Positions 1 through 64,000 of a DNA stretch of 64,000 bases are shown here, one piece after another. The position numbers were made by a program, and so were the translations under genes. The notes beneath the pieces are model-generated. The model saw only the letters and a list, made by a program, of their open reading frames with translations, did no database searches and was not told where the DNA came from. Numbering within the stretch: position 1 is the stretch's first letter; each line of letters starts with the position of its first letter. Source of the stretch: an uncultured Sphingomonas sp. GTDB lineage: Bacteria; Pseudomonadota; Alphaproteobacteria; Sphingomonadales; Sphingomonadaceae. Location: NCBI RefSeq assembly GCF_937871615.1, contig NZ_CALMPA010000071.1, positions 62,001 through 126,000 on the forward strand, written 5' to 3'.

Positions 1-306
1 AAGATAATCGAGCAGCGCCGCCCCCGCGTCATGCAGCGCGCTTTCCGCGCAATCCTCGGGCCATGAGCCGCCGGGCGGCATGGTGATCTCCGCCACTGGC
101 CGCAGATCGCGACCACGCCACCACAACAGGCGAAACCCGCGCTGCGCGCATTGCTCGATCCCCATGAACAGCCCGGCGCCTTCGGGCAGCAATGGCCGCG
201 CCGCCTCAGCGAGTTGCATGGCAAGCGCGGTCAGCGTGCGATTGGGGCGCGGCAGCGTCCCGCGCCCGCGCTCCGCGCCGGCAAGGTCAGCAAATCGGCC
301 GGGCAT
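1..306 (-). CDS. Hypothetical protein, partial (C-terminus beyond window)
   Basis: This is an open frame on the minus strand with a good ribosome site (ACGGAG) just before its ATG; 102 codons are visible before the window edge. It lies 41 bases downstream of the sigma-factor stop and is probably co-transcribed with it. The visible part begins MPGRFADLAG and contains a tryptophan pair in LLWWRGRDL and a PPGGSWPE loop. I see no signal peptide, membrane segment or family motif and do not recognise it. Its position suggests a motility or regulatory role, but that is only inference from context. Confidence 0.6.
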   Translation of the reverse strand, partial: MPGRFADLAGAERGRGTLPRPNRTLTALAMQLAEAARPLLPEGAGLFMGIEQCAQRGFRLLWWRGRDLRPVAEITMPPGGSWPEDCAESALHDAGAALLDYL

Positions 307-347
307 GGCGATTTCTCCGTAAGACAGGATTGGATGAGCGCGGGCGA

Positions 348-1385
348 TCAGTGCCGGGAATCATTTGCCGGATCGGCCAGTTGCGCCGCCAGCAATTGCA
401 ATTCCCGCCCAGCGCGCGCGACCTGTTCGGCGCGGAGCGCATCCTCATCCGCCGCGACGGCGCGGATGCTGGAAAGCTGGTTATGCAGGCTGTTCGGATC
501 GGGCAGCAGCGATGGCGGCGTCACTGGCGCCGGCTGCGCCTTCACGCCGCGCGCACCCATCACCGCGAAACGCGGATCGCTGGCGGCGATTTCCGCGATC
601 GCCTTTGCCGCGCGTTTGGTGATCTGGCGGACGCGCTCCTTGGTCACGCCGGGTTCGAGCGCCATGTCGTCCAGCCGCGTGGTCTGAAACAGGCGCTGTT
701 CGACGATTTCGCGATCCCGCGCGAGCTTCGCCTCAAGCCGGTCGAACTCAACCGGGTCGATCCCGCCGGTCGCGTTGTACAGCGGCAGGCCCTGCCGGCG
801 CAGCGCGGCTTCCTGCCGCTTCGGGCGCGGGCGGCGGCGCAGCGCCTCGATGCCCACGGTGCGCAATTGCTCGATATAGGCGTCGATCAGCGTCCCCATC
901 GCCCGCTGCGCCAGATAATCGGATGCCCCGCATTCGACGCGGGATAGCGCGCCGTCATCCTCCACCAGCAGCTCGGGCGACATTTCCTCGCCGTCCTGCG
1001 ACGCGGTCAGCGCGTGCAGCGAAACCGTGGTCGCCGCGACCTTCTTCGCCGATGGCCGCTGATCGGTCATCAGGCGGAAGCGCAGGCTCTGCAATTCGCC
1101 ACGGATCTGCCAGTTCACGAATGTCGTGAACTGCGCCTTCTCCGGCTCATAGGCCTCGATCGCGCGGTGAACCGCGATCGCGCAGCATTGTTCGGCATCG
1201 TCCCAATGCGCGGTAAGACCATATTGGCGAATGAAGTGCCGGATGCGCGGCGCGATCAGCTTCAGGATCTGGACGAATGCGCGGTCCACCGCGGCGCGCT
1301 GGCGCGCGGTCTGGCATCCGTCAGCCGGTTTGTTGCTCAACACGACAGCGACCGCGCTTTCCAGCGCGCGCGTGGTCTTTGACAT
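348..1385 (-). CDS. RNA polymerase sigma-70 family factor, flagellar-cluster associated
   Basis: A 345-residue sigma-70-family protein. A region 2-like segment lies at about residues 60-105 (DDAEQ, then PEKAQFTTFVNWQIRGEL) and a clear region 4 at about 222-265 (DREIVEQRL, then GVTKERVRQITKRA, the -35-reading helix-turn-helix). The linker of about 110 residues and an 80-residue C-terminal tail are long for a FliA or ECF factor, and it matches neither class well. It sits alone at the edge of the flagellar cluster behind a 204-base AT-rich leader. It is therefore a good candidate for the factor that reads the CCTAYAAT promoters found throughout the window. Membership of the sigma family is clear; the regulon assignment is inference. 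Confidence 0.85.
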   Translation of the reverse strand: MSKTTRALESAVAVVLSNKPADGCQTARQRAAVDRAFVQILKLIAPRIRHFIRQYGLTAHWDDAEQCCAIAVHRAIEAYEPEKAQFTTFVNWQIRGELQSLRFRLMTDQRPSAKKVAATTVSLHALTASQDGEEMSPELLVEDDGALSRVECGASDYLAQRAMGTLIDAYIEQLRTVGIEALRRRPRPKRQEAALRRQGLPLYNATGGIDPVEFDRLEAKLARDREIVEQRLFQTTRLDDMALEPGVTKERVRQITKRAAKAIAEIAASDPRFAVMGARGVKAQPAPVTPPSLLPDPNSLHNQLSSIRAVAADEDALRAEQVARAGRELQLLAAQLADPANDSRH

Positions 1386-1589
1386 GATTACCCCCCAATT
1401 GCCGGGCGGCGACGTGCCTCACGCCGCTCGTCCTGAACGGGACATCAACCATATCCTTTAAAAATTTCTTTATATGGGATTGCGCTTAAGGTCGCACACC
1501 GGAGGTGAGCAGCACCATATTGCTGTTTTATAGCAATTATATTGGGCAACGTCGCAAACGGATCGAAAAAATATCCGTAAATTTTTCCG
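1386..1589 (-). promoter_or_regulatory. AT-rich leader upstream of the sigma-factor gene
   Basis: These 204 non-coding bases are much richer in A+T than their surroundings. Read toward the sigma gene they contain TATAAT (complement of 1536-1541), followed by an inverted repeat ATTGCT-N7-AGCAAT. The TATAAT is preceded by AA, not by the CC of the flagellar motif, so this may be an ordinary housekeeping promoter. I could not identify a convincing -35 box. Confidence 0.35.
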
Positions 1590-2585
1590 CTATCCGAGCA
1601 GCCGGCGATCTATGAAGCCGAGCAGCCAGCGGCGATGCGCCTGCACCGCGTCGCCAGCCTCCGCGATTCGCTGCCCCGCCGCGCGCGCGCCGACCTGCGC
1701 GATCAGCAGCGAACGGGCGCGATCCTCGCCCAGCCCGCCGGAAAGAAACCGTTTCGCATCGGCCAGCCCCAGATGGTGCCCGAGATAGGCGACCTTCATC
1801 TGGCTCTCCGCATCGCCGTCGACGCGGAACCCCGCCGATCGCAACTGCCCCAGATTGTGGCTTACCAGATCGGCCACGCCGCTGATCGAGGCTTCCGGCT
1901 CATAGCGCAGCGCGAGCAGCACCGGGCGCGCCTCCGGGCGTATGCCGCCGCTATTGTCCAGCCAGCCGCGCTCCGCCGCCTGTTCGTTGAGCCATGTCCC
2001 CGGCATGGTCGCGAGCCGCTGCCATGTGCCCGCCAGGAACTGCCCCAGCCCCGCCGCGCTGGAGCGCGGATTGCGTGAATAGGGATTCCAGGTGCCGTCC
2101 GCGCCCTTTGCCGCCTCGGCATCGACGATCGCGGCGACCACGCGCGCCGGCACGCCCGATCGCGCCGCCGCCGCGCTGAAATAGGCGGCATATTGCGTAT
2201 TGCCCGCCAGCGGCGGCGTTTCCGGATTCGCCGTCCCCAGTCCGGGCGTGTAACTCGTGCCCCGGCGGCCACTGCCGACGCTGGTGTCGATCGCGGCGAC
2301 ATATCCCTTGCCCTGGTCCCCGCGCCCGTGCCCGTGTGGCGCGACGGGAATGTCCTGTCGGAGCATTTTGCCCGGCGAAGGCGGCGTGCCGGTCCCCAGC
2401 AATTCCAGCAGCGCGTCGCCGGAAAGCCCGCCCCGCCCGGTCCACGATGCCCTGTCGCTTTTCGTGTCCGCATCGCCCAGCGCGGCGCGCCACAGCCGCG
2501 TCGAAAGCTCCGATCTCGCCTCGGCGTAGATCAGCGCTGCGCGTTGTGCCGGGGCGAGTGCTGCAAGTTCCGCCCGCATCGTCAC
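1590..2585 (-). CDS. Lytic transglycosylase-like flagellar muramidase
   Basis: A 331-residue protein that starts with GTG overlapping the fliJ stop (an ATG two codons later is possible). After about 125 low-complexity residues, a soluble-lytic-transglycosylase-like fold is suggested at about 133-215. It has a likely catalytic glutamate, E157 in IVDAEAA, and the GLGQF motif at 179-183 that usually follows it. FlgJ in this window is only the rod-binding half with no muramidase. This last gene of the flbT-fliI-fliJ operon may therefore provide the wall-cutting activity for rod passage. I see no signal peptide, so export through the flagellar apparatus is plausible. The enzymatic assignment is by motif only. 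Confidence 0.7.
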   Translation of the reverse strand: MTMRAELAALAPAQRAALIYAEARSELSTRLWRAALGDADTKSDRASWTGRGGLSGDALLELLGTGTPPSPGKMLRQDIPVAPHGHGRGDQGKGYVAAIDTSVGSGRRGTSYTPGLGTANPETPPLAGNTQYAAYFSAAAARSGVPARVVAAIVDAEAAKGADGTWNPYSRNPRSSAAGLGQFLAGTWQRLATMPGTWLNEQAAERGWLDNSGGIRPEARPVLLALRYEPEASISGVADLVSHNLGQLRSAGFRVDGDAESQMKVAYLGHHLGLADAKRFLSGGLGEDRARSLLIAQVGARAAGQRIAEAGDAVQAHRRWLLGFIDRRLLG

Positions 2586-3004
2586 GCCAGCCTGCCGCGC
2601 GGTTCGTAGCGCGCGGCGCGCGCAGCGGAAAGATCGTCGATCCCCGCCTGTTCGGCCAGCGCCGCCGTCCGCGTCGCGTCATCCTGCCAGCGTTCGGCGG
2701 CGGTCTCGATCGAGCGCATCGTGCCATAAGCGGCGGATGCGTCGCGGCGCAGTTGCTCCAGCCGGGTCTGCGCCTCGCTCCGCGCCGCGTCGATCCGGCT
2801 GCGCTCCTGCCGCATCCGCGCCGCCCATGCGTCGGAAGCAAACGGCAGCGCGCGCGCGGCGGCTTGTTCTTCGCGCCAAACCACCTCATGCGCCTCTGTG
2901 CGGGCGGTGAGGGTGGAAATCCGCTCCATCTCCACGGTTATCGACACCTTGATCGCGTCGATCTGGCGCCGATAGAGCCGCAGCGCGGTATCAAAAGGTG
3001 TCAT
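2582..3004 (-). CDS. fliJ: Flagellar export chaperone/stalk FliJ
   Basis: A 140-residue, almost entirely helical, charged protein with heptad-like spacing of Leu, Ile and Arg. This fits FliJ, the coiled-coil stalk that sits in the FliI hexamer and delivers energy to FlhA. The ATG overlaps the fliI stop (ATGA), and the stop overlaps the next start, so translation is coupled. FliJ sequences diverge strongly. The call rests on length, coiled-coil character and the fixed position directly after fliI. Confidence 0.8.
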   Translation of the reverse strand: MTPFDTALRLYRRQIDAIKVSITVEMERISTLTARTEAHEVVWREEQAAARALPFASDAWAARMRQERSRIDAARSEAQTRLEQLRRDASAAYGTMRSIETAAERWQDDATRTAALAEQAGIDDLSAARAARYEPRGRLA

Positions 3005-4377
3005 TCGCTCGCTCCGGCCTCAACCGCGCCGGCCTCGATTCCGTCAGACTCGGGCGGACCGTCGGCAAGAATTTCCGCCAGCGCGGCGAACGCGCCATCG
3101 GCATGGGCACGATCGCTTTTGCCCTGCCCGAGCAATGTTTCGATGCGCGGCGAAAGCGCGATCGCGCGATCCACGTCGGGCGAGGCGCCTGCACGATACG
3201 CGCCGAGCCGCACCATTTCCTCCATGTCGGCATAGGTCGACAGCACGGCACGCGCGGCGAGGCGCACCTCGTTCTGCCCCTGATCCAGACAATGCGGCAG
3301 GGTGCGCGATACCGATTTGAGCACGTCGATCGCCGGATAACGCCCGCGTTCGGCGATCGCGCGCCGCATCACCACGTGCCCGTCCAGGATACCGCGCACC
3401 GCATCCGCCACCGGCTCGTTATGATCGTCGCCATCGACCAGCACGGTGAAGACGCCGGTTATCATCCCCGCTCCCGCAGTGCCCGGCCCGGCGCGCTCCA
3501 GCAGGCGCGGCAGCTCGGCGAAGACGGTGGGGGTATAGCCCTTGGTCGCCGGCGGCTCGCCGCTCGCCAGCCCGATCTCGCGCTGGGCCATGGCGAAGCG
3601 CGTCACCGAATCCATGAGACACAACACGTTGAGCCCCTGATCGCGGAAATGCTCCGCCACCGCGAGCGTGGTCCACGCCGCCTGCCGCCGCATCAGCGCC
3701 GGTTCGTCGGAGGTGGCGACCACCACCACGGAACGCGCCAGCCCCTCCGGCCCGAGATCATCCTCGACGAACTCCTGCACCTCGCGGCCACGCTCGCCGA
3801 TCAATCCGATCACCGCCACGTCGCAATTGGTCCAGCGCGCCAGCATCGACAGCAGCACCGATTTGCCGACCCCCGACCCCGCGAACAGCCCCAGGCGCTG
3901 CCCGCGACACAAAGGCGCGAACAGATCGAGCGCGCGAACCCCGGTAACGAGCCGTTCGGCGACACGCCCGCGATGCGCCGCCGCTGGCGCCTGCGCCTTG
4001 ATCGCGCGCGGCTCCCCGCCAAGCGGCAATGCGCCCAGCCCGTCCACCGGGCGCCCGAGCCCGTCGATCATCCGCCCGAGCCAGCCGTCGGACGGGCGAA
4101 TGCTGAACTGCCCCGCCGCAAGCTCGACGCGCGTGCCAAGCCCCACCCCCTGCGGATCGGTGAACGGCAGGCACAAGGCGACATCGCGATCGAGCGCCGT
4201 CACCTCCGCCTGAACCATCCCGCCGGGCGAGGTGATCGAAAGCCGGCTGCCGATCTGCGCCGCGCCGGCCAGCCCCTCCACCTCGATCAGCGCGCCGCGC
4301 ACCGCGACGACCCTGCCGAAGCGGCGATCCGGCGCCATATCGCGGATCGCGCGCGCCGCGCTGGCTAGCGTCTGCAC
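3001..4377 (-). CDS. fliI: Flagellar export ATPase FliI
   Basis: A 458-residue F1-type ATPase that energises type III export at the base of the flagellum. The Walker A motif AGSGVGKS is at about residues 166-173, the Walker B strand VLCLMDS at about 251-257, and the family segment LLERAGPG in the C-terminal half. The start is GTG with GAGGA upstream, ten bases after the flbT stop. The length is normal and all key residues are present. It is followed by overlapping fliJ. Confidence 0.97.
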   Translation of the reverse strand: MQTLASAARAIRDMAPDRRFGRVVAVRGALIEVEGLAGAAQIGSRLSITSPGGMVQAEVTALDRDVALCLPFTDPQGVGLGTRVELAAGQFSIRPSDGWLGRMIDGLGRPVDGLGALPLGGEPRAIKAQAPAAAHRGRVAERLVTGVRALDLFAPLCRGQRLGLFAGSGVGKSVLLSMLARWTNCDVAVIGLIGERGREVQEFVEDDLGPEGLARSVVVVATSDEPALMRRQAAWTTLAVAEHFRDQGLNVLCLMDSVTRFAMAQREIGLASGEPPATKGYTPTVFAELPRLLERAGPGTAGAGMITGVFTVLVDGDDHNEPVADAVRGILDGHVVMRRAIAERGRYPAIDVLKSVSRTLPHCLDQGQNEVRLAARAVLSTYADMEEMVRLGAYRAGASPDVDRAIALSPRIETLLGQGKSDRAHADGAFAALAEILADGPPESDGIEAGAVEAGASE

Positions 4378-4387
4378 GATATGTTCC

Positions 4388-4777
4388 TCAGGCCGCCTCG
4401 GCGCACGCGCCGTCTTCGAGCGCGATCAGCTCACGCGCGGCGCTTAGCGCGCGATAGAAATCCCCTCGACCGATATCATTGGCGTAACGAACGCACGCGG
4501 CATGGGCCTGTGCGCCGGAAAGCGTGGCGACAAGGTATGAAATCAGGTCGATCACGACATTCTGATGCGCCTCGCGACCGTCCGGATCTATGTATGCGAG
4601 CATCGTCGCGAAATAGAGTTTCCTCGCCGGTGTCACCGCGTCTTCGGGCTTCATGATCTCGCGCCCGCGTAGCACCGTCACGCGGTTCTCGATCGCGAGC
4701 TGGACACGCCCGGACGCACAGATAACCGCACCGTTGACGATCGCCTTTTCGCCGTCGCGAAGCGTGATGCGCAGCAT
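4388..4777 (-). CDS. flbT: Flagellin translation regulator FlbT
   Basis: A 129-residue homologue of alphaproteobacterial FlbT, which in Caulobacter binds the flagellin mRNA leader and, with FlaF, couples flagellin synthesis to hook completion. The family pattern is visible: an N-terminal LRDGEKAIVNGAV, the TPARKLYFATML segment, and a C-terminal FYRALSAARELI. Its usual partner FlaF is encoded far away in this window at 50186. It is the first gene of an operon reading flbT-fliI-fliJ-transglycosylase, with a CCTATAAT element about 30 bases before the ATG. Confidence 0.93.
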   Translation of the reverse strand: MLRITLRDGEKAIVNGAVICASGRVQLAIENRVTVLRGREIMKPEDAVTPARKLYFATMLAYIDPDGREAHQNVVIDLISYLVATLSGAQAHAACVRYANDIGRGDFYRALSAARELIALEDGACAEAA

Positions 4778-4807
4778 GTTCCGAACCCCCAGCCAGATTT
4801 CATCATA

Positions 4808-4815
4808 ATTATAGG
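4808..4815 (-). promoter_or_regulatory. CCTATAAT promoter element of the flbT-fliI operon
   Basis: On the minus strand the sequence reads TTGATCCTATAATTATGATG, about 30 bases before the flbT ATG. It is one copy of the motif shared by most flagellar transcription units here. A GGCAA palindrome lies 31 bases upstream of its TATAAT. Confidence 0.65.
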
Positions 4816-4844
4816 ATCAACATGGCGGCTTGCGTGCGGCACCC

Positions 4845-4857
4845 GGCAATTTTTGCC
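4845..4857. promoter_or_regulatory. GGCAATTTTTGCC palindrome between flbT and flgE
   Basis: A perfect inverted repeat (GGCAA-TTT-TTGCC) placed centrally between two divergent CCTAYAAT elements, 28-31 bases from each. The same 13-mer occurs at 14541 and 39222, with variants at 28519 and 35719. It is a candidate FlbD (ftr-like) binding site. It is followed by a second small palindrome, GCCCATTATTGGGC. Confidence 0.6.
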
Positions 4858-4883
4858 CATTATTGGGCCTGCCCCGCGCTCAT

Positions 4884-4891
4884 CCTACAAT
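4884..4891 (+). promoter_or_regulatory. CCTACAAT promoter element of flgE-flgK-flgL
   Basis: The sequence TCATCCTACAATTAGGAC lies about 52 bases before the flgE start. It matches the TSATCCTAYAAT form of the shared motif and is divergent from the flbT copy. Confidence 0.6.
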
Positions 4892-4943
4892 TAGGACTAT
4901 CGCCCGCCCGCTGTGACCGCCGGGCCTAACCGGAGTATTCCCC

Positions 4944-6245
4944 TTGAGCCTCTATTCTGCCCTTTACGCCGGCGTTTCCGGCCTCGGCGCACATGCCAAT
5001 GCGATGGCGGCGGTCGCGGACAACATCTCGAACATCAACACCGTCGGCTACAAGGGTGTCGACACGCAGTTCAGCACGATGGTGACGGACGGAAGCGGCA
5101 AATCGAGCTACAGTGCCGGTGGCGTCTCCTCGGTATCGGTTTCCACCATTTCCAAACAGGGGATGATCCAGGCATCCGGCAACGCCACCGATCTGGCGAT
5201 CGACGGCGACGGCTTCTTCGTCACCCGCACCAGCCCCAATGCGGGCGGCGAGGTCGCCTTCACCCGCGCCGGCTCGTTCCGCTCCGACGAGGGCGGCTAT
5301 CTGCGCAACGCTTCGGGGCTGTATCTCTATGGCTGGCGGCTCGACGCGACGGGCAATTTCGTCAACTCCGGCAACGTCAACGGGCTGGAGCCGATACGGC
5401 TCAACGATCTGATCGGCACCGCCGCGCCCACCACCCATATCGACGCGCGGATGAACCTTCAGTCCACCACGCCTGATTACACCGGCCCCTATGCCGCGGG
5501 CGATCTGGCATCGGGCGCGGTCGACCCCGCGTTCACCCGCTCGTTCGACGTGTATGATTCGCAGGGCGGCGCGCACCGCGTCACGATGGGCTTTCTGAAG
5601 ACCGGCCCGAACGCATGGCAGGGCGAGATCTATTCCGATCCGGCAAACGCCGTGACCGCGCCCGGCGGGCTGCTCGCCAGCGGGGCGATCCGCTTCAACC
5701 CGGACGGCAGCCTTGACCTCGCCGGATCGGACGCGTCCTTCTTCTCGCCGCTCACCGTCAACTGGACGAACAACGCCGGCTCGGAGCCGATCCGCCTCAA
5801 GCTCGGCAGCAACGGCGGGCTGGACGGCATCACCCAGTTCGGCGGGGTAAGCTCGCTCATCTCCTCGAACGTCGATGGCGGGATGCTCGGCAACATCTCC
5901 TCGATCGAGATCAGCAAGACCGGCGTGGTCAGCGCGATCTTCGACGACGGGACGACGCGTGCGGTGTTCCAGCTTCCGATCGCCACGTTCGAGAATGTCA
6001 ACGGCCTCACCCGCCAGTCCGGCAACACTTATGCCGCCAGCCGCGCCTCGGGCGGCTATACGCTCAACACGCCCGGCACGCTCGGTGCGGGGCGGCTCTC
6101 GGCCAACTCGCTCGAAGCCTCGACCGTCGATCTCGCGACCGAGTTCACCAACATGATCCGCTTTCAACGCGCCTATAGCGCCTCGTCCAAGATCATCACG
6201 ACGGTGGACGACATGCTGCGCGAAGTCAGTGATCTGAAGCGCTAA
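4944..6245 (+). CDS. flgE: Flagellar hook protein FlgE
   Basis: A 433-residue hook subunit, a rod/hook axial protein. The N-terminal signature SLYSALYAGVSGL leads into NISNINTVGYKG (about 28-39), and the C-terminal coiled-coil helix contains NMIRFQRAYSAS. The start codon is TTG, supported by CGGAG nine bases upstream; no nearer ATG gives the conserved N-terminus. The length is typical of a FlgE with one variable domain pair. It is the first gene of a hook and hook-junction operon with flgK and flgL. Confidence 0.95.
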   Translation: MSLYSALYAGVSGLGAHANAMAAVADNISNINTVGYKGVDTQFSTMVTDGSGKSSYSAGGVSSVSVSTISKQGMIQASGNATDLAIDGDGFFVTRTSPNAGGEVAFTRAGSFRSDEGGYLRNASGLYLYGWRLDATGNFVNSGNVNGLEPIRLNDLIGTAAPTTHIDARMNLQSTTPDYTGPYAAGDLASGAVDPAFTRSFDVYDSQGGAHRVTMGFLKTGPNAWQGEIYSDPANAVTAPGGLLASGAIRFNPDGSLDLAGSDASFFSPLTVNWTNNAGSEPIRLKLGSNGGLDGITQFGGVSSLISSNVDGGMLGNISSIEISKTGVVSAIFDDGTTRAVFQLPIATFENVNGLTRQSGNTYAASRASGGYTLNTPGTLGAGRLSANSLEASTVDLATEFTNMIRFQRAYSASSKIITTVDDMLREVSDLKR

Positions 6246-6258
6246 GCGGAATCGGATC

Positions 6259-8355
6259 ATGTCGCTGAACGACATTCTCGGCTCCGCCGTTTCCGGGCTT
6301 GCCGCCGCGCAGGCCGGCCTTCGGACGGTTTCGAACAACATCGCCAATGTCGGCGTCTCGGGCTATGCGCGCGAGCGGGTCAATCTATCGACCGGCGTTG
6401 TCACCGGGCAGGTGTCCGGTGTGGTCGTCGGCGAGCCGACGCGGGTGGCGGATCGTTTCCTGGAGGGGACGGTCTATCGCCGCGCGGGCGATTATGGCCG
6501 TACCGACGTTGCCGCCGCCTATCTCGATCGGCTTCAGGCGCTGCTCGGCCGGCCCGGCAGCAATGTCGGCCTGTCATCGCGGCTGGATGCGATAAGCGCC
6601 TCCGCCGTCGCGATGACCGGCGCGCTCGGCACACAGCAGACCGCCGCGCAATTCACCGCGAACGTCGCCGACGCGATCGATTCGATGCGCCAGCTCGAAA
6701 GCGATGTCGCCAGCTTGCGTACCGATGTCGAATCCGAGGTCGGCTACACCGTCGCCAAGGTCAACACGCTGCTCCAGCGCATCAACGAACTGAACGCCAC
6801 CGTAGCGCAGCAGACCGGCCTCGGGCGCAGCGCGAGCGGCGCGGCGGACCAGCGGATGAACGCGATCGAGGAACTGAGCGGGCTGATCGGCATCAACGTG
6901 CGCGATCAGCCCGATGGCCGCGTCTCGATCGAAACCACCTCGGGCGCGGTATTGCTCGACAAGCGGCTGAGGCAGCTATCCTATCCCACCGCCGGGCAAG
7001 GCAGCGCGCAGCCGGTTTACCCCACGATCGAAATCCGTTTCGCAGAGGCGAATGGCGCGATGGGGCCGTCCACGGGCGAGAAACTCGATACCGCGGCTGT
7101 CGGCGGGAAGCTTGGCGGGCTGCTCGATCTGCGCGATCGCGCGCTGCCCGATTTCGATGACAAGCTGGGCATATTGTTCGGCGGGCTGGCGGAGGCGCTG
7201 AACAGCGTGTCCAACGCCGGCTCGTCCGTGCCGCCACCCGATATGCTCACCGGGCGGCAGACCGGGATGAGCGGCGGCGACCGGCTCGGCTTCACCGGCG
7301 CCGCGACCTTCGCGGTGGTGAAGAAGGACGGCACCATGCTCGCCTCCACCCGTGTTGATTTCGACGCGCTCGGCGCAGGCGCAACGATCGACGACATGGT
7401 CGCCGCGATCAACGCCGGGCTGGGCGGCGCCGGCACCGCCACCTTCGCCGGGGGCAAGCTTTCGATCACCGCGAGCACGCCGGGCACGGGCGTCGCCATC
7501 GGGCAGGATGCCGCGAAGCCCAGCGCGCGCGCCGGAATCGGCGTGTCGCAATTCTTCGGGCTGAACGATCTCGTCCGCAGCGACAGCGGCTCGCTCGTTC
7601 CATCGGGCTTCACCACCAGCGATCCGCATGGCTTCGCCGCCGGGCAGACCACGCAATTCGTGCTGCGCGATGCAAGCGGACGGACGATCGCCAATTACAC
7701 GCTTTCGCCCGCGCCCGGCGGCACGATCGGCGATCTCGTCGATGATCTAAACGCCGGTGCGGTCGGCGATTTCGGCACCTTCTCGCTCGACGATCGCGGT
7801 CGGCTGCGTTTCGATCCGCACGCCAATCTGATCGGCGCGAGCCTCTCGGCGCCGTCCGATTCCACCGATCGCAACGGTCTGGGCCGGTCCTTCTCCTCGA
7901 TGATGGGGGTTTCCGGCGGGGCGAGCGGGCTGGCCACGGCGGAGGTTTCCCCGGCGATGCTTGCGGAATCGTCGCGATTGCCGCTCGCCATCCTCAACCA
8001 GGTCGCGCCCGGCGAAAAGGCGCTCGGCGCGGGTGATACGCGCGGCGCGACCGCGTTCGTTTCCCGGTTGGCAGGCGTGGTCGATCTCGGCCGCGAGGGC
8101 GTCTCGACGATGGAAAACTATGCGGCCAAGGTGCTTGGCCGCGCCGGTCTCGAGGCCAGCCAGGCGCGCGGGCGGCTGGAAGATGCCACCGCCCGGCGCG
8201 ATGACGCGATCAACCGTCGCGACAGCTTCTCCGGCGTCAACATCGACGAGGAACTGTCGCAGATGGTGGTGCTTCAGAACAGCTATTCCGCCGCAGCGCG
8301 CGTGCTGACCTCGGCGCAGGACATGTACGACGCCCTGCTCGGCATGGTGCGATAA
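6259..8355 (+). CDS. flgK: Hook-filament junction protein FlgK
   Basis: A 698-residue HAP1, which joins hook to filament. The N-terminus carries the axial signature (SAVSGLAAAQAGLRTVSNNIANVGVSGYARE), and the C-terminus has the matching helix SQMVVLQNSYSAAARVL. A long variable Gly/Ala/Asp-rich central region (about 330-560) forms the outer domains. It begins 13 bases after flgE and ends 15 bases before flgL, so the three are one operon. Confidence 0.96.
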   Translation: MSLNDILGSAVSGLAAAQAGLRTVSNNIANVGVSGYARERVNLSTGVVTGQVSGVVVGEPTRVADRFLEGTVYRRAGDYGRTDVAAAYLDRLQALLGRPGSNVGLSSRLDAISASAVAMTGALGTQQTAAQFTANVADAIDSMRQLESDVASLRTDVESEVGYTVAKVNTLLQRINELNATVAQQTGLGRSASGAADQRMNAIEELSGLIGINVRDQPDGRVSIETTSGAVLLDKRLRQLSYPTAGQGSAQPVYPTIEIRFAEANGAMGPSTGEKLDTAAVGGKLGGLLDLRDRALPDFDDKLGILFGGLAEALNSVSNAGSSVPPPDMLTGRQTGMSGGDRLGFTGAATFAVVKKDGTMLASTRVDFDALGAGATIDDMVAAINAGLGGAGTATFAGGKLSITASTPGTGVAIGQDAAKPSARAGIGVSQFFGLNDLVRSDSGSLVPSGFTTSDPHGFAAGQTTQFVLRDASGRTIANYTLSPAPGGTIGDLVDDLNAGAVGDFGTFSLDDRGRLRFDPHANLIGASLSAPSDSTDRNGLGRSFSSMMGVSGGASGLATAEVSPAMLAESSRLPLAILNQVAPGEKALGAGDTRGATAFVSRLAGVVDLGREGVSTMENYAAKVLGRAGLEASQARGRLEDATARRDDAINRRDSFSGVNIDEELSQMVVLQNSYSAAARVLTSAQDMYDALLGMVR

Positions 8356-8370
8356 GAAAGGGAATTAACG

Positions 8371-9279
8371 ATGCCGCGTGTTGCCACTCTCCCCCTGCAA
8401 CGGGTCATGTCCGGCGCGATGCAACGCGCGCAGGCCGATCTTGCCGCCACCCAATCCCGGCTTGATACCGGCAAGAGCGCCACGACCTACGCCGATCTCG
8501 GCACCGAGACCGTCCGCAATCTTTCCGTGCACAGCATGTTGGCGCGGCAGGATGCGCAATCGACGGTCGCCAAGCGCGTCGGCACCACGCTGTCGCTCTA
8601 TCAGGGCAATCTCGAATCGATCGACACCACGATCGGCGGCCTTCAGACTGATCTGTTGACCGCGATCGGCACCGGCGACAGCAGCGCGCTTTCCGCCGCC
8701 ATCTCAACCGCCTTCGATCTGTTCAGCCATGCCCTCAACGCATCGGACGGCGGCGCTCCGCTGTTCGGCGGTGGTCAGGTGGACAAACCGCCCTTCGCGG
8801 TCGGCTCGCTGGCGGATGCGCTGACGATCGACGCCGACAGCGCCTTTCTGGACGATGGCGTGCGCGTCAGCGCGCGCGTCGCCGATGGCGTGGACATGAA
8901 ATACGGCATCGGCGCATCCGAGATGGGCAAGGGCATCTACGAGGCGTTTCGCACGCTCGCCCAGCTCGGCACGCTCGGCGAAAAGCCGACCGACGCTCAG
9001 GTCGACATCATGAAGCAGGCGCTCGGCCAGATCGGCACCGGCCTGTCCGACCTGCGCACCGTCAATGCCGCGAACGGGCGGCGCCAGGGCCAGCTCGAAA
9101 CGCTCATCGAGCGTGGCGAGCAGCGCGAATTGCTGTTCCAGGGCGTGATCCAGCATCACGAGGATGCCGATCTCGGGCAGGTGGCGATCGACCTCGCCAA
9201 TCAGATGACCGTGCTGCAGGCGAGCTATTCCGCCTTTTCCAAGCTTGGCGGCCTCAGCCTGGTTTCATTCCTGCGCTGA
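8371..9279 (+). CDS. flgL: Hook-filament junction protein FlgL
   Basis: A 302-residue HAP3, homologous to flagellin. The N-terminal helix contains QRAQADLAATQSRLDTGKSAT and the C-terminal helix ends in LANQMTVLQASYSAFSKLGGLSL, the paired ends typical of FlgL. It is the last gene of the flgE-flgK-flgL operon and is followed by a terminator. No fliD (cap) gene follows, although one is often nearby in other bacteria. Confidence 0.93.
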   Translation: MPRVATLPLQRVMSGAMQRAQADLAATQSRLDTGKSATTYADLGTETVRNLSVHSMLARQDAQSTVAKRVGTTLSLYQGNLESIDTTIGGLQTDLLTAIGTGDSSALSAAISTAFDLFSHALNASDGGAPLFGGGQVDKPPFAVGSLADALTIDADSAFLDDGVRVSARVADGVDMKYGIGASEMGKGIYEAFRTLAQLGTLGEKPTDAQVDIMKQALGQIGTGLSDLRTVNAANGRRQGQLETLIERGEQRELLFQGVIQHHEDADLGQVAIDLANQMTVLQASYSAFSKLGGLSLVSFLR

Positions 9280-9309
9280 CGCTTCAGCCGGTAGCCGGCT
9301 TCCCCCCGC

Positions 9310-9347
9310 GCCCCGCTTCCCTTGTGGATGCGGGGCGTTTCCTTTTT
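9310..9347 (+). terminator. Rho-independent terminator after flgL
   Basis: A seven-base GC stem (GCCCCGC with GCGGGGC, 13-base loop) is followed by GTTTCCTTTTT. It is placed 30 bases after the flgL stop, between convergent genes. Confidence 0.75.
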
Positions 9348-9368
9348 GCGCGGATTTGAACGAGCGGC

Positions 9369-11132
9369 TCAGTCGCCCGCGTCGAGCAGATCGGCGATCG
9401 GCCCCGCCGGGCTGGCGCCGGGGATCGCGCTCATCGCCGCCGCCAGCCGCTCCGGCGCGACAGCGGACGCGCTGGCCGTAAGCGCGTCAAAGGCGTGCTC
9501 GGTCTTCAGCCCCCTGAACGCGGCGGCATAACGCGTTCGCAGCGCCTGCAACCGATCCTCCCGCCCGAGCATCGCCAGCGCGACCGCGAGACGCAGCACC
9601 TGCGCCTGTTGCGGCGCATCGAGCGCATCGGCGCGCGGCAGGCCGCTCCCCGCATCGGCGACGAACGCGTCCCATTTGCGCGCGCGCCAGTTCATCTCCG
9701 CACGGATCATCATCGCATCGGGCACCCCGTCGAGCGCCGCGAGCGCCGCCGAACCGCGCCCCAGCCGATAGAGCGCCACCGCCTCGATGCGCTTGCGGTT
9801 CGCGCGCATCTCGTCGGTGTAATCGCGCTGATCGGTGGTTCGCAGCGCGGTCAACGCCAGATCGGGTCGGCCCGCCAGGATGTGGAGCGATGCGACGCGG
9901 ACTGAAAGCGGCCCCTGCGCCACGTCGCGCGCGCGCCGGGTGAGCTGATATTGCAGCAATTCCGCCGCGCGCGCGTATAGCCCCGCCCCCTGCAGGCGAT
10001 CGGCGAAGCGCAGCGCCAGCAGATCACCCTCCGCGCCGATCGGCGCCAGTTCGCGATAATCCCAATACAGGCCGGCGGCCTGGGGCAGCGGCACGCGGCT
10101 ATCCGGCGCGAGCAGCCCGGCGAGCCGGTCCTGAAGCTCGATCAGCATCGGCCCCGCCGCCGCGCCGGGCCGGAAATAACGCAGCAACGCCGCGCCCGCC
10201 CGAAGCTGCGCGGGCACATCGCCCGCCTCGGCGCCCAGCGCCAGCGAAACGCGCAGCGCGCGCGCCTCGACCGGGCCGCCGCGCCAGCCATAGCGCATCG
10301 CCTCGATCCGCCGCAGCGCTTCCGCCGCGCCGATCGTTCGGGCGGCAAGGTCCGTCTCGATCGCCGCCAGCAGCGCATCGGCGCGAATTGCGGGGTCCGC
10401 GCTCAACGCGGAGCGCCCAAGCCGCAAGCGGCCCGGCGCGAGATACCCCTCCGCCAGCAACGCCCGGCCGCGCAGCACATTGGCGGCCTCGTCGCGGTCC
10501 GGCAGTGCCCGCAGCCACGACCGCGCGAGCGCGGGGCGCTGCATCTCCAGCGCGGCGGCGGCGGCTGGGAGCAGGAATGGCGCGCGCTCCCCCTGCGACC
10601 GGACATTGACCGCGCGGCTGGCGCAGCGCGCCTGCGCCAATGCCCCCGCCGCGTCGCCGGATTGCGCCAGTGCGCGCATCCGCCAGGCACATGCCTCGAT
10701 ATTGCCGCCCAGCTCCGGCAAGGCGAGCGCGGCCACCGCCTCGCGGTCATGCCCCGCCAGCGTCTGCGCCGCCCCGCACGCCAGCCGGAACGCGGGCACG
10801 AGATCAAGATCGCCGTCGTCACGGCGCATCATATCCAGCACGCCGATCGCTTCCGCGCCCAGCCCTTCACCGATCATCCGGCGGGCATAGGCCCAGCGCG
10901 CCGCCTGCCGATCCCCCTCGCCCGTCCGCGCGATCGCGGCCCAGCCGGTAGCGCCAGTATCGCGCCACGCACCGGGGCCGGCAATCGGCGGCATCTGCGC
11001 GAGTTGCGCGGCGAAACCGGGCAGCGCCCCCGAAACCGCCGCGTTCTGCGCCGCGCCGGGTGCGAAGGGGGCGGGTCGCGCCGCGCCAAGCGCGGTGCCG
11101 GCGGCGAGCAGCGCCAGTGCGATCCGCATCAT
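9369..11132 (-). CDS. Exported helical-repeat protein of the flagellar cluster, unknown function
   Basis: A protein of 587 residues, counting from an ATG that overlaps the stop of the preceding small gene and has GGAG eight bases upstream. The N-terminus (MMRIALALLAAGTALGAA) is a signal peptide. The mature part is almost all short Ala/Leu/Arg helices in pairs, as in tetratricopeptide or Sel1-like solenoids, for example AAELLQYQLTRRARDVAQG. I cannot name a family. Its partner is a small single-pass membrane protein with a flagellar-type promoter, so a periplasmic scaffold or motor-accessory role is plausible. This is inference. Confidence 0.75.
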   Translation of the reverse strand: MMRIALALLAAGTALGAARPAPFAPGAAQNAAVSGALPGFAAQLAQMPPIAGPGAWRDTGATGWAAIARTGEGDRQAARWAYARRMIGEGLGAEAIGVLDMMRRDDGDLDLVPAFRLACGAAQTLAGHDREAVAALALPELGGNIEACAWRMRALAQSGDAAGALAQARCASRAVNVRSQGERAPFLLPAAAAALEMQRPALARSWLRALPDRDEAANVLRGRALLAEGYLAPGRLRLGRSALSADPAIRADALLAAIETDLAARTIGAAEALRRIEAMRYGWRGGPVEARALRVSLALGAEAGDVPAQLRAGAALLRYFRPGAAAGPMLIELQDRLAGLLAPDSRVPLPQAAGLYWDYRELAPIGAEGDLLALRFADRLQGAGLYARAAELLQYQLTRRARDVAQGPLSVRVASLHILAGRPDLALTALRTTDQRDYTDEMRANRKRIEAVALYRLGRGSAALAALDGVPDAMMIRAEMNWRARKWDAFVADAGSGLPRADALDAPQQAQVLRLAVALAMLGREDRLQALRTRYAAAFRGLKTEHAFDALTASASAVAPERLAAAMSAIPGASPAGPIADLLDAGD

Positions 11133-11371
11133 CCGGCGCTCCGCAGCGTGAAATATGCCGCACACGCGCCACCGGCTACGCAGGCGAGCAGGAACAATAT
11201 TATTGCCAGCATCGGCAAAGCACCCGCGCTGGCCGGGGCCGCGCCGGACGTGGCCGTCTGCGCCACTACGCGCGCGTCACCCTCGATCGTAACCGGGGTG
11301 GCGCGCCGCCTGGCATTGCCGCTGCCATCGGAGACGAGACGCATCCTTGCCGGGCGCTGGTCGTGGCTCAC
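11129..11371 (-). CDS. Small single-pass membrane protein, unknown
   Basis: An 80-residue protein starting at GTG, with AGGTGA five bases upstream; an internal ATG nine codons later is the alternative. It has one hydrophobic segment near the C-terminus (LPMLAIILFLLACVAGGACAAY) after a polar, arginine-containing N-terminus. It overlaps the next gene by ATGA, so translation is coupled to the exported repeat protein, and it has its own CCTATAAT element 28 bases upstream. I do not recognise a family. Confidence 0.7.
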   Translation of the reverse strand: MSHDQRPARMRLVSDGSGNARRRATPVTIEGDARVVAQTATSGAAPASAGALPMLAIILFLLACVAGGACAAYFTLRSAG

Positions 11372-11399
11372 TTGTTCACCTGCTTGGTTATTTGATTCT

Positions 11400-11407
11400 A
11401 TTATAGG
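11400..11407 (-). promoter_or_regulatory. CCTATAAT element between divergent exported-protein genes
   Basis: The minus strand reads CTCTCCTATAATAGAATC, about 28 bases before the GTG of the small membrane protein. The core is near-palindromic (TCTATTATAGGA), so it could also serve the plus-strand gene starting 50 bases away. Confidence 0.6.
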
Positions 11408-11456
11408 AGAGGAGGCCGCCGGAGCGGTGCGCCATCGCCTGTTCGGGAGATATGAG

Positions 11457-11912
11457 TTGCAGGGCAGATCGCCGCGATCAAAGCGGGCATCGGGATTGAG
11501 GCCGACGACGGCGGCACTTGCGCTGGCGGCGGCGGTTTGCCCCCTGCCCGCCGGGGTCGCGCTCGCCGCCGAGGGCGGCAGCGAGGATGCCGCGCAGCAG
11601 GGCCTGTATCTGGTGCCGATGGAAGAAATCACGGTGCCGATCATCGAATCCGATCGCGTCAACGGCGCGCTGCGGTTCAAGCTGGTGCTGGCGGCGCGCG
11701 ACAGCGACGGATCGGTCGTGTTGCGCCGCCAGATGCCCGAGCTGCGCGCCGCCGGGATCGCCGCGGGGCTGGAGTTCGCCCGCCTCGACGTATCGGGGCT
11801 GCGCCCGGTCGACGCGATCAGCTTCAGCGAGCGGCTCTCGACGGCATTATCCGCCGTGGACCCGTCGCTGGCACGCGTGCTGATCGTGGAACTGGCCGCC
11901 GAGCCGGCCTGA
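11457..11912 (+). CDS. Exported FliL-like accessory protein
   Basis: A 151-residue protein starting at TTG, with GGGAG seven bases upstream. It carries a signal peptide with a basic n-region (RSPRSKRA) and a hydrophobic core ending ALAAEGG. The mature domain runs YLVPMEEITVPII, then a hydrophobic strand (ALRFKLVLAAR), a run with MPELRAA, and ends VLIVELAAEPA. This order resembles the periplasmic domain of FliL-type stator-support proteins and of the protein at 41418. The similarity is by pattern only. A generic exported protein is the alternative. Confidence 0.6.
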   Translation: MQGRSPRSKRASGLRPTTAALALAAAVCPLPAGVALAAEGGSEDAAQQGLYLVPMEEITVPIIESDRVNGALRFKLVLAARDSDGSVVLRRQMPELRAAGIAAGLEFARLDVSGLRPVDAISFSERLSTALSAVDPSLARVLIVELAAEPA

Positions 11913-11934
11913 GCGAGCGAGCGGGCGCCCGGCC

Positions 11935-12501
11935 TTAAAGCCCGGCGCGCCGCCGCTCCGGGCGCGCGGGGGGATTCGCCGGCGAAGGCGAAGCGGCTGC
12001 CGCCTGTTCCACCGGCGGCCTCGCCGCATTGCGCCGCGCCAGCGCCATGGTCAGCGCCGCCGCGCCGCGCGGGGTCATCGCCCCCATAATCAGCGCGGTG
12101 GAGCGTTCGCGCATCCGCTGCGCGACCTTCATCTGCACCTCCAGATCGAGTTGCTCGAACACCGCCGCCGCGCGCGCCGGCTTCATCGCCTGATAGATGC
12201 GCGCCAGTTCGTCGAACGGCGCGTCGGCGGGGGTCGGGCCAGTGCCGGGGCGACGCTGATCCATCTCCGCCTGAAGCCGCGCTTCCGCAGCGCGCGCCGC
12301 CTGTTCGCGCAGATCCAGCCCGCGCGAGCGGCTGGCCTGCGCGGCATCGCGATCGCTCATGTCGCGCTCGATCGCCGATCCCAGCCGGCTCTTGCCCGCA
12401 TCCGCTGAACTTCCGGCGGCGAAAGAGACGGTGTTCGCCACCACCCCCATGGCGGCGGCAGCCGCCGTCAGCGACAGCAGGGTAAGACGCGGCAGCGCCA
12501 T
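11935..12501 (-). CDS. motE: Motility protein MotE (MgtE-N-like chaperone)
   Basis: A 188-residue periplasmic protein with an N-terminal signal or anchor (LPRLTLLSLTAAAAAMGVVA), a charged coiled-coil stretch, and an MgtE-N-like helical repeat at about 95-150 (FDELARIYQAMKPARAAAVFEQL, then KVAQRMRERSTALIMGAM). In rhizobia, MotE is a chaperone for the stator-linked protein MotC. No motC is seen here, so the partner may differ. It is the last gene of fliL-fliM-DUF6468-motE and overlaps its upstream neighbour. Confidence 0.85.
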   Translation of the reverse strand: MALPRLTLLSLTAAAAAMGVVANTVSFAAGSSADAGKSRLGSAIERDMSDRDAAQASRSRGLDLREQAARAAEARLQAEMDQRRPGTGPTPADAPFDELARIYQAMKPARAAAVFEQLDLEVQMKVAQRMRERSTALIMGAMTPRGAAALTMALARRNAARPPVEQAAAASPSPANPPARPERRRAGL

Positions 12502-12950
12502 CACGCCGCCTCCGCCCGAACGACGGGCGCGTCATCCGCCGCCGCGTCGTCGGTCCCGGTATCGCCAACCGCCGCGAGGATCGCCGCCACGCCGCCGCCA
12601 TCAACGGCGTCGGCACCACCCTCATCCCGATCCGCATTGGCGAGCTTCACCGCGCCAAGGATGCGTTCGGCGGCGGCATTGCCGATCCCGGTGATGAGTT
12701 CCAGCTCGTCACGCAATTCGCGCGCGCGCTCCACCTGCCGCGCATGTTGCGCGCAATCGGCGCCCAGCGTGCGCTTCATCTCGGACAACACACCGCGCGC
12801 TTCCCCGGTCGCCTTGTCCAGCGCGGCGACCATCAGCGGCAGATCGCCATCCTTCACCTGGTTCAGGCTGCGCGCCATCCGCACGCTCTGCACCAGCACG
12901 GCAGCGCACAGGATGCTCGTCAGCAAATTCGCCACCAGCGCGATCGTCAT
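12501..12950 (-). CDS. DUF6468 family flagellar-operon protein
   Basis: A 149-residue protein with one N-terminal membrane helix (IALVANLLTSILCAAVLVQSV) and a cytoplasmic coiled coil containing LPLMVAALDKATGEARGVLSEMK, ending in an acidic, Gly/Ala-rich tail. Proteins of this shape sit between fliM and motE in many alphaproteobacterial flagellar operons (DUF6468). The function is not established. It overlaps fliM by ATGA and motE by one base. Confidence 0.8.
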   Translation of the reverse strand: MTIALVANLLTSILCAAVLVQSVRMARSLNQVKDGDLPLMVAALDKATGEARGVLSEMKRTLGADCAQHARQVERARELRDELELITGIGNAAAERILGAVKLANADRDEGGADAVDGGGVAAILAAVGDTGTDDAAADDAPVVRAEAA

Positions 12951-13969
12951 GCCTTACCCCTTTTTTCCCCGGAAACATTGTTGACCAGCCGCACCGCGAT
13001 GCGCCCGCTGCGCTGGCCGATCTGCGCCTGCGCCAGCACCACGCCGCCGCACGCGATATCGAGCGGATCATCGGGATCGCGATTGAGCGCGATCGTCTGC
13101 CCCACCGCCAGCGCGTTCAAATCGGCGATCGGCATCGCACGCTCGCCGAGCAGCACGCCGACCGCCACGCTGGTCTTGCGGATTTCGGACGCCATATGCG
13201 CCTCCCAGATGCTGTCGCGCCCGCTCTTTTCGCCCATGAAACGCTGGAGCAGCTTGTCGCGCACCGGCTCCAGCGTCGCATAGGGAAAGACGAGCGAGAA
13301 ATGGCCGCCGCGCCCGTCCATATCCACGCGGAAGGTGGAGGTGGCGCAGATGTTCGACGATCCGGCGATCGCGGCGAAACGCGGGTTGGTCTCCACCCGC
13401 TCCAGCTCGATCGTGATCGGCTCGATCGGGGCGAAGGCGTCAGCGAAATCGTTGAGCGCCAGTTCCAGCATCCGCGACACCAGTCGCGTTTCGATCGTGG
13501 TGAAGGCGCGCCCGTCGATCATCGTCGGCGGCCCGCCGCCGCGCCCGCCGAGCAGCGCATCCACCACGGCGTAGATCAGCCCGGATTCGACCGTGACGAT
13601 GCCGTAGCTTTCCCATTCCCGCACCTTGAACACGCCGACCATCGCCGGCAGCGCGACACGATTCATGAATTCGCCGAAGCGCGCGGAGGTCACTTCCTCC
13701 AGGCTCACCTCGATCGCGTCGGAGGTAAGGTTGCGCATCGAACTGGCGAAGGCGCGGACGACGCGATCGCACACCACCTCCAGCATCGGCATCCGTTCGT
13801 GGCTGATGACGCGCGATTCCACCACCGCGCGCATCCCCGCCTTGCGGACGAGCGGGCCGACATCCCCGAACAAGGCGTCGATATCCGCCTGATCGAACTT
13901 CGCGTCGCCCATCTCGCCCAGCGGCGCCACGGGCGGTTCGGGAAGGTCGAAATCCTCAAGCTCGATCAT
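12947..13969 (-). CDS. fliM: Flagellar motor switch protein FliM
   Basis: A 340-residue C-ring subunit that receives CheY-P. The N-terminal CheY-binding motif DQADIDALFGD is at about 26-36, followed by the CheC-like middle domain and a C-terminal SpoA domain (ADLNALAVGQTIALN, about 285-300). Length and domain order are normal. It is translationally coupled to fliL upstream and the DUF6468 gene downstream. Confidence 0.96.
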   Translation of the reverse strand: MIELEDFDLPEPPVAPLGEMGDAKFDQADIDALFGDVGPLVRKAGMRAVVESRVISHERMPMLEVVCDRVVRAFASSMRNLTSDAIEVSLEEVTSARFGEFMNRVALPAMVGVFKVREWESYGIVTVESGLIYAVVDALLGGRGGGPPTMIDGRAFTTIETRLVSRMLELALNDFADAFAPIEPITIELERVETNPRFAAIAGSSNICATSTFRVDMDGRGGHFSLVFPYATLEPVRDKLLQRFMGEKSGRDSIWEAHMASEIRKTSVAVGVLLGERAMPIADLNALAVGQTIALNRDPDDPLDIACGGVVLAQAQIGQRSGRIAVRLVNNVSGEKRGKA

Positions 13970-14466
13970 TGCTGCACCAGATCCTGAACGAGAACATCCT
14001 TCACCGCGCCATCGCCCAGCACGGCGGCGCTGCGGCGCAGCAACTCCTCCTTGATGCGGAACACCGCCGCCGATCCGGCCAAATCCTCCGGGCGCAATTC
14101 GCGCAGGAACGGCTGATAGGCATCAAGCAGCGCCGGAATGTGGCTGGTGAGCGTATCCGTAGAGCCGCTCGCGCCGGGGACGAGCATCAGATGGACCTTC
14201 AGGAAATGCGCCGCGCCATCCGGCGAGCGCAGGTTCACGATCATCTCCGGCACGTCGACATATTCGGCCTTGCCCGCCGCCGCCTTCGCGCCTCCCTCGC
14301 CGCCGTCCGATCGGGTCATCAGGAACGTCGTCACGCCGGCAACGAGCAACAGCGCCGCCGCCACCGCCCCGGCGATCAGCATCCATTTGCGCCGCGCGTT
14401 TGGCCGCGTTGCCCCGATCGGCTCCGCCCCTTCCGCATCCATCTCGACGATTTCGGCATCCGCCAT
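13966..14466 (-). CDS. fliL: Flagellar stator-associated protein FliL
   Basis: A 166-residue protein using the ATG of MADAEIVEMD (ribosome site GAAAGG); a longer frame upstream lacks support. It has one membrane helix (about 29-50) and a periplasmic domain with VPEMIVNLRSPDGAAHFLKVHLML, typical FliL. FliL rings support MotA/B stators under load. It heads the fliL-fliM-DUF6468-motE operon, with a CCTATAAT element 57 bases upstream. Confidence 0.93.
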   Translation of the reverse strand: MADAEIVEMDAEGAEPIGATRPNARRKWMLIAGAVAAALLLVAGVTTFLMTRSDGGEGGAKAAAGKAEYVDVPEMIVNLRSPDGAAHFLKVHLMLVPGASGSTDTLTSHIPALLDAYQPFLRELRPEDLAGSAAVFRIKEELLRRSAAVLGDGAVKDVLVQDLVQQ

Positions 14467-14518
14467 CCGCACTCGACCTTTCGAATTGCACGCCCCGCGA
14501 CCGCACCGGCGCATTTCA

Positions 14519-14531
14519 TCCTATTATAGGA
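14519..14531. promoter_or_regulatory. Palindromic TCCTATTATAGGA promoter element (fliL / flgF)
   Basis: A perfect palindrome midway between the fliL and flgF starts (about 50-57 bases from each). Read leftward it gives CCTATAAT for fliL; read rightward CCTATTAT for flgF. One element may therefore fire in both directions. Confidence 0.6.
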
Positions 14532-14540
14532 ACGTCGCCC

Positions 14541-14553
14541 GGCAATTTTTGCC
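14541..14553. promoter_or_regulatory. GGCAATTTTTGCC palindrome in fliL-flgF intergenic region
   Basis: A second exact copy of the 13-bp inverted repeat. It lies 12 bases upstream of the TATAAT for fliL and just downstream of the same element for flgF, so a bound protein could act differently on the two genes. Confidence 0.6.
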
Positions 14554-14581
14554 TGGCCGGTTTTTTTTGAGGAACGACCCG

Positions 14582-15319
14582 GTGGACATCGCCTCTTATG
14601 TTCTGCTGAGCCAGGAACAGGCGCTCCGCCGCCGCATGGACGTGGCGGCGAACAATCTCGCCAACATGAGCACGGTGGGCTTCAAGCGCGAGCGCCCGGT
14701 GTTCCACGAATATGTCGAACAGACCGATTCCGCGGTCACGCCCGCGCGGCAAACCTCGTTCGTGCTCGATTACGGCGCGGTGCATGACAGCGCGGCGGGC
14801 GCGTTCCAGCCCACCGGCAACCCGCTCGACGTGATGATCGAGGGCGACGGTTATCTGTCGGTGGAGGCCGGGGACGGTACGATCGCCTATACGCGCGCGG
14901 GCTTCGTCAAGGTGCTGGAGAACGGCGAACTGGCGGCGAGCGGCGGGCAGCGCATCCTCGGCGAAGGCGGTCGCCCGATCGTCATCCCGGCGGAAGACGC
15001 AGCGCATCTATCGGTCTCGGCGGATGGCACGGTTTCGGGCGTGAACGGGCCGCTGGGGCGGCTTGCCGTGACGGTGTTCGACGAAGCCAATGTCGATCCG
15101 CGCGGCGACGGGCTGATGAGCGGCGCGGGCGGGCGCGAACTGGCGGCGGGCGAGACACGGCTTCGCAGCGGCGGGGTCGAGGGATCGAACGTCAACGCGA
15201 TCGTCGAGACGACCGACATGATCGCGATCCTGCGCGCCTATCAGACCAGCCAGAACATCACCCAGACCATGTCCGACATGCGCAAGCAGGCGATCGACCG
15301 CCTGGGCCGCGTCGGCTGA
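14582..15319 (+). CDS. flgF: Flagellar proximal rod protein FlgF
   Basis: A 245-residue rod protein starting at GTG (GAGGAAC upstream). The N-terminus YVLLSQEQALRRRMDVAANNLANMSTVGFK and the C-terminal helix DMIAILRAYQTSQNITQTM are the paired axial signatures, and FEYV-type spacing with the 245-residue length fits FlgF. It is the first gene of flgF-flgG-flgA-flgH. Confidence 0.93.
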   Translation: MDIASYVLLSQEQALRRRMDVAANNLANMSTVGFKRERPVFHEYVEQTDSAVTPARQTSFVLDYGAVHDSAAGAFQPTGNPLDVMIEGDGYLSVEAGDGTIAYTRAGFVKVLENGELAASGGQRILGEGGRPIVIPAEDAAHLSVSADGTVSGVNGPLGRLAVTVFDEANVDPRGDGLMSGAGGRELAAGETRLRSGGVEGSNVNAIVETTDMIAILRAYQTSQNITQTMSDMRKQAIDRLGRVG

Positions 15320-15341
15320 ATTTCACGAAAGGACGATCTCA

Positions 15342-16124
15342 ATGCGCTCCCTGTCGATCGCCAGCACCGGAATGCTGGCGCAGCAAACCAACGTCGATGT
15401 CATTTCGAACAACATCGCCAACATGAACACCACCGCGTTCAAGCGGCAGCGCGCCGAATTTCAGGATCTGCTCTATCAGCAGGTCACGCGCCCCGGCTCG
15501 TCCACCAGCGACCAGACCGCCTCCCCCGCCGGCATCCAGCTCGGCGCGGGCGTGCGCACCGGCGGCGTCTATCGCATCAACGAACAGGGCGCGTTGCAGC
15601 AGACCGGCAATCCCTATGACGTGGCGATCGAAGGGCGCGGCTATTTCCAGGTCACGCTGCCCGGCGGCGAAACCGCCTATACCCGCGACGGCGCTTTCCA
15701 GCTTTCCGATCAGGGCGAACTGGTGACGCAGGACGGCTATCCGCTGCAACCGGGCATCACCATTCCGCAGGGCGCAACCTCCGTCGCCATCTCCAAGACC
15801 GGGCTGGTGCAGGCGGTGATGGCGGGCGATCCGCAGCCGCAGACGCTGGGCCAGCTCCAACTCGCCACGTTCATGAACGAATCCGGGCTGGAGGCGAAGG
15901 GCGGCAACCTGTTCCTCGAAACCTCCGCCTCGGGCCAGCCGGTGACGGCGCAGCCCGGCGAGCCGGGGTTCGGGCTGCTCACCCAGAATTTCATCGAGGG
16001 CGCGAACGTCAATCCGGTATCCGAGATCACCGCGCTCATCACCGCGCAGCGCGCCTATGAGATGAACAGCCGGGTGGTGAAGACCGCCGACGAAATGCTG
16101 GCGACGACCAGCCAGTTGCGCTGA
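15342..16124 (+). CDS. flgG: Flagellar distal rod protein FlgG
   Basis: A 260-residue rod protein with the strongly conserved start MRSLSIASTGMLAQQTNVDVISNNIANMNTTAFK, the FlgG-typical EFQDLLYQQ, and the end RAYEMNSRVVKTADEMLATTSQLR. Length is canonical. The stop overlaps the flgA start (TGATG). Confidence 0.98.
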   Translation: MRSLSIASTGMLAQQTNVDVISNNIANMNTTAFKRQRAEFQDLLYQQVTRPGSSTSDQTASPAGIQLGAGVRTGGVYRINEQGALQQTGNPYDVAIEGRGYFQVTLPGGETAYTRDGAFQLSDQGELVTQDGYPLQPGITIPQGATSVAISKTGLVQAVMAGDPQPQTLGQLQLATFMNESGLEAKGGNLFLETSASGQPVTAQPGEPGFGLLTQNFIEGANVNPVSEITALITAQRAYEMNSRVVKTADEMLATTSQLR

Positions 16125-16558
16125 TGCAATCGCTCATCGCGCTGCTGCTCGCCGCCGCGCCCGCGGGCACGGGCGCGATGGTCGATGCCGCCGTGCTCGA
16201 TCACGCGGTGCGCAAGGGCGACCGGCTCGATGCGCAGGATTTTCGCATCGAGCAAAAACCCGCGATCGCGGCGCGCGGCGCGGTGACGCGGGAGGCCGCC
16301 TCCGGCATGGAGGCCACTCGTGCCATCCCCGCCGGCGCGATCGTGCGGGCAAGCGATCTCGCCCCGGCGCAGCTCGTGCGGCGCGGAGAGGCGGTTGTCA
16401 TCCGCATTCTTAACGGGCCGCTGGCGATCACGACGGCGGGCCGCGCGCTGGGCGGCGGCGCGAAGGGCGACACCGTGCGCGTCGTCACCAACGCCACCAG
16501 CCGCACGCTCGACGGCCAGATCGAATCCGCCGGCACCGTTCGCATCCTCAATCCGTGA
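16124..16558 (+). CDS. flgA: Flagellar basal-body P-ring formation protein FlgA
   Basis: A 144-residue periplasmic chaperone for P-ring (FlgI) assembly. It has a short signal peptide (LIALLLAAAPAGTGA) and a SAF-type domain with VRKGDRLDAQDFRIE and the C-terminal GDTVRVVTNATSRTLDGQIESAG. This is the short FlgA form common in alphaproteobacteria. It is coupled to flgG and ends just before flgH. Confidence 0.92.
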   Translation: MQSLIALLLAAAPAGTGAMVDAAVLDHAVRKGDRLDAQDFRIEQKPAIAARGAVTREAASGMEATRAIPAGAIVRASDLAPAQLVRRGEAVVIRILNGPLAITTAGRALGGGAKGDTVRVVTNATSRTLDGQIESAGTVRILNP

Positions 16559-16569
16559 AAGGCCGCGCC

Positions 16570-17319
16570 ATGCGTCAGTTGTTAATGTGCGCCACGATCG
16601 CGCTCACCTTGTCAGGCTGCGGCGCGGTCGGGCGGCTGCAACAGGTCGGCAAGGCGCCGAAGCTCTCGCAGATGGAGCCGGTGGCGGTTCCCGAGATCGA
16701 GCCGTCGCTCGCCACCCCGCCCGACCGCGCGACGCGTGACGCGGCGACCGGCGAAGCCACCCCCGCCGCCACCGCATCGCTGTTCCGCAACGGCGCGGGC
16801 GCGCTGTTTCGCGGGCAGCGCGCGGCGCGGATGGGCGACATCCTCACCATCCGCATCAACATCGCCGACAAGGCCGATATCGGCAACAACACCTCCCGCA
16901 CGCGCGGCGGCAGCGAGGCCGGCGGCGTCGGCCAGTTGCTCGATATCGCCCCGGTGAAGAAGCTGCTCGGCGCGGATGCGGCGCGGGTGGCCGAAACCAG
17001 CTCCAGCTCGAAATATGGCGGCGGCGGCACCACGGCGCGATCGGAGACGATCAACATGACGATGGCCGCGATCGTCACCCAGGTGCTGCCCAACGGCAAT
17101 CTGATGATCCGCGGGCGGCAGGAAGTGCGCGTCAATTTCGAGATGCGCGAACTCATCATCACCGGGCTGATCCGGCCCGAGGATATCGGCCGCGACAATT
17201 CGATCCAGCATTCGCAGATCGCCGAGGCGCGCGTGATCTACGGTGGGCGCGGCCAGCTTACCGATGCGCAACAGGCGCGCTGGGGGCAGCAGATCTACGA
17301 CGCGCTTTTCCCGTTCTGA
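16570..17319 (+). CDS. flgH: Flagellar L-ring protein FlgH
   Basis: A 249-residue outer-membrane lipoprotein forming the L-ring. The lipobox LSGC places the lipidated Cys at residue 17 from the ATG MRQLLM; a GTG five codons earlier, overlapping the flgA stop, is a possible alternative. Conserved parts include SLFRNGAGALFRGQRAARMGD, the Ser/Gly-rich SSSKYGGGG loop and the end TDAQQARWGQQIYDALFPF. It is the last gene of the flgFGAH operon and is followed by a hairpin terminator. Confidence 0.96.
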   Translation: MRQLLMCATIALTLSGCGAVGRLQQVGKAPKLSQMEPVAVPEIEPSLATPPDRATRDAATGEATPAATASLFRNGAGALFRGQRAARMGDILTIRINIADKADIGNNTSRTRGGSEAGGVGQLLDIAPVKKLLGADAARVAETSSSSKYGGGGTTARSETINMTMAAIVTQVLPNGNLMIRGRQEVRVNFEMRELIITGLIRPEDIGRDNSIQHSQIAEARVIYGGRGQLTDAQQARWGQQIYDALFPF

Positions 17320-17346
17320 GTCCTTCGCCCGCATGAGCGCATGAAG

Positions 17347-17378
17347 ACGGCTCCGCCAATGCGGGGCCGTTTCTTGTT
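17347..17378 (+). terminator. Rho-independent terminator after flgH
   Basis: ACGGCTCCGC pairs with GCGGGGCCGT (one G-T pair, four-base CAAT loop) and is followed by TTCTTGTT. It separates flgH from the flagellin gene. Confidence 0.7.
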
Positions 17379-17554
17379 ATGGCCGCCCGGTATCGCCGCA
17401 AATTCGCGCGTTAACCATGAAAATGCGCCGGGAACTTTGGCCGCCCAATAAATATTCCCAGAATGAATTATGGACACAGCAACGTGACCATCGTGGGCCG
17501 GCGCTCTCCGGTCCGGGCCGCAGAAGCGGCTCCATTCCACGAAGGACAAGAACA
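17379..17554 (+). promoter_or_regulatory. Flagellin leader region
   Basis: This 176-base stretch precedes the flagellin ATG and ends with the ribosome site GAAGGAC. It does not contain CCTAYAAT. The AT-rich part GCCGCCCAATAAATATTCC near 17440-17460 is the only promoter-like patch I can see. It resembles a sigma-28 -10 only loosely. A long leader would suit FlbT/FlaF control, which in Caulobacter acts on the flagellin mRNA leader. Confidence 0.35.
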
Positions 17555-18379
17555 ATGGCATTTTCGGTCAACACCAATGTCGGTGCGATGGCGGCTCTCC
17601 AGAGCCTCAACGAAACCTCGAAGAACATGGCGACCACGCAGAGCCGGATCAACACCGGCCTCAACGTGAACTCGACCAAGGACGACTCGGCGGCCTATAC
17701 GATCGCCCAGACGCTCCGTGGCGATGTCGGCGGCCTGAAGGCGGTCACCTCCTCGCTCAACCGCGCCAAGAGCACGGTCGACGTGGCGGTTGCCGGCGCG
17801 GAGCAGATCTCCGATCTGCTCAACCAGATGAAGTCGAAGGCCACCGAGGCTTCCGATGAAGGTCTGGACACGGGCAGCCGCGACCAGATCAAGCAGGATC
17901 TGACCTCGCTGAAGGAAACGGTCGACTCGGTCATCAAGTCGAGCAGCTTCAACGGCAGCAACCTGCTGTCCGCAACCGGGGCGAGCCAGGTGAAGGCGCT
18001 GACCTCGGCCAAGGATCTGACCGCGACGCTCGATGTCGCGAACCAGAACTTCGAAGCCATCGCGACCCCGCTCGACACGAGCACGGTCACCGACGCCGCC
18101 ACGGCGGCGACGTTCAAGGGCCTGGTCGACACGGCGGCTGACGCGGTCAAGAAGTCGCTCAGCACGCTTGGTTCGGCTTCGCGCAAGATCGACGGCCAGC
18201 TCGCTTTCAACAGCAAGCTGTCCGACGTGATCGAGGGCGGCATCGGCAACCTCGTCGATGCCGATCTGGCGAAGGAATCGGCGCGTCTGCAGGCGTTGCA
18301 GGTCAAGCAGCAGCTTGGCGTGCAGGCTCTGTCGATCGCCAACCAGGCGCCGCAGGCGATCATGTCGCTGTTCCGTTAA
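17555..18379 (+). CDS. fliC: Flagellin FliC
   Basis: A 274-residue short flagellin with conserved D0/D1 ends (MAFSVNTNVGAMAALQSLNETSKNM at the start; RLQALQVKQQLGVQALSIANQAPQAIMSLFR at the end) and only a small central variable part, as in Caulobacter-type filaments. The ATG has GAAGGAC eight bases upstream; the frame is open further 5' but lacks flagellin character there. It is the only flagellin gene in the window. Confidence 0.97.
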   Translation: MAFSVNTNVGAMAALQSLNETSKNMATTQSRINTGLNVNSTKDDSAAYTIAQTLRGDVGGLKAVTSSLNRAKSTVDVAVAGAEQISDLLNQMKSKATEASDEGLDTGSRDQIKQDLTSLKETVDSVIKSSSFNGSNLLSATGASQVKALTSAKDLTATLDVANQNFEAIATPLDTSTVTDAATAATFKGLVDTAADAVKKSLSTLGSASRKIDGQLAFNSKLSDVIEGGIGNLVDADLAKESARLQALQVKQQLGVQALSIANQAPQAIMSLFR

Positions 18380-18416
18380 TCCGGAACGGTCCTTGGGCGT
18401 CCGCCCAGGGGCACGC

Positions 18417-18451
18417 GGCCGGGACGGGCAACCGTCCCGGCCGTTTTTTTT
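18417..18451 (+). terminator. Strong terminator after flagellin
   Basis: An 11-base perfect GC stem (GGCCGGGACGG with CCGTCCCGGCC, loop GCAA) is followed by G and eight T. This is the strongest intrinsic terminator in the window, as expected for a highly expressed gene. Confidence 0.9.
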
Positions 18452-18483
18452 CGCGAGTACCGCGCCCGCCCGGCGCCCGACAC

Positions 18484-18491
18484 GCTACAAT
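18484..18491 (+). promoter_or_regulatory. Possible GCTACAAT promoter element
   Basis: CACGCTACAATGAAACC lies 26 bases before the downstream ATG at 18517. It matches CCTACAAT at seven of eight positions. It overlaps an in-frame upstream ATG (18490), which argues for the later start. Confidence 0.4.
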
Positions 18492-18516
18492 GAAACCAGA
18501 TAGAACAAGGCCCGAC

Positions 18517-18924
18517 ATGCGATCATTCCCCCGGATCAGAGAGATAGCCGATGCTTTCGGAGCGCGGCTTCAGGTCCGCGTCGAGGAGACGCCGACGGGG
18601 GCGCTGCTCGTGATCGAGCGACCGGATATGGCGGGCCGCCCGCGCGCGACGCTGGATGGCTATGCCGCGGAGGTACTGGCCGGCTACATCATGTCCGCCC
18701 GCCTCGCCGTTCCCCATCCATTGCCGGAGGAAATAGCCGATGGCGCCTATCCGACGCGCTTCGAAATGGAGATGGAGCCTTGCGCCGCGCTGCGGCTGAC
18801 GCAGCAACGCGCGATCGCGCTGGAGATTCCGACACCCTTCTGGGACCGGCTCTACGCCGAATTATGCCTCGCCACCGCGCATATGCGCGAACTCGATCGC
18901 CGCGCGAACAACCGGCCACACTGA
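18517..18924 (+). CDS. Hypothetical protein downstream of flagellin
   Basis: A 135-residue protein. I prefer the ATG of MRSFPRIREIAD (AAGG six bases upstream) over an ATG nine codons earlier that overlaps a promoter-like element. The sequence is soluble and mixed, with LLVIERPDMAGRPRATLDGYAAEVLAGY in the middle and a C-terminal helix HMRELDRRAN. No signal peptide or known motif is seen. Its location right after flagellin suggests a motility-linked role such as a secretion chaperone. FliS is not otherwise present, but I cannot show homology. Confidence 0.6.
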   Translation: MRSFPRIREIADAFGARLQVRVEETPTGALLVIERPDMAGRPRATLDGYAAEVLAGYIMSARLAVPHPLPEEIADGAYPTRFEMEMEPCAALRLTQQRAIALEIPTPFWDRLYAELCLATAHMRELDRRANNRPH

Positions 18925-19032
18925 AATGCGCATTTTGGGGAAGGATGGCCTTTAAAGATTCATCGTCTAAGCATATGATGGATTAACAATTCGTAATCTT
19001 ACACCTGAACAGAGGGGGGGCGGGAAAAGGGA

Positions 19033-19335
19033 ATGACGGCGTTGGGGGGCGTGGGGACGGTCTGCACGATCAATATCGAATTGAATGTGAGCAATGCGGA
19101 GGCGCTGTGGCAAGCCGCCGCGCGGCGCGCGCTGTCTTCCGCGATCGGACTGACACCCGCCGATGTGGAGGACACGATCGGCCCGCGCGAAGCCCCGTCG
19201 ATCGCTGATTGCATCGCGATGCTCATCCCGCCGAGCGATCTGGCCGGGTGCACCATCACGCACCTGAACCTGGCTGTCGAGCCGGCGCCTGCGCATCAGG
19301 TGGCGAGCGATCGGGTGCTCGCCGGCACGATCTGA
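19033..19335 (+). CDS. Small hypothetical protein
   Basis: A 100-residue open frame with AAAAGGG upstream and coding-like codon use. The N-terminal part (TVCTINIELNVSNAEALWQAAARRALSS) predicts a strand followed by an amphipathic helix; no family is recognised. It is followed directly by palindromic repeats. A flagellar role is not shown. It may be a real small gene because its GC bias at third positions continues to the stop. Confidence 0.5.
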   Translation: MTALGGVGTVCTINIELNVSNAEALWQAAARRALSSAIGLTPADVEDTIGPREAPSIADCIAMLIPPSDLAGCTITHLNLAVEPAPAHQVASDRVLAGTI

Positions 19336-19344
19336 AGCGGATTT

Positions 19345-19502
19345 GCGATCCGACCGCATCGGATCGCCGCCTAGTTTTCATTTGATGCCGCGATTTCCGA
19401 GCCGGCAGGTGATTCCACCTGCCTTGAAATCGCTCTGATTTCCTTTGTTTGCCGCGATTTCCGAGCCGGCAGGTGATTCCACCTGCCTTGAAATCGCTCT
19501 GA
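19345..19502. repeat. REP-like palindromic repeats, two tandem copies
   Basis: A 52-base unit is repeated exactly at 19387-19438 and 19451-19502 (64-base period). Each unit folds into nested stems: GCGATTTC with GAAATCGC outside, and GGCAGGTG with CACCTGCC around ATTC inside. A further palindrome, GCGATCCGA-N5-TCGGATCGC, lies just before. A diverged third copy is at 36225. They sit between convergent genes and may terminate both transcripts. I see no nearby RAYT-type transposase. Confidence 0.8.
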
Positions 19503-19554
19503 GCCGATCGCGTCGCCCGCCAACAAGGGCGCGCGACGCGATCGTGCGGCGGGG

Positions 19555-20205
19555 CTATTCGCCGATCCGCGTCAACTCGTCGATGCCGAAGCGCGCGCCG
19601 TTCACCGTGACCAGCACGCTGCCCTTGCTGAGCTGCACGTCGCTCACGCGCCCGGCGCCGTTCACCGTGAGCGGCACCTCGTTTCCGGATGAATCGAGCC
19701 CCTTGATCGTCAGACCATAGCCGCCGCCCGGAAGCTTCACGCCCCCGGCGGTAACCCCATCCCAGGTGACCGTGCCGCGCGCCGCGCCCCCGTTGAGCGG
19801 GAACGTATCGACCACCTTGCCTTTGGCGTCGACGACGCTGGCGGTGAGCGAGGCGACATCGCGCGATGCGCTCCACGTCCATTGCGCGGGCGCGTCGCCA
19901 AGCCCGGTCATGGCCGAATTCGTCTCCACCTGCCGCCCGATCAGCGACGAGGCCTGCGTCAGGTTTTGCGTGCCCAGGCTGCCGAGGATTGATTTCAGCG
20001 TCTGCGTCTGTTCGATCGACTGCTCGACCTGCGAGAACTGGACGAGCTGCTGCGTATATTGCGACGTGTCCATCGGGCTGAGCGGATCCTGATGCTGCAT
20101 CTGTGTGGTGAGCAGCTTCAGGAACATGTTGAAATCGGCGTTGATCTTCGTCGGAGACGTTGCCGTAGCCGATTGCGCCGCGTCGGCGGAGGTGATGACG
20201 GTCAT
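19555..20205 (-). CDS. flgD: Hook assembly scaffold FlgD
   Basis: A 216-residue hook-capping protein. The N-terminal conserved block contains FNMFLKLLTTQMQHQDPLSPMDTSQYTQQL (about 25-54), the export/cap signature. A C-terminal FlgD Ig-like and Tudor-like part follows (GTVTWDGVTAGG, then LPGGGYGLTIKG). It lies 12 bases after fliK and would share the fliK promoter, so the IS insertion in fliK may also reduce its expression. Confidence 0.95.
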   Translation of the reverse strand: MTVITSADAAQSATATSPTKINADFNMFLKLLTTQMQHQDPLSPMDTSQYTQQLVQFSQVEQSIEQTQTLKSILGSLGTQNLTQASSLIGRQVETNSAMTGLGDAPAQWTWSASRDVASLTASVVDAKGKVVDTFPLNGGAARGTVTWDGVTAGGVKLPGGGYGLTIKGLDSSGNEVPLTVNGAGRVSDVQLSKGSVLVTVNGARFGIDELTRIGE

Positions 20206-20217
20206 GGTTGAAAGCTC

Positions 20218-21543
20218 CTAGGCGAGAAGATCTACTTGCCCGTCGCCGCGCACCATGCGCCACGCGGGCGAACCGGGGACGGCATCGTCCTCGGCTGCGA
20301 AATCGGGATGATTTGCGTTGCGGTGCTGCTGCGGCTGATCGTGCCCGCCGCTGGCCCCACCGCCGCGATTTTCGAAGCGCAGGCTCTGCGCATCGGCGCG
20401 GACGCCGGCCTGTTCCAGCGTGCGCGCCAGATCGGGCGCATCCTGCCGCAGCAATTCCAGCGCATGGGCGCTTTCGGTGCGCACCGTCGCGCGGAGGCTG
20501 CCGCGATCGTCGAACGCCAATGTCACCTCGACATGCCCCAGTTCGGCGGGCTTGAGCCGGACGCGAAAGGATTCGCCGCCCGTCTCCACCCGCCGCGCGA
20601 TCTCCACGCCCAGCGCCTCACCGAAATGCCCGGCGCGCGCGACGATCGCGCCGTCATGCGCGGGGGGCGAAGCTTCGGCATGACGCGGGGTGGCATGGGG
20701 CGCGACAGCCGCCGGTGCCGGCTGGGGGAGCGCGCCCGCGCCTGTATCCGGGCGCTGCCCCTGCCCCGGTCCCGCCGCCGCGCTATCGACGGCGGCTTCG
20801 GTGATTGCACCCGGTTTCGGCGAGGTGAGCGCGGTGGATGCCGCGTCGCCACCGAGCGCATCGGGGCCAGCCGCCGCGTCCGCCGTGACGGCGGTGGCCG
20901 CGCCCCGCGCGCCGGTGGGCTGGACGACCGCGCCAATCGTGAACATCGCCGCCGGCTTCAGCCCGCCCGGCGCCCGCGGAGCCGGGTTCTGCGCCACCGC
21001 AGCAGCAGCCGGCATACCGGCCATCGCGGCGAGCAGCACATGCGCCGCCGGAAGCGGCGTGGCCGGATCACTTGCAAGCTGCCCGGCCAGCATCGCGTTC
21101 GGCTTGCGGACGCGCAGGGTCACGGGCAGCCGGGTGCGCTCGACTGCGTGTTCGATGTCTGGCGAGGGACGCGCGCCCGCTTCCTCGCCGCCTGCCGGAT
21201 CGACGAGAAGCGGCGGCTGCGCGGCGGGCTTGCCCACGCCCGCCGCGCCGTCCGACGCTGTGCCGGCCCCCGGCGCCAGCGACTTGTCCGCGCCCGGCGT
21301 GGGCACAGGCACGGCCTGCGCGTCTGGCGCCCCCTGCGCCATCAGCAACTGGGCGAGCGTCCCCGGCTGCGCGCCGTTGAAATGCGCCGCGCCATCCTTT
21401 TCGCCCGCCGCATCCGGCAGCGATGCGCCGGCACGCGCGAGATCGAAATCCGGGATAAAGCCCGCGACCGGCGGCGGAGAGGAAGCAAGTGCGGAAGCGA
21501 TCGGAAGGACGAAAGGTGTTGGTGTGGACGACCCTCCGATCAA
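20218..21543 (-). pseudogene. fliK: Flagellar hook-length control protein FliK, 5' end interrupted by IS110-family element
   Basis: The remaining frame (441 codons) keeps a long Ala/Pro-rich N-terminal ruler region and the FliK C-terminal domain with FRVRLKPAELGHVEVTLAFDDRGSLRATV (about 317-345), which switches FlhB substrate specificity. The first residues (MIGGSSTP) come from the end of the IS, read from a TTG inside it. The original ATG appears to be at 22908 on the other side of the IS. Restoring one base at the junction gives an in-frame MQIT-(D/E)-PTPFVLP. Only about five N-terminal codons are displaced, so the product could still work if the IS-borne TTG is used. Confidence 0.8.
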
Positions 21544-21592
21544 GGTTCAACCTGCGGCGTAGTAATGCCGGAGGATTTGATAGGAGGAAGCG

Positions 21593-22621
21593 ATGAAAAC
21601 CATCACGCGGATTGGCATGGATACCGCCAAGAACGTTTTTCAGTTGCATGGCGTCGATGAGAATGAAGCTGTCGTCTTGCGAAGGCAGTTCCGTCGCTGC
21701 GAAATGGTCACCTTCTTCGAGAAGCTTCCGCCGGTTCTTATTGCGATTGAGGCCTGTGGCAGTTCTCACCACTGGGCGCGACTGTTGCAGTCCTTTGGTC
21801 ACGAAGTCCGCCTGATCCCACCTCAGTACGTCAAGGCCTATGTGAAGCGGGGCAAGAACGATGCCGCTGATGCCGAAGCACTGTGCGAGGCGGTGACGCG
21901 GCCGTCCATGCGTTTCGTTCCTGTCAAATCTCGGGAACAACAGGCTGCTTGCATGCTGATGACGGTACGTGAGCGATTGGTCGGTGTTAAGTCTCAGCTC
22001 TCGAATGCCATTCGCAGTTATGCGGCAGAGTTTGGAATTGTTGGACCCGCCGGGCGTCAAAACGTCAATTCTCTGATCGAGCGCATTCTTGACGATGAAA
22101 CCCTGCCAGATCTGGCCCGCGATCTTTTTCGCTTTCAGGCCAAGGAATATGCCGCCGTCGAAGCCCGACTCGAGGAGATCGAGGACAAGCTGATGGCATG
22201 GCATCGCGCTGACGATGTGAGCAGGCGCATCGCCACGATCCCCGGAGTAGGTCCAATCGGATCAACCTTGCTCAGTATGAAGGCGCCACCCGCCCAGAGC
22301 TTCAGGTCAGGCAGACAGTTTGCAGCCTGGCTGGGATTAACGCCGAAAGACCACTCGACCGGCGGTCGCGTCCGTTTGGGCGGGATCACCAAGGCCGGTG
22401 ATCCCAGTATCCGCTCAACGCTGATCGTCGGCGCGACCGCCTTGCTGCGGCACATCAGAAAAGGGCGAACCAAAGCTTCTCCCTGGCTTGAGGCTATGCT
22501 CAATCGGAAGCCGCCCAAGCTCGTAGCGGTGGCGTTGGCAAACAAATTTGCGCGAATTGCCTGGCGCTTGATGATGTCAGGCGGTGTGTACAATCGGCCC
22601 GCGGCAAAGGTGGCCGTATGA
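21593..22621 (+). CDS. IS110 family transposase (DEDD)
   Basis: A 342-residue transposase with the N-terminal RuvC-like DEDD domain (GMDTAKNVFQLH; E of IAIEACGS; KNDAADAEAL near residue 87) and the C-terminal Tnp_IS110/transposase-20 domain (IATIPGVGPIGSTLL; FAAWLGLTPKDHSTGGR; ending RIAWRLM). The ribosome site AGGAGGAAGCG precedes the ATG. Full length with no frameshift, so probably active. Its lower GC content and different codon use set it apart from the neighbouring flagellar genes. Confidence 0.95.
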   Translation: MKTITRIGMDTAKNVFQLHGVDENEAVVLRRQFRRCEMVTFFEKLPPVLIAIEACGSSHHWARLLQSFGHEVRLIPPQYVKAYVKRGKNDAADAEALCEAVTRPSMRFVPVKSREQQAACMLMTVRERLVGVKSQLSNAIRSYAAEFGIVGPAGRQNVNSLIERILDDETLPDLARDLFRFQAKEYAAVEARLEEIEDKLMAWHRADDVSRRIATIPGVGPIGSTLLSMKAPPAQSFRSGRQFAAWLGLTPKDHSTGGRVRLGGITKAGDPSIRSTLIVGATALLRHIRKGRTKASPWLEAMLNRKPPKLVAVALANKFARIAWRLMMSGGVYNRPAAKVAV

Positions 22622-22894
22622 CGATTACCCCCAACTGGCGAGAAGACGTATAGCTGCCACGGCGGGGTGATGACCGAACTTGCAGGAACGAGTAGATGGA
22701 TTGATCGATCGGATCGAGACGCGTGAAACTCCGAAGATTACACTGGCACTTCAAACTGCCGCTTATGTGTTTGGACCACGCGTAGCGAACACCATCTCGG
22801 CCAGCGGATTTATCCGCGCAAACAGGCCGGACATCTGATAGCAAGCGATCGACTCAACTGCTGCTCGGAGCCCAGCAAGGGAGGGTCGTCCACA
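22622..22894 (+). ncRNA. Putative bridge/seek RNA region of the IS110-family element
   Basis: The 273-base right non-coding end of the IS is where IS1111-type elements encode their guide RNA. It contains AGATTACA (22735-22742), identical to the minus strand of the right flank (22897-22904), and GTGTTTGG (22767-22774), close to the left flank GGTGTTGG (21515-21522). This is the order expected of left and right target guides. The RNA ends are not determined, and the second match has one extra base. Confidence 0.45.
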
Positions 22895-22990
22895 TCTGTA
22901 ATCTGCATCTGGCAGCCCTGTTCTTGCCCCGCGTGCGGGACGATCGTTTACATTATAGGATGAAGCGCGGTCGCACTGGCCGCGCACGCC
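22895..22990 (-). promoter_or_regulatory. Orphaned fliK promoter and start region
   Basis: The minus strand carries TTCATCCTATAATGTAAACG (CCTATAAT at 22952-22959) and, 44 bases on, an ATG at 22908 with AGGG upstream and four codons (MQIT). It then runs into the IS. This is the shared flagellar promoter motif for fliK-flgD, now separated from the fliK body by 1.37 kb. Confidence 0.65.
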
Positions 22991-25084
22991 TCATCCGATC
23001 GTGCCGAGCGCGCGGATGCGCGCGCGAGCATGAATTTCATTCTGCGACAAGACCACGGTGTTCGGGCGGATACGCTCGATGATCGAGCGCACGAACGGGC
23101 GGATCGACGGGCTGGTGAGCAGGCACGGAATCTCGCCGCTCTGCGCCAGCCGGTCATAGGTTTCGCGCACCGCGGCGATGAACTGCTGCAACGCGGACGG
23201 CGCCATGGCGAGCTGGCGATCGTCGCCCTGCCCGGTGATGCTGTCGGCGAAAGCCTGATCCCAATCGGGCGACAGCGTGACCACGGGGATCGCATCGCCG
23301 CGCACCTGCGCCGCGCTGATCTGCCGCGCCAGCCGCGCGCGCACATGCTCTGTCATCTGCGTCAGATTGGCGGTGAGCGGCGCTGCTTCCGCGATCCCTT
23401 CGAGGATCGAGGGAATGTCGCGGATCGACACGCCTTCGGCCAGCAGGTTTTGCAGGATGCGCTGCACGCTGGAGATAGAGACCTTCGCCGGCACCAGATC
23501 GGCCACCAGCTTCTCCGCGTCGCGATGCACTTCGGTCAGCAGCTTCTGCGTTTCGGTATAGGAAAGCAGCTCGGCGACATTTTCCTTCACCAGCTCGGTC
23601 AAATGCGTGGTGATGATCGTGCCGCATTCCACCACCGTCAGCCCGCGGAACCCCGCCTCGTCGCGCAGTTCGCGGTCGATCCACAGCGCTGGCAGGCCGA
23701 ACACCGGCTCACGCGTCGGCTCGCCCGGCAGCCCCGCCGGGCCACCGCCGGGATTGATGAGCAGCAACCGATCGAGCCGGATTTCGCCGCGCGCGGCCTC
23801 CGTCTCCTTGATCGAGATGACATATTCGTTGGCCTTCAGCGCCATATTGTCGACGATGCGGACGGACGGGAGGACGAAGCCGAACTCGGTGGCCATCTGG
23901 CGGCGCAGCGCGCGCACCTGATCGTCGAGACGCGGCTCGCGCTCGGAATCGTTAATCATCGGCAGCAGCGCATAACCGATCTCGATCCGCACCGCGTCGA
24001 TCGCCAGCGTCTGCGCGATCGGCTGTTCGGCGACCGCGGCCTGCGCTTCCCTGATCGCGGCGCTGGCGCGTTCCTGCGCGGACTGTGTCTGTGCGCGGCG
24101 ATGCATCCGCCACCCCGCGAAACCGGCGAGCGCGGCGAAAGCGGCGAACGGCACGAACGGCAGCCCCGGCAGCAGCGCCAGCGCCCCCATCAGGAAAGCC
24201 GCCATGCCGAACGCCTTGGGATAGCGGCCAAGCTGAGCGCCGAGCGCCGATCCGGTATTGCCCTTCACCCCGCCCTTCGACACGAGCAGGCCCGCCGCGG
24301 TGGAGACGATCAGCGCCGGAATCTGGCTGACCAGCCCGTCGCCCGCCGTCAGCACGGTATAGGTATGGAAGCCGTCGGCCAGCGACACGCCGTGCGAAAA
24401 GACGCCGATCGCCAGCCCCACCACGATGTTGATCGCGGTGATGAGCAGCCCGGCGACGGCATCGCCCTTCACGAATTTCGATGCACCGTCCATCGCGCCG
24501 TAAAAGCCGCTTTCGGCCTCGATCTCCGCGCGGCGCTCACGCGCCTGTTCCTCGGTAATCATCCCGGCGTTGAGATCGGCGTCGATCGCCATCTGCTTGC
24601 CGGGCATCGCATCGAGGCTGAAGCGCGCCGCCACCTCCGCGATGCGCCCCGCACCCTTGGTGATGACGACGAAATTGATGACGATGAGGATCAGGAAAAT
24701 GGTGAGGCCGATCGCCGTCTCCCCGCCCATCAGGAATTCGCCGAACGCGCCGATCACCCCGCCCGCGGCGTGCGTTCCTTCATGCCCGTGCCCCAGGATC
24801 AGCCGCGTGCTGGCCAGGTTCAGCCCAAGCCGCAGCATCGTCGCGATCAGCAGGATCGTGGGAAAGGCGCTGAGATCGAGCGGCTTTTCGATGAACAGCG
24901 CGGTCATCAGGATCATCACCGACAGCGTGATCGACAGCGCCAGCCCCAGATCGAGCAACCAGCCGGGCAGCGGCAGGATCAGCATCGCGATGATCGCGAC
25001 GATGCCCATGCCGAGCGCCAGATCGCGGTTCGCGCCCAGCCGCTCAAGGAAATGGGTCAATGCGGGAGGAAGATTGGCTGGCAT
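22991..25084 (-). CDS. flhA: Flagellar export gate protein FlhA
   Basis: A 697-residue inner-membrane component of the type III export gate. The N-terminal half has about eight hydrophobic segments and the FHIPEP-type block (ATMLRLGLNLASTRLILGHG; FVVITKGAGRIAEVAARFSLDAMPGKQMAIDADLN). The C-terminal cytosolic domain binds FliJ and chaperones. Length is standard. It lies 52 bases after flbD and is probably the last gene of fliF-fliN-flbD-flhA. Confidence 0.97.
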   Translation of the reverse strand: MPANLPPALTHFLERLGANRDLALGMGIVAIIAMLILPLPGWLLDLGLALSITLSVMILMTALFIEKPLDLSAFPTILLIATMLRLGLNLASTRLILGHGHEGTHAAGGVIGAFGEFLMGGETAIGLTIFLILIVINFVVITKGAGRIAEVAARFSLDAMPGKQMAIDADLNAGMITEEQARERRAEIEAESGFYGAMDGASKFVKGDAVAGLLITAINIVVGLAIGVFSHGVSLADGFHTYTVLTAGDGLVSQIPALIVSTAAGLLVSKGGVKGNTGSALGAQLGRYPKAFGMAAFLMGALALLPGLPFVPFAAFAALAGFAGWRMHRRAQTQSAQERASAAIREAQAAVAEQPIAQTLAIDAVRIEIGYALLPMINDSEREPRLDDQVRALRRQMATEFGFVLPSVRIVDNMALKANEYVISIKETEAARGEIRLDRLLLINPGGGPAGLPGEPTREPVFGLPALWIDRELRDEAGFRGLTVVECGTIITTHLTELVKENVAELLSYTETQKLLTEVHRDAEKLVADLVPAKVSISSVQRILQNLLAEGVSIRDIPSILEGIAEAAPLTANLTQMTEHVRARLARQISAAQVRGDAIPVVTLSPDWDQAFADSITGQGDDRQLAMAPSALQQFIAAVRETYDRLAQSGEIPCLLTSPSIRPFVRSIIERIRPNTVVLSQNEIHARARIRALGTIG

Positions 25085-25136
25085 CCGTTCTTTCGATCTT
25101 GCTCGGGCAGATGACGGTAAAAGGCGTGGGCGCGCG

Positions 25137-26459
25137 TCAGAGCGCCGGAGAAACCGGAATCCCCGCCTCGATGAAGCTGCGCAGCTTGTTGCGCATCGTG
25201 CGAACCGAAATGCCCAGGATGTGCGACGCGGAGGTGCGATTGCCCTGACACCGCTCCAGCGTGCGCAGGATCAGTTCGCGTTCGACATCCTCGACGGTGT
25301 GGCCGACGAGCCAGTCGAGCCGGATCGGCTCGCCCTGTGTCGGGCGCGGCGTGGCGAGCGGGCCGCCGTCCGCGCCGGTCAGATCATCAGCGCCGATCGC
25401 CCGGCCATTGGCCAGCAACGCGGCGCGCTCGATACTGTCCTTCAACTCGCGGACATTGCCGAGCCAGCGACAGGCGGCGATCGCCTCAAGCGCGCCATCG
25501 TCCAGTTCCACGCCGCCCGACGCCGCCGTCCGCGCGAAATGGCGGGCGAGCGCGATCCTGTCGTCGCCGCGCTCGCGCAGTGGCGGAAGGTCGATCAGCG
25601 CGCGCCGCAGCGCCAGCAGCAGATCGGCGCGAAACCGATCCGCCGTCACCTCATGGTGCAGGTTGATGCTGGTGGTGGCGATCAGCCGCGCCTCGACCGG
25701 CACCGGCTGATCGCCGCCGATCCGCGCGAAGCGCCGCTCGGCAAGCAGCCGCATCAGCCGCGCCTGCGTCACCGGCGCCAGCGCGCCGATTTCGCGCAAC
25801 ACCACGGTGCCGCCCGCCGCGCCCTCGATCCTGCCGATGCGCCGCGCCGCCGCGCCGGGGAATGCCCCCGCCTCATGCCCGAACATTTCGGATTCGAGCA
25901 CCTCTGCGGGCACGCCCGCGCATTCGATGACCAAAAGCGGCGCGCGGCGCGCCGATTGCCGGTGGATCTCGCGCGCCAGCGCTTCCTTGCCCGCGCCCGG
26001 CTCCCCGGCGATCAGCAGCGGGGCGTCGCCCGCCGCGATCGCCGTGGCGAACGCCTGTGCGCGGCGGATCGCGGGATGATCGCCGATGAACAGGCTGGCA
26101 TCGCGCCCGCTGATCGAGGCGATCGCGGCAACGATCAGATCGCGCTCCGCCGGCAGCGGCAGATAATCGCGCGCGCCCGCGCGGATCGCGGCGACCGCGC
26201 GTTCGGCGGGCGCGTCCACCCCGCATCCGAACACGGGCAGGACGAACCGTTCCGCACGCAGCGCGCGCATCATGCCCGCGATATCCATGCCGACATCAAT
26301 CATCATCATGTCGGCATCGCGCCGGCGCAGCATATCGAGCGCGGCATCCGTTCCCGCCGCGGTCACCACGTCAGCACCCGCCTCACGCGCCAGATTGGCC
26401 GCGATCGACAGTTCGCCATGCTCAACGCCGACGAGCAAGATGCGCACCGCGCCCGGCAT
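25137..26459 (-). CDS. flbD: FlbD-like flagellar transcription regulator, degenerate sigma-54 activator
   Basis: A 440-residue NtrC-type protein: degenerate receiver (about 5-110), AAA+ domain (about 125-345), Fis-type HTH at the C-terminus (ELILRTLERCQGNRTSASHILGISVRTMRNKL), close to Caulobacter FlbD. The receiver lacks the usual acidic pair (LLVGVEHG). Walker A is intact (GEPGAGKE, 152-159). The sigma-54 contact loop reads GAFPGA (198-203) instead of GAFTGA. The Walker B aspartate is Arg222 (VVLREI). It can therefore probably bind DNA but not remodel sigma-54 polymerase. It is encoded between fliN and flhA; the partner gene fliX is also present. Confidence 0.88.
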   Translation of the reverse strand: MPGAVRILLVGVEHGELSIAANLAREAGADVVTAAGTDAALDMLRRRDADMMMIDVGMDIAGMMRALRAERFVLPVFGCGVDAPAERAVAAIRAGARDYLPLPAERDLIVAAIASISGRDASLFIGDHPAIRRAQAFATAIAAGDAPLLIAGEPGAGKEALAREIHRQSARRAPLLVIECAGVPAEVLESEMFGHEAGAFPGAAARRIGRIEGAAGGTVVLREIGALAPVTQARLMRLLAERRFARIGGDQPVPVEARLIATTSINLHHEVTADRFRADLLLALRRALIDLPPLRERGDDRIALARHFARTAASGGVELDDGALEAIAACRWLGNVRELKDSIERAALLANGRAIGADDLTGADGGPLATPRPTQGEPIRLDWLVGHTVEDVERELILRTLERCQGNRTSASHILGISVRTMRNKLRSFIEAGIPVSPAL

Positions 26460-26827
26460 CAGCGATCGGTCCGCACGATCTCGGTCAGCGTCACGCCCAG
26501 CGCATTGTCGATCAACACCACCTCGCCACGCGCGATCAGCCGATCGTTCACGAAAATGTCCACCGGCTCGCCGACGCGGCGATCCAGCTCGACGACGGCG
26601 CCCGCCTTCAGCCGCAGCAGATCGCCCACCGGCATCCGCGCGCGACCGAGCACCGCCTGCACCTTCACGGGCACATCGTGCACCGCATCAAGCCCGCCGA
26701 TCTCGTCACCGGCATCCGCGCCCGCTGCGGGCCGATCGAAATCCTCAAGCACCGGGCCGCTCGGCCCGTCGTCGGCGAACGCGTCCGCCGTGGTGGAAAG
26801 CATCATGTCGCCGGGGTTCTTATCCAT
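26459..26827 (-). CDS. fliN: Flagellar motor switch protein FliN
   Basis: A 122-residue protein. The C-terminal SpoA domain (VPVKVQAVLGRARMPVGDLL; AVVELDRRVGEPVDIFVN; RGEVVLIDNALGVTLTEIV) follows a 45-residue acidic N-terminus. It forms the bottom of the C-ring with FliM. It is located directly after fliF and shares one base with the flbD start region. This is the canonical fliN; a second, shorter one is at 39294. Confidence 0.93.
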   Translation of the reverse strand: MDKNPGDMMLSTTADAFADDGPSGPVLEDFDRPAAGADAGDEIGGLDAVHDVPVKVQAVLGRARMPVGDLLRLKAGAVVELDRRVGEPVDIFVNDRLIARGEVVLIDNALGVTLTEIVRTDR

Positions 26828-26852
26828 GGCAAATTTCCCAGACTGGTTGAGA

Positions 26853-28499
26853 TCAGGAGTTCATCCACTGACGGATGACGGAAGCCGCCTCGGGCGGGCT
26901 GTCGCGGATCGAGTCACCGATGCGGCGCAGCGCGGAAAGCTTGATGCGCCCGTCAACCTGCGCCAGCGCGATCTCCTGATCGAGCAGCGGGCCTTCGTTC
27001 ATCGCCTCAAGCTGGCGCTGGGCCTCCTCGTCGCCGTCCGCCGCGCGCTCCGCGAGCGCCAGCACCTCGGGGGACTGATCCTCAAGCAGCGGCTGCCCGG
27101 CAGGCTCCGGCGCGGCGGCCATGAATTTCGGCTTCAGCATCCTGAGCGCCAGGAGGCCAATGCCGCCGATCACCCCAAGCTGGAGCAGCCCCCACAGCCG
27201 ATCGAGCGGCAGGCCAGACCACCAATGATCCTCAGCACCGGCGATGGCATCGGCGCTGAAGCGCATATTCTCCACCACCACGCTGTCGCCGCGCTGCGCA
27301 TCTATGCCGACCGCATTTTCGACGATCCGCTGGATGCGATCCATCTGCGGGCGGGGCAGCGGCTTTTCCCCGCCATCGACCATCACCGCGACCGACAGCC
27401 GCGTGATCCGGCCCGGCGCGCGCGTCGTCACCGTATGCGTCGCGCTGTTGGCGTAGGTGGTATCTTCCGAATTCTGGTTGCTGGCCGACTGGCGCGAGGC
27501 GCCCGGCGCGGTGGCCGCGATGCCCTGCGCTTCGGGAAGCTGGTTGCCCACCGACGCGGTGCGCGGGGCGGCTTCATTCTCGCGGTTCTGATCGCCGGTT
27601 TCGACGGTCACCTGATGGGCGACCACCTGTTTATCGGGATCATAGACATTGGCTTCCTCCCGCGTCTGATCGCGATCGACCTGGGCGGAAACCTCGGCGC
27701 GCACCTTTCCCTCGCCGACGATCGGCACCAGCAGGGATTCGATCTGGGCGCGCAATTTCGCCTCCACCGCGGCCTGCCGCTCGTCGGCATCGCCCGCGCC
27801 GCTCGCGCCCGGATCGCCCGCGCGCGCCAGCAGCGTGCCCGCCTGATCGACCACCGACACCGCCTCTGGCGAAAGCTCCGGCACCGACGAGGCGACAAGG
27901 CTGCGGATCGAGGCCACCGCCTCGGACGAAAGCCGCCCGCGCGTCCGCACCGTCACCGCCGCGGTCGCCTTGCGCACCTCGGTCGCGAACATCGCGCGCT
28001 CGGGCATCACGATATGCACCCGCGCCGCGGTGACCGACTGGATCGTCTGGATTGATTTGGCGAGTTCGCCCTCGATCGCGCGCGTTTCGTTGAGCTTGGC
28101 GCGGCTGGCGGAGACGCCGAACGGCTGCTCGCCATCCAGCACCTCATAACCGATCTTGCCGCCCAACCGATCGCCCGCCAGCTCCATGCGAAGCGCCGGC
28201 AACTTGTCCTGCGGCGCCATGATCGAGGTGCCGTCCGCCGAAAGCTGGAACGGCACCTGCTGGGCCTTCAGCTTGTCCGCGATCGCCGCCGCGGCGGACG
28301 GATCGAGATCGGTATAGAGGAAACCCATATCCTGATTGCCGCCGCGCGTGGCGACGAAGGCCAGCACGGCAAGCAGCGCCGCCGCCACCCCGGCCATCAG
28401 CATCAGCCGGTTCGGGCCGAGCTGCGCCACAAACTTCTTTATCGCTTCCAAGGTCGCCCCGTAAGTGAACTGCGCGGGGCTTCCCCCGGTCGGGTTCAT
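26853..28499 (-). CDS. fliF: Flagellar MS-ring protein FliF
   Basis: A 548-residue inner-membrane ring protein with two membrane helices (about 31-50 and 440-460) and ring-building motifs in between (FLYTDLDPSAAAAIADKL; RVHIVMPER; LSVAVMVDGG). The C-terminus (RIGDSIRDSPPEAASVIRQWMNS) is the FliG-binding tail. The ATG given overlaps a TATAAT promoter element and has no ribosome site. A TTG at 28451 (EAIKKFVAQLGP), with GGGG upstream, fits the family N-terminus better and may be the true start. Confidence 0.95.
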   Translation of the reverse strand: MNPTGGSPAQFTYGATLEAIKKFVAQLGPNRLMLMAGVAAALLAVLAFVATRGGNQDMGFLYTDLDPSAAAAIADKLKAQQVPFQLSADGTSIMAPQDKLPALRMELAGDRLGGKIGYEVLDGEQPFGVSASRAKLNETRAIEGELAKSIQTIQSVTAARVHIVMPERAMFATEVRKATAAVTVRTRGRLSSEAVASIRSLVASSVPELSPEAVSVVDQAGTLLARAGDPGASGAGDADERQAAVEAKLRAQIESLLVPIVGEGKVRAEVSAQVDRDQTREEANVYDPDKQVVAHQVTVETGDQNRENEAAPRTASVGNQLPEAQGIAATAPGASRQSASNQNSEDTTYANSATHTVTTRAPGRITRLSVAVMVDGGEKPLPRPQMDRIQRIVENAVGIDAQRGDSVVVENMRFSADAIAGAEDHWWSGLPLDRLWGLLQLGVIGGIGLLALRMLKPKFMAAAPEPAGQPLLEDQSPEVLALAERAADGDEEAQRQLEAMNEGPLLDQEIALAQVDGRIKLSALRRIGDSIRDSPPEAASVIRQWMNS

Positions 28500-28505
28500 T
28501 ATAGA
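28498..28505 (-). promoter_or_regulatory. TCTATAAT element at the fliF start
   Basis: The minus strand reads CGCCCTCTATAATGAACCC. It differs from CCTATAAT at one position and overlaps the first fliF ATG. If it is the -10, translation must begin downstream (TTG 28451). Confidence 0.5.
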
Positions 28506-28518
28506 GGGCGTGAAGGGC

Positions 28519-28531
28519 GGCAGTTTCTGCC
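28519..28531. promoter_or_regulatory. GGCAGTTTCTGCC palindrome upstream of fliF
   Basis: A perfect inverted repeat with the same GGCAR-TTT-YTGCC plan as the three exact GGCAATTTTTGCC copies, but with both arm ends changed together (A to G, T to C). It lies 15 bases upstream of the fliF TATAAT. The compensating change suggests selection on symmetry. Confidence 0.6.
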
Positions 28532-28641
28532 GGGCGGAATTTCTTGCCTAGGGCCAATTCATGGCGGGGAAAAACACCCGCCGGCGCGAAAAACGCGCGA
28601 CACAAGGGGGATCGAGCGACCGCCGTTCCCGGCCCCGCCGC

Positions 28642-29292
28642 TTATCGCGGCAGCAGCGATTCCAGTTCGGACAGGACCGCGCTGCGGCGGGATTCCGCAT
28701 CGAGCGCCAGCGTCCCCTCCTCCCACACGATCCGCGCGTCGCCCGGCGCGACCGTGGGATCGGAAAGCACGGTGAGGTTCAGGCGGCGGCGATCCTGCGC
28801 CTGCCGCTGTGCGATCTTCGCCTCGATCGCCTCGACCAGCTCGGGATGGACGCGCACGCGCAATTCGGTGCCACGCGCCACCTGCGCGAGCGCCCGGCCG
28901 ATCGCCGCGTCGATCGCGGCATCCGGCGCATGTTCCAGCGCGCGCCCCGCGATCATATCCGCCGCCGCCAGCGCGACCTCCGCCGCCTCGCCGGTGATCC
29001 GCGCCGAAACCTCGTCGAACCGCGCGTCGATCGCCTCGATCCCGGCCTGGAGCGAATCGACGGCGGAGAGCAGCGCAACATCATATTCCGCGCGCGCCTG
29101 CGCCAGCCCGGCCTCCACCCCTTCGGCCCGCGCGGCGGCAAGTTGCTCCGCGCGCGACGCCTGCAATATGCGAAGCTCGACGCGAAGCGTGTCCAGATCG
29201 GCCTGAACGCTCCGCGCGATGCTGCTTTCTTTCTTCAGCGACGTGGAAAAGACGCGATCGAACGCGAAACGCTCTACCCTCTGAAACGCCAT
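28642..29292 (-). CDS. fliH: Flagellar export ATPase regulator FliH
   Basis: A 216-residue soluble protein with a long N-terminal coiled coil (about 20-75, LDTLRVELRILQASRAEQLAAAR) and a FliH/YscL-type C-terminal domain (LRVRVHPELVEAIEAKIAQ; VAPGDARIVWEEGTLALD). It anchors FliI to the C-ring. It starts ten bases after fliG and is the end of a two-gene operon, with 142 bases of regulatory DNA before fliF. Confidence 0.88.
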   Translation of the reverse strand: MAFQRVERFAFDRVFSTSLKKESSIARSVQADLDTLRVELRILQASRAEQLAAARAEGVEAGLAQARAEYDVALLSAVDSLQAGIEAIDARFDEVSARITGEAAEVALAAADMIAGRALEHAPDAAIDAAIGRALAQVARGTELRVRVHPELVEAIEAKIAQRQAQDRRRLNLTVLSDPTVAPGDARIVWEEGTLALDAESRRSAVLSELESLLPR

Positions 29293-29302
29293 CGGCTGCT
29301 CC

Positions 29303-30337
29303 TCAAACGATCATCGCATCGTTGCTCTTGGGATCGACAAGCATGATATCGCCGCGATCGGCGAGTTCCTTGGCAAGCCGCACCAGCCCGCCCTGCGCCT
29401 CCTCGCAATCGCGCGCGCGCACCGGCCCCATACTGGCCATCTCCTCGCGCAGCAGCTTGGAGGCGCGCGCGGTCATCGCGCCGAAGAACAATTCCTTGAT
29501 GTCGCTCGGCGCGCCCTTGAGCGCCAGCGCCATCTGCCGCTTGTCGGCATTGCGCACAATCACCCCGATCGCCGCCGGCAACAGCCCGGCGAGATCCTCG
29601 AAGGTGAACATCAGCGCGCGGATGCGCTCGGCGCTTTCGGGCACGCGCGCATCGAGCGCGGAGAGCAACGTCTCCTCCGTCGAGCGATCGAGCGCGTTGA
29701 ACAATTCCGCCATCGCCTCGTGCGGATCGCGCTTCTGCGAGCGCGACAGGTTGGTCATGAACTCGGTCTTGAGCGTCGCCTCGACCTGGCTGATGACATC
29801 CTTCTGCACGGTTTCCATCCGCAGCATCCGCACGATGACATCGACCGCGAAATCGCGCGGCAGTTCGGCGGCAACGCGCGCGGCATGATCGGGGCGCAGC
29901 TTGGAGAGGATGACGGCGACGGTCTGCGGATATTCCTGCCGCAACGCGCCCGCCAGCAGCGTCTCGCTGACATTGGAGAGCTTGTCCCACATCGTGCGGC
30001 CGGACGGACCACGGATATCCTCCATGATCTCCTTCACCCGATCGTTGGGCAGCATCCCGGCGAGCAGCCGCTCGGTCGTCTCGTAGCTGCCGTGGAGCGA
30101 CGCCATCGAGGCGACCTCGCCGCTGAACACCACCAGCAGATGCTCGACCACCGCCGCCGGAACACGGCCAAGCCCCGCGATCGTGGAGGAAAGCTCCTTG
30201 ATCTCGTCGTTGGTCAACTGATCCCAGATCGGCGCGCCGTGATCCTTGCCCAGCGCCAGCATCAGCGCGGCCGCGCGCTGCGGCCCGCTGAAACGCTTGA
30301 GTTCGGGCGGCTCGGCGATCGTCGCCATCAGGTTCAT
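29303..30337 (-). CDS. fliG: Flagellar motor switch protein FliG
   Basis: A 344-residue C-ring protein from the ATG of MNLMATIAEPPELKRF; the frame is open further upstream but that part is not FliG-like. The N-terminal domain (AALMLALGKDHGAPIWDQLTNDEIKEL) binds FliF. The middle has the EHPQ-equivalent QEYPQTVAVIL. The C-terminal domain (LMFTFEDLAGLLPAAIGVIVRNADKRQMALALKG) carries the charged torque helix. All three domains are present. Confidence 0.96.
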   Translation of the reverse strand: MNLMATIAEPPELKRFSGPQRAAALMLALGKDHGAPIWDQLTNDEIKELSSTIAGLGRVPAAVVEHLLVVFSGEVASMASLHGSYETTERLLAGMLPNDRVKEIMEDIRGPSGRTMWDKLSNVSETLLAGALRQEYPQTVAVILSKLRPDHAARVAAELPRDFAVDVIVRMLRMETVQKDVISQVEATLKTEFMTNLSRSQKRDPHEAMAELFNALDRSTEETLLSALDARVPESAERIRALMFTFEDLAGLLPAAIGVIVRNADKRQMALALKGAPSDIKELFFGAMTARASKLLREEMASMGPVRARDCEEAQGGLVRLAKELADRGDIMLVDPKSNDAMIV

Positions 30338-30438
30338 GCAGCAATTCCCAGGCTGAAAACACGGTACGAAAAGGGAGGTGGCAGGGAAATTCGGGCGAAA
30401 ACGCCGCCCCGCCGCCGCCTTCGGACGCACTTCGCTCT

Positions 30439-30446
30439 ATTATAGG
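30439..30446 (-). promoter_or_regulatory. CCTATAAT element between fliG and the axial/propeller gene
   Basis: The minus strand reads TTGATCCTATAATAGAGC, about 102 bases before the fliG ATG. The core TCTATTATAGGA is near-palindromic and lies only 24 bases before the GTG of the divergent plus-strand gene, so it may serve both. Confidence 0.6.
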
Positions 30447-30469
30447 ATCAAGGAACCTGCGGAGGCATC

Positions 30470-33253
30470 GTGGCGATCAATTTATCGAACAGCCTGGTCG
30501 GGCTGAGCATCCTGAGCGGATCGAACAGCTTCACAAGCGGACTTTCCGCGATGCCCACGTTCGAAAGCAAGGCGGTGCGCGCGGCGAAGACGCTGTTCAC
30601 GCTGAAAGAAACCACGCCGCCATGGCGCGATACGGCAAGCACGGTGCCACTCTCGGTACAGGCGAAGCAAATCGCCGCGATGAAGACGATCATCGATCGG
30701 CCGGACGGGCTCGCCACGCTCAACAACGCCGATATCGGCAGTTGCTTTACCACCTACAAGGCGCTGGACCGGCTGCGCACGCTGGCCGAGCTGGCAAGCC
30801 AGTCCGGCACGTCCGATGCGCAGCGCGCCGCGCTTCAGAAAACCTTCGCGAAGGGGATGGCGGAGCTGCAATCCTTCCTCGTCTCCGCGCCATCCGATCT
30901 GGTGCATATCGCCTTCGCACAGGTTTCGTCGGCGGTGAAAAGTCAGTCGCTCGCCACCGGGAACGTCTATGCGATGACCGGCAAGGCGCTGGTGACCAAC
31001 CGCGCCGACGCGATCCCCGGCCTCACCGGACAGGAGAAATTCTCCATCGCGCTCTCGCGCAACAACAGCAGCGAGACGATCACGGTGGATCTTTCCGCCG
31101 GGCCGCAGCCGCCAACGCTCGATTCTGTCGCCGATGCGTTCAACGCCGCGATCGGCAACACCAAGCTGACCAACACGGACGGCTCGCCGCTGCTCGACAA
31201 GAACGGCAATCCGCTGGCGAAATGGAGCGCCCGTTTCGTGCCGACGAAGATCGGCGACAAATGGGGCTTCAAGCTCGATCTGCCGGTCAGCAGCGATCGG
31301 ATTTCGATCAACCAGATCGACGCGAAGGACGCGCTGGTCGTCGCCACAGGGCGGGGCGCGAGCGACAGCGGCACGACATCGCAGGTGTTTCGCATCAACG
31401 ATCCGGCGGGCGCGGCGAACCGGACCGTCACCAAGAGCATCACCGCGCGCGACAGCCTCGCCAGCGAGCAGCTCAAACTCGCCGGCACGCCGAGCAGCAG
31501 CACCACCACGGTGACCACGCAGGCCGGCAGCAAGCCGAAGATCGAGACGAAGAAGAATTACGACGCCTTCGCCGACACCACCACCGCGGCGGCGATCACC
31601 GATGCGCAGGGCAGCACCTATATCGTCGGCACAACCCGCGGCGACGTGGGCACCAATCTGTCGAACGGCAGCGACAATCTGTTCCTCACCAAGATGGACG
31701 GGGACGGCAATATCCTGTGGCAGCGCAGCCTTGGCGCGGCGGGCGCATCTAGTGGCGCGGCGATCAGCCTCGCGCCCGATGGCGGGATCGTGGTGGCTGG
31801 CACCATCACCGGCCGGCTCGACGAGCATGTGAGCGACGGCGACATGGTCGTCGCGCGCTATAATGCGATGGGCGACGAACTGTTTTCCACCGTCATCCCC
31901 TCCGCCGGCGCGGATGCCGCGCGCGCGGTGGCGGTCGGCGCGGACGGCTCGATCTTCGTCGGCGGCAAGGTCGCGGGGGCGGGCGGCGGCGACGCCTTTG
32001 TCGCCCGGATCGACGCCACCGGGCATGTCGCCGATCGCTACACCTTCCCCGATGCCGGGCGGGATTCGCTCACCGCGCTGGCGATCGCACCGGACGGCAA
32101 TCTGCTCGCGTTGGTATCAAGCGGTGGCGAGGCGCAGGTTCACAAGCTTCAGGCCGGGGCGCTCGGCACCGATCTCGGCACCATCTCGCTTGGCACGGCG
32201 GACGCGCGCGCGATCGCGGTGGCAGCGGACGGCACCATCGCCGTCGGCGGCGCGACCAGCGGCGCGCTCCCCGGCGGGCAGGTCAATGCGCCGGGCGGCG
32301 GGCGTGACGGCTTCGTCGCGCGGATCGACGCTGGCCTGTCGCAGGCGAGCATCACCTATCTGGCGACCGGGCAGGACGATCAGGTCGACAGCGTCACCTT
32401 TCTGGGCGGCGCGATCTATGCCGGCGGGCGCACGACCGGCACGCTAGGCGCATCGCGCAGCGGCACCACCGACGGCTTTGTCGCGCGGATCGACGCGGCG
32501 AGCGGCGCGATCGCGCGCGTCGACCAGTTCGGCCAATCCGGCACGCGGACCGAGGCGGTGATGGTATCGGCGGATGCCGGCGGCAACAGCGCGGTTTCCG
32601 CCCTGGGCTTCGCACGGGGCACGATCAATCCGCCGGTATCGGGCCGCGTGACGACGCTTACCGGCGCGAATGTCGGCGACAGCTTCGCGATCCGGCTCGA
32701 CAGCGGCACGCTGCAACGGATCGAGATCACCGCCAACGACACGCTCTCCACGCTCGCGGACCGGATCGGGCGCCTGCTCGGATCGAAAGCGACCGTCAAT
32801 GCGATGACGCTCAATGGCCGCCAGTCGCTGTCGATCACGATGAAGCCGGGGCATTCGCTGCAACTCGTCGCCGGCCCCGCGGAGAGCGACGCGCTCGCCA
32901 GACTCGGCATCGCGCCGCAGCAGATCGTCGCCGCGCCCGCCACGCCCAAAGGGATGAATACGCCAAAGGTGTCGCCCGGCGGCAATTTCAGCCTCGACCT
33001 GACGAACGCGCTGACCCTGAGCACGCTTGGCGGCGCGAAGGCGGCGCTCGCCGCGCTAACCAGCGCGGTTTCGATGAGCCAGACGGCGTATCGCTCGCTC
33101 TACTGGGACGACAGCAAGGCGCTGCTGGTCGATGGCGCGCGCAAGTCCTCCGCTGCCGGGGGCTCCACCGCGATCGAGGAAGCGCAACTCGCCAATTACA
33201 CCGCCGCGCTGAAACGGCTCTCGTCGAGCGGCTCCAGCCCCTTCTTCCTGTAA
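30470..33253 (+). CDS. Large axial-like protein with central beta-propeller repeats (FlaEY-like)
   Basis: A 927-residue protein starting at GTG after GGAGG. The N-terminal third has a flagellin/HAP-like helical stretch (YKALDRLRTLAELASQSGTS, about 96-115). The middle (about 365-705) has SBBP-type propeller repeats with recurring DGFVARIDA-like strands (GDAFVARIDATG, RDGFVARIDAGL, TDGFVARIDAAS). The C-terminus returns to helices (FSLDLTNALTLSTLGGAKAAL, SMSQTAYRSLYW). It has no signal peptide and is followed 12 bases later by flgB. From memory it resembles Caulobacter FlaEY, reported to affect flagellin expression; I cannot verify this. A secreted axial or regulatory component are both possible. 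Confidence 0.75.
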   Translation: MAINLSNSLVGLSILSGSNSFTSGLSAMPTFESKAVRAAKTLFTLKETTPPWRDTASTVPLSVQAKQIAAMKTIIDRPDGLATLNNADIGSCFTTYKALDRLRTLAELASQSGTSDAQRAALQKTFAKGMAELQSFLVSAPSDLVHIAFAQVSSAVKSQSLATGNVYAMTGKALVTNRADAIPGLTGQEKFSIALSRNNSSETITVDLSAGPQPPTLDSVADAFNAAIGNTKLTNTDGSPLLDKNGNPLAKWSARFVPTKIGDKWGFKLDLPVSSDRISINQIDAKDALVVATGRGASDSGTTSQVFRINDPAGAANRTVTKSITARDSLASEQLKLAGTPSSSTTTVTTQAGSKPKIETKKNYDAFADTTTAAAITDAQGSTYIVGTTRGDVGTNLSNGSDNLFLTKMDGDGNILWQRSLGAAGASSGAAISLAPDGGIVVAGTITGRLDEHVSDGDMVVARYNAMGDELFSTVIPSAGADAARAVAVGADGSIFVGGKVAGAGGGDAFVARIDATGHVADRYTFPDAGRDSLTALAIAPDGNLLALVSSGGEAQVHKLQAGALGTDLGTISLGTADARAIAVAADGTIAVGGATSGALPGGQVNAPGGGRDGFVARIDAGLSQASITYLATGQDDQVDSVTFLGGAIYAGGRTTGTLGASRSGTTDGFVARIDAASGAIARVDQFGQSGTRTEAVMVSADAGGNSAVSALGFARGTINPPVSGRVTTLTGANVGDSFAIRLDSGTLQRIEITANDTLSTLADRIGRLLGSKATVNAMTLNGRQSLSITMKPGHSLQLVAGPAESDALARLGIAPQQIVAAPATPKGMNTPKVSPGGNFSLDLTNALTLSTLGGAKAALAALTSAVSMSQTAYRSLYWDDSKALLVDGARKSSAAGGSTAIEEAQLANYTAALKRLSSSGSSPFFL

Positions 33254-33265
33254 GGATCGTTTATC

Positions 33266-33682
33266 ATGGACCTTCCCCCCCTGCTCAACGGCATCCGCCG
33301 CCAGATGCAGACGCTGTCGGAACGCCAGCGCGCCATCTCCCAGAATATCGCGAACAGCGAGACGCCCGGTTACAAATCCCGCGCGGTGGCCGATGCGGAT
33401 TTCTCCGATCTGGTGCGCAGCAACGGATCGGTGACGGTGGCGAAGCCGCGCGTCGAGCTGACGACGGCGATGAAGGGGCTGGGCGCGCGCCAGCCGATCG
33501 GCAATTCGCTGATGCTCGATCGCGACATCAGCGAAACCAAGCCCGACGGCAACAATGTCACGCTTGAGGATCAGTTGCTCCGCATGAGCGAGACGCAGGC
33601 GGATTTCACCGCGATGACCAATCTCTATCGCAAACAGATCCAGTTGCTGAAAACCGCGCTGGGCAAGGGCGGCAACGGATAG
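33266..33682 (+). CDS. flgB: Flagellar proximal rod protein FlgB
   Basis: A 138-residue rod protein with the FlgB motif QRAISQNIANSETPGYKSR at about 21-39 and a C-terminal helix TEMSETQADF-like (LLRMSETQADFTAMTNLYRKQIQLL). It is separated from flgC, which lies 5 kb away on the other strand; usually the two are adjacent. It ends before a strong hairpin. Confidence 0.94.
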   Translation: MDLPPLLNGIRRQMQTLSERQRAISQNIANSETPGYKSRAVADADFSDLVRSNGSVTVAKPRVELTTAMKGLGARQPIGNSLMLDRDISETKPDGNNVTLEDQLLRMSETQADFTAMTNLYRKQIQLLKTALGKGGNG

Positions 33683-33702
33683 CGCCGGGCCGACGGCATT
33701 CA

Positions 33703-33744
33703 GAAAAAAAGGGGCGCCGCGCGGGGGGATCGCGGCGCCCCTTC
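33703..33744. terminator. Bidirectional terminator between flgB and flgN-like gene
   Basis: An 11-base perfect stem (GGGGCGCCGCG with CGCGGCGCCCC) is flanked by seven A on the left (a T-run for the minus-strand transcript) and a weak CTTCT on the right. It mainly serves the flgI-flgJ-flgN operon. Confidence 0.85.
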
Positions 33745-33828
33745 TGCCGTCGCAGCCGGTAAATCGGGGCGCGCCGGCTGCCGGAAAACAATTTCTATGG
33801 GGTGCGCCGCGCGGCGCGTGCGCGATCG

Positions 33829-34254
33829 CTACAGCCGCGCGTTGATCGAGATCGGCGCCGAAACGTCCATGCCGCCAAGCCCGCCGGATGCCTCATATAC
33901 CGTGCTGCGCCGGCCCGAGAGGCGCTGCGCCTCGGCGGCGATCGCTGCCATCATCTCCGCCGAAAGATCAATCTGCCGCGCGAGGATATCCGCGTTGACG
34001 GTGGAGATATCGCGCAGCGAAAGGCTAGCCTCCGCAAGCTGGTCACGCATTTCGGGCGCGATACGGTCTAGCCAGTCATCGGGGGCCTCGCGCTTCATGC
34101 GCGCGATCTCCGTCTCGATCTGGCCGGTCAGCCGCAGCTTGGCCGCCGCGATTTCGGATAGCCCCGGATGATAAGGCGCGCGGGAGACCTGATCGGTTTC
34201 CTCCTGCATCAGCGCCGCCAGCGAGGTCATCGCATCGAGAAGCCTGGTGGTCAT
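33829..34254 (-). CDS. FlgN-like flagellar chaperone
   Basis: A 141-residue helical protein. The N-terminal helix (LLDAMTSLAALMQEETDQVS), a central charged helix and a C-terminal Gly/Ser tail (YEASGGLGGMDVSAPIS) match the plan of FlgN-type chaperones for FlgK and FlgL. It is the last gene of flgI-flgJ-flgN and overlaps flgJ by ATGA. FlgN sequences diverge, so this is by architecture and place. Confidence 0.6.
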   Translation of the reverse strand: MTTRLLDAMTSLAALMQEETDQVSRAPYHPGLSEIAAAKLRLTGQIETEIARMKREAPDDWLDRIAPEMRDQLAEASLSLRDISTVNADILARQIDLSAEMMAAIAAEAQRLSGRRSTVYEASGGLGGMDVSAPISINARL

Positions 34255-34544
34255 TTTCTGGAGCCCTGAAGCTTGAGGATCTGATCGAGCACCGCCGGCG
34301 CGATGCCGATGCCGCCCGCGCGCGCGATTTCGCCGCCGATCTTTTCGGCCAGGATGCCGCGAAACACCTGCTCGCCATTGCCGCCCGAAAAATCGCCCTG
34401 ATCGACGCTGTCGAGCATCAGCCGCGCCATCTGGCCGACGAACACCGCCTCGAACTCGCGCGCGGTGGCGATGTCCTTCGGCGTTGGCGCCGGGCGCTGC
34501 GGCACGGCTGCGCCGCTGGTGAGCGGCGCTGAGATATCATTCAT
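34251..34544 (-). CDS. flgJ: Rod assembly protein FlgJ, muramidase-less
   Basis: A 97-residue protein (ATG overlapping the flgI stop) corresponding only to the N-terminal rod-binding domain of FlgJ (AREFEAVFVGQMARLMLDSV; FRGILAEKIGGEIARAGGIGIA). The muramidase half found in enteric FlgJ is absent, as is usual in alphaproteobacteria. The transglycosylase-like gene at 1590 may supply that activity. Confidence 0.9.
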   Translation of the reverse strand: MNDISAPLTSGAAVPQRPAPTPKDIATAREFEAVFVGQMARLMLDSVDQGDFSGGNGEQVFRGILAEKIGGEIARAGGIGIAPAVLDQILKLQGSRK

Positions 34545-35647
34545 CACTGCACCTCGATTTCGGCCTGAAGCGCGCCCGCGCTCTTTATCGCCTGCAGGAT
34601 CGTAATCAGGTCACGCGGGCTGACGCCCAGCGTATTCAAGCCCGAGACGAGCGATTTAAGCGTCGCGCCGTTGACCATCGCAAGGCTCGCGCCATTGCCG
34701 TCGTTCACCTGCACGCTGGTGCGCGGCACCACGGTGGTCTGCCCGCTGGAAAAAGGCGCGGGCTGGGAAACCTGCGGGGTTTCCGACACGCTGATCGTCA
34801 GCCCGCCCTGCGCGATCGCAACCGGGGTGATCCGCACATCGGCATTCATCACCACGGTGCCGGACGCCTCGTTGATGACCACCCGCGCCGGCTGATCGAC
34901 ATGAACCTCCAGATCGCCGACGCGCGTGACGAGATCAATCACATTGCCGGCGAAGCCGCCCGCCGGCGCCACCTCCACCGTCGCTGGATCGAGCACCTGC
35001 GCGCTGCCCGGATAGCGGCTGTTCACCGCGTTCGCGATACGATCGGCGGTGACGAAATCGGGGTTTTTCAACGCCAGTTTCAGGCTGCTCGCCGAGCGGA
35101 GCTTGTAAGGCACCTCACGCTCGATGATCGCGCCCGCCGCGATCCGCGCGGATGTGGTCACGCCGCGCGTGACGCTCGCCGCCTGCCCCCGCCCCTTGAA
35201 GCCGGAAACCGCGACATTGCCCTGCGCCACGGCATAAATCTCCCCGTCGAGCGCGCGCAGCGACGATGCGATCAGCGTGCCGCCCTGCAGGCTGGTCGCA
35301 TCGCCCATCGCGGCGACCTGCACGTCGATCCGCGATCCCGCGCGCGCGAACGGCGGCATGACGGCGGTGATCGACACCGCCGCGACATTCTGCGTGCGCA
35401 TCTGCGTGCCGCGGATGTTCACCCCCATCCGTTCCAGCATCGCCTGCAACGATTCCTCGGTGAAGGGGGTGTTGCGGATGCGATCCCCCGTCCCCGCCAG
35501 CCCGACGACCAGGCCATAGCCGACGAGCTGGTTCTCGCGGACATTCTCCACGTCGACGATATCCTTGATCCGCGTCTGCGCGAGCGCGGCGGGCGCGATC
35601 GCCATCGCGGCTAGAAGGCTGACAAGGGGCAAAACGCGGCGCGGCAT
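34544..35647 (-). CDS. flgI: Flagellar P-ring protein FlgI
   Basis: A 367-residue periplasmic ring protein. The start is the ATG of MPRRVLPL (GAGG nine bases upstream), giving a clean signal peptide ending APAALAQ. An upstream in-frame ATG lies inside a promoter -10 and is unlikely. Family motifs are IKDIVDVENVRENQLVGYGLVVGLAGTGD and MGVNIRG near the N-terminus and LNTLGVSPRDLITILQAIKSAGALQAEIEV at the end. Confidence 0.96.
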   Translation of the reverse strand: MPRRVLPLVSLLAAMAIAPAALAQTRIKDIVDVENVRENQLVGYGLVVGLAGTGDRIRNTPFTEESLQAMLERMGVNIRGTQMRTQNVAAVSITAVMPPFARAGSRIDVQVAAMGDATSLQGGTLIASSLRALDGEIYAVAQGNVAVSGFKGRGQAASVTRGVTTSARIAAGAIIEREVPYKLRSASSLKLALKNPDFVTADRIANAVNSRYPGSAQVLDPATVEVAPAGGFAGNVIDLVTRVGDLEVHVDQPARVVINEASGTVVMNADVRITPVAIAQGGLTISVSETPQVSQPAPFSSGQTTVVPRTSVQVNDGNGASLAMVNGATLKSLVSGLNTLGVSPRDLITILQAIKSAGALQAEIEVQ

Positions 35648-35681
35648 GATCCTCAGGCAATGGATGTTTCGCAATGACTTC

Positions 35682-35689
35682 ATTATAGG
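35682..35689 (-). promoter_or_regulatory. CCTATAAT element of the flgI operon
   Basis: The minus strand reads TTCATCCTATAATGAAGTC, 35 bases before the flgI ATG. It is divergent from fliX. Confidence 0.65.
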
Positions 35690-35718
35690 ATGAATCCGGT
35701 CATCACCGCCTGAGGGAC

Positions 35719-35731
35719 GGCAATTCATGCG
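35719..35731. promoter_or_regulatory. Imperfect GGCAA palindrome overlapping the fliX start codon
   Basis: GGCAATTCATGCG keeps the left arm GGCAA and part of the right arm. It is 31 bases upstream of the flgI TATAAT, the same spacing as at flbT, and it covers the fliX ATG. It could let FlbD repress or autoregulate its own partner. The match is weak. Confidence 0.35.
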
Positions 35732-36143
35732 TATCGACAACCTGCCCGCCGCGCTGTTGCGCAGCATGGCCGGCGCCGCGCCAAGGCAACACGCGGCCTT
35801 TCTGCCGGGCGAGGAATTGCCTCCCGCGCCGCCCGCTCCGCTCGCGGGGCAACCGGCTGGCCCGGTGGTGCCATCGGTCGCGATGCTGGTGACGCTCGCC
35901 GCGACGCAGGACGATGTGGAGCGCCGCCGCCGCCGCGCGGAGGAGGCGGAACGCGGGCTCGACGCGCTCGAGGGGCTGCACCGCGAACTGCTCGCGGGCG
36001 CGGTCAGCCCGGCGCGGCTCGCGGAAATCGCGGCGTGGTCACGCGATCACGAAGCATCGGAAGAACCCGCGATCGCAGCGCTCCTCGCGCAGATCGACCT
36101 GCGCGTGCGCGTCGAGCTGGCGAAATTCGATATCGAGGCCTGA
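35727..36143 (+). CDS. fliX: Flagellar assembly regulator FliX
   Basis: A 138-residue protein with the FliX C-terminal pattern (RRRRAEEAERGLDALEGLHRELLAG; PAIAALLAQIDLRVRVELAKFD). In Caulobacter, FliX binds FlbD and couples its activity to basal-body assembly; fliX there also lies divergent from flgI, as here. The N-terminal half is Pro/Ala-rich. Its presence with FlbD shows the regulatory pair is retained even though this FlbD appears unable to activate sigma-54. Confidence 0.88.
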   Translation: MRIDNLPAALLRSMAGAAPRQHAAFLPGEELPPAPPAPLAGQPAGPVVPSVAMLVTLAATQDDVERRRRRAEEAERGLDALEGLHRELLAGAVSPARLAEIAAWSRDHEASEEPAIAALLAQIDLRVRVELAKFDIEA

Positions 36144-36332
36144 TCGCTGCGCGCCCGATCCGTGCGTGCTCAGCTCAATCGCGCGATCCGCTGCATCGGA
36201 TCACCGCGCCATTTTCCTTTGTTCGCCGTGATTTCCGGGCCGGCAGGTGATTCCACCTGTCCTGAAATCGCGCTAGTGGTTTGGTGGATCGGACCTCCGG
36301 CAAAAGCGGATGCTTTTGTCGGATACGATCCA
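36144..36332. repeat. Palindrome-rich intergenic region with third REP-like copy
   Basis: These 189 non-coding bases between convergent genes contain GATCCG-N5-CGGATC near 36185, a diverged copy of the 52-base repeat (36225-36274), and the pair CTAGTG/CACTAG enclosing GTGGATCG/CGATCCAC and a CCGGCAAAAGC/GCTTTTGTCGG hairpin. It probably works as a bidirectional terminator and is a repeat hotspot. No gene is seen. Confidence 0.7.
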
Positions 36333-37403
36333 CTAGCGCCGGCGGCCCGCGATCCGCAGCACGTAACTGATAACCTCCGCCACGGCGGCATAATGCTCCA
36401 CCGGGATCGGCCGGTCGATCTCGCCGCTGGCGTAGAGCGCGCGCGCCAGCGCCCTGTTCTCGACCAGCGGCACCCCATTTTCCTCAGCGATCTCGCGAAT
36501 CCTGAGCGCCAGCGCGTCCACGCCCTTGGCAACCACCACCGGCGCGGCCATTTCGCCATGATTGTAATGCAGCGCGACGGCATAATGCGTGGGATTGGTA
36601 ATCACCACGCTTGCCTTGGGCACGTTCGCCATCATCCGGCCGCGCGCGCGTTGCGCCTGAATGCTGCGGATCTTCGCCTTGATCTTGGGATCGCCCTCGT
36701 TCTGCTTGAACTCGTCCCGCACCTCCTTGAGGCTCATCCGCATCCGCTGGAGGAAGGCGCGGCGCTGCCACACCAGATCGAACAGCGCCAGCGCCACGAC
36801 CAGCGCCGCCACCGGGCGCAACATGGCGAGCACGATGCCATGGATCGCGGAAGCGCCCTCGCTCGGGTCCGCGCCGACGAGCCGCTCGATCCCGGACGCA
36901 TAGGGCCAGGCGAGCGCCGCCGCGATCCCGCCGACGAGGCAGAGCTTGGCGAGCGTTTTCAGGAATTCGACCAGCGCGCGCTTGCCGAACAGGCGCTTCG
37001 CGCCGCTCGCCGGATTGAGCTTCGACCAGCGCGGCTTGACGCGTGACCAGGCGATCATCGGGCGGCCCTGCAACAGGCCGCCGACCAGCGCGAGCACGAA
37101 CAACACCGCCAGCACCGGCAGCAATGCCTTCGCCACCGCGCCCATCATGCCGGCGGCAAACTCCTGCCCGCCCTCCGGCGTGATGCGGAAATCGTCGGCG
37201 CTGCCCCACAGGCGGACGAACAGCGCGCCCATCGCGTGCATCATCTGCGCACCGGCGCCACCGATCACCACCAGCATCGCCGCGAACATCGCCGCGTGGC
37301 GCACCTCCGGCGCGATCGGCACATCGCCCTTGCGCCGGGCATCCTCCAACTTCTTGTCGGTTGGTTCCTGGGTCTTGTCGTCGTCAGACGCGCCGTCCGC
37401 CAT
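36333..37403 (-). CDS. flhB: Flagellar export switch protein FlhB
   Basis: A 356-residue export-gate protein, using the ATG that overlaps the fliR stop. It has four hydrophobic segments (about 35-210) and a cytosolic C-terminal domain with the autocleavage motif NPTH at about 270-273 (VVITNPTHYAVALHY). The N-terminus is KTQEPTDKKLEDARRKGDVP, typical. It responds to FliK to switch substrate class, so the fliK interruption bears directly on its function. Confidence 0.97.
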   Translation of the reverse strand: MADGASDDDKTQEPTDKKLEDARRKGDVPIAPEVRHAAMFAAMLVVIGGAGAQMMHAMGALFVRLWGSADDFRITPEGGQEFAAGMMGAVAKALLPVLAVLFVLALVGGLLQGRPMIAWSRVKPRWSKLNPASGAKRLFGKRALVEFLKTLAKLCLVGGIAAALAWPYASGIERLVGADPSEGASAIHGIVLAMLRPVAALVVALALFDLVWQRRAFLQRMRMSLKEVRDEFKQNEGDPKIKAKIRSIQAQRARGRMMANVPKASVVITNPTHYAVALHYNHGEMAAPVVVAKGVDALALRIREIAEENGVPLVENRALARALYASGEIDRPIPVEHYAAVAEVISYVLRIAGRRR

Positions 37404-38161
37404 CACCAGCTCCCGAGCATCGCATCGCCCGCGGTCCGCGCGAAGACGCTGAGCATCGTGCCAATCGTCGCGGCGGCAAGGCTCAGCCCCAGCAGCAGAT
37501 TGAGCGGCTGGGCGACGAAGAAAATCTGGATCGCTGGCGCCACCCGCGCGGCCAGCCCGAGCACGACGTTGAACACCACGCCATAGATAAGCAGCGGCAA
37601 CGCGAGGCTTACGCCCAGCATCATCGACCCGCCGACCGCCGCCACCGCGAGTTGCGCGAAATCATCGACCGGGGGCAGGCCGCCGATCGGAAAGCTGGTG
37701 TAGCTGTGCACGATCGCGCCGAGCCACAGATGATGCACCTGCATCCCCAGACACGCCAGCGCCGCCGCCATGCCGACGAAGCGCGACAGCATCGGCGTCT
37801 GCCCGCTTTGCGACGGATCGAACATCACCGCCGCCGAAAGGCCGACCTGCATCGAAACGATCGCCCCGGCGGTGGTCACCGCGAAGAACAGGATGCGCAC
37901 GATCATGCCCATCGCCAGCCCGGTCATCAATTCCGCCACGAGCAGCACCGGCAGCACGCCGCCCGCATCCACCGCCGCGCGCGCCGGCGCGCCCACCAAA
38001 TTGTAAAGCGCCGCCGACATCGCGAAGCCGATCATCAGCCTGAGCCGCGCCGGCACCGCATCCTCCCCGAACACCGGCAGCAGCATCAGCACCGCGCCGA
38101 CACGGGCGAAGACGATGAAGAAAGCGGCGACGATCGACGCCAGGTCGACCGGGACGATCAT
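37403..38161 (-). CDS. fliR: Flagellar export protein FliR
   Basis: A 252-residue protein with about six hydrophobic segments, part of the FliPQR export channel. FAVTTAGAIVSMQVGLSAAVMFDPSQ is the family-typical loop. It is coupled by overlaps to fliQ upstream and flhB downstream. Confidence 0.95.
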   Translation of the reverse strand: MIVPVDLASIVAAFFIVFARVGAVLMLLPVFGEDAVPARLRLMIGFAMSAALYNLVGAPARAAVDAGGVLPVLLVAELMTGLAMGMIVRILFFAVTTAGAIVSMQVGLSAAVMFDPSQSGQTPMLSRFVGMAAALACLGMQVHHLWLGAIVHSYTSFPIGGLPPVDDFAQLAVAAVGGSMMLGVSLALPLLIYGVVFNVVLGLAARVAPAIQIFFVAQPLNLLLGLSLAAATIGTMLSVFARTAGDAMLGSW

Positions 38162-38424
38162 CCGCCCGCCACGATGAGATCGCTGATACGCGCCATGAAA
38201 TCGCCAAGCGCACGCCCGATCGTGGGCAACATCAGCAACAGCACGAAACCAACGGCGAGGATCTTGGGAACGAAGGTCAACGTCGCTTCCTGCACCTGCG
38301 TCAACGCCTGAAACAGACCGATCGTGGTGCCGACGACGAGCGATGTGACCAGAAGCGGCCCCGCGATCGTCAGCACCAGAATCAATGCCGATTGCGCCAG
38401 CGCGAAGACCTGTTCCGGCGCCAT
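38158..38424 (-). CDS. fliQ: Flagellar export protein FliQ
   Basis: An 88-residue protein with two hydrophobic hairpin helices (ALILVLTIAGPLLVTSLVVGTTIGL and ILAVGFVLLLMLPTIG) flanking the conserved FQALTQVQEATLTFVPK. Standard length. It overlaps fliE and fliR. Confidence 0.96.
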   Translation of the reverse strand: MAPEQVFALAQSALILVLTIAGPLLVTSLVVGTTIGLFQALTQVQEATLTFVPKILAVGFVLLLMLPTIGRALGDFMARISDLIVAGG

Positions 38425-38744
38425 CAGATCTGCATACGCATGATGTCGCTATAGGCGCCGACGACGCGATCGCGCACCGCCACCATCGTATCGAGCGCGG
38501 TTTCCGCCGCGCCGATCGCGGTGACCACGTCGATCAGATCGCCCTTGCCGGCGACCTGCATCGCCGATGCCTTTTCGGCGGTGCGAAGCTGATCCGCGGT
38601 GCTGGAAACCAGCGTCTGCACCATTTGCCCGAAACCGCCTTCGCCATTGTCATCGGCGAGCGCGGCCGCCGGGCGCTTGGCGCCGCCAGCGATCGCGCTG
38701 CTGCGGCCATAAGCCGAAACAGCGTCCAGTGCTTCGATCGACAT
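38424..38744 (-). CDS. fliE: Hook-basal body complex protein FliE
   Basis: A 106-residue adaptor between MS-ring and rod. The C-terminal conserved part reads AGKGDLIDVVTAIGAAETALDTMVAVRDRVVGAYSDIMRMQI. The ATG has AAGG five bases upstream; a TTG just before it is less likely. It is placed between flgC and fliQ, overlapping fliQ. Confidence 0.93.
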   Translation of the reverse strand: MSIEALDAVSAYGRSSAIAGGAKRPAAALADDNGEGGFGQMVQTLVSSTADQLRTAEKASAMQVAGKGDLIDVVTAIGAAETALDTMVAVRDRVVGAYSDIMRMQI

Positions 38745-38765
38745 CAACCTTGTCCTTTTTTTCGG

Positions 38766-39173
38766 TTACTTCAGAAGATCAATGGTGCGCATCGTCATGG
38801 CCTTCGCGGCCTCGATCGCATTGAGATTGGCTTCATAGCTGTGCTGCGCGGCCTTCATGTCCGCCGTCTCGACCAGTGCGTTGACATTGGGCTTGAGCAC
38901 ATAGCCCTTGCCGTCCGCCGCCGGGTGGCCCGGCTGATAGACCCGAATGAAATCGCTGCGATCCGCCTCGATCGAACGCACCTTCACCCCGGCCCCGCCG
39001 TTCGCGCGGTCAACGGCGGCGGCGAAGCTCGCCACGCGGCGGCGATAAGGCGTGCCGCCCGGCGCCTCGGCGACCGAATCCTGATTGGCGAGATTCTCGG
39101 CGATCACCCGCATCCTGAGCGATTGCGCGCGCAACCCGGATGCCGAAATGCCGAGCGAGGTCTTAAGGTCCAT
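38766..39173 (-). CDS. flgC: Flagellar proximal rod protein FlgC
   Basis: A 135-residue rod protein with the N-terminal axial motif LGISASGLRAQSLRMRVIAENLANQDS and the FlgC-typical GYVLKPNVNALVETADMKAAQHSYEANLNAIEAAKAM. It heads the flgC-fliE-fliQ-fliR-flhB operon. The usual neighbour flgB is elsewhere, at 33266. Confidence 0.95.
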   Translation of the reverse strand: MDLKTSLGISASGLRAQSLRMRVIAENLANQDSVAEAPGGTPYRRRVASFAAAVDRANGGAGVKVRSIEADRSDFIRVYQPGHPAADGKGYVLKPNVNALVETADMKAAQHSYEANLNAIEAAKAMTMRTIDLLK

Positions 39174-39215
39174 CAATGATGCTCCAGCGGCGGCCCGCGC
39201 GGGGCCATTTCGACC

Positions 39216-39234
39216 ATCATAGGCAATTTTTGCC
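39216..39234 (-). promoter_or_regulatory. CCTATGAT promoter fused to GGCAA palindrome, flgC operon
   Basis: The minus strand reads GGCAAAAATTGCCTATGATGG, so the palindrome (39222-39234) and a CCTATGAT element (39216-39223) share two bases, 43 bases before flgC. At other promoters the two are separated by 12-31 bases. A protein on this palindrome would block the -10. Confidence 0.55.
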
Positions 39235-39293
39235 GCCTCCCCGCCGAACCCCCAAAAAATATTCCTAAAAAGTCCTCCAGAAAGGACATGCGA

Positions 39294-39530
39294 ATGTCAG
39301 TGCTTGAAGGCGTGATGGTCGACCTCTCGGTCGTCCTTGGTTCGGCGGAAGTGCCGATCCGTCAGATTCTCCAGATGAGCCGCGGCGCGATGATCCCGCT
39401 CGATCGCGGGCAGGACGATCCGACGCTGGTTTATGCCAATGACGAGCTGATCGCCGAAGGGCGCGTGCTGGTCGACGAAGAGGTGATGTCGCTCGAAATC
39501 GTCAAGATCGTCAGGAAGCCGAACCCGTGA
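39294..39530 (+). CDS. Second FliN-type switch protein (short)
   Basis: A 78-residue single SpoA domain (VDLSVVLGSAEVPIRQILQMSRGAMIPLD; ANDELIAEGRVLVDEEVMSLEIVKIV). It uses the second ATG, which has AAAGGA seven bases upstream. It lacks the acidic N-terminal tail of the FliN at 26459. It overlaps fliO (GTGATG) and heads fliN2-fliO-fliP, the gene order normally held by fliN itself. It may be the true C-ring FliN, a mixed-ring subunit, or an FliY-like adaptor. Confidence 0.85.
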   Translation: MSVLEGVMVDLSVVLGSAEVPIRQILQMSRGAMIPLDRGQDDPTLVYANDELIAEGRVLVDEEVMSLEIVKIVRKPNP

Positions 39531-40039
39531 TGGACCTGCTGTCGCTGCTGCGCACGCTGGGGGCGCTGGGGCTGGTGCTCGGCATGTTATGGGGCGCGCT
39601 ATGGGCGGTCCGGCGGTATGATCTGCAACTGCCCAACCGTGTTTCCACCACCGGCGGGCGGCGCATCGAAATGGTCGAACGCCTGTCGGTGGACGGCAGG
39701 CGCAGCGTGGCGCTGATCCGGCGCGACGATGTGGAGCATCTGATCCTGATCGGCCCGGAGGGCCATGCGATCGTCGAAACCGGCATTGCCGCCCCCGCCC
39801 GACCCGAGCGCGCCGCCCCGGAAAAGCCGGCGACGCTTCGCGACGACCTGTCCATGCTGCGAACGGGCTTCGCCGCGCTGGTCGAACGCTATCGCCCGGT
39901 GCCGGGAGGGCAATCGTCCACCCCCGCGCTGCGGCGCAAGCGCGTCGCCAAACGCGGATCGTCCGCCCGCAAGTCGCGTGTGCAGAAAACGCCGCGCTCG
40001 CCCGGCGGCGCCCCGATGGCGGAGTCCGCCAATGCGTAA
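39530..40039 (+). CDS. fliO: Flagellar biosynthesis protein FliO
   Basis: A 169-residue protein with one membrane helix (LGALGLVLGMLWGALWAV), the FliO cytosolic strand region (IEMVERLSVDGRRSVALIRRDDVEHLILIG) and a long basic C-terminal tail (RRKRVAKRGSSARKSRV). It assists FliP assembly. It overlaps fliN2 and fliP. Confidence 0.88.
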   Translation: MDLLSLLRTLGALGLVLGMLWGALWAVRRYDLQLPNRVSTTGGRRIEMVERLSVDGRRSVALIRRDDVEHLILIGPEGHAIVETGIAAPARPERAAPEKPATLRDDLSMLRTGFAALVERYRPVPGGQSSTPALRRKRVAKRGSSARKSRVQKTPRSPGGAPMAESANA

Positions 40040-40781
40040 GCTCATTCCCGCGATCGCTCTCGCCGCGCTGTTGCTGTTCCCCGCCATCGCGCACGCCCAG
40101 GCAAATGCCGCCGCCGCCGGCGCGACGATCACCATCGGCGGCGATGGCGCCATGTCCGCACGCGCGATCCAGCTTGTGCTGATGCTGACGGTGCTGAGCC
40201 TCGCGCCCGGCCTGTTGATGACGATCACCAGCTTCACCCGCATGGTGGTGGCGCTGTCGCTGCTGCGCACCGGGATCGGTGCGCCCGGCGTGCCGCCCAA
40301 TCCGGTGATGATAAGCCTCGCGCTGTTCCTGTCGTTCGCGGTGATGGCCCCGACGTTCGAGAAATCGTGGAAAGACGGTATCGACCCTTATACCAAGGGC
40401 CGGATCACCGAACAGGCCGCGTTCGATCGCACGATCGGCCCGTTCCGCCATTTCATGCTGGGCCAGGTGCGCGATGCCGATCTGAAGCTGTTCGCCGATC
40501 TCGGCGGCAAGAAGATCGCGAACCGCGCGGAAACCCCGCTGGCGACGCTCGCGCCCGCATTCATGATTTCGGAGCTGCGCCGCGCGTTCGAAATCGGCTT
40601 CCTGCTGCTCTTGCCGTTCCTGGTGATTGATCTGGCGGTATCGGCGGTGCTGATGGCGATGGGCATGATGATGCTGCCGCCGCCCACGATCGCGCTACCG
40701 ATCAAGATCATCTTCTTCGTGCTGGTGGACGGCTGGGCGCTGGTCGCCGGATCGCTGGTGAAAAGCTTCGGACCGGGCTGA
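40032..40781 (+). CDS. fliP: Flagellar export protein FliP
   Basis: A 249-residue export-channel protein with a cleavable signal (LIPAIALAALLLFPAIAHAQ) and four membrane helices. Conserved motifs are SLAPGLLMTITSFTRMVVALSLLRTGIG and IGFLLLLPFLVIDLAVSAVLMAMGMMMLPPPTIALP. Normal length. It ends only five bases from the convergent PilZ gene stop. Confidence 0.97.
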   Translation: MRKLIPAIALAALLLFPAIAHAQANAAAAGATITIGGDGAMSARAIQLVLMLTVLSLAPGLLMTITSFTRMVVALSLLRTGIGAPGVPPNPVMISLALFLSFAVMAPTFEKSWKDGIDPYTKGRITEQAAFDRTIGPFRHFMLGQVRDADLKLFADLGGKKIANRAETPLATLAPAFMISELRRAFEIGFLLLLPFLVIDLAVSAVLMAMGMMMLPPPTIALPIKIIFFVLVDGWALVAGSLVKSFGPG

Positions 40782-40786
40782 CGCGC

Positions 40787-41377
40787 TCAGCCCTCCAGCC
40801 AGGCGGCGAGGCTGTCATACGGCAGGATTCCGTGGAAGATCGCGCCGCAGAAATCCTCGTCGCTCCAGCGCGCGCTGCACGCCATCGTCGGCAATCCGGC
40901 GATCGTCAGCACGAATTCGCTGCCCGGCGCCAGCGGGTTTTCCATCCTGAGCCGCACGCCGCTCTGCGACAGATCGTCCACCGTCGCCTCGATCGTTCGG
41001 CCATAGAGGCTCACCTGCGCGGGGCATTCCACGCGGAAGCGCGGCGCGCGCGGGCGATCCTGCCGCGCGATGGCGAGGCGCGCGTCGCCCAGCACCGAGG
41101 CGACGTCGATCGGGGCGGCGAAATGAACCCCCGCCTGCCCCTCGCTGGTCCACATCACGCGCCCCGCGAACCGCTCGTCGCGCAGTTCGATCACGATATC
41201 CTCGCCGTTGCGCACTGGCGCGGGCGTCTCGATCATCATCCCGCTCGGTGACAGATTGCGGATGCGGCAGAGCGTCTCATGCCCCTCCGCGCGAACCAGC
41301 CGCGCGACGAGCAAGGTCCGCAGCGCATCGCGGTGTTCGGATCGCTCGCCGGGATTTAATGATCTGTCCGCACCCAT
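40787..41377 (-). CDS. Tandem PilZ-domain protein
   Basis: A 196-residue protein with two PilZ-like domains. The first (about 15-85) has RTLLVARLVRAEG, then CRIRNLSPSGMMIETP. The second (about 108-190) has RAPRFRVECPAQVSLY, then ATVDDLSQSGVRLRME. The RxxxR and D/NxSxxG parts of the c-di-GMP signature are recognisable, more fully in the second domain. It is the last gene of the motA-chemotaxis-motB operon and has GGAGG before the ATG, so a c-di-GMP brake on the motor (YcgR-like) is likely. Confidence 0.85.
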   Translation of the reverse strand: MGADRSLNPGERSEHRDALRTLLVARLVRAEGHETLCRIRNLSPSGMMIETPAPVRNGEDIVIELRDERFAGRVMWTSEGQAGVHFAAPIDVASVLGDARLAIARQDRPRAPRFRVECPAQVSLYGRTIEATVDDLSQSGVRLRMENPLAPGSEFVLTIAGLPTMACSARWSDEDFCGAIFHGILPYDSLAAWLEG

Positions 41378-41417
41378 ATTATCCTCCGTTTGTATTCGCT
41401 CAATCTGGCCGCCGCAA

Positions 41418-41837
41418 TCAGGCCGGCACCGCCTGCGTGATGGTCACGCGGCGCACCACGCCACGCCCGAATGCCTCCGGCGCGGCGCTCGCGACGACAC
41501 GCCGGATCATGTCGATATTGGGAAGTTGCCCGTCGCGCCCGGACGCGAGCGGGGTACGAAACGTGCGCAGGTTCACGGCATGGAGCAGCAGCGGCAGGCG
41601 CGCGCGAACGAACGCCTCGCGCGCCTGTGGCACCTCAAGCGCGATCTCGAACCGCGTATAGCCCGTCAGCCGCCCTTCGCGATCGACCAGCGGCGCGAGC
41701 AGCCGCTCGACCGGCACGAACACCGGATTTTCCGCCTCCCGCGCGGGCGAAAGCAGCAATTGCGTGGCATAGCCCGCCCCGCCGCCAAGCCCGAGCCCGG
41801 CGACGGTGAGGAGCAGCGCAAGAAGTGGCTTCTTCAT
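41418..41837 (-). CDS. FliL-like flagellar accessory protein downstream of motB
   Basis: A 139-residue protein with an N-terminal anchor (LLALLLTVAGLGLGGGAGYATQ) and a periplasmic domain (FVPVERLLAPLVDREGRLTGYTRFEIALEVP; RLPLLLHAVNLRTF; VRRVTITQAVPA). This is the FliL plan: one transmembrane helix, then a strand-rich domain with a P-x-L-L-H run. It starts 16 bases after motB. Together with FliL at 13966 and the exported protein at 11457, three FliL-type genes are present. Confidence 0.7.
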   Translation of the reverse strand: MKKPLLALLLTVAGLGLGGGAGYATQLLLSPAREAENPVFVPVERLLAPLVDREGRLTGYTRFEIALEVPQAREAFVRARLPLLLHAVNLRTFRTPLASGRDGQLPNIDMIRRVVASAAPEAFGRGVVRRVTITQAVPA

Positions 41838-41853
41838 CGGATCCTTCCGTCTT

Positions 41854-42705
41854 TCAGAATTTGAAACTGGCGTCGCTCGGCAAGGCGGAAGGCTCGGCCT
41901 TGATGACGATCGTGATACGCCGGTTCTCGGCGCGATCCGGCTGATCCGGGAAAACCGGGCGGGTCGCCGCCATCGCCACGACCTCGGCGAAGCGATCGGG
42001 CGTGAGACCACCGGCGATCAGCGCGCTCCGCGCGGCGAGCGCGCGCGCGCCGGATAGCGCCCAATTGGCATCGCTCTGCCCGCCGCTGCCATCGGTATGC
42101 CCCTCGATCGCGAGCTGCCCGCCGCCCTGCGCCAGCCGCGCCGCGACCTTCGCCAGCATCGCGCGCGCATAGGGATTGAGATCGGCCGTGCCGGTGCGGA
42201 ACATCGCCTGGCGATCGCTGTCCATCAGCGTGATGCGCAATCCTTCGCGATCCTGCTGGATATCGACCGCGCGACGCCCGCGCTGATCCTGCGGCACCGC
42301 ATCCAGCGCGACCTGCAACTCGGCGGCCATCACGCGAAGCGACGTGTCCGCGACATTGGCGGTGCCGCCGCGCGCCACGCCAGCAGTGGCGGCATTGGCG
42401 CTCGGCACGCCGCTGACCGGGCTCCGATCGGGTGCGGAGCGCCGCGATTGCCCGCCCGCGCCGTTCGACACCCCTTCGACCGGCGTGGAGGGGGGAACGA
42501 CCGCCGCCGTCGCGGAGAAATATTGCGCCAGCCCGTGCAACCGGGCCTTGTCCGGGTTGGCGACCAGCCAGAGCAGCATGAAGAACGCCATCATCGCGGT
42601 CACGAAATCGGCATAGGCGACCTTCCACGCGCCGCCATGGCTGGCCTTGGCGACACGCCGGATGCGGCGAACGATGATCGGGCGCTCACCGGATGAAGCG
42701 GCCAT
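41854..42705 (-). CDS. motB: Flagellar motor stator protein MotB
   Basis: A 283-residue stator subunit. The single membrane helix holds the proton-carrying aspartate (AYADFVTAMMAFFMLLWLV, Asp at about 33). A Ser/Ala-rich linker leads to an OmpA-like peptidoglycan-binding domain (LAIEGHTDGSGGQSDANWALSGARALA). It is separated from motA by the whole che operon but on the same strand and probably the same transcript. Confidence 0.95.
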   Translation of the reverse strand: MAASSGERPIIVRRIRRVAKASHGGAWKVAYADFVTAMMAFFMLLWLVANPDKARLHGLAQYFSATAAVVPPSTPVEGVSNGAGGQSRRSAPDRSPVSGVPSANAATAGVARGGTANVADTSLRVMAAELQVALDAVPQDQRGRRAVDIQQDREGLRITLMDSDRQAMFRTGTADLNPYARAMLAKVAARLAQGGGQLAIEGHTDGSGGQSDANWALSGARALAARSALIAGGLTPDRFAEVVAMAATRPVFPDQPDRAENRRITIVIKAEPSALPSDASFKF

Positions 42706-42706
42706 C

Positions 42707-43009
42707 TCATTCCTCTCCCAGCGCCGCGCGGATACGGACCTGCACCGCGTCCAGCCGGATCGCGCAGACCGCCGCGCGCGCATCCTCGCCATCCGCCACG
42801 CGTTCCAGCAACATCGCGCATTCATCCGCGTGCTGGATCACGTAATCGAAATCCTGAAACTCAAGCAGATAGCGCGATGCCAGCGCCGGATCGCCGGCCA
42901 GCACCTCGGCCAGTTTCTCCAGCCGCGCGCGGATCTCGCGCAATTCCGTCGCCACGACACGCGGCAGCGCCGCGGCGGATGCGACATCGAACACAGGCAC
43001 CACGCTCAT
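42707..43009 (-). CDS. CheT-like candidate CheY-P phosphatase
   Basis: A 100-residue, all-helical soluble protein. Its middle reads LLEFQDFDYVIQHADE; D55-x-x-x-Q59 is the D-x-x-x-Q arrangement that CheZ-type phosphatases use, and FQD precedes it as in CheZ. It directly follows cheD, the position held by cheT (formerly orf10) in the Sinorhizobium meliloti che operon, a CheZ-like protein. No full-length CheZ or CheC/CheX is seen in the window. The function is inference; the gene itself is clear from its overlaps. Confidence 0.6.
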   Translation of the reverse strand: MSVVPVFDVASAAALPRVVATELREIRARLEKLAEVLAGDPALASRYLLEFQDFDYVIQHADECAMLLERVADGEDARAAVCAIRLDAVQVRIRAALGEE

Positions 43010-43539
43010 CAGAACAACTCCAGTTCGCCGACGCGCGCGGCCACCGGCACCGATATGCGCGGCGCGATCGGCTCCGGCGGCATGGCCGTCGCGAGCGTGC
43101 AGCGGCTGCGGCCATCATGCGCGAGGAATTCCACCTTGCGCGCGCGATTGCCGCCAAGATCGGCGTGCGAGACCTGGATTCCCTCCGCCGCCATGAAGCG
43201 GCGCGCGAAAGCCGCGTTCGATGTGCCGATCTCCGCCAGCCCGGCGACCATATTCGCGCCGCCATAAAGATGCGCCTGCAAATTCGCGCGTTGCGCGCCC
43301 AGCGCCATCATCGCGTTAATCAGCAATTCCATCGCATGAACCCCGTAGCGCGCCATCTCCGGCATCGAGAGCCGCTGATTTGCCGCCGGCTCGCCCAGCA
43401 GGAAGTGGTTCATCCCGCCGACGCGCGCGACCGGATCGTGCAGGCACGCCGCGACACAACTGCCCAGCAGTGTGCTGAGCATCACCCCCGGTTCGGCGAC
43501 GGCACGATGCTCGCCCTGCACGATCGTGATCCGGCGCAT
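43009..43539 (-). CDS. cheD: Chemoreceptor glutamine deamidase CheD
   Basis: A 176-residue protein with the CheD catalytic features: TLLGSCVAACLHDP (nucleophile Cys at about 28), GGMNHFLL (His 45 region) and LYGGANMV with T/S following. It deamidates receptors to adjust array sensitivity. It overlaps cheY upstream and the CheT-like gene downstream. Confidence 0.93.
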   Translation of the reverse strand: MRRITIVQGEHRAVAEPGVMLSTLLGSCVAACLHDPVARVGGMNHFLLGEPAANQRLSMPEMARYGVHAMELLINAMMALGAQRANLQAHLYGGANMVAGLAEIGTSNAAFARRFMAAEGIQVSHADLGGNRARKVEFLAHDGRSRCTLATAMPPEPIAPRISVPVAARVGELELF

Positions 43540-43928
43540 CAGGTCAGCTCGCCGAACACGCGCTCGATCTTTTCCTTGAGAGCGGCGGGCGCGAACGGCT
43601 TGACGACATAATTGTTCACGCCGAGCGCCGCCGCCTTCTGCACGATTTCCTTGTCGGCGGAGCCGGTCAGCATGATGAACACGGTCTTGCCGATCGTCGC
43701 ATCGGCGCGCACCGCCTGGAGGAATTCCAGGCCGTCCATTTCCGGCATGTTGAAATCGGAAATAATCAGATGGACGCGATCGGCGCGGATCGCCTCCAGC
43801 GCCTCGGGCGCGGTCGGCTTGTCGCGCACGTCGCGGAAGCCGAGATCCTGGAGCGCGCGGCGGATCATCGCACGCATACTCGCCTGATCGTCGACCACCA
43901 TCACCTTGATCTGAGCAGCAGCGGGCAT
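43539..43928 (-). CDS. cheY: Response regulator CheY (second of cluster 1)
   Basis: A 129-residue receiver domain with the acidic pair (VMVVDDQ), the phospho-acceptor in LIISDFNMPEMDG, Thr in IMLTGSAD and Lys in VVKPF. The start is the ATG overlapping the cheB stop, with AGGAG seven bases upstream. It belongs with cheR-cheB-cheD and may be either the motor-binding CheY or a phosphate sink. Confidence 0.93.
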   Translation of the reverse strand: MPAAAQIKVMVVDDQASMRAMIRRALQDLGFRDVRDKPTAPEALEAIRADRVHLIISDFNMPEMDGLEFLQAVRADATIGKTVFIMLTGSADKEIVQKAAALGVNNYVVKPFAPAALKEKIERVFGELT

Positions 43929-44962
43929 CAATGACTCCTGGAATTTTCACGACATGCGCGGAGGATCGCCTCCGGCATCGCCGACAAAGCGATTTCCTTT
44001 TCCACCGCGCCGCGTTCCATCGCGACGCGCGGCATTCCCCAGATGACGCAGGTTTCGCGGCTCTGGCCGAACGTGCGCGCGCCGGCACGGCGCATCGCGA
44101 GCAGCCCTTCAGCGCCATCCGCGCCCATCCCCGTGAGGATCGCGCCGACCGCCGCCGGGCCGATCGCCGTGACCGACGAGAACAGGCGATCCACCGACGG
44201 GCGATGGCCGCTCACCGGATCGCCCGCGCGCAGGCGGATCGCGCCGCGCACGCCGCCGGTCAGCTCCATATGCGTCTCGCCGCCGGGCGCGATATAGACG
44301 GTTCCCGGTCGCACCGGCTCACCATCGCGCGCTTCGACGACATGCGCCCGGCATTCGGCGTCGAGCCTTTGCGCGAAGCTGCCGGTGAACGCGGCGGGCA
44401 TATGCTGCACCACCAGCACCGGCGGGCAATCCGCCGGCAGCGCGGGCAACAGCGAGAACAGCGCCTCGACGCCCCCCGTTGACGAGCCGATCGCGATCAA
44501 CCGTTCCCCGCACGTCGCGCCCATATCCGCCTGCGCGGGAGGGGCGGCGGCGCGCGGGCGCGTGCCGGAACGCGCGGCGGCCTTCACCTTGTCGCGCAAC
44601 TGGCGCGCGTGGCGCTCGAACTCGTCATGGCCGCCGGCGGGCTTGGTGACATAATCGACCGCGCCCAGCCTGAGCGCCTCGATCGTCACCTCCGCGCCGC
44701 GCGCGGTAAGCGTCGAGCACATGACCACCGGCATCGGCCGCAGCCGCATGATCCGTTCGAGGAAGGACAGCCCGTCCATCCCCGGCATCTCGATATCGAG
44801 CGTCAGCACATCGGGATTGAGCTGCTTTATCATCTCGCGCGCGGCGAAGGGATCGGGCGCCATGCCCACCACCTCGATTTCGGGATCGGCGACAAGAATG
44901 CGGTGCAACGTGGCGCGCATCGCCGCGCTGTCATCCACGATCAGCGTTCGGATCGGCTGCAT
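43928..44962 (-). CDS. cheB: Chemotaxis methylesterase CheB (cluster 1)
   Basis: A 344-residue protein with a receiver domain (IVDDSAAMRATL; Asp in LTLDIEMPGMDG) and a CheB methylesterase domain with Ser in GSSTGGVEAL, His in VVQHMPAAFTGSFAQRL, and Asp in LTGMGADGAEGL. The ATG of MQPIRTL overlaps the cheR stop. Complete and likely active. Confidence 0.95.
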   Translation of the reverse strand: MQPIRTLIVDDSAAMRATLHRILVADPEIEVVGMAPDPFAAREMIKQLNPDVLTLDIEMPGMDGLSFLERIMRLRPMPVVMCSTLTARGAEVTIEALRLGAVDYVTKPAGGHDEFERHARQLRDKVKAAARSGTRPRAAAPPAQADMGATCGERLIAIGSSTGGVEALFSLLPALPADCPPVLVVQHMPAAFTGSFAQRLDAECRAHVVEARDGEPVRPGTVYIAPGGETHMELTGGVRGAIRLRAGDPVSGHRPSVDRLFSSVTAIGPAAVGAILTGMGADGAEGLLAMRRAGARTFGQSRETCVIWGMPRVAMERGAVEKEIALSAMPEAILRACRENSRSH

Positions 44963-45858
44963 CACGCGCGCTCGGGCTTGCGATAGATGGTGTGCCCGCA
45001 CGATTCCATCGCGCGCGCCGCCGCGCCGAGCAGGCGTTCGGAGTGGCCGATATAGAGCAGGCCGCCCGGCACGAGCTGGTCGATGAGCCGCAGTTGCAAC
45101 TCCTCCTTCGCCTGATCGTCGAAATAGATCATCACGTTGCGGCAGAAGATCGCGTCATAGGCGGCCTTCAGCGGCCAGGGATCGAACAGGTTGAGCACAT
45201 TGGCCGTCACCAGCGCGCGGGCGCGCTCGTCCATCACCATCGCGCCACCGTCCGCGGTGGGCTGCATCCACAGGCTGCGCCACGGCTCGGGCACGCCTTT
45301 GGTCGCATGATCGGCGTAACAGGCGTTGCGCACCGCCTCTACCACGGGCGGCGCGATATCGGTGGCGAGCAGCCGCACGTCGCGATCGCGCAGCCAGCCC
45401 GCCGCCGCGCGATCCCGCCCCAGCAGACACATCGCGATCGTATATACTTCCTCACCCGACGAGCAGCCGGCGGACCAGATGCGGACCGGCCCCTGCTTCT
45501 GCCGCAGCCGGGGCAGGAGAACCTCCTCGAAATGGGTGAAGTGATGCGGCTCGCGAAAGAACAGGGTGTGATTGGTGGTGAGCGCGACCACCATCGCGTG
45601 CCGCTCATCGGCATCGCGTTCGACGAGCGCGACATAATCGCTGAAGCGCGTCAGCCCGAAGGTGCGGAGCCGCCGCGCGAGGCGGGATTCGACCAACGTG
45701 GTCTTGGCCTCGCTCAGCGCGATGCGCGCGTCTCTCTGCATGATCGCGGCGATGGCGGCGAAATCGCGCGGCGAGATCGCCATGCCCGCACCGCCCCCGC
45801 CGCCATCGGCGGGATCGGCCGGGGCCGCGAGCGTCGCCACGCCCGGCGCGATGCTCAT
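44962..45858 (-). CDS. cheR: Chemotaxis methyltransferase CheR (cluster 1)
   Basis: A 298-residue enzyme with the CheR N-terminal helical domain (LVESRLARRLRTFGLTRFSDYV) and SAM-binding domain (VRIWSAGCSSGEEVYTIAM; LLATDIAPPVVEAV; YDAIFCRNVMIYFD). The receptor at 50619 ends in a WATF-type CheR-docking tail that would recruit it or its paralogue. Confidence 0.95.
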   Translation of the reverse strand: MSIAPGVATLAAPADPADGGGGGAGMAISPRDFAAIAAIMQRDARIALSEAKTTLVESRLARRLRTFGLTRFSDYVALVERDADERHAMVVALTTNHTLFFREPHHFTHFEEVLLPRLRQKQGPVRIWSAGCSSGEEVYTIAMCLLGRDRAAAGWLRDRDVRLLATDIAPPVVEAVRNACYADHATKGVPEPWRSLWMQPTADGGAMVMDERARALVTANVLNLFDPWPLKAAYDAIFCRNVMIYFDDQAKEELQLRLIDQLVPGGLLYIGHSERLLGAAARAMESCGHTIYRKPERA

Positions 45859-46352
45859 GCCGCGATATCCAGATGCCGGGTGAGGCTGAGCGCATCGAGA
45901 TCGAGCAGCAGCACCATTTCGCCCTTTTCGTCGCGCGACCCATCGCGCTGGCGGATCGCGATCCGCACCAGCCCGGCGATCATGCTCGGCTCAAGCGTTT
46001 CCGTCTCGGGCGCGGGCTGCACGTCGGCGGCGGCGATCGCGACGATCTCGTTGACCTCATCAACCAGGAAACCCGCCTGGCGCCCGGCGATGCTCACCAC
46101 CAGGATGCACGAGCGCGGATGTATCTCGCTCGCCGCCCAGCCCAGCCGCTCGGCCAGCCCGACAACGGGCACGACATTGCCGCGCAGATTGGTGACGCCC
46201 TTGATATAGCCCGGCACGTTGGGCAGCGGGGTTGGCGCCTCCCATTCGCGGATTTCGATCACCGCGCCCATGTCGATGCCGAATGTCCGCTCGCCGAGCG
46301 AAAAGGTGACGATCTTGCGATCGGCGGCGGCGGAATCATTGGGGGCGGTCAT
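45855..46352 (-). CDS. cheW: Chemotaxis scaffold CheW (cluster 1)
   Basis: A 165-residue CheW: IVTFSLGERTFGIDMGAVIEI, the NLRGNVVPVVGL loop and GFLVDEVNEIVAI. It links CheA to receptors. It overlaps cheA and cheR by four bases on each side. Confidence 0.94.
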   Translation of the reverse strand: MTAPNDSAAADRKIVTFSLGERTFGIDMGAVIEIREWEAPTPLPNVPGYIKGVTNLRGNVVPVVGLAERLGWAASEIHPRSCILVVSIAGRQAGFLVDEVNEIVAIAAADVQPAPETETLEPSMIAGLVRIAIRQRDGSRDEKGEMVLLLDLDALSLTRHLDIAA

Positions 46353-48487
46353 GCGGCCATTCCTTTCGGCAGATATCGGTTGGGCGAGGCGACAAGCGCG
46401 TCGATGTCGAGAATGAGGGCGATCGAGCCGTCACCAAGGATGGTGGCGCCGCCCAGCCCGCGCACGGGGTGAAGATTCTGTTCGAGGCTCTTGATGACTA
46501 CCTCGCGGCGATCGTCGATCAGGTCGACAACCAGCCCGACCTTGCCCGAGCTTTCGCTCTCCACGATGACGACGATCGGGTCAGCGACGGCGCGGGCGTC
46601 GTCAATCCCGAAGATATCACTGACGCGGCGCACCGGCACATAATCGCCGCGCATGTCGATCACCTCGTTGGTGGGCGAGAGCCGCTTCATCTGCCCCGGC
46701 TCGGGCTGGACGGTTTCGAGCACGTGCGCCAGCGGCAGCACGAAACGCTGGCCAGCGAGCCGGACGATCATCCCGTCGAGGATCGCAAGCGTCAGCGGCA
46801 ACGCCATGGTGAAGGTCGTCCCGCGCCCAGGCACCGAAAGGATTTCGACCCGCCCGCCAAGCGCCTCGACGTTCGAACGGACCACATCCATCCCCACGCC
46901 GCGCCCGGAGATGTTCGACACTTTCTCCGCCGTCGAGAATCCCGGCGCGCAGATAAGCTGGTCGATCTCCTCATTGGAAAGCTGCGCATCGGCGGTGATG
47001 ATCCCGCGTTCGATCGCCTTGGCGCGGACGCGTTCGCGATCAATGCCGCGCCCGTCATCCTCCACCCGCACGAAGATGCGCGCGCCACGCTGTTCGGCGG
47101 AAAGGCGGATCATGCCTTCCGCCGGCTTGCCCGCCGCGACACGCTCCTCCGCGCTTTCCAGCCCGTGATCGGCGGCGTTGCGGATCAGATGCGTCAGGGG
47201 ATCGCCGATCTTCTCGATCACCCCCTTGTCCACCTCGGTCGTCTCGCCATGGGTTTCCAGCCTGATCGCCTTGCCCGTCCCCGCCGAAAGATCGCGCAGC
47301 AGGCGCGGCACGCGGCTGAACGCCTGGCGGATCGGCTGCGCGCGCAACGACATCACATTATCCTGAATCTGCCGGGTCAGCCGCGCCAGCTCGGGCAGTT
47401 CCACCCGCTGGCGATCAGCCGGTGACAGCCGATCGGCGAGAATGGAATTGCGGATCACCAGTTCGCCGACGAGGTTTAGCAGCATATCGAGCTTGCCCAG
47501 ATCGACGCGGATCGTCTGCGCGCCGTCCGCCGCCGGCTTGGGCGCGGAAGCGACGGGCGCGACCGGCGCGCTCTCCGGAACGACAGGCGGCGGCGGCGCC
47601 ACCTCCGCGACGAGATCATCGAGCGCCACCGCGACCGGCGTGAACCCCATATCGTCAGCGCCCGCTTCCGCGCCCGGATCGTCCGCGATCGGCGCATCCG
47701 CCGCCGGCGCGGCACGCGCCACATCGACGAACGAATCCGGGTCGATGAAATCGAAGCAATCGAGGATATCGACCTCGGCCACCTCGCCCGGCACGCGGAG
47801 CGTCCATGCAAGGCACGCGTCCTCCGGATCGAGATCGGCAAGGCCCGGCACCGCCGACGAATCGACCGACACCATTTCGCCGCCCAGCCGCTCCAGCTCG
47901 CGCACGATCAGCAGCGGTTCGCCCGCATTGGCGAGCGCCGCGCGCGACGGACGGAACGTAACCACCCATGCCGTGTCCGGCGCGGGCGGCGCATCGAAAT
48001 CATCGAGCGACACCGCGACCGGGGTAAAGCCGAAATCATCGACGGCCACGACCGGCGGCTCCGCCAGCGCGGCGGGCGCGGCAGCGGGCGCGGCTGGCGC
48101 GCCGCGATTCTCCAGCACCTTTTCCAGCGCGGCGAGCGCGGCGGCGTCGGCCGGGCTGGGCGCGGTGCCGCGCGCCGCCTCCACATGGTCGCTCAACACA
48201 TCGAACGCGGTCAGCATCACGCCCACCACGCCCTGCGTCGGCGCGATCCGGCCCGCGCGCACCTCGTCCAGCACATTCTCGAACGTGTGCGCGAAGGCGG
48301 TCAGCGCGCCATGCCCGAACGCCCCCGCGCCGCCCTTGATCGAATGGACCGCGCGGAACACGCCGGCGATAACCTCCGCCGAAACGTCTCCGTCCCGCAT
48401 CGCCGACAGCCCCGCCTCGGCGGTCGCCAGCCCTTCGGCGCATTCCTCGAAGAAGATCGCCTGGATATCGTCGAAATCGTCGCTCAC
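46349..48487 (-). CDS. cheA: Chemotaxis histidine kinase CheA (cluster 1)
   Basis: A 712-residue kinase with an Hpt domain carrying the phospho-His in AVHSIKGGAGAFGH (about 47), a long Ala/Asp/Pro-rich P2-like region with two similar DDFGFTPVAVSLDD/DDMGFTPVAVALDD segments, a dimerisation helix, an ATPase domain (HLIRNAADHGLE; DDGRGIDRERV; GRGVGMDVVR) and a CheW-like P5. All catalytic boxes are intact. The repeated GFTPVAV segments are unusual and may be CheY-docking sites. Confidence 0.95.
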   Translation of the reverse strand: MSDDFDDIQAIFFEECAEGLATAEAGLSAMRDGDVSAEVIAGVFRAVHSIKGGAGAFGHGALTAFAHTFENVLDEVRAGRIAPTQGVVGVMLTAFDVLSDHVEAARGTAPSPADAAALAALEKVLENRGAPAAPAAAPAALAEPPVVAVDDFGFTPVAVSLDDFDAPPAPDTAWVVTFRPSRAALANAGEPLLIVRELERLGGEMVSVDSSAVPGLADLDPEDACLAWTLRVPGEVAEVDILDCFDFIDPDSFVDVARAAPAADAPIADDPGAEAGADDMGFTPVAVALDDLVAEVAPPPPVVPESAPVAPVASAPKPAADGAQTIRVDLGKLDMLLNLVGELVIRNSILADRLSPADRQRVELPELARLTRQIQDNVMSLRAQPIRQAFSRVPRLLRDLSAGTGKAIRLETHGETTEVDKGVIEKIGDPLTHLIRNAADHGLESAEERVAAGKPAEGMIRLSAEQRGARIFVRVEDDGRGIDRERVRAKAIERGIITADAQLSNEEIDQLICAPGFSTAEKVSNISGRGVGMDVVRSNVEALGGRVEILSVPGRGTTFTMALPLTLAILDGMIVRLAGQRFVLPLAHVLETVQPEPGQMKRLSPTNEVIDMRGDYVPVRRVSDIFGIDDARAVADPIVVIVESESSGKVGLVVDLIDDRREVVIKSLEQNLHPVRGLGGATILGDGSIALILDIDALVASPNRYLPKGMAA

Positions 48488-48849
48488 GGGCAGACCCGGC
48501 GGATCGCCGCTCCCAGCTTGTCCGCGTCGAACGGCTTGGTGATCCAGCCGGTCGCGCCGGCATCGCGCGCGCGCACCTTCTTCTCGTCCGAAAATTCGGT
48601 GGAGAGCACCAGGATCGGCGTACCGCGAAATTCGGATAGGGCGCGCACCGCCTCGATCAGCTCGAAACCGTCCATGCGCGGCATGTTGATATCGGTGATG
48701 AGCAGATCGGGCTTCAGCTCATGCATCCGCTCCAGGCCGTGCACGCCGTCGTTCGCGCCTTCGATGCGAAAGCCCTGCGCGGAAAGCGAGGCGCGCAGCA
48801 ACATCCGCATACTCGCCGAATCATCGACGGTCAGAATCAACTTGGTCAC
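48484..48849 (-). CDS. cheY: Response regulator CheY (first of cluster 1)
   Basis: A 121-residue receiver: acidic pair in LTVDDSASM, Asp in LLITDINMPRMDG, Ser in VLSTEFSD, Lys in ITKPFD. It is encoded directly before cheA, overlapping both neighbours. The same STAS-CheY-CheA order occurs in the second cluster, so this CheY may be dedicated to its adjacent kinase. Confidence 0.94.
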   Translation of the reverse strand: MTKLILTVDDSASMRMLLRASLSAQGFRIEGANDGVHGLERMHELKPDLLITDINMPRMDGFELIEAVRALSEFRGTPILVLSTEFSDEKKVRARDAGATGWITKPFDADKLGAAIRRVCP

Positions 48850-49133
48850 AGGGAATCTCCCGTTTCGAGGCCCACCGCGGCGGCCAGCCGGCAGCGCGTG
48901 ACCCGCTCCACGAACGCGGGGCTTGGGTCGATGATGGCGAAGGCGCGCCCCGCGCCGCGCGCCTCGGCGCAGGCGGCGACGAGAATCTGGAGCACGGCCT
49001 GGCCGATATTCTCCACCGCCGACGCATCGACCGCGATCGCGCCATCCCCCGCCATCGCGGCGAGCAGGCTATCGCGCAGCGCAGGCGCGCTCACGGTGGT
49101 GGCGTTGGGCGAAAGGCGCGGCGGGCAGTCCAT
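48846..49133 (-). CDS. STAS-domain protein (cluster 1)
   Basis: A 95-residue single STAS domain (AIAVDASAVENIGQAVLQILVAACAEARGAGRAFAIIDPS). The usual phosphorylatable Ser in the D-S-x-G position is replaced (ENIGQAVL), so it may not be switched by phosphorylation. ATG and GTG starts are both possible within four codons; I chose the ATG. It lies between motA and cheY. A paralogue begins the second che operon. Confidence 0.8.
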   Translation of the reverse strand: MDCPPRLSPNATTVSAPALRDSLLAAMAGDGAIAVDASAVENIGQAVLQILVAACAEARGAGRAFAIIDPSPAFVERVTRCRLAAAVGLETGDSL

Positions 49134-49137
49134 CGGC

Positions 49138-50022
49138 TCAGCCACGGGCCACCGCCAGTCCGTCCCGCGCCTCATCAAGAACGGATTCGAGTTGCTGGAA
49201 GCTCGGCGCCAGTGCCGATGGCGTCATGCGGCGCGCGATTTCCACGGCGACCGTGACGGGCTGATGCTGGGCATAAGCGACGATCGCCGCCTTCGCCACG
49301 GCATAGGGCTGGCGATCGGCGTCGATCGTCTCCTGCAACTTGCCGGCGATCGGGCCGACCACGCAATAGCTTAACAGCACGCCAAGGAAGGTGCCGACCA
49401 ATGCGCCGCCGATCATCGCGCCAAGGATTTCGGTCGGCTGGTCGATCGAGCCCATCGTCTTGATGACGCCAAGCACGGCGGCGACGATGCCGATCGCGGG
49501 CAGGCCATCGGCCATCACCTGCAAGGCGTGCTGCGGGCCGGATTCCTCGTGATGGTGGCGTTCGATATCGGCCTCCATCACCGCTTCGAGCTGATGCGGA
49601 TCCTCGAAATTCAGCGTCATCATCCGCAGATAGTCGCAGACGAATTCCATCAGCCCGCGATCGGCCAGCAGCCGGGGATAGGCCCCGAACAGCGGGCTCG
49701 CCTCCGGCGCGTCGAGATGCGCCTCGATCCCGGTCGCGCCATCCTTCTTGAAGGTGGAAAGCAGCCCGAACATCAGCGTGAGAAGATCGGCATAATCCTG
49801 TTCCTTCCAGCGCGGCCCGCGGAATGCGCGTTTTATGCCGGCCATCGCTTTCTTGAGCGTCGCGGTCGAATTGCCGACGATGAACGCGCCAAGCGCCGCG
49901 CCCGCGATCGCCATCATCTCATGCGGCAGCGCATGAAGGATGATCTCCAGCTTGCCGCCGGAAATGATGAAGCTCCCGAACACACAGCCGAGAATGATGA
50001 GGAAACCTGCGCCGTTCAGCAT
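49138..50022 (-). CDS. motA: Flagellar motor stator protein MotA
   Basis: A 294-residue stator subunit with four membrane helices (about 3-22, 33-52, 165-190, 198-220). It contains the conserved ADGLPAIGIVAAVLGVIKTM (with the functional Pro) and the charged cytosolic loop. It is the first gene of a long motor and chemotaxis operon behind a CCTATAAT element. Confidence 0.96.
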   Translation of the reverse strand: MLNGAGFLIILGCVFGSFIISGGKLEIILHALPHEMMAIAGAALGAFIVGNSTATLKKAMAGIKRAFRGPRWKEQDYADLLTLMFGLLSTFKKDGATGIEAHLDAPEASPLFGAYPRLLADRGLMEFVCDYLRMMTLNFEDPHQLEAVMEADIERHHHEESGPQHALQVMADGLPAIGIVAAVLGVIKTMGSIDQPTEILGAMIGGALVGTFLGVLLSYCVVGPIAGKLQETIDADRQPYAVAKAAIVAYAQHQPVTVAVEIARRMTPSALAPSFQQLESVLDEARDGLAVARG

Positions 50023-50056
50023 GGCGGGAGCGAAGTCCTTGTTCTGGTGATGTGGG

Positions 50057-50064
50057 AATTATAG
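50057..50064 (-). promoter_or_regulatory. CCTATAAT element of the motA-che-motB operon
   Basis: The minus strand reads GATCATCCTATAATTCCC, 35 bases before the motA ATG. It is divergent from the flaF copy 90 bases away, with CCAAATTGG-type symmetry between them. Confidence 0.65.
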
Positions 50065-50153
50065 GATGATCGCCGGCCTGCCGGGCGTCCGCCGCCAAAT
50101 TGGTGTCCGCGCCCGAATGTCGCGCCGCCATCGGCTCAAATGGCGCAATCCAT

Positions 50154-50161
50154 CCTACAAT
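50154..50161 (+). promoter_or_regulatory. CCTACAAT element of flaF
   Basis: ATCCATCCTACAATTATTTCG lies 25 bases before the flaF ATG. It shares the CCTACAATTA core with the flgE promoter. Confidence 0.65.
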
Positions 50162-50185
50162 TATTTCGTCAGCAAAGGAGCCAGC

Positions 50186-50548
50186 ATGACATTGAATGCC
50201 TATCACGCGGCCCGTGCGCGGGCCGAGACGCCCCGCGCCGCAGAATTGCGGCTGCTCGGCCAGATCACCGGCGAAATGATGGAGGCGGAGGAAAATGGCC
50301 TGAGCGGGCCGGGGCTGATGCCCGCGCTGCACCGCAACCGCGAAATGTGGTCGGCCTTCTCGGCTGATTGCGGCACGACGGGCAACGGCCTGCCCCCGGC
50401 GCTGCGCGCGCAGCTCATCTCGCTCGCCCTATGGGTCGATCGCTTCACCAGCGAGGTGGTGGCGGGGCGCGCGCGGATCGGCGAGCTGATCGACCTCAAC
50501 CGCACGATCATGGAGGGCCTGCGCGGCCCGGCGCTCGCCGCCGCCTGA
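50186..50548 (+). CDS. flaF: Flagellin synthesis regulator FlaF
   Basis: A 120-residue homologue of FlaF, which works with FlbT in coupling flagellin translation and secretion to hook assembly. The family pattern includes NAYHAARARAETPRAAELRLLGQITGEM, REMWSAFSADC and LISLALWVDRFTSEVVAG. A good ribosome site (AAAGGAG) precedes the ATG. It is monocistronic, ending at a long hairpin. Confidence 0.93.
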   Translation: MTLNAYHAARARAETPRAAELRLLGQITGEMMEAEENGLSGPGLMPALHRNREMWSAFSADCGTTGNGLPPALRAQLISLALWVDRFTSEVVAGRARIGELIDLNRTIMEGLRGPALAAA

Positions 50549-50556
50549 GCGCGTTG

Positions 50557-50611
50557 AACGCCCGGCGGGAGGGGGAACAGCGGATCGCCGCTCCCCCTCC
50601 CGCCGGGCGTT
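50557..50611. terminator. Long perfect hairpin between flaF and receptor gene
   Basis: A 20-base perfect stem (50557-50576 with 50592-50611, arms beginning AACGCCCGG and ending CCGGGCGTT) encloses a 15-base loop. It sits between convergent genes. It lacks a long T-run, but its strength and position suit a bidirectional terminator. Confidence 0.8.
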
Positions 50612-50618
50612 CGCATTT

Positions 50619-52493
50619 TCAGAAGGTCGCCCAGTCGTCGACCATCACGCGCGACGCGGGCGCCGCCATATTGTCATTCGAGATCGGCGCGATCGGCAGC
50701 GGCGCCACCGGCGAGACATAGGGCTTGTCCGCCGCCACCGCAGGCTTGCGAATCTCGACGCGCGCCGCCTGGCCGGTGTTGAACTTCCCGGCCTGCCCCG
50801 CGAGCAGCGCCACCTCGCTCGTCAGGTTCCGCGCCGCCGCCGAGGTTTCCTCCACCATCGCCGCATTCTGCTGCGTCGCCTGATCCATCGCGCCGATCGC
50901 GCTGCTGATCTGGGTGACGGCGGTGGATTGCGCCTGATTATCCTCCGCCATCTTGCCGAGCAGCGAATGGACCTCGCTCACGTCGTCGCGGATATCGGCC
51001 AGCGCGGCATCCACCTTCTGCACCATTTCCACCGCGGCCACGATATCCGTCTGGGTGGTGGTGAGCTGCGCGCGCGCGCGCCCGGCTTCTTCCTCCGCGC
51101 GCATCGCCAGCGCCGATACGAGATCGGCCACCACCGCGAACCCGCGCCCGGCTTCGCCCGCGCGCCCGGCCTCGACGGCGGCGTTCATCGCCAGCACGCG
51201 CGTCTGGAATGCGATCTTGTCCAGCCCCTCGATCACGCCGTCGATGCCTTGCGCGCTTTCGCTAACGCGGGTCATCGCGCGCACCGCATTGTCGGCGATA
51301 TCGCGCCCACCGGCGACGGTCGCGATCGCGCCATCGGCGCGCGCGACGGTGCTGGCCGCGGCGGTGACCCCGGCCTTCAGGCGTTGATCCATCTCGGCCA
51401 GCGCGGCGGAGGTCTGCTCAAGGCTCGCGGCATTGGCCTCGGTACGGCGCGCCAGATCCTCGGATGCCTGCGCGATCTCGCCCGAGCCGACGCGGATCAC
51501 CTCGGTCGAGCCGAGCGCCGATCCGATCAGCTCGCGCAGGCTCGCCAGCGCGTCGTTGAAATTGTCGCGCAGTTCGGCGAAGCCGGCGGGATATTCGGTC
51601 GTGATCCGCGCGGTGAGATCGCCCCCGCGCAACGCGGCGAGCGCCTCGGCAAGCGAACTGGTGACGCCTTGCCGCTCTGCGGCGGCCTGGGCATCGGCTT
51701 GCGCGCGGTGCGCGGCGGCAAGGCGGAATTGCTCGACCGCGTTGGCGATCTGCCCGATCTCGTCGCCGCGCGCGCGATGCGGCACGGTGCGCGCCTCGCC
51801 TTCCGCCAGCGCGGTGGTCACCACGGCGAGATCGGCCATCGGCCGCGCCACCGTGCGGCTGATCGCCAGCCAGATCCAGCCGAGCGTGAACAGCGAAAGG
51901 AGCGATGCGCCGATCGTGAACAGGAACGCGAGATACGCGTCCGCGACATTGCGCTCATTCGCCTTGTGCGAACGATCGGCCATCTGGTCGATCAGGTTGC
52001 GCGTCTCCGTCAATGCTTTGGTCGAGCGCGCGCCCCACTCGCCCTTGGCCAAGGCGATCATGCCGGCGCGATCGCCCGCCGCGCCAAGCGCGAAAATGCG
52101 TTCATCGACGCCAAGCATTTCCGCCACCGTCGACTGGAGCTGCGCGGCTTCGCCCTGCAACTCCGGCCCGGCGATCTTCTGATAGTCGGCGAGGCCGGCG
52201 GACAGCCGCTCGCGCCCCTTGGCCGCACGGGTGCGTAATTCGCCCTGCCGCGCCGCGTCAGTCGCGTCGGCGAAGCCGGAAACCGCATATTGCAGATCGG
52301 CGATTTCGCCGAGCATCTCCCCCAGCGCACGCGTCCCCGCCACGCCACGCTCGACGTGCATTGTGCCGGCGGCGGTCAGCCAGCGGTTCGAAAGACAGGC
52401 GTTGAGGGCGAGCGCGCCACTGAACAACGCGAGAAAAGCGAAGGCGGCGAGCATCTTCTTTGCAAGCCGCCAGTTATCGACGAAAGCGAACAT
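50619..52493 (-). CDS. Methyl-accepting chemotaxis protein with CheR-docking tail
   Basis: A 624-residue transmembrane receptor. TM1 is at about 14-32, followed by a helical periplasmic domain, TM2 at about 188-211, HAMP (RPMADLAVVTTALAEGEA) and a signalling domain with the hairpin tip [34 protein letters not shown]. The tip deviates from consensus (FQTR for FQTN, EAGR for EAAR, and LVSALAMRAEEEA after it). The C-terminus ends DDWATF, a CheR/CheB-recruiting pentapeptide type (xWxxF). Confidence 0.93.
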   Translation of the reverse strand: MFAFVDNWRLAKKMLAAFAFLALFSGALALNACLSNRWLTAAGTMHVERGVAGTRALGEMLGEIADLQYAVSGFADATDAARQGELRTRAAKGRERLSAGLADYQKIAGPELQGEAAQLQSTVAEMLGVDERIFALGAAGDRAGMIALAKGEWGARSTKALTETRNLIDQMADRSHKANERNVADAYLAFLFTIGASLLSLFTLGWIWLAISRTVARPMADLAVVTTALAEGEARTVPHRARGDEIGQIANAVEQFRLAAAHRAQADAQAAAERQGVTSSLAEALAALRGGDLTARITTEYPAGFAELRDNFNDALASLRELIGSALGSTEVIRVGSGEIAQASEDLARRTEANAASLEQTSAALAEMDQRLKAGVTAAASTVARADGAIATVAGGRDIADNAVRAMTRVSESAQGIDGVIEGLDKIAFQTRVLAMNAAVEAGRAGEAGRGFAVVADLVSALAMRAEEEAGRARAQLTTTQTDIVAAVEMVQKVDAALADIRDDVSEVHSLLGKMAEDNQAQSTAVTQISSAIGAMDQATQQNAAMVEETSAAARNLTSEVALLAGQAGKFNTGQAARVEIRKPAVAADKPYVSPVAPLPIAPISNDNMAAPASRVMVDDWATF

Positions 52494-52561
52494 GGTTTTC
52501 CAATCCGTCAGGCGCTGACGCAGGTTTGTCGGGGAGCACGGCGAAGCGCCGGGCCTGACTA

Positions 52562-52569
52562 ATTATAGG
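52562..52569 (-). promoter_or_regulatory. CCTATAAT element of the receptor gene
   Basis: The minus strand reads AACCTTCCTATAATTAGTC, 69 bases before the receptor ATG. Confidence 0.6.
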
Positions 52570-52908
52570 AAGGTTTCACCCCCACTGCGGCAGGCGCGCC
52601 GCGCATCGCCCGCCCCTGAGCAGGCGCGCCGGTCAGCCACGAGCGACAATGGCGGGAACATTTCCGGCGAGCGACGGTTTTCCTCGCTCCGCGCCGCGCC
52701 ACAGCGTGGCATCCGCACCACCTTTTTGATATTTTCCAAACCAGTTCGGTCGCCATTGTGGCGTCAAGGGATCACCCTCAAGAATTCATCCCTATATCAC
52801 CGATAATTGAGTAATTTTTGTCCTTGCGAATAAGCATTCAGGATATATTCGCGGTTTGAGGATTAACCCGCCCCACGGTGGAATCGAGGAAAGAGGACGA
52901 ATAGGCAG
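52570..52908. other. Intergenic region upstream of the HTH regulator
   Basis: These 339 non-coding bases start GC-rich, with CAGGCGCGCC repeated about 30 bases apart near 52590 and 52620. They end in an AT-rich island (about 52725-52855). TTCATCCCTATATCAC near 52791 resembles the flagellar motif imperfectly. I see no gene. Confidence 0.4.
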
Positions 52909-54054
52909 ATGTCCGGCACGGACAGCGGCGCGGAACGGAACGGCGGCAACAAGCCGGTGATCGACCGCTATCGCGCATTCATATTCCCCAATCGGATGCG
53001 CGAATTCAGGCAGCGGGCCGGACACGCGCGCCTGTTGCATTTCGCCGCCGAACTTCGCGACATTCCCTATATTCGCCTGTCGAAGATCGAGCGCGGTGAG
53101 GTATTCGCCCGGCCGGAGGAATTGCGGCGCATCGCCGCGGCGTTGCGGATCGCGCCATCCGAACTGCTGATCGACATCGACCATCCGGCCTTCGATATCG
53201 AGCGCTGGGCGGAGCCGTTCGCCGGCAATCAGGACGATCTGGACGAAGTGCGCTTCGCCATGTTGCTCGCAGCGGCGCTACGGGTGCGGCGCGCGCGCGA
53301 TCGCGATCTCACCATCGCCGCGATCGAGCGCGACTTCGGCATCGCGCCGGTCAATCTCTCGCGGCTCGAAAACGCGCTGAAGCCGTTCGGCCGGTGGAAC
53401 GGCGCGACGCGCGCGGCGGTGCTGGGAATAATGGGCGTGGCGAATGAAGCCCAACTCCGCCAGGAAGTGACGCGTCAGCATCAAGCAGGAGAACTGGATC
53501 AGTTCATCGGGGCGATCGCCACCCCGGAAAGCCGGCATGTGCGCAGCCGCCAGCGCATCGCCGAAATCGCGGACCTGCTCGCCGCCAGCCCCGGCGCGCC
53601 AGTCGCACCGCCATCGGCGGATGCGACAGCGACCGCGACAGCCACCACCGCGCCCGCCCCGGCCACCCGCGTCAGCGCGGTCGCCGTCGCGACGCGGCTG
53701 GTGCCCGTCCATGGCGCGCCGCAGCCGGACGGCCTTGTTTCCTGTGCGCCGACCGGCACGATGATCGAGGCCCCGCGCATCGCCGGGCGCCGCGCCTTCG
53801 GGCTGCGCATGTGTCGCGCCACGCTTGGCGGCGGGCTGCCCGCGCAGGCCACGCTGATCGTCGACCCGGATCGCTATCCCGCGCCGGGCGGGCTTGCCGC
53901 CTTGCGCGAGCAGGACGGGTGGCGCGTTCTTTCGGTCGGCGCCGATCGGGATGGGCGCATGATCGGCTACAGCACGAACCCGCCGCTGGAAATCGTGCTG
54001 GACGCGTGCGCGCCGGATACGCTCGCGGCGATCGTCAGCGCGATTTTCGTTTAG
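52909..54054 (+). CDS. Regulator with two helix-turn-helix domains and S24-like C-terminus
   Basis: A 381-residue protein with an XRE-like HTH at about 28-85 (FRQRAGHARLLHFAAELRDIPYIRLSKIERGE) and a second HTH-like helical domain at about 115-175 (LTIAAIERDFGIAPVNLSRLENAL). After an Ala/Thr/Pro linker it has a LexA/S24-like sensory fold (SCAPTGTMIEAPRIAGRRAFGLRM; ATLIVDPDRYPAPGGLAAL). No obvious Ser-Lys protease dyad. It stands between the receptor gene and the second che operon and is the only HTH protein here besides FlbD, so it may regulate motility. The target is unknown. Confidence 0.75.
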   Translation: MSGTDSGAERNGGNKPVIDRYRAFIFPNRMREFRQRAGHARLLHFAAELRDIPYIRLSKIERGEVFARPEELRRIAAALRIAPSELLIDIDHPAFDIERWAEPFAGNQDDLDEVRFAMLLAAALRVRRARDRDLTIAAIERDFGIAPVNLSRLENALKPFGRWNGATRAAVLGIMGVANEAQLRQEVTRQHQAGELDQFIGAIATPESRHVRSRQRIAEIADLLAASPGAPVAPPSADATATATATTAPAPATRVSAVAVATRLVPVHGAPQPDGLVSCAPTGTMIEAPRIAGRRAFGLRMCRATLGGGLPAQATLIVDPDRYPAPGGLAALREQDGWRVLSVGADRDGRMIGYSTNPPLEIVLDACAPDTLAAIVSAIFV

Positions 54055-54249
54055 CTTCCCGCCCGCGCCAGGCGCGCGGGCCGCCCATCATTTCCCCGCC
54101 GATCCGCCCCGAGCGCATCGGCGCATCGGCGCATCGCCCACAAAATAGCGCCGCCCCGGCCCCTACGTCGCTCGTTGCGTCTATAACTAATCGACGCACA
54201 TCGACAGAGGAACGCCGCATATGACCGCGAAGAATTTCGCGAGGCGCGC
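54055..54249 (+). promoter_or_regulatory. Leader of the second chemotaxis operon with short ORF
   Basis: GCGTCTATAACTAATCG near 54178 is a weak relative of the CCTATAAT element. A ten-codon frame, MTAKNFARRA (ATG 54222, AGAGGA upstream), ends with a TGA that overlaps the STAS start (GCATGA), so it may couple translation. Nothing else is apparent. Confidence 0.4.
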
Positions 54250-54561
54250 ATGACGATGGCCATCGAACTTTCCGGGCCGGTGACCATCCGCAACATCGCG
54301 ACATTGCACCAACAACTGACGCAGGCTTGCGACGGCGCGATTGACGTGACGGTCGATCTCGCGGCGATCGGCGAGGTCGATCTGAGCTTCGTGCAAACGA
54401 TCCACGCCGCCCGCCGCGCGGTGGCCGACGCCGGGCGCGTGCTGCGCCTCGTCGTCCCTGCCCCCGCGCATGTCGCCGATCTGCTCGATCGCGCGGGTTT
54501 TCTCGCCGCCCCCACGCGCGACGATCTCGATTTCTGGTTCCACGGAGAATTGCCGCAATGA
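54250..54561 (+). CDS. STAS-domain protein (cluster 2)
   Basis: A 103-residue STAS domain (IDVTVDLAAIGEVDLSFVQTIHAARRAVADAGRVLRLV). A Ser in VDLSF lies close to the canonical phospho-site, unlike the cluster 1 copy. It is the first gene of the second chemosensory operon and is coupled to cheY. STAS proteins are not classical chemotaxis components, so its pairing with CheY-CheA twice in this window is meaningful. Confidence 0.8.
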   Translation: MTMAIELSGPVTIRNIATLHQQLTQACDGAIDVTVDLAAIGEVDLSFVQTIHAARRAVADAGRVLRLVVPAPAHVADLLDRAGFLAAPTRDDLDFWFHGELPQ

Positions 54562-54926
54562 CCGCCTCGATCCTCACGGTCGACGATTCACCTAGCCTGC
54601 GCATGGCGATCCGCATCGCGCTGACCGGCGCGGGCTATACCGTTTCCGAAGCCGGCGACGGGCTGGAGGGGCTGAACGCCGCGAAGGCCACGTCGTTCGA
54701 CATGATTATCGCCGATCTCAACATGCCGAACATGGATGGGCTGACGATGATCCGCGAACTGCGGAAGGATCCCGGCAATTGCGGCACGCCGATCATCTTT
54801 CTCACCACCGAAAGCGATGAGTCGATGAAGCAGCAGGCCAAAGCCGCCGGGGCGACCGGCTGGCTGGTGAAGCCGTTCGTCCCCGAACAACTGATCCGCG
54901 TCGCCAAGAAGGTGCTTGGCCGGTGA
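54558..54926 (+). CDS. cheY: Response regulator CheY (cluster 2)
   Basis: A 122-residue receiver: LTVDDSPSL, Asp in IIADLNMPNMDG, Thr in FLTTESDE, Lys in LVKPF. It overlaps both STAS and cheA. All phosphorylation residues are present. Confidence 0.94.
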   Translation: MTASILTVDDSPSLRMAIRIALTGAGYTVSEAGDGLEGLNAAKATSFDMIIADLNMPNMDGLTMIRELRKDPGNCGTPIIFLTTESDESMKQQAKAAGATGWLVKPFVPEQLIRVAKKVLGR

Positions 54927-56887
54927 GCGCGCCCGATCCGATCGCCGCATTCCGGCTGGAGGCGAGCGACCTGCTCGACCAGATCGAACAGGCGCTGCTC
55001 GACCTCGGCCACCGGCTCGACGATCGCGATCTCGTCGATGCGGTGTTTCGCGGGCTGCACACGCTCAAGGGATCGGGCGCGATGTTCGGTTTCGATGCGC
55101 TCGCCAGCTTCACCCATCATTGCGAGACGGCGTTCGACCGCGTCCGCAAGGGGCTGGCCCCCGCCACCGCCGAACTGGTCGCGGTGATCCTTTCGGCACG
55201 AGACCATATGCGCGCGCTGGTGGAAGGCGACGGCGCCGGGCTGGAGGCCGCGGGCGACGCCATCCTCACCGATCTGCAAGCCGCGATCGACGGGGCGCCG
55301 CCGCTCGACGCCACGACTGGTGGCGCACCGTCGCCGCAACGCGGCTGGCGGCTGTTTTTCCGCCTCCCCGCCGATGCGATGGCGAACGGCACCAACCCGC
55401 TGACGCTGCTCGACGAACTGCGCGCGCTCGGCGAGTGCCGCATCGTCGCGCATCCCGACGCGATCCCGCCCCTCCCCGCGCTGATCCCAAGCGAATGCCA
55501 TATCGCGTGGGAAGCGGAATTGCGCGGAGACATCACGCGCGAGGATATCGAGGACGTGTTCATCTTCGTGATGGACGATATGGAATTGCGCATCGAGCCG
55601 CTCGCGGCGCCCGATGCCCCGAGCGAGCCGGCGGCGACGCCGACCACGTCCGCGCCCGCCGCCGCCAACGACAGCGCCGCCCCGGCGACGCGCGCCACCG
55701 CCAAACCGCAGGGCGAGAATGTCCGCGTTCCGGCTGAGCGGCTCGACGAGCTGATGAACCGGGTGGGCGAACTGGTGATCGTGCAGAGCCGGTTGTCGCA
55801 GCTCGCCAACGCCGTCGGCAGCAGTCTCGCGCTGCGTTCGATATCGGAGGAGATCGAGCGGCTCGCCGGTGAATTGCGCGACACGATGATGGTGCTGCGG
55901 ATGGTGCCGGTGGCCACGCTGTTCAGCCGCTTCCGCCGCCTTGTCCACGATCTGGCGCGCGATACCGGCAAGGCGATCGACCTCCACACCGAAGGCGAAA
56001 GCACCGAGGTCGACAAGACGGTGATCGAGCGTCTCGCCGATCCGCTCATCCACCTGATCCGCAACGCCTGCGATCATGGGCTGGAGACGCCTGCGGAGCG
56101 CATCGCCGCCGGCAAGCCCGAGGCCGGGCGCATCGCGCTCACCGCGCATCAGGCGGGCGGCGAGGTGGTCATCACCATCCGCGACGACGGGCGCGGCATT
56201 GATCGGGCACGGGTGCGCGCGAAGGCCGAAGCGCACGGGCTGATCCAGCCGGGGCAGCAGCTTGCCGATCATGATCTGCTTCAGCTCATCTTCCACCCCG
56301 GCTTTTCCACCGCCGCCGAAATCACCAGCCTTTCCGGGCGCGGCGTCGGCATGGATGTCGTCAAGCGCACGATCGAAAGCCTGCGCGGCGCGATCGACGT
56401 GACCAGTACGCCCGGCGAAGGATCGGTGATCGAGCTGCGGATTCCGCTGACGCTCGCGATCATCGACGGGCTGCTCGTGCGCGTCGGCGAGGGGCGCTAC
56501 GTCATCCCACTCGCCGCGGTCGAGGAATGTATCGAGCTGAGCCTCGAAGACGATCTGCGCGCGCGCGGACGCAGCCTGATCTCGCTCCGGGACCGGCTGG
56601 TGCCGTTCCTCCGGCTGCGCGAATTGTTCGACACCGGCACCCGGCCCGATCCGCACCAGAAGATCGTCGTGATCGCGACGGGCGCGGAGCGCGTCGGGCT
56701 GGTGGTCGATCAGATCATCGGCAGCCATCAGACCGTCATCAAATCCATGTCGCCGCTGCATCGCGAGGTGACGACCTTCGCGGGCGCCACGATCCTCGGC
56801 GACGGCGATGTCGCGCTGATCCTCGACGTGACGCAGCTCGTCGCCCTTGGCCAGCATCAGGAGGAGCGGCTGCGCGCCGCTGGATGA
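54923..56887 (+). CDS. cheA: Chemotaxis histidine kinase CheA (cluster 2)
   Basis: A 654-residue kinase starting at GTG overlapping the cheY stop. The Hpt phospho-His is in LHTLKGSGAMFGFD (about 45), followed by a P2-like region, dimerisation (LMNRVGELVIVQSRLSQ), ATPase boxes (HLIRNACDHGLETPAER; DDGRGIDRARV; GRGVGMDVVKR) and a P5 CheW-like domain. It is 58 residues shorter than the cluster 1 kinase and lacks the GFTPVAV repeats. Confidence 0.95.
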   Translation: MSAPDPIAAFRLEASDLLDQIEQALLDLGHRLDDRDLVDAVFRGLHTLKGSGAMFGFDALASFTHHCETAFDRVRKGLAPATAELVAVILSARDHMRALVEGDGAGLEAAGDAILTDLQAAIDGAPPLDATTGGAPSPQRGWRLFFRLPADAMANGTNPLTLLDELRALGECRIVAHPDAIPPLPALIPSECHIAWEAELRGDITREDIEDVFIFVMDDMELRIEPLAAPDAPSEPAATPTTSAPAAANDSAAPATRATAKPQGENVRVPAERLDELMNRVGELVIVQSRLSQLANAVGSSLALRSISEEIERLAGELRDTMMVLRMVPVATLFSRFRRLVHDLARDTGKAIDLHTEGESTEVDKTVIERLADPLIHLIRNACDHGLETPAERIAAGKPEAGRIALTAHQAGGEVVITIRDDGRGIDRARVRAKAEAHGLIQPGQQLADHDLLQLIFHPGFSTAAEITSLSGRGVGMDVVKRTIESLRGAIDVTSTPGEGSVIELRIPLTLAIIDGLLVRVGEGRYVIPLAAVEECIELSLEDDLRARGRSLISLRDRLVPFLRLRELFDTGTRPDPHQKIVVIATGAERVGLVVDQIIGSHQTVIKSMSPLHREVTTFAGATILGDGDVALILDVTQLVALGQHQEERLRAAG

Positions 56888-56890
56888 GCT

Positions 56891-57415
56891 ATGACCGAAC
56901 CAACACCCACCAACTGGGATGAATCCGGCACGCTGGAGGTGCTGACCTTCGATATCGGCGGCGAGACACTCGCGCTCGAAGCCGTGCTCGTCCGTGAGAT
57001 CCTCGATCTGCTGCCCGAAACCGTCGTGCCCGGCGCGCCGCCGCTCGTGGCGAGCGTCATCAATTTCCGTGGCCGGATCATTCCGCTCGCTGATCTGAGG
57101 GTCGCGTTCGGGATGCCGAGCGGCGATCGCACCGTGGACAGCCGGATCGTGGTGATCGAAATCGCCACCGAAGACGAGCCGATCCACATCGGCCTGCGCG
57201 CCGACAAGGTTCACGAGGTCGCCACGCTACGCCGCGACAGCAGCGAACCGCCGCCCGCGATCGGGATGCGCTGGCGGCGCGATTACGTCCGCGATCTCGT
57301 CCGCCATGCCGATGGCGTGGTCATCCTGCCGGACCTGCCGGCCATTTTCCATTCTTCACTCGCCGGAGAAGGTGGCGATTCCGCGCAGCGGCCCGCCTCC
57401 ACCGTCCACCAATAA
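56891..57415 (+). CDS. cheW: Chemotaxis scaffold CheW (cluster 2, first copy)
   Basis: A 174-residue Che[27 protein letters not shown], the [18 protein letters not shown] loop and [15 protein letters not shown]. It lies between cheA and the receptor gene. A second CheW gene follows the receptor. Confidence 0.93.
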
Positions 57416-57431
57416 CCCCAGGGGGAAACCC

Positions 57432-59243
57432 ATGCGCGCTACAATCAAGCTGAAACTCGGAATTACCTTCGGCATTGTCATCGCGGTGCTGATCGCGGTG
57501 AGCACCACCGCCGTGCTGCGGATGGCATCGCTCAATCAGGCCATTGGCGATCTGATCGCCGGCCCGTCGGCGCGGCTGGATGTCGCGCAACTGATCCGCG
57601 CGAACTTCAGCGACATCGCCCGCAACGAACGCAATATCGCACTCACCACCGACACGGAACTCGGGAAGGAATTCGACGCGAAGATCACCAAGTCGCGCGG
57701 CATTTTCGAAGAACTGCTCGACAAGGGCGAACATCTCGCCACCCCGGCGAGCAAGGATACCTGGCGCAATATCCGGGCGACCTACGAAACCTTCAAGCCG
57801 ATCGACGACAGGATCCGTATGCTGGGCCTGTCGAACAAGAACGCCGAATCCGGGGTGCTTTCGCTTGGTGACGGGCGCCGCGCCAACGATCAGATCTTCA
57901 AATATTCGCAGGATCTGGTCGATCAGGCGCGCGATGAGATGGAGCAGGCCAGCAAGAACGCCGAACAGGTCTATCTCGATGCGCGCACGATCCTGTTTAC
58001 CGCATCGGTCATCGCCTTTCTCGTCGCGCTGGCGGGCGCCGTCTGGCTTTCGATGATCGTTTCGCGCGGCCTGAAGCGCATTGCCCATGCCGTGGACGCG
58101 GTGGCGATCGGCGATCTCGAACAGGAGGTCAAAGTCACGTCGAACGACGAAATCCGCGATCTCGTCGATACCGTCAACGGCATGACCGCCAACCTGCGCG
58201 TCAGCGCCGGCCTCGCGGACAAGATCGCCAATGGCGATCTGACGATGCAGCATACCCCGCTTTCGCAGAAGGACATGCTCGGCCACGCGCTGGTCCGCAT
58301 GATCGAGCGCCTGCGCGGCGTGGTGGGCAATGCCAACGCCGCCGCGAATAATGTGTCGACCGGCAGCCAGCAGCTTTCGGCAAGCTCGGAGCAGGTATCG
58401 CAGGGGGCGACCGAGCAGGCCGCCGCGGCGGAACAGGCTTCCGCTTCGATGGAGGAGATGGCCGCCAACATCAAACAGAATGCCGACAACGCCGCGCAGA
58501 CCGAGAAGATCGCGCGCCAGTCCTCCAAGGATGCCGAAACCAGCGGCGTCGCGGTGGAAAAGGCCGTGATCGCGATGCGCACCATCGCGGACAAGATCGG
58601 CATCGTGCAGGAAATCGCGCGCCAGACCGATCTGCTCGCGCTCAACGCGGCGGTGGAGGCCGCGCGCGCCGGTGAGCATGGCCGCGGCTTCGCGGTGGTC
58701 GCCTCCGAAGTGCGCAAGCTCGCCGAGCGCAGCCAGACGGCGGCGGCTGAAATCGGCGCGGTCTCGTCCGATACGGTTCACGCCGCCACCGAGGCGGGCG
58801 AGATGCTGACGCGGCTGGTGCCCGATATCCGCCGCACCGCAGAGTTGATCGCCGAGATCAGCGCCGCCTGCCGCGAACAGGATATCGGGGCGGCCCAGAT
58901 CAACGAAGCGATCCGCCAGCTCGATCAGGTCACGCAGCAGAATGCCGGCGCATCGGAGCAGATTTCGAGCACGTCCGAGGAACTGGCCGCGCAGGCGGAG
59001 GAATTGCAGACCAGCATCTCCTATTTCCGCGTTTCCGCCGCCGATGGCGCGCAGCGCGCGGGCGGAGCCAAGCCCCGCCAGGCCGCACCGCGCGCGACGC
59101 ATCGCCCGATGACGGCCCCTGCGAAGGCCGCCGCGCGGCCCAACCCGGTCCACGATCAGCAGGCGCGCGCGAAAGGCTTCGCGCTCGACCTGACGAACGG
59201 CGGCCCGGATGCGGAGGATGCCGAGTTCGGACAGGCGGCATGA
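57432..59243 (+). CDS. Methyl-accepting chemotaxis protein (cluster 2)
   Basis: A 603-residue receptor from the ATG with GGGGG upstream. TM1 is at about 10-30. The four-helix-bundle (4HB/TarH-like) periplasmic domain includes [25 protein letters not shown]2 is at about 190-210, then HAMP, and a canonical signalling tip ([45 protein letters not shown]). The C-terminal tail is Ala/Pro-rich and basic, ending EFGQAA, without a CheR pentapeptide. Confidence 0.95.
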
Positions 59244-59725
59244 CCGGCGCGGCCGATATCCAGGCGGTAACCTTCGGCCTGGGCGACGAGACGTTCGCGG
59301 TGCCGGTGGAATATGTGCGGGAGATCCTCGATTATCGGGAAACCTTCCGCATCCCGAACGGCCCCGCCTGGCTGCTCGGCCTCACCGACATGCGCGGTCA
59401 GGGGGTGGCGACGATCGACTTCCGGGTGCGGCTCGGCCTGCCCGCGACGGTCGCGTCCCCTGCCACCCGCATCCTCGTGGTGGATGTGCCGCTGGAGGAT
59501 CGGGCGCTGACGCTCGGGCTGGTGGTCGATCGCGTGCTGGAGGTGAGCAGCCTTCAGCGCGGCGCGATCGAGCCGGCGCCGGATATCGGGGTGGCATGGC
59601 CGTCGGACTTCATCGCCGGCATGATCCGGCGCACCGAGGGCTTTGTCGTATTGCTCGATATCGCGCGGATTTTCTCCGCCGCGGATGCCGGGGCGCTCGC
59701 CGCCCCGGCGCTGGCCGCCGCCTGA
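59240..59725 (+). CDS. cheW: Chemotaxis scaffold CheW (cluster 2, second copy)
   Basis: A 161-residue Che[31 protein letters not shown], the [21 protein letters not shown] loop and [13 protein letters not shown]. It overlaps the receptor stop by four bases. It may serve a different part of the array from the first copy. Confidence 0.93.
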
Positions 59726-59744
59726 TCCACGCGGCCTGATCCAC

Positions 59745-59773
59745 GCCGTCTGCCGCGCGACGCGACAGACGGC
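59745..59773 (+). promoter_or_regulatory. Hairpin between cheW and cheR of cluster 2
   Basis: GCCGTCTG pairs perfectly with CAGACGGC across a 13-base loop, in the 86-base gap that interrupts an otherwise overlapping operon. It has no T-run and is preceded by a duplicated GCCTGATCCACGC. It could stabilise or process the mRNA. Confidence 0.4.
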
Positions 59774-59811
59774 GCCAGCTCCTTCTTCCCGAACGCTGCC
59801 GGAGTTCCCCC

Positions 59812-60666
59812 TTGCCCGCGACCGCTCGCCTCGCCCATGCCGCCGCCTCGCCACTCGGCGAGCGCAATTTCCGGCGGCTGGCCGCCTTCATCCACGATCA
59901 GGCGGGCATCAAGATGCCGGCGAACAAGAAGGCGATGCTGGAGAGCCGGCTTCGCCGCCGGCTCGACGCGACCGGCGCGCGGACGCTCGACGAATATTGC
60001 GATTTCCTATTCGCGGGCACCAATGCGGATCGTGAAAGGCCGCATCTCATCAACGCGGTGACCACCAACAAAACCGATTTCTTCCGCGAACCGGTGCATT
60101 TCACCTATCTGCGCGAAACATTGCTTCCCGCGCTCGCCGCGCGCGGCAGCCAGCCGGTCCGCGCCTGGAGCGCGGCCTGCTCGACCGGGCCGGAAGCCTA
60201 TACGATCGCCATGGTGCTCGACGATTTCGCCGCAGGCGGCGCCGGCCCCGCGTTCGGCATCCTTGCCACCGATATCGACACCGAGGTGCTGGCGATCGCC
60301 CGAGCCGGCATCTATCCGGCGCAATTGCTCGATCCCGTGCCGCCGTTGCTGCGGCACAAATATGTCATGTCGCCGAGGAACCCCGCGCGGCGCGAGGTGC
60401 GCATCGCCCCGGCTTTGCGCAGCGCGATCGGCTTCGCGCGGCTCAACCTGATGGACGATCATTATCCGATCGGCGCGCCGATGGACCTGATATTCTGCCG
60501 CAACGTGCTGATCTATTTCGATAAACCCACGCAGTTCCGCGTGGTGTCCCGCCTTACCGATTGCCTCGCCCCCGGCGGCCATCTGTTCCTCGGCCATTCG
60601 GAATCCATCACCGGGCTTGATCTGCCGCTGGAGCAGGTCGCCAACACCGTCTTCCGCCGGAGCTGA
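59812..60666 (+). CDS. cheR: Chemotaxis methyltransferase CheR (cluster 2)
   Basis: A 284-residue enzyme starting at TTG. The N-terminal domain has [32 protein letters not shown]. The SAM domain has [34 protein letters not shown] and [13 protein letters not shown]. In the first SAM motif the usual GEE is GPE, a conservative change. Confidence 0.93.
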
Positions 60667-60670
60667 GCCG

Positions 60671-61741
60671 ATGATCCGCGTGCTCGTGATCGACGATTCC
60701 GCCAGCGTCCGCCAGACGATGACCCGCGTTCTGGAGGAAGACCCCGAGATCAGGGTGATCGCCGCCGCCGCCGATCCGTTCAGCGCGGCGCGGCACATCC
60801 AGGAGGAGGTGCCCGACGTCATCACGCTGGATGTGGAAATGCCGCGGATGGACGGCATCACCTTCCTGCGCAAGCTGATGCAGCAATGCCCGGTGCCGGT
60901 GGTGATGTGCTCATCGCTGACCGAAGACGGCTCGGAAACCCTGCTTCAGGCGATGGAGGCGGGCGCGGTGGATGTGATCCTGAAGCCAAGCATCGGCGTC
61001 GCGGATCATCTGATCGAACATAATATGCGGATTCGGGAGGTGGTGAAGGGCGCCGCGCGCGCGCGGGTCGGCAACCGGCCGAAGCCGCGCCCGATCGCCG
61101 CCGCCCCGCAGCAGCGGCTGACCGCCGACGCGGTGTTGCCCGCGCCCAATGGCAAGCCGATGAGCCGCACGACGGAAATGGTGGTGTGCATCGGCGCGTC
61201 GACCGGCGGGACCGAGGCGTTGCGCGCTGTGCTGGAGGTGCTGCCCGCCAATGCGCCCGGCATCCTTGTCGTCCAGCATATGCCCGAACGCTTCACCCGC
61301 GCCTTCGCCTCCCGGCTGGACGGGCTGTGCGAAGTGAGCGTGAAGGAAGCCGCCGATGGCGATCCGGTGCTGCGCGGGCATGTGCTGATCGCGCCGGGCG
61401 GTCGCCACCTGATGCTCCAGCGGCAGGGTGCGCGTTATCATGCGGTGGTGCGCGACGGGCCTCTGGTATCGCGCCATCGCCCGTCGGTCGACGTGCTGTT
61501 CCGTTCCGCCGCCCGATCGGCGGGATCGAACGCGATCGGCATCATCATGACCGGCATGGGCGACGATGGCGCGCGCGGCCTCCTCGAAATGAAGCAGGCG
61601 GGCGCGCGGACGTTCGCGCAGGATGAGGAAAGCTCGGTCGTGTTCGGTATGCCCAAGGAAGCGATAGCGCGCGGCGCCGCCGACCGGATCGTGCCGCTTG
61701 GCGATATCGCGCGGGAATTGCTCGCGGCGACCATGCGCTAG
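60671..61741 (+). CDS. cheB: Chemotaxis methylesterase CheB (cluster 2)
   Basis: A 356-residue protein with receiver ([12 protein letters not shown]; Asp in [12 protein letters not shown]) and methylesterase domain ([40 protein letters not shown]). It starts four bases after cheR and is the last gene of the second operon. Confidence 0.95.
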
Positions 61742-61783
61742 CCCATTTCAGTCCGCCGCCTGTGCCCCGGCGCGGATTTTCTT

Positions 61784-61791
61784 CCTATCAT
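61784..61791 (+). promoter_or_regulatory. CCTATCAT promoter element
   Basis: TTCTTCCTATCATGTGATGG lies 26 bases before the GTG of the receptor-like gene. It differs from CCTATAAT at one position. Confidence 0.5.
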
Positions 61792-61816
61792 GTGATGGTT
61801 CAGCCGGGAGGCAATT

Positions 61817-63535
61817 GTGTATTTCGCCAACAACATAACGGGCTCCGCCGAACCATGTTCGGCGCTGGAGAGCCTTGAAGCGGAATTGCGCGATCTGACA
61901 AGCAATCTCGACAGCCGGTTCGTGCGCGCCGGGCAGACGCTTGGCGAGGCATATGACATCGTGGAGCGGCTGATCGGCGGCCTCGACGGCGTGATTCACG
62001 CGCTGGACGAGGATGCCGCCAACGCCGCGATCGCGCGAATGCAGGCGACCGCCAGTCATCTGATGCGGATTCCCGAGCGGCAGGCGGCGCGCGCGGACGC
62101 GTTCGACACGATCCGCGCCATGAACGGCGCGATCGGGCAGCAGATGTGGAAGATCAACCGCCTGCTCAGCTTCCTCAGGATTTGCGGCCTGAACATCAAG
62201 ATCGCCGCCGCGGGCGCACAGGATTTCGCGGATTTCGCCGAGATCATCTTCGCCCGGATTGATCTGGGCGAGCGCGAGATCAGTGAGATCGGTCGCACCT
62301 CGGAGCGATTGCACGCGGGCATCGCCGGGGTGGAGGATGTGGAACATCGCCTCGCCGCCGAAAGCCGGCGCGTCGTGCCGGCGGTTCCGCAGAAGCTGAA
62401 CGCCGATGCCGACGCGCTCGCCCTTCACCAGCAGAATTCGAGCGCGCGCGCCACGCGCAGCGCGGAGGTGGCGCGTGCGCTGCGTGCGCCTGTCGCCGCC
62501 GCGATCGGCGCGATCCAGATCGGCGACATCACGCGGCAACGGCTTGAGCATGTGACGGACGGCATTCGCGCGGCGCGCGCGTTCCTGGCCGAACACCCCG
62601 ATATCGACACCGGCGCCGCAACCGCGATCCACGATCATGTGCTGGCGATGCTGGCGGCGCAGGCCGAAGATACCATTCGCGATATGGCGCGGGATTCGCG
62701 CGTGCTCACCGAAAGTATGCAGGCGATCAGCCCCGGCGTCGCGGCGCTGCTCGAACTCGCCGGCACCGCGGACGCTTCGCCCGAGGGCGTCGCCTTGTTC
62801 GAAACGGTGGAACGCAACATCCGCCAGGTCACCACGCTGACCAGCCAGTTGCATGAGGCCGATGCGCGATCGAGCCGGTTGGGCAACGACGCATCGGCGA
62901 CGGCGAACGATCTCGCGCGCCGCGCGCGGCATATCCATCGCATCACCAACGATGTGCAGCAGATGGCGTGGAACACCGATCTGCGCTGCCACCGCATGGG
63001 GGACGAGGGCCGCGCGCTTGCCAGCGTCGCGGGCGAAATCCGTGGTCTGGCAAACCAGCTCGAAACAATATCATCCGATATTTCCAGCCTGTTCGACCGG
63101 CTGGCGGACGCCGCCGCGGCGATCCGCGCGCCATGGGAGGACGTGCCCGATGCAGCCGGCGCGCTGACCGGATCGCTCGACTTTATCCGCACCGGCAGTG
63201 ATCGGTTGCAGGCCAGCCTCGCCGCATTGCGGCGCGATATCGAAACCGTGGCGCTTGTTCTCGACGGGATCGAGCGCGCGGTCGATTGCGAACAGCTTGT
63301 CGCCGATCTGTCGCGGATCGCCACCGGAATCGGCGCATTCGGCGCGGCGACCGATCCCGCGCGCGAAGATATCGCGCCGTTGCTGGACGAGTTGCTTCGC
63401 GGAATCGCCGCCACCTACACCATGACCCGCGAGCGCGAGGTTCATCGCCTGTTCGCCGCCGCCGAGGACGCCACCGACCCGGCCGGAACGGTAGAAGCGA
63501 TGGCCGAGGATGATTTCGACGACGGTCTGTTCTGA
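61817..63535 (+). CDS. Soluble receptor-like protein with CheZ-type D-x-x-x-Q motif
   Basis: A 572-residue protein starting at GTG (GGGAGG upstream). It has no membrane segment and is nearly all helical. Residues about 380-411 read MAWNTDLRCHRMGDEGRALASVAGEIRGLANQ, a degenerate match to the receptor hairpin tip ([28 protein letters not shown]). A more degenerate copy may lie at about 115-145. Between them, IGDITRQRLEHV carries D237-x-x-x-Q241, as in CheZ FQDLTGQ. The acidic end EAMAEDDFDDGLF recalls the CheY-binding tail of CheZ. It could be a phosphatase or adaptor docked in receptor arrays; this is inference. Confidence 0.7.
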   Translation: MYFANNITGSAEPCSALESLEAELRDLTSNLDSRFVRAGQTLGEAYDIVERLIGGLDGVIHALDEDAANAAIARMQATASHLMRIPERQAARADAFDTIRAMNGAIGQQMWKINRLLSFLRICGLNIKIAAAGAQDFADFAEIIFARIDLGEREISEIGRTSERLHAGIAGVEDVEHRLAAESRRVVPAVPQKLNADADALALHQQNSSARATRSAEVARALRAPVAAAIGAIQIGDITRQRLEHVTDGIRAARAFLAEHPDIDTGAATAIHDHVLAMLAAQAEDTIRDMARDSRVLTESMQAISPGVAALLELAGTADASPEGVALFETVERNIRQVTTLTSQLHEADARSSRLGNDASATANDLARRARHIHRITNDVQQMAWNTDLRCHRMGDEGRALASVAGEIRGLANQLETISSDISSLFDRLADAAAAIRAPWEDVPDAAGALTGSLDFIRTGSDRLQASLAALRRDIETVALVLDGIERAVDCEQLVADLSRIATGIGAFGAATDPAREDIAPLLDELLRGIAATYTMTREREVHRLFAAAEDATDPAGTVEAMAEDDFDDGLF

Positions 63536-63585
63536 CCGGACGATTCCAAACATCGCCCGGTTCGGGCGAACAGGCCGCGGCCTCT

Positions 63586-63593
63586 CCTATAAT
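63586..63593 (+). promoter_or_regulatory. CCTATAAT element upstream of the TorF-like gene
   Basis: CCTCTCCTATAATGGAAATA lies 36 bases before the ATG. It is the only copy found in front of a gene that is not obviously part of the flagellum. Confidence 0.6.
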
Positions 63594-63628
63594 GGAAATA
63601 TACTTCAACGCGCCGAAAGAAAACTTGT

Positions 63629-64000
63629 ATGCGTTTCGTCATTCCATCGGGGCTGGCCCCGTTTCTTTTGCTTTCTGCCCCCGCCGCGATGGCCGAGGAT
63701 GCGGCGCCCGCGTTCAAGGTTTCGGGCACCGCGACGCTCATCAGCGATTATCGCTTCCGCGGCATTTCGCAGACCGACAAGGCGCCAGCCGTCCAGGGGA
63801 CGATCGGGCTTTCGCACGATAGCGGCTTCTATATCGGCACCTGGGCGTCCTCGATCGACCTCGATCAGCACCACGGCCCCACCGAAGTCGATCTCTACGG
63901 CGGCTGGGCGCGGATGGTGTCGCCGCGCGACAGCGTCGATATCGCGATCGCTTACTACGCCTATCCCGGCCACAGCGGCGCGGTGCGCACCAACTTCATG
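63629..64000 (+). CDS. TorF-family outer-membrane protein, partial
   Basis: 124 codons are visible before the window ends. A signal peptide (MRFVIPSGLAPFLLLSAPAAMAE) is followed by the Gcw_chp/TorF pattern: FKVSGTATLISDYRFRGISQTDKAPAVQGTIGLSHDSGFYIGTWAS and EVDLYGGWAR. These proteins are beta-barrels of uncertain substrate, frequent in sphingomonads. It is preceded by a flagellar-type promoter element. Confidence 0.85.
   Translation, partial: MRFVIPSGLAPFLLLSAPAAMAEDAAPAFKVSGTATLISDYRFRGISQTDKAPAVQGTIGLSHDSGFYIGTWASSIDLDQHHGPTEVDLYGGWARMVSPRDSVDIAIAYYAYPGHSGAVRTNFM

Follow-up and report, generated by a model that had tools for sequence, protein, structure and literature searches.

A short motif, CCTAYAAT, appears to mark a dedicated class of flagellar promoters in a 64,000-nucleotide stretch of DNA from an uncultured Sphingomonas sp. 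(the window), as had been proposed. This is supported by its cluster specificity, its conservation across genera and its absence upstream of the cluster genes of order relatives. Judged from aligned upstream regions, the core is part of an extended -10 element, TCaTCCTAYAAT. Flagellar gene control is known from textbooks as a sigma-54 or a FliA hierarchy. The best explanation as a whole, to which a probability of about 75% is given, is that this extended -10 class would be read by a sigma-70-family protein, sigSF, with tuning by the HTH domain of FlbD. The likely cause had been overlooked by the original prediction, namely the divergent sigma-family gene sigSF (348 to 1385, minus strand, 345 residues) and a decayed FlbD gene (25137 to 26459, minus strand, 440 residues). 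Both the sigSF gene and the motif are undescribed in the parts of the open PMC literature that were searched.

Motif sites and their specificity

All 11 exact CCTAYAAT copies noted in the window were found at their coordinates, compared with 0.32 expected (mean of 100 shuffles; the largest shuffle gave 3). Exact matching placed promoter motifs ahead of flbT (CCTATAAT, 4808 to 4815, minus strand), flgE (CCTACAAT, 4884 to 4891, plus), motA (50058 to 50065, minus) and fliK (22952 to 22959, minus), the last of which is split about ten codons in, downstream of the site, by an IS110-like element. Exact matching and the PWM together returned the sites of fliL-fliM (14523 to 14530, minus), fliG-fliH (30439 to 30446, minus), flgI (35682 to 35689, minus; top PWM score, 27.4 bits), flaF (50154 to 50161, plus), the chemoreceptor gene at 50619 to 52493 (52562 to 52569, minus), the unit at 11371 (11400 to 11407, minus) and the gene starting near 63629 (63586 to 63593, plus). 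Identified flagellar or chemotaxis genes lie downstream of nine of the 11; the remaining two are 11400 and 63586, and the 11400 site has a counterpart ahead of a similar gene in the genome of another order (G118).

The four one-mismatch copies that had been proposed are all present, but they were picked out of 16 such sites in the window. The window was scored with a PWM trained on other genomes only, for which the background was 4.2 shuffled matches of at least 8 bits per window. The variants ahead of the MCP-like gene at 61817 (CCTATCAT, 61784 to 61791, plus; 15.1 bits) and fliF (TCTATAAT, 28498 to 28505, minus; 13.4 bits) are clear, and GCTACAAT (18484 to 18491, plus; 10.4 bits) is a weak candidate close to background. 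The flgC variant (CCTATGAT, 39216 to 39223, minus) was missing from the window matches of at least 8 bits; seven relatives carry CCTATAAA, CCTATAAG, CCTATTAG or CCTATCAT at this position. The PWM adds another site from the one-mismatch list, CCTATTAT (14520 to 14527, plus; 16.1 bits), which faces the fliL site as its partner and points towards flgF. The distances first given between motif and start codon are only rough because some ORF starts (flaF, flgI) are probably set too far upstream.

Genome-wide, CCTAYAAT occurs 58 times versus 20 for the reversed control, and because of these 58 copies the 8-mer alone is not flagella-confined. The AT-extended form is confined: ATCCTAYAAT has seven copies in the 4.0-Mb genome, all seven inside the flagellar cluster. 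Of its 46 copies across 12 sigSF-carrying genomes, 32 are found no more than 40 kb from sigSF or flhA or share a contig with them, and the 25 genomes of the genus that lack sigSF hold 21 copies altogether. When the motif was re-learned de novo by EM from 117 other sphingomonad upstream regions, TCaTCCTAYAAT was recovered, and an estimated 94% of the regions carry it. The motif is kept ahead of orthologous units in Sphingomonas, Novosphingobium, Sphingobium and others, and it was found in 0 of 50 upstream regions of the cluster genes of order relatives at 9 bits. Upstream scans from fixed ORF starts missed it at fliF (0/11), fliG (1/10) and flgI (0/6 and 0/4); in the window, these misses come from ORF starts that lie too near or beyond the motif. 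With fixed ORF starts in the 12-genome set, which shares at least four genomes with the named set, 7 of 12 reached 9 bits for flbT and flgE (variants such as CCTATAAG).

sigSF and the promoter layout

By sequence, sigSF is a divergent protein of the sigma-70 family. The window protein matches TIGR02937 at E=1e-8, and its scores are 20.5 against PF04542 (Sigma70_r2; cut-off 24) and 21.6 against PF04545 (Sigma70_r4; cut-off 24.1). Among 40 members, PF04542 is matched by 38 at E<=0.01 (best 9.5e-7) and PF04545 by 22 (best 9.3e-9), region 4 having diverged in the others; region 2 is near-invariant and region 4 variable. The 50 structure matches listed all belong to sigma factors or to entries on transcription initiation, with the alignment falling on the chain that we took as the sigma chain, and nine region-2 matches have an rmsd of 2.1-3.5 over 88-105 residues. 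Foldseek by itself was weak. The predicted structure has a long linker and a C-terminal tail, both of low confidence. The gene adjoins fliI in 70 of 80 related loci. Within the genus, all 11 genomes whose flhA is alpha-type (our label, drawn from a score gap of 810-842 bits versus 777 or less) carry it, as does 1 of the 26 others, and it is absent from all ten order relatives compared. These data suggest that sigSF is probably the reader of the flagellar motif.

The layout was determined from 95 aligned promoters, for which [CT]CTA[CT]AA was required for entry, so that seven columns are fixed by selection and the others are free. A purine lies 7 bases past the hexamer in 91% of them, and transcription would start there (+1). 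An A/T box occurs near -50 and a weak CSG near -32. The earlier statement that no common -35 box can be aligned was right as regards TTGACA, which is not enriched about 17 bases upstream of the hexamer (at least 4/6 matches in 6 of 95 versus 13.7 shuffled), and overlooked the weak CSG. The motif starts merely 29-42 bases from the start codon in 39 of the 95.

Four palindromes are found in the window: GGCAATTTTTGCC between the flbT and flgE promoters (4845 to 4857, a probable FlbD HTH site), at fliL/flgF (14541 to 14553) and at flgC (39222 to 39234), and GGCAGTTTCTGCC at fliF (28519 to 28531). At 8/10 matches or better, the palindrome is present in 30 of 41 flbT and 20 of 38 flgE regions (shuffles 3%). 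Its centres cluster at -37 to -35 relative to the first C of the motif at flbT; at fliF they lie at -20 to -16 in seven of seven genomes with shortened FlbD and at -38/-37 in four others. The GGCAA-N3-TTGCC palindrome or the A/T box is probably the FlbD HTH site. As a universal promoter partner the palindrome was rejected, being found at 8/10 matches in 0 of 14 motA promoters.

The motif might instead be an ordinary RpoD -10 element whose specificity comes from an activator (the decayed FlbD, the two-HTH protein at 52909 or CtrA), while sigSF does otherwise. We consider this reading unlikely. The TATAAT-type hexamer suits RpoD, an A/T box or palindrome stands upstream at a fixed spacing, and the XRE-like two-HTH gene (52909 to 54054, plus), an alternative regulator candidate, is linked to the module: 9 of 11 relatives have a counterpart within the regions fetched, and 39 of 80 loci have one close to sigSF. 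The fla2 genes of R. sphaeroides are also under CtrA with a purine start, according to the part of PMC6180460 consulted. However, the TCC 5' of the hexamer is almost as conserved as the hexamer in the 117 upstream regions, the AT-extended form is cluster-confined, TTGACA is unenriched and the motA promoters lack the palindrome. The T at -7 is present in 69% of the aligned promoters, whereas sigma-70 promoters of N. aromaticivorans mostly lack it, as far as the portion of PMC8407463 consulted goes. An RpoD reading also gives no account of a conserved, cluster-linked sigma gene.

That TCCTATA is the operator of some transcription factor overlapping an RpoD promoter, and not a sigma element, is improbable. 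Reversed copies (TATAGGA) are conserved ahead of sigSF, where the neighbouring upstream gene runs in the same direction, and the linked two-HTH protein would be available. Against this, the motif is non-palindromic with fixed orientation, has a purine at start-site distance and contains a full -10 hexamer, and where it starts 29-42 bases from the start codon there is scant room for a further downstream promoter.

GTTAACC-like half-sites were seen by eye ahead of sigSF in some genera; therefore, CtrA may act one step higher.

FlbD decay and the sigma-54 circuit

In the window, FlbD has GAFPGA for GAFTGA and LREI for LDEI, and its HTH is intact. GAFTGA is broken and the Walker-B Asp is changed to Arg in 21 of 21 sigSF-carrying genomes with full-length FlbD (21 distinct genomes out of 22 FlbD rows, G064 and G011 counted as one), compared with an intact GAFTGA and an Asp-Glu Walker-B in 10 of 10 order relatives. 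The AAA+ domain is lost in 8 of 9 named genomes lacking full-length FlbD; the flbD of G017 (11% aligned) and of G031 (none aligned) was left out of the comparison. Many Sphingomonas, together with some sphingomonads outside that genus, have the ruined ATPase motifs. Shortened proteins of 82-186 residues with a Fis-like DNA-binding end are found in the Novosphingobium and Sphingobium sampled and in some Sphingomonas. The FlbD-type C-terminal HTH is conserved, including in eight shortened proteins. The cluster FlbD should be unable to hydrolyse ATP or to touch sigma-54.

TGGCNC-N5-TTGCW occurs 0 times in 824 kb of sigSF-carrying clusters (4.2 expected) versus 18 times in order relatives, which lack sigSF (4.0 expected). 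The Caulobacter scheme, CtrA followed by sigma-54 with FlbD, is thus very improbable here, although it has been inferred for Sphingomonas sp. WG (PMC8921679, in the part consulted), the FlbD, FlbT and FlaF genes and rpoN are present, and the looser TGG[CA]-N7-TTGCW is mildly enriched in sigSF-carrying clusters (31 vs 18.2). Sigma-54 control was rejected on the absence of full-consensus promoters and on an FlbD without the contact motif and Walker-B Asp, or without AAA+.

FliA of the other flagellar system, encoded on contig C11, has a -10 consensus (GCCGATAA) similar to the motif, and CCTATAA is one base off CCGATAA. As the motif reader it was rejected, with next to no probability left: FliA matches nothing above the RpoD level in two genomes (G002, G023) with the cluster, the gene and the motif, in six of the same genomes CCTAYAAT stays close to chance in the second flagellar clusters, which are of FliA type (4 vs 2.0 expected; the looser YCTAYAAK, 23 vs 8.0), and a FliA-like pattern occurs 0 times vs 0.8 in sigSF-carrying clusters, a weak test because FliA-type clusters themselves have only 2 vs 0.6.

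For reading by sigSF, the mechanism proposed is as follows. sigSF most likely brings RNA polymerase to TCaTCCTAYAAT, and would thus bind both the enzyme and the motif, with region 2 reading the extended -10 and the -35 box contributing little. The A/T box or GGCAA-N3-TTGCC near -50, probably bound by the FlbD HTH, would tune the promoter. FlbD was presumably once the sigma-54 activator of these flagellar genes, and any action it has today would be that of a simple DNA-binding protein.

Known systems and evolution

The cluster is of the same type as that of Caulobacter crescentus, with FlbT, FlaF and FlbD beside fliN and flhA. GGCAA-N3-TTGCC may equal the FlbD target sites there, a link proposed here from the sequence; the ftr name and the role as FlbD target are given in the consulted part of PMC3930126. 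Unlike Caulobacter, the sphingomonad cluster has a sigma-70-family gene and an extended -10, full-consensus sigma-54 promoters are lacking, and the FlbD ATPase is ruined or deleted. Like FliA (sigma-28), sigSF is a sigma-70-family factor encoded with flagellar genes and probably dedicated to them. It differs from FliA in its motif and profile (22.1 bits against TIGR02479, cut-off 189.6), and early and middle genes as well as chemotaxis genes all seem to be served by it; a true FliA and sigSF coexist in one genome. The fla2 set of Rhodobacter sphaeroides is likewise a second flagellar set without sigma-54, but CtrA acts near -35, FlbD is absent and no special sigma is described in the part of PMC6180460 consulted. 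The sigSF profile matches the RpoH-like protein of its own genome over regions 2 and 4 (E=1.3e-5), and the structure matches sigma-E region 2. In contrast to RpoH and ECF factors, sigSF has the long linker and C-terminal tail, scores 27.9 bits against TIGR02392 (RpoH; cut-off 323.1) and stays below the ECF superfamily cut-off (35.0 vs 42.9).

It seems reasonably probable that a private sigma-70-family factor, reading an extended -10 with almost no -35, replaced a complete sigma-54 flagellar circuit in situ, that FlbD intermediates survive, and that the sigma gene and its promoters cross orders as a module. In G118, the gene, the cluster and 14 motifs are found all together. If true, this would be a third sigma solution with visible swap intermediates, on which ideas about how sigma factors replace one another in evolution could be tested directly; it would offer a compact, orthogonal sigma-promoter pair, and the Caulobacter-like model for Sphingomonas sp. 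WG (PMC8921679, as far as consulted) would need correction. Plant-associated Sphingomonas often have two flagellin systems, whose roles in swimming and in attachment are separate (PMC13015449, in the part consulted), and separate sigma control could help explain their independent switching.

Three FlbD stages are proposed: intact in order relatives, with a poisoned ATPase, and cut down to a Fis-like remnant.

The CCTAYAAT motif in the flagellar cluster and in relatives

CCTAYAAT was predicted from the sequence to precede nearly every flagellar and chemotaxis unit. The window contains 11 copies on both strands, and 100 dinucleotide shuffles gave a mean of 0.32 and a maximum of 3. Nine copies read towards genes identified as flagellar or chemotactic; the other two are those at 11400 and 63586. 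A matrix trained on other genomes only gave 14 window sites above 13 bits, namely the 11 exact copies, 14520(+), 61784, and 28505; the proposed 18484 site scored near background. The genome comprises 71 contigs and 3.99 Mb, with the window at C71:62001-126000; it has 58 copies versus 20 of the reversed pattern. The 8-mer is thus not exclusive to the flagellar cluster. All seven genomic copies of ATCCTAYAAT lie inside the cluster (chance about 3e-13 under random site placement), and the reversed pattern has none.

Orthologous flagellar clusters were taken from 11 relatives with sigSF, the sigma-70-family gene at 348-1385(-) of the window. These 760 kb contain 43 copies of CCTAYAAT versus about 5.7 expected (reversed, 9). 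The counts were 11 versus 10.6 (reversed, 10) in 10 Sphingomonadales without sigSF (order relatives), and 4 versus 2.0 (reversed, 1) in the FliA-type clusters, a second flagellar system, of six genomes with sigSF. The looser YCTAYAAK gave 125 versus 15.8 in sigSF-carrying clusters including the window, 37 versus 36.2 in order relatives, and a mild excess, 23 versus 8.0, in FliA-type clusters.

Without prior choice, the top 7-mer in the relatives' 327 upstream regions was CCTATAA (33 versus 0.74). The proposed de novo check also recovered the motif: expectation maximization (EM), seeded with 6-mers enriched in the input itself, was run on 117 non-redundant of 169 upstream regions of 80 named sphingomonad loci and returned TCaTCCTAYAAT in an estimated 94% of sequences. 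In the named regions, which trained the matrix, sites of at least 9 bits precede flbT (60/68), flgE (67/67), motA (21/21), and flgC (7/7); none was found in four flgI regions or in the 50 regions scanned upstream of order relatives' cluster genes. Among 61 genomes, the 12 with sigSF hold 46 copies of ATCCTAYAAT, 32 near the cluster. The 25 genus genomes without sigSF hold 21 in all. Counts in order relatives range from 0 to 10 per genome; several of these genomes have lower GC. Three sigSF genomes (G015, G022, G026) have no near-cluster copy and show variants such as CCTATAAG instead.

Promoter layout and the sigSF gene

Promoter layout was determined from 95 non-redundant of 148 promoters (flbT, flgE, motA, flgC), numbered so that the hexamer TAYAAT spans -12 to -7. 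The [CT]CTA[CT]AA columns were fixed by selection and the remaining columns were free. T-18 C-17 a-16 T-15 C-14 C-13 stands ahead of the hexamer, an A/T box lies at -52 to -47, and +1, placed by alignment, is a purine in 91%. The absence of a common -35 box was confirmed for TTGACA, which is not enriched (at least four matches in 6/95 promoters versus 13.7 in shuffles), but C (58%), S (93%), and G (57%) occupy -33 to -31. A second alignment of 48 partly overlapping sites gave the same layout, and the EM run, free of that selection, gave the same TCC plus hexamer. Judged from this layout, the CCTAYAAT class is an extended -10 promoter. In Novosphingobium aromaticivorans, over 80% of sigma-70 promoters lack T at -7, according to PMC8407463.

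sigSF occurs in 12 of 37 genus genomes. Alpha-type flhA, a label assigned here from profile scores, occurs in 11 of 37, all with sigSF (Fisher p 1.4e-8); G031 has sigSF, flbT, fliI, and flgE with no alpha-type flhA in the assembly. No sigSF match was found in 24 order relatives, 10 of them with clusters compared. Among the best 80 of 118 named sigSF loci, 70 place the gene no more than 10 kb from fliI, usually accompanied by fliJ, flbT, and the 1590 gene. Two others lie at contig ends, and eight paralogues (L195, L196, L199, L200, L204, L214, L225, L245) have no flagellar neighbours within 10 kb; in seven of these eight cases the genome also carries another copy in a flagellar setting. Across 289 genomes of the class, the only full-length matches among those listed were the window's own genome and G118, a genome of another order; the remaining listed matches were short and confined to region 4. 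The conserved gene at 1590-2585, between fliJ and sigSF, has a weak transglycosylase match (E=0.021) and perhaps encodes a flagellar muramidase.

The best explanation, at a probability of about 0.75, is that RNA polymerase with sigSF would read the extended -10 and the DNA-binding end (HTH) of FlbD would tune some units. The strongest rival, reading of the motif by RpoD plus an activator, must account for the conserved TCC ahead of the hexamer, the confinement of the AT-extended form to the cluster, and a sigma-family gene tied to that cluster. That the motif is instead a transcription factor operator is very improbable.

Upstream of sigSF (L174-L253), TATAGGA, the reverse of TCCTATA, is conserved and often repeated; several genomes have a pair of copies separated by some 20 bases or more. 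GTTAACC/GTTAAAGGA-like sequences are also present. These sequences suggest possible autoregulation of sigSF or control by CtrA. The next gene upstream runs in the same direction. A two-HTH (XRE-like) protein at 52909-54054, a possible further regulator, is conserved with the module: in the regions examined of 9/11 relatives, in G118, and near sigSF in 39 of the best 80 of 118 loci.

Sigma-54 promoters and FlbD

Full-consensus sigma-54 promoters (TGGCNC-N5-TTGCW) were absent from 824 kb of sigSF-carrying clusters (4.2 expected). Order relatives have 18 versus 4.0, with at least one in 9/10, and FliA-type clusters 17 versus 2.0. In the same order, TGGCAC-N5-TTGC gave 1 versus 1.2, 5 versus 2.0, and 13 versus 0.8, and the loose TGG[CA]-N7-TTGCW gave 31 versus 18.2, 37 versus 21.0, and 28 versus 8.2. 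The RpoN gene is retained in the genome.

In the window's FlbD (25137-26459), GAFPGA replaces GAFTGA and LREI replaces LDEI. All full-length FlbDs examined from 21 distinct sigSF genomes (10 + 11 + 1 rows, one genome counted twice) have the Walker-B Asp changed to Arg and a broken GAFTGA, with the HTH kept; both motifs are intact in 10/10 order relatives. Among 20 named sigSF genomes, 9 yielded no full-length FlbD. Searching these nine with a profile built from decayed FlbDs revealed C-terminal HTH remnants in eight and none in G074. The shortened proteins (82-186 aa) lie between fliN and flhA and lack the AAA+ domain; one has a receiver match.

The palindrome GGCAA-N3-TTGCC is enriched in sigSF clusters (18 versus 0.4) and likewise in the order relatives, whose FlbD is intact (11 versus 0.2), and is therefore probably the FlbD site. 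It was found at none of 14 motA promoters and is not required at all promoters. The second flagellar system (contig C11 of the window's genome; FliA-type clusters L155-L173) has GGCAA-N4-TTGCC palindromes, one base wider (13 versus 0.2 expected), together with sigma-54 promoters. Perhaps these are two related codes that spacing keeps apart.

A Caulobacter-like sigma-54/FlbD order was inferred for Sphingomonas sp. WG in PMC8921679, and PMC3930126 describes what FlbD and ftr do in Caulobacter. Two flagellin systems with separate roles are shown for Sphingomonas in PMC13015449, whose text does not contain the words sigma, promoter, FlbD, FliA, or CtrA. No description of the sigSF gene or the CCTAYAAT motif was found in searches of the open PMC literature.

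The G118 cluster and other cluster features

G118 carries a flagellar cluster, sigSF, and a decayed FlbD. Fourteen copies of CCTATAAT lie within the 52-kb cluster and none in the other 48 kb examined; genome-wide, CCTAYAAT occurs 75 times versus 22 reversed. The promoters and the sigSF gene appear to have moved together. The whole alpha-type sphingomonad cluster is present (L289-L293, G118:C2:1190001-1290000). It was probably acquired by horizontal transfer, since two further genomes of G118's genus have only short, region-4-type sigma-profile matches.

In the window, an IS110-like element (21523-22894), whose inverted arms of 15 bp each occupy 21523-21537 and 22880-22894, interrupts fliK some ten codons into the gene. 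The present isolate may therefore have lost control of hook length. A 927-aa protein (30470-33253) that matches beta-propeller repeats (NF047494 at 2.6e-13, short of the cut-off) sits inside the flagellar cluster and is kept along with it.
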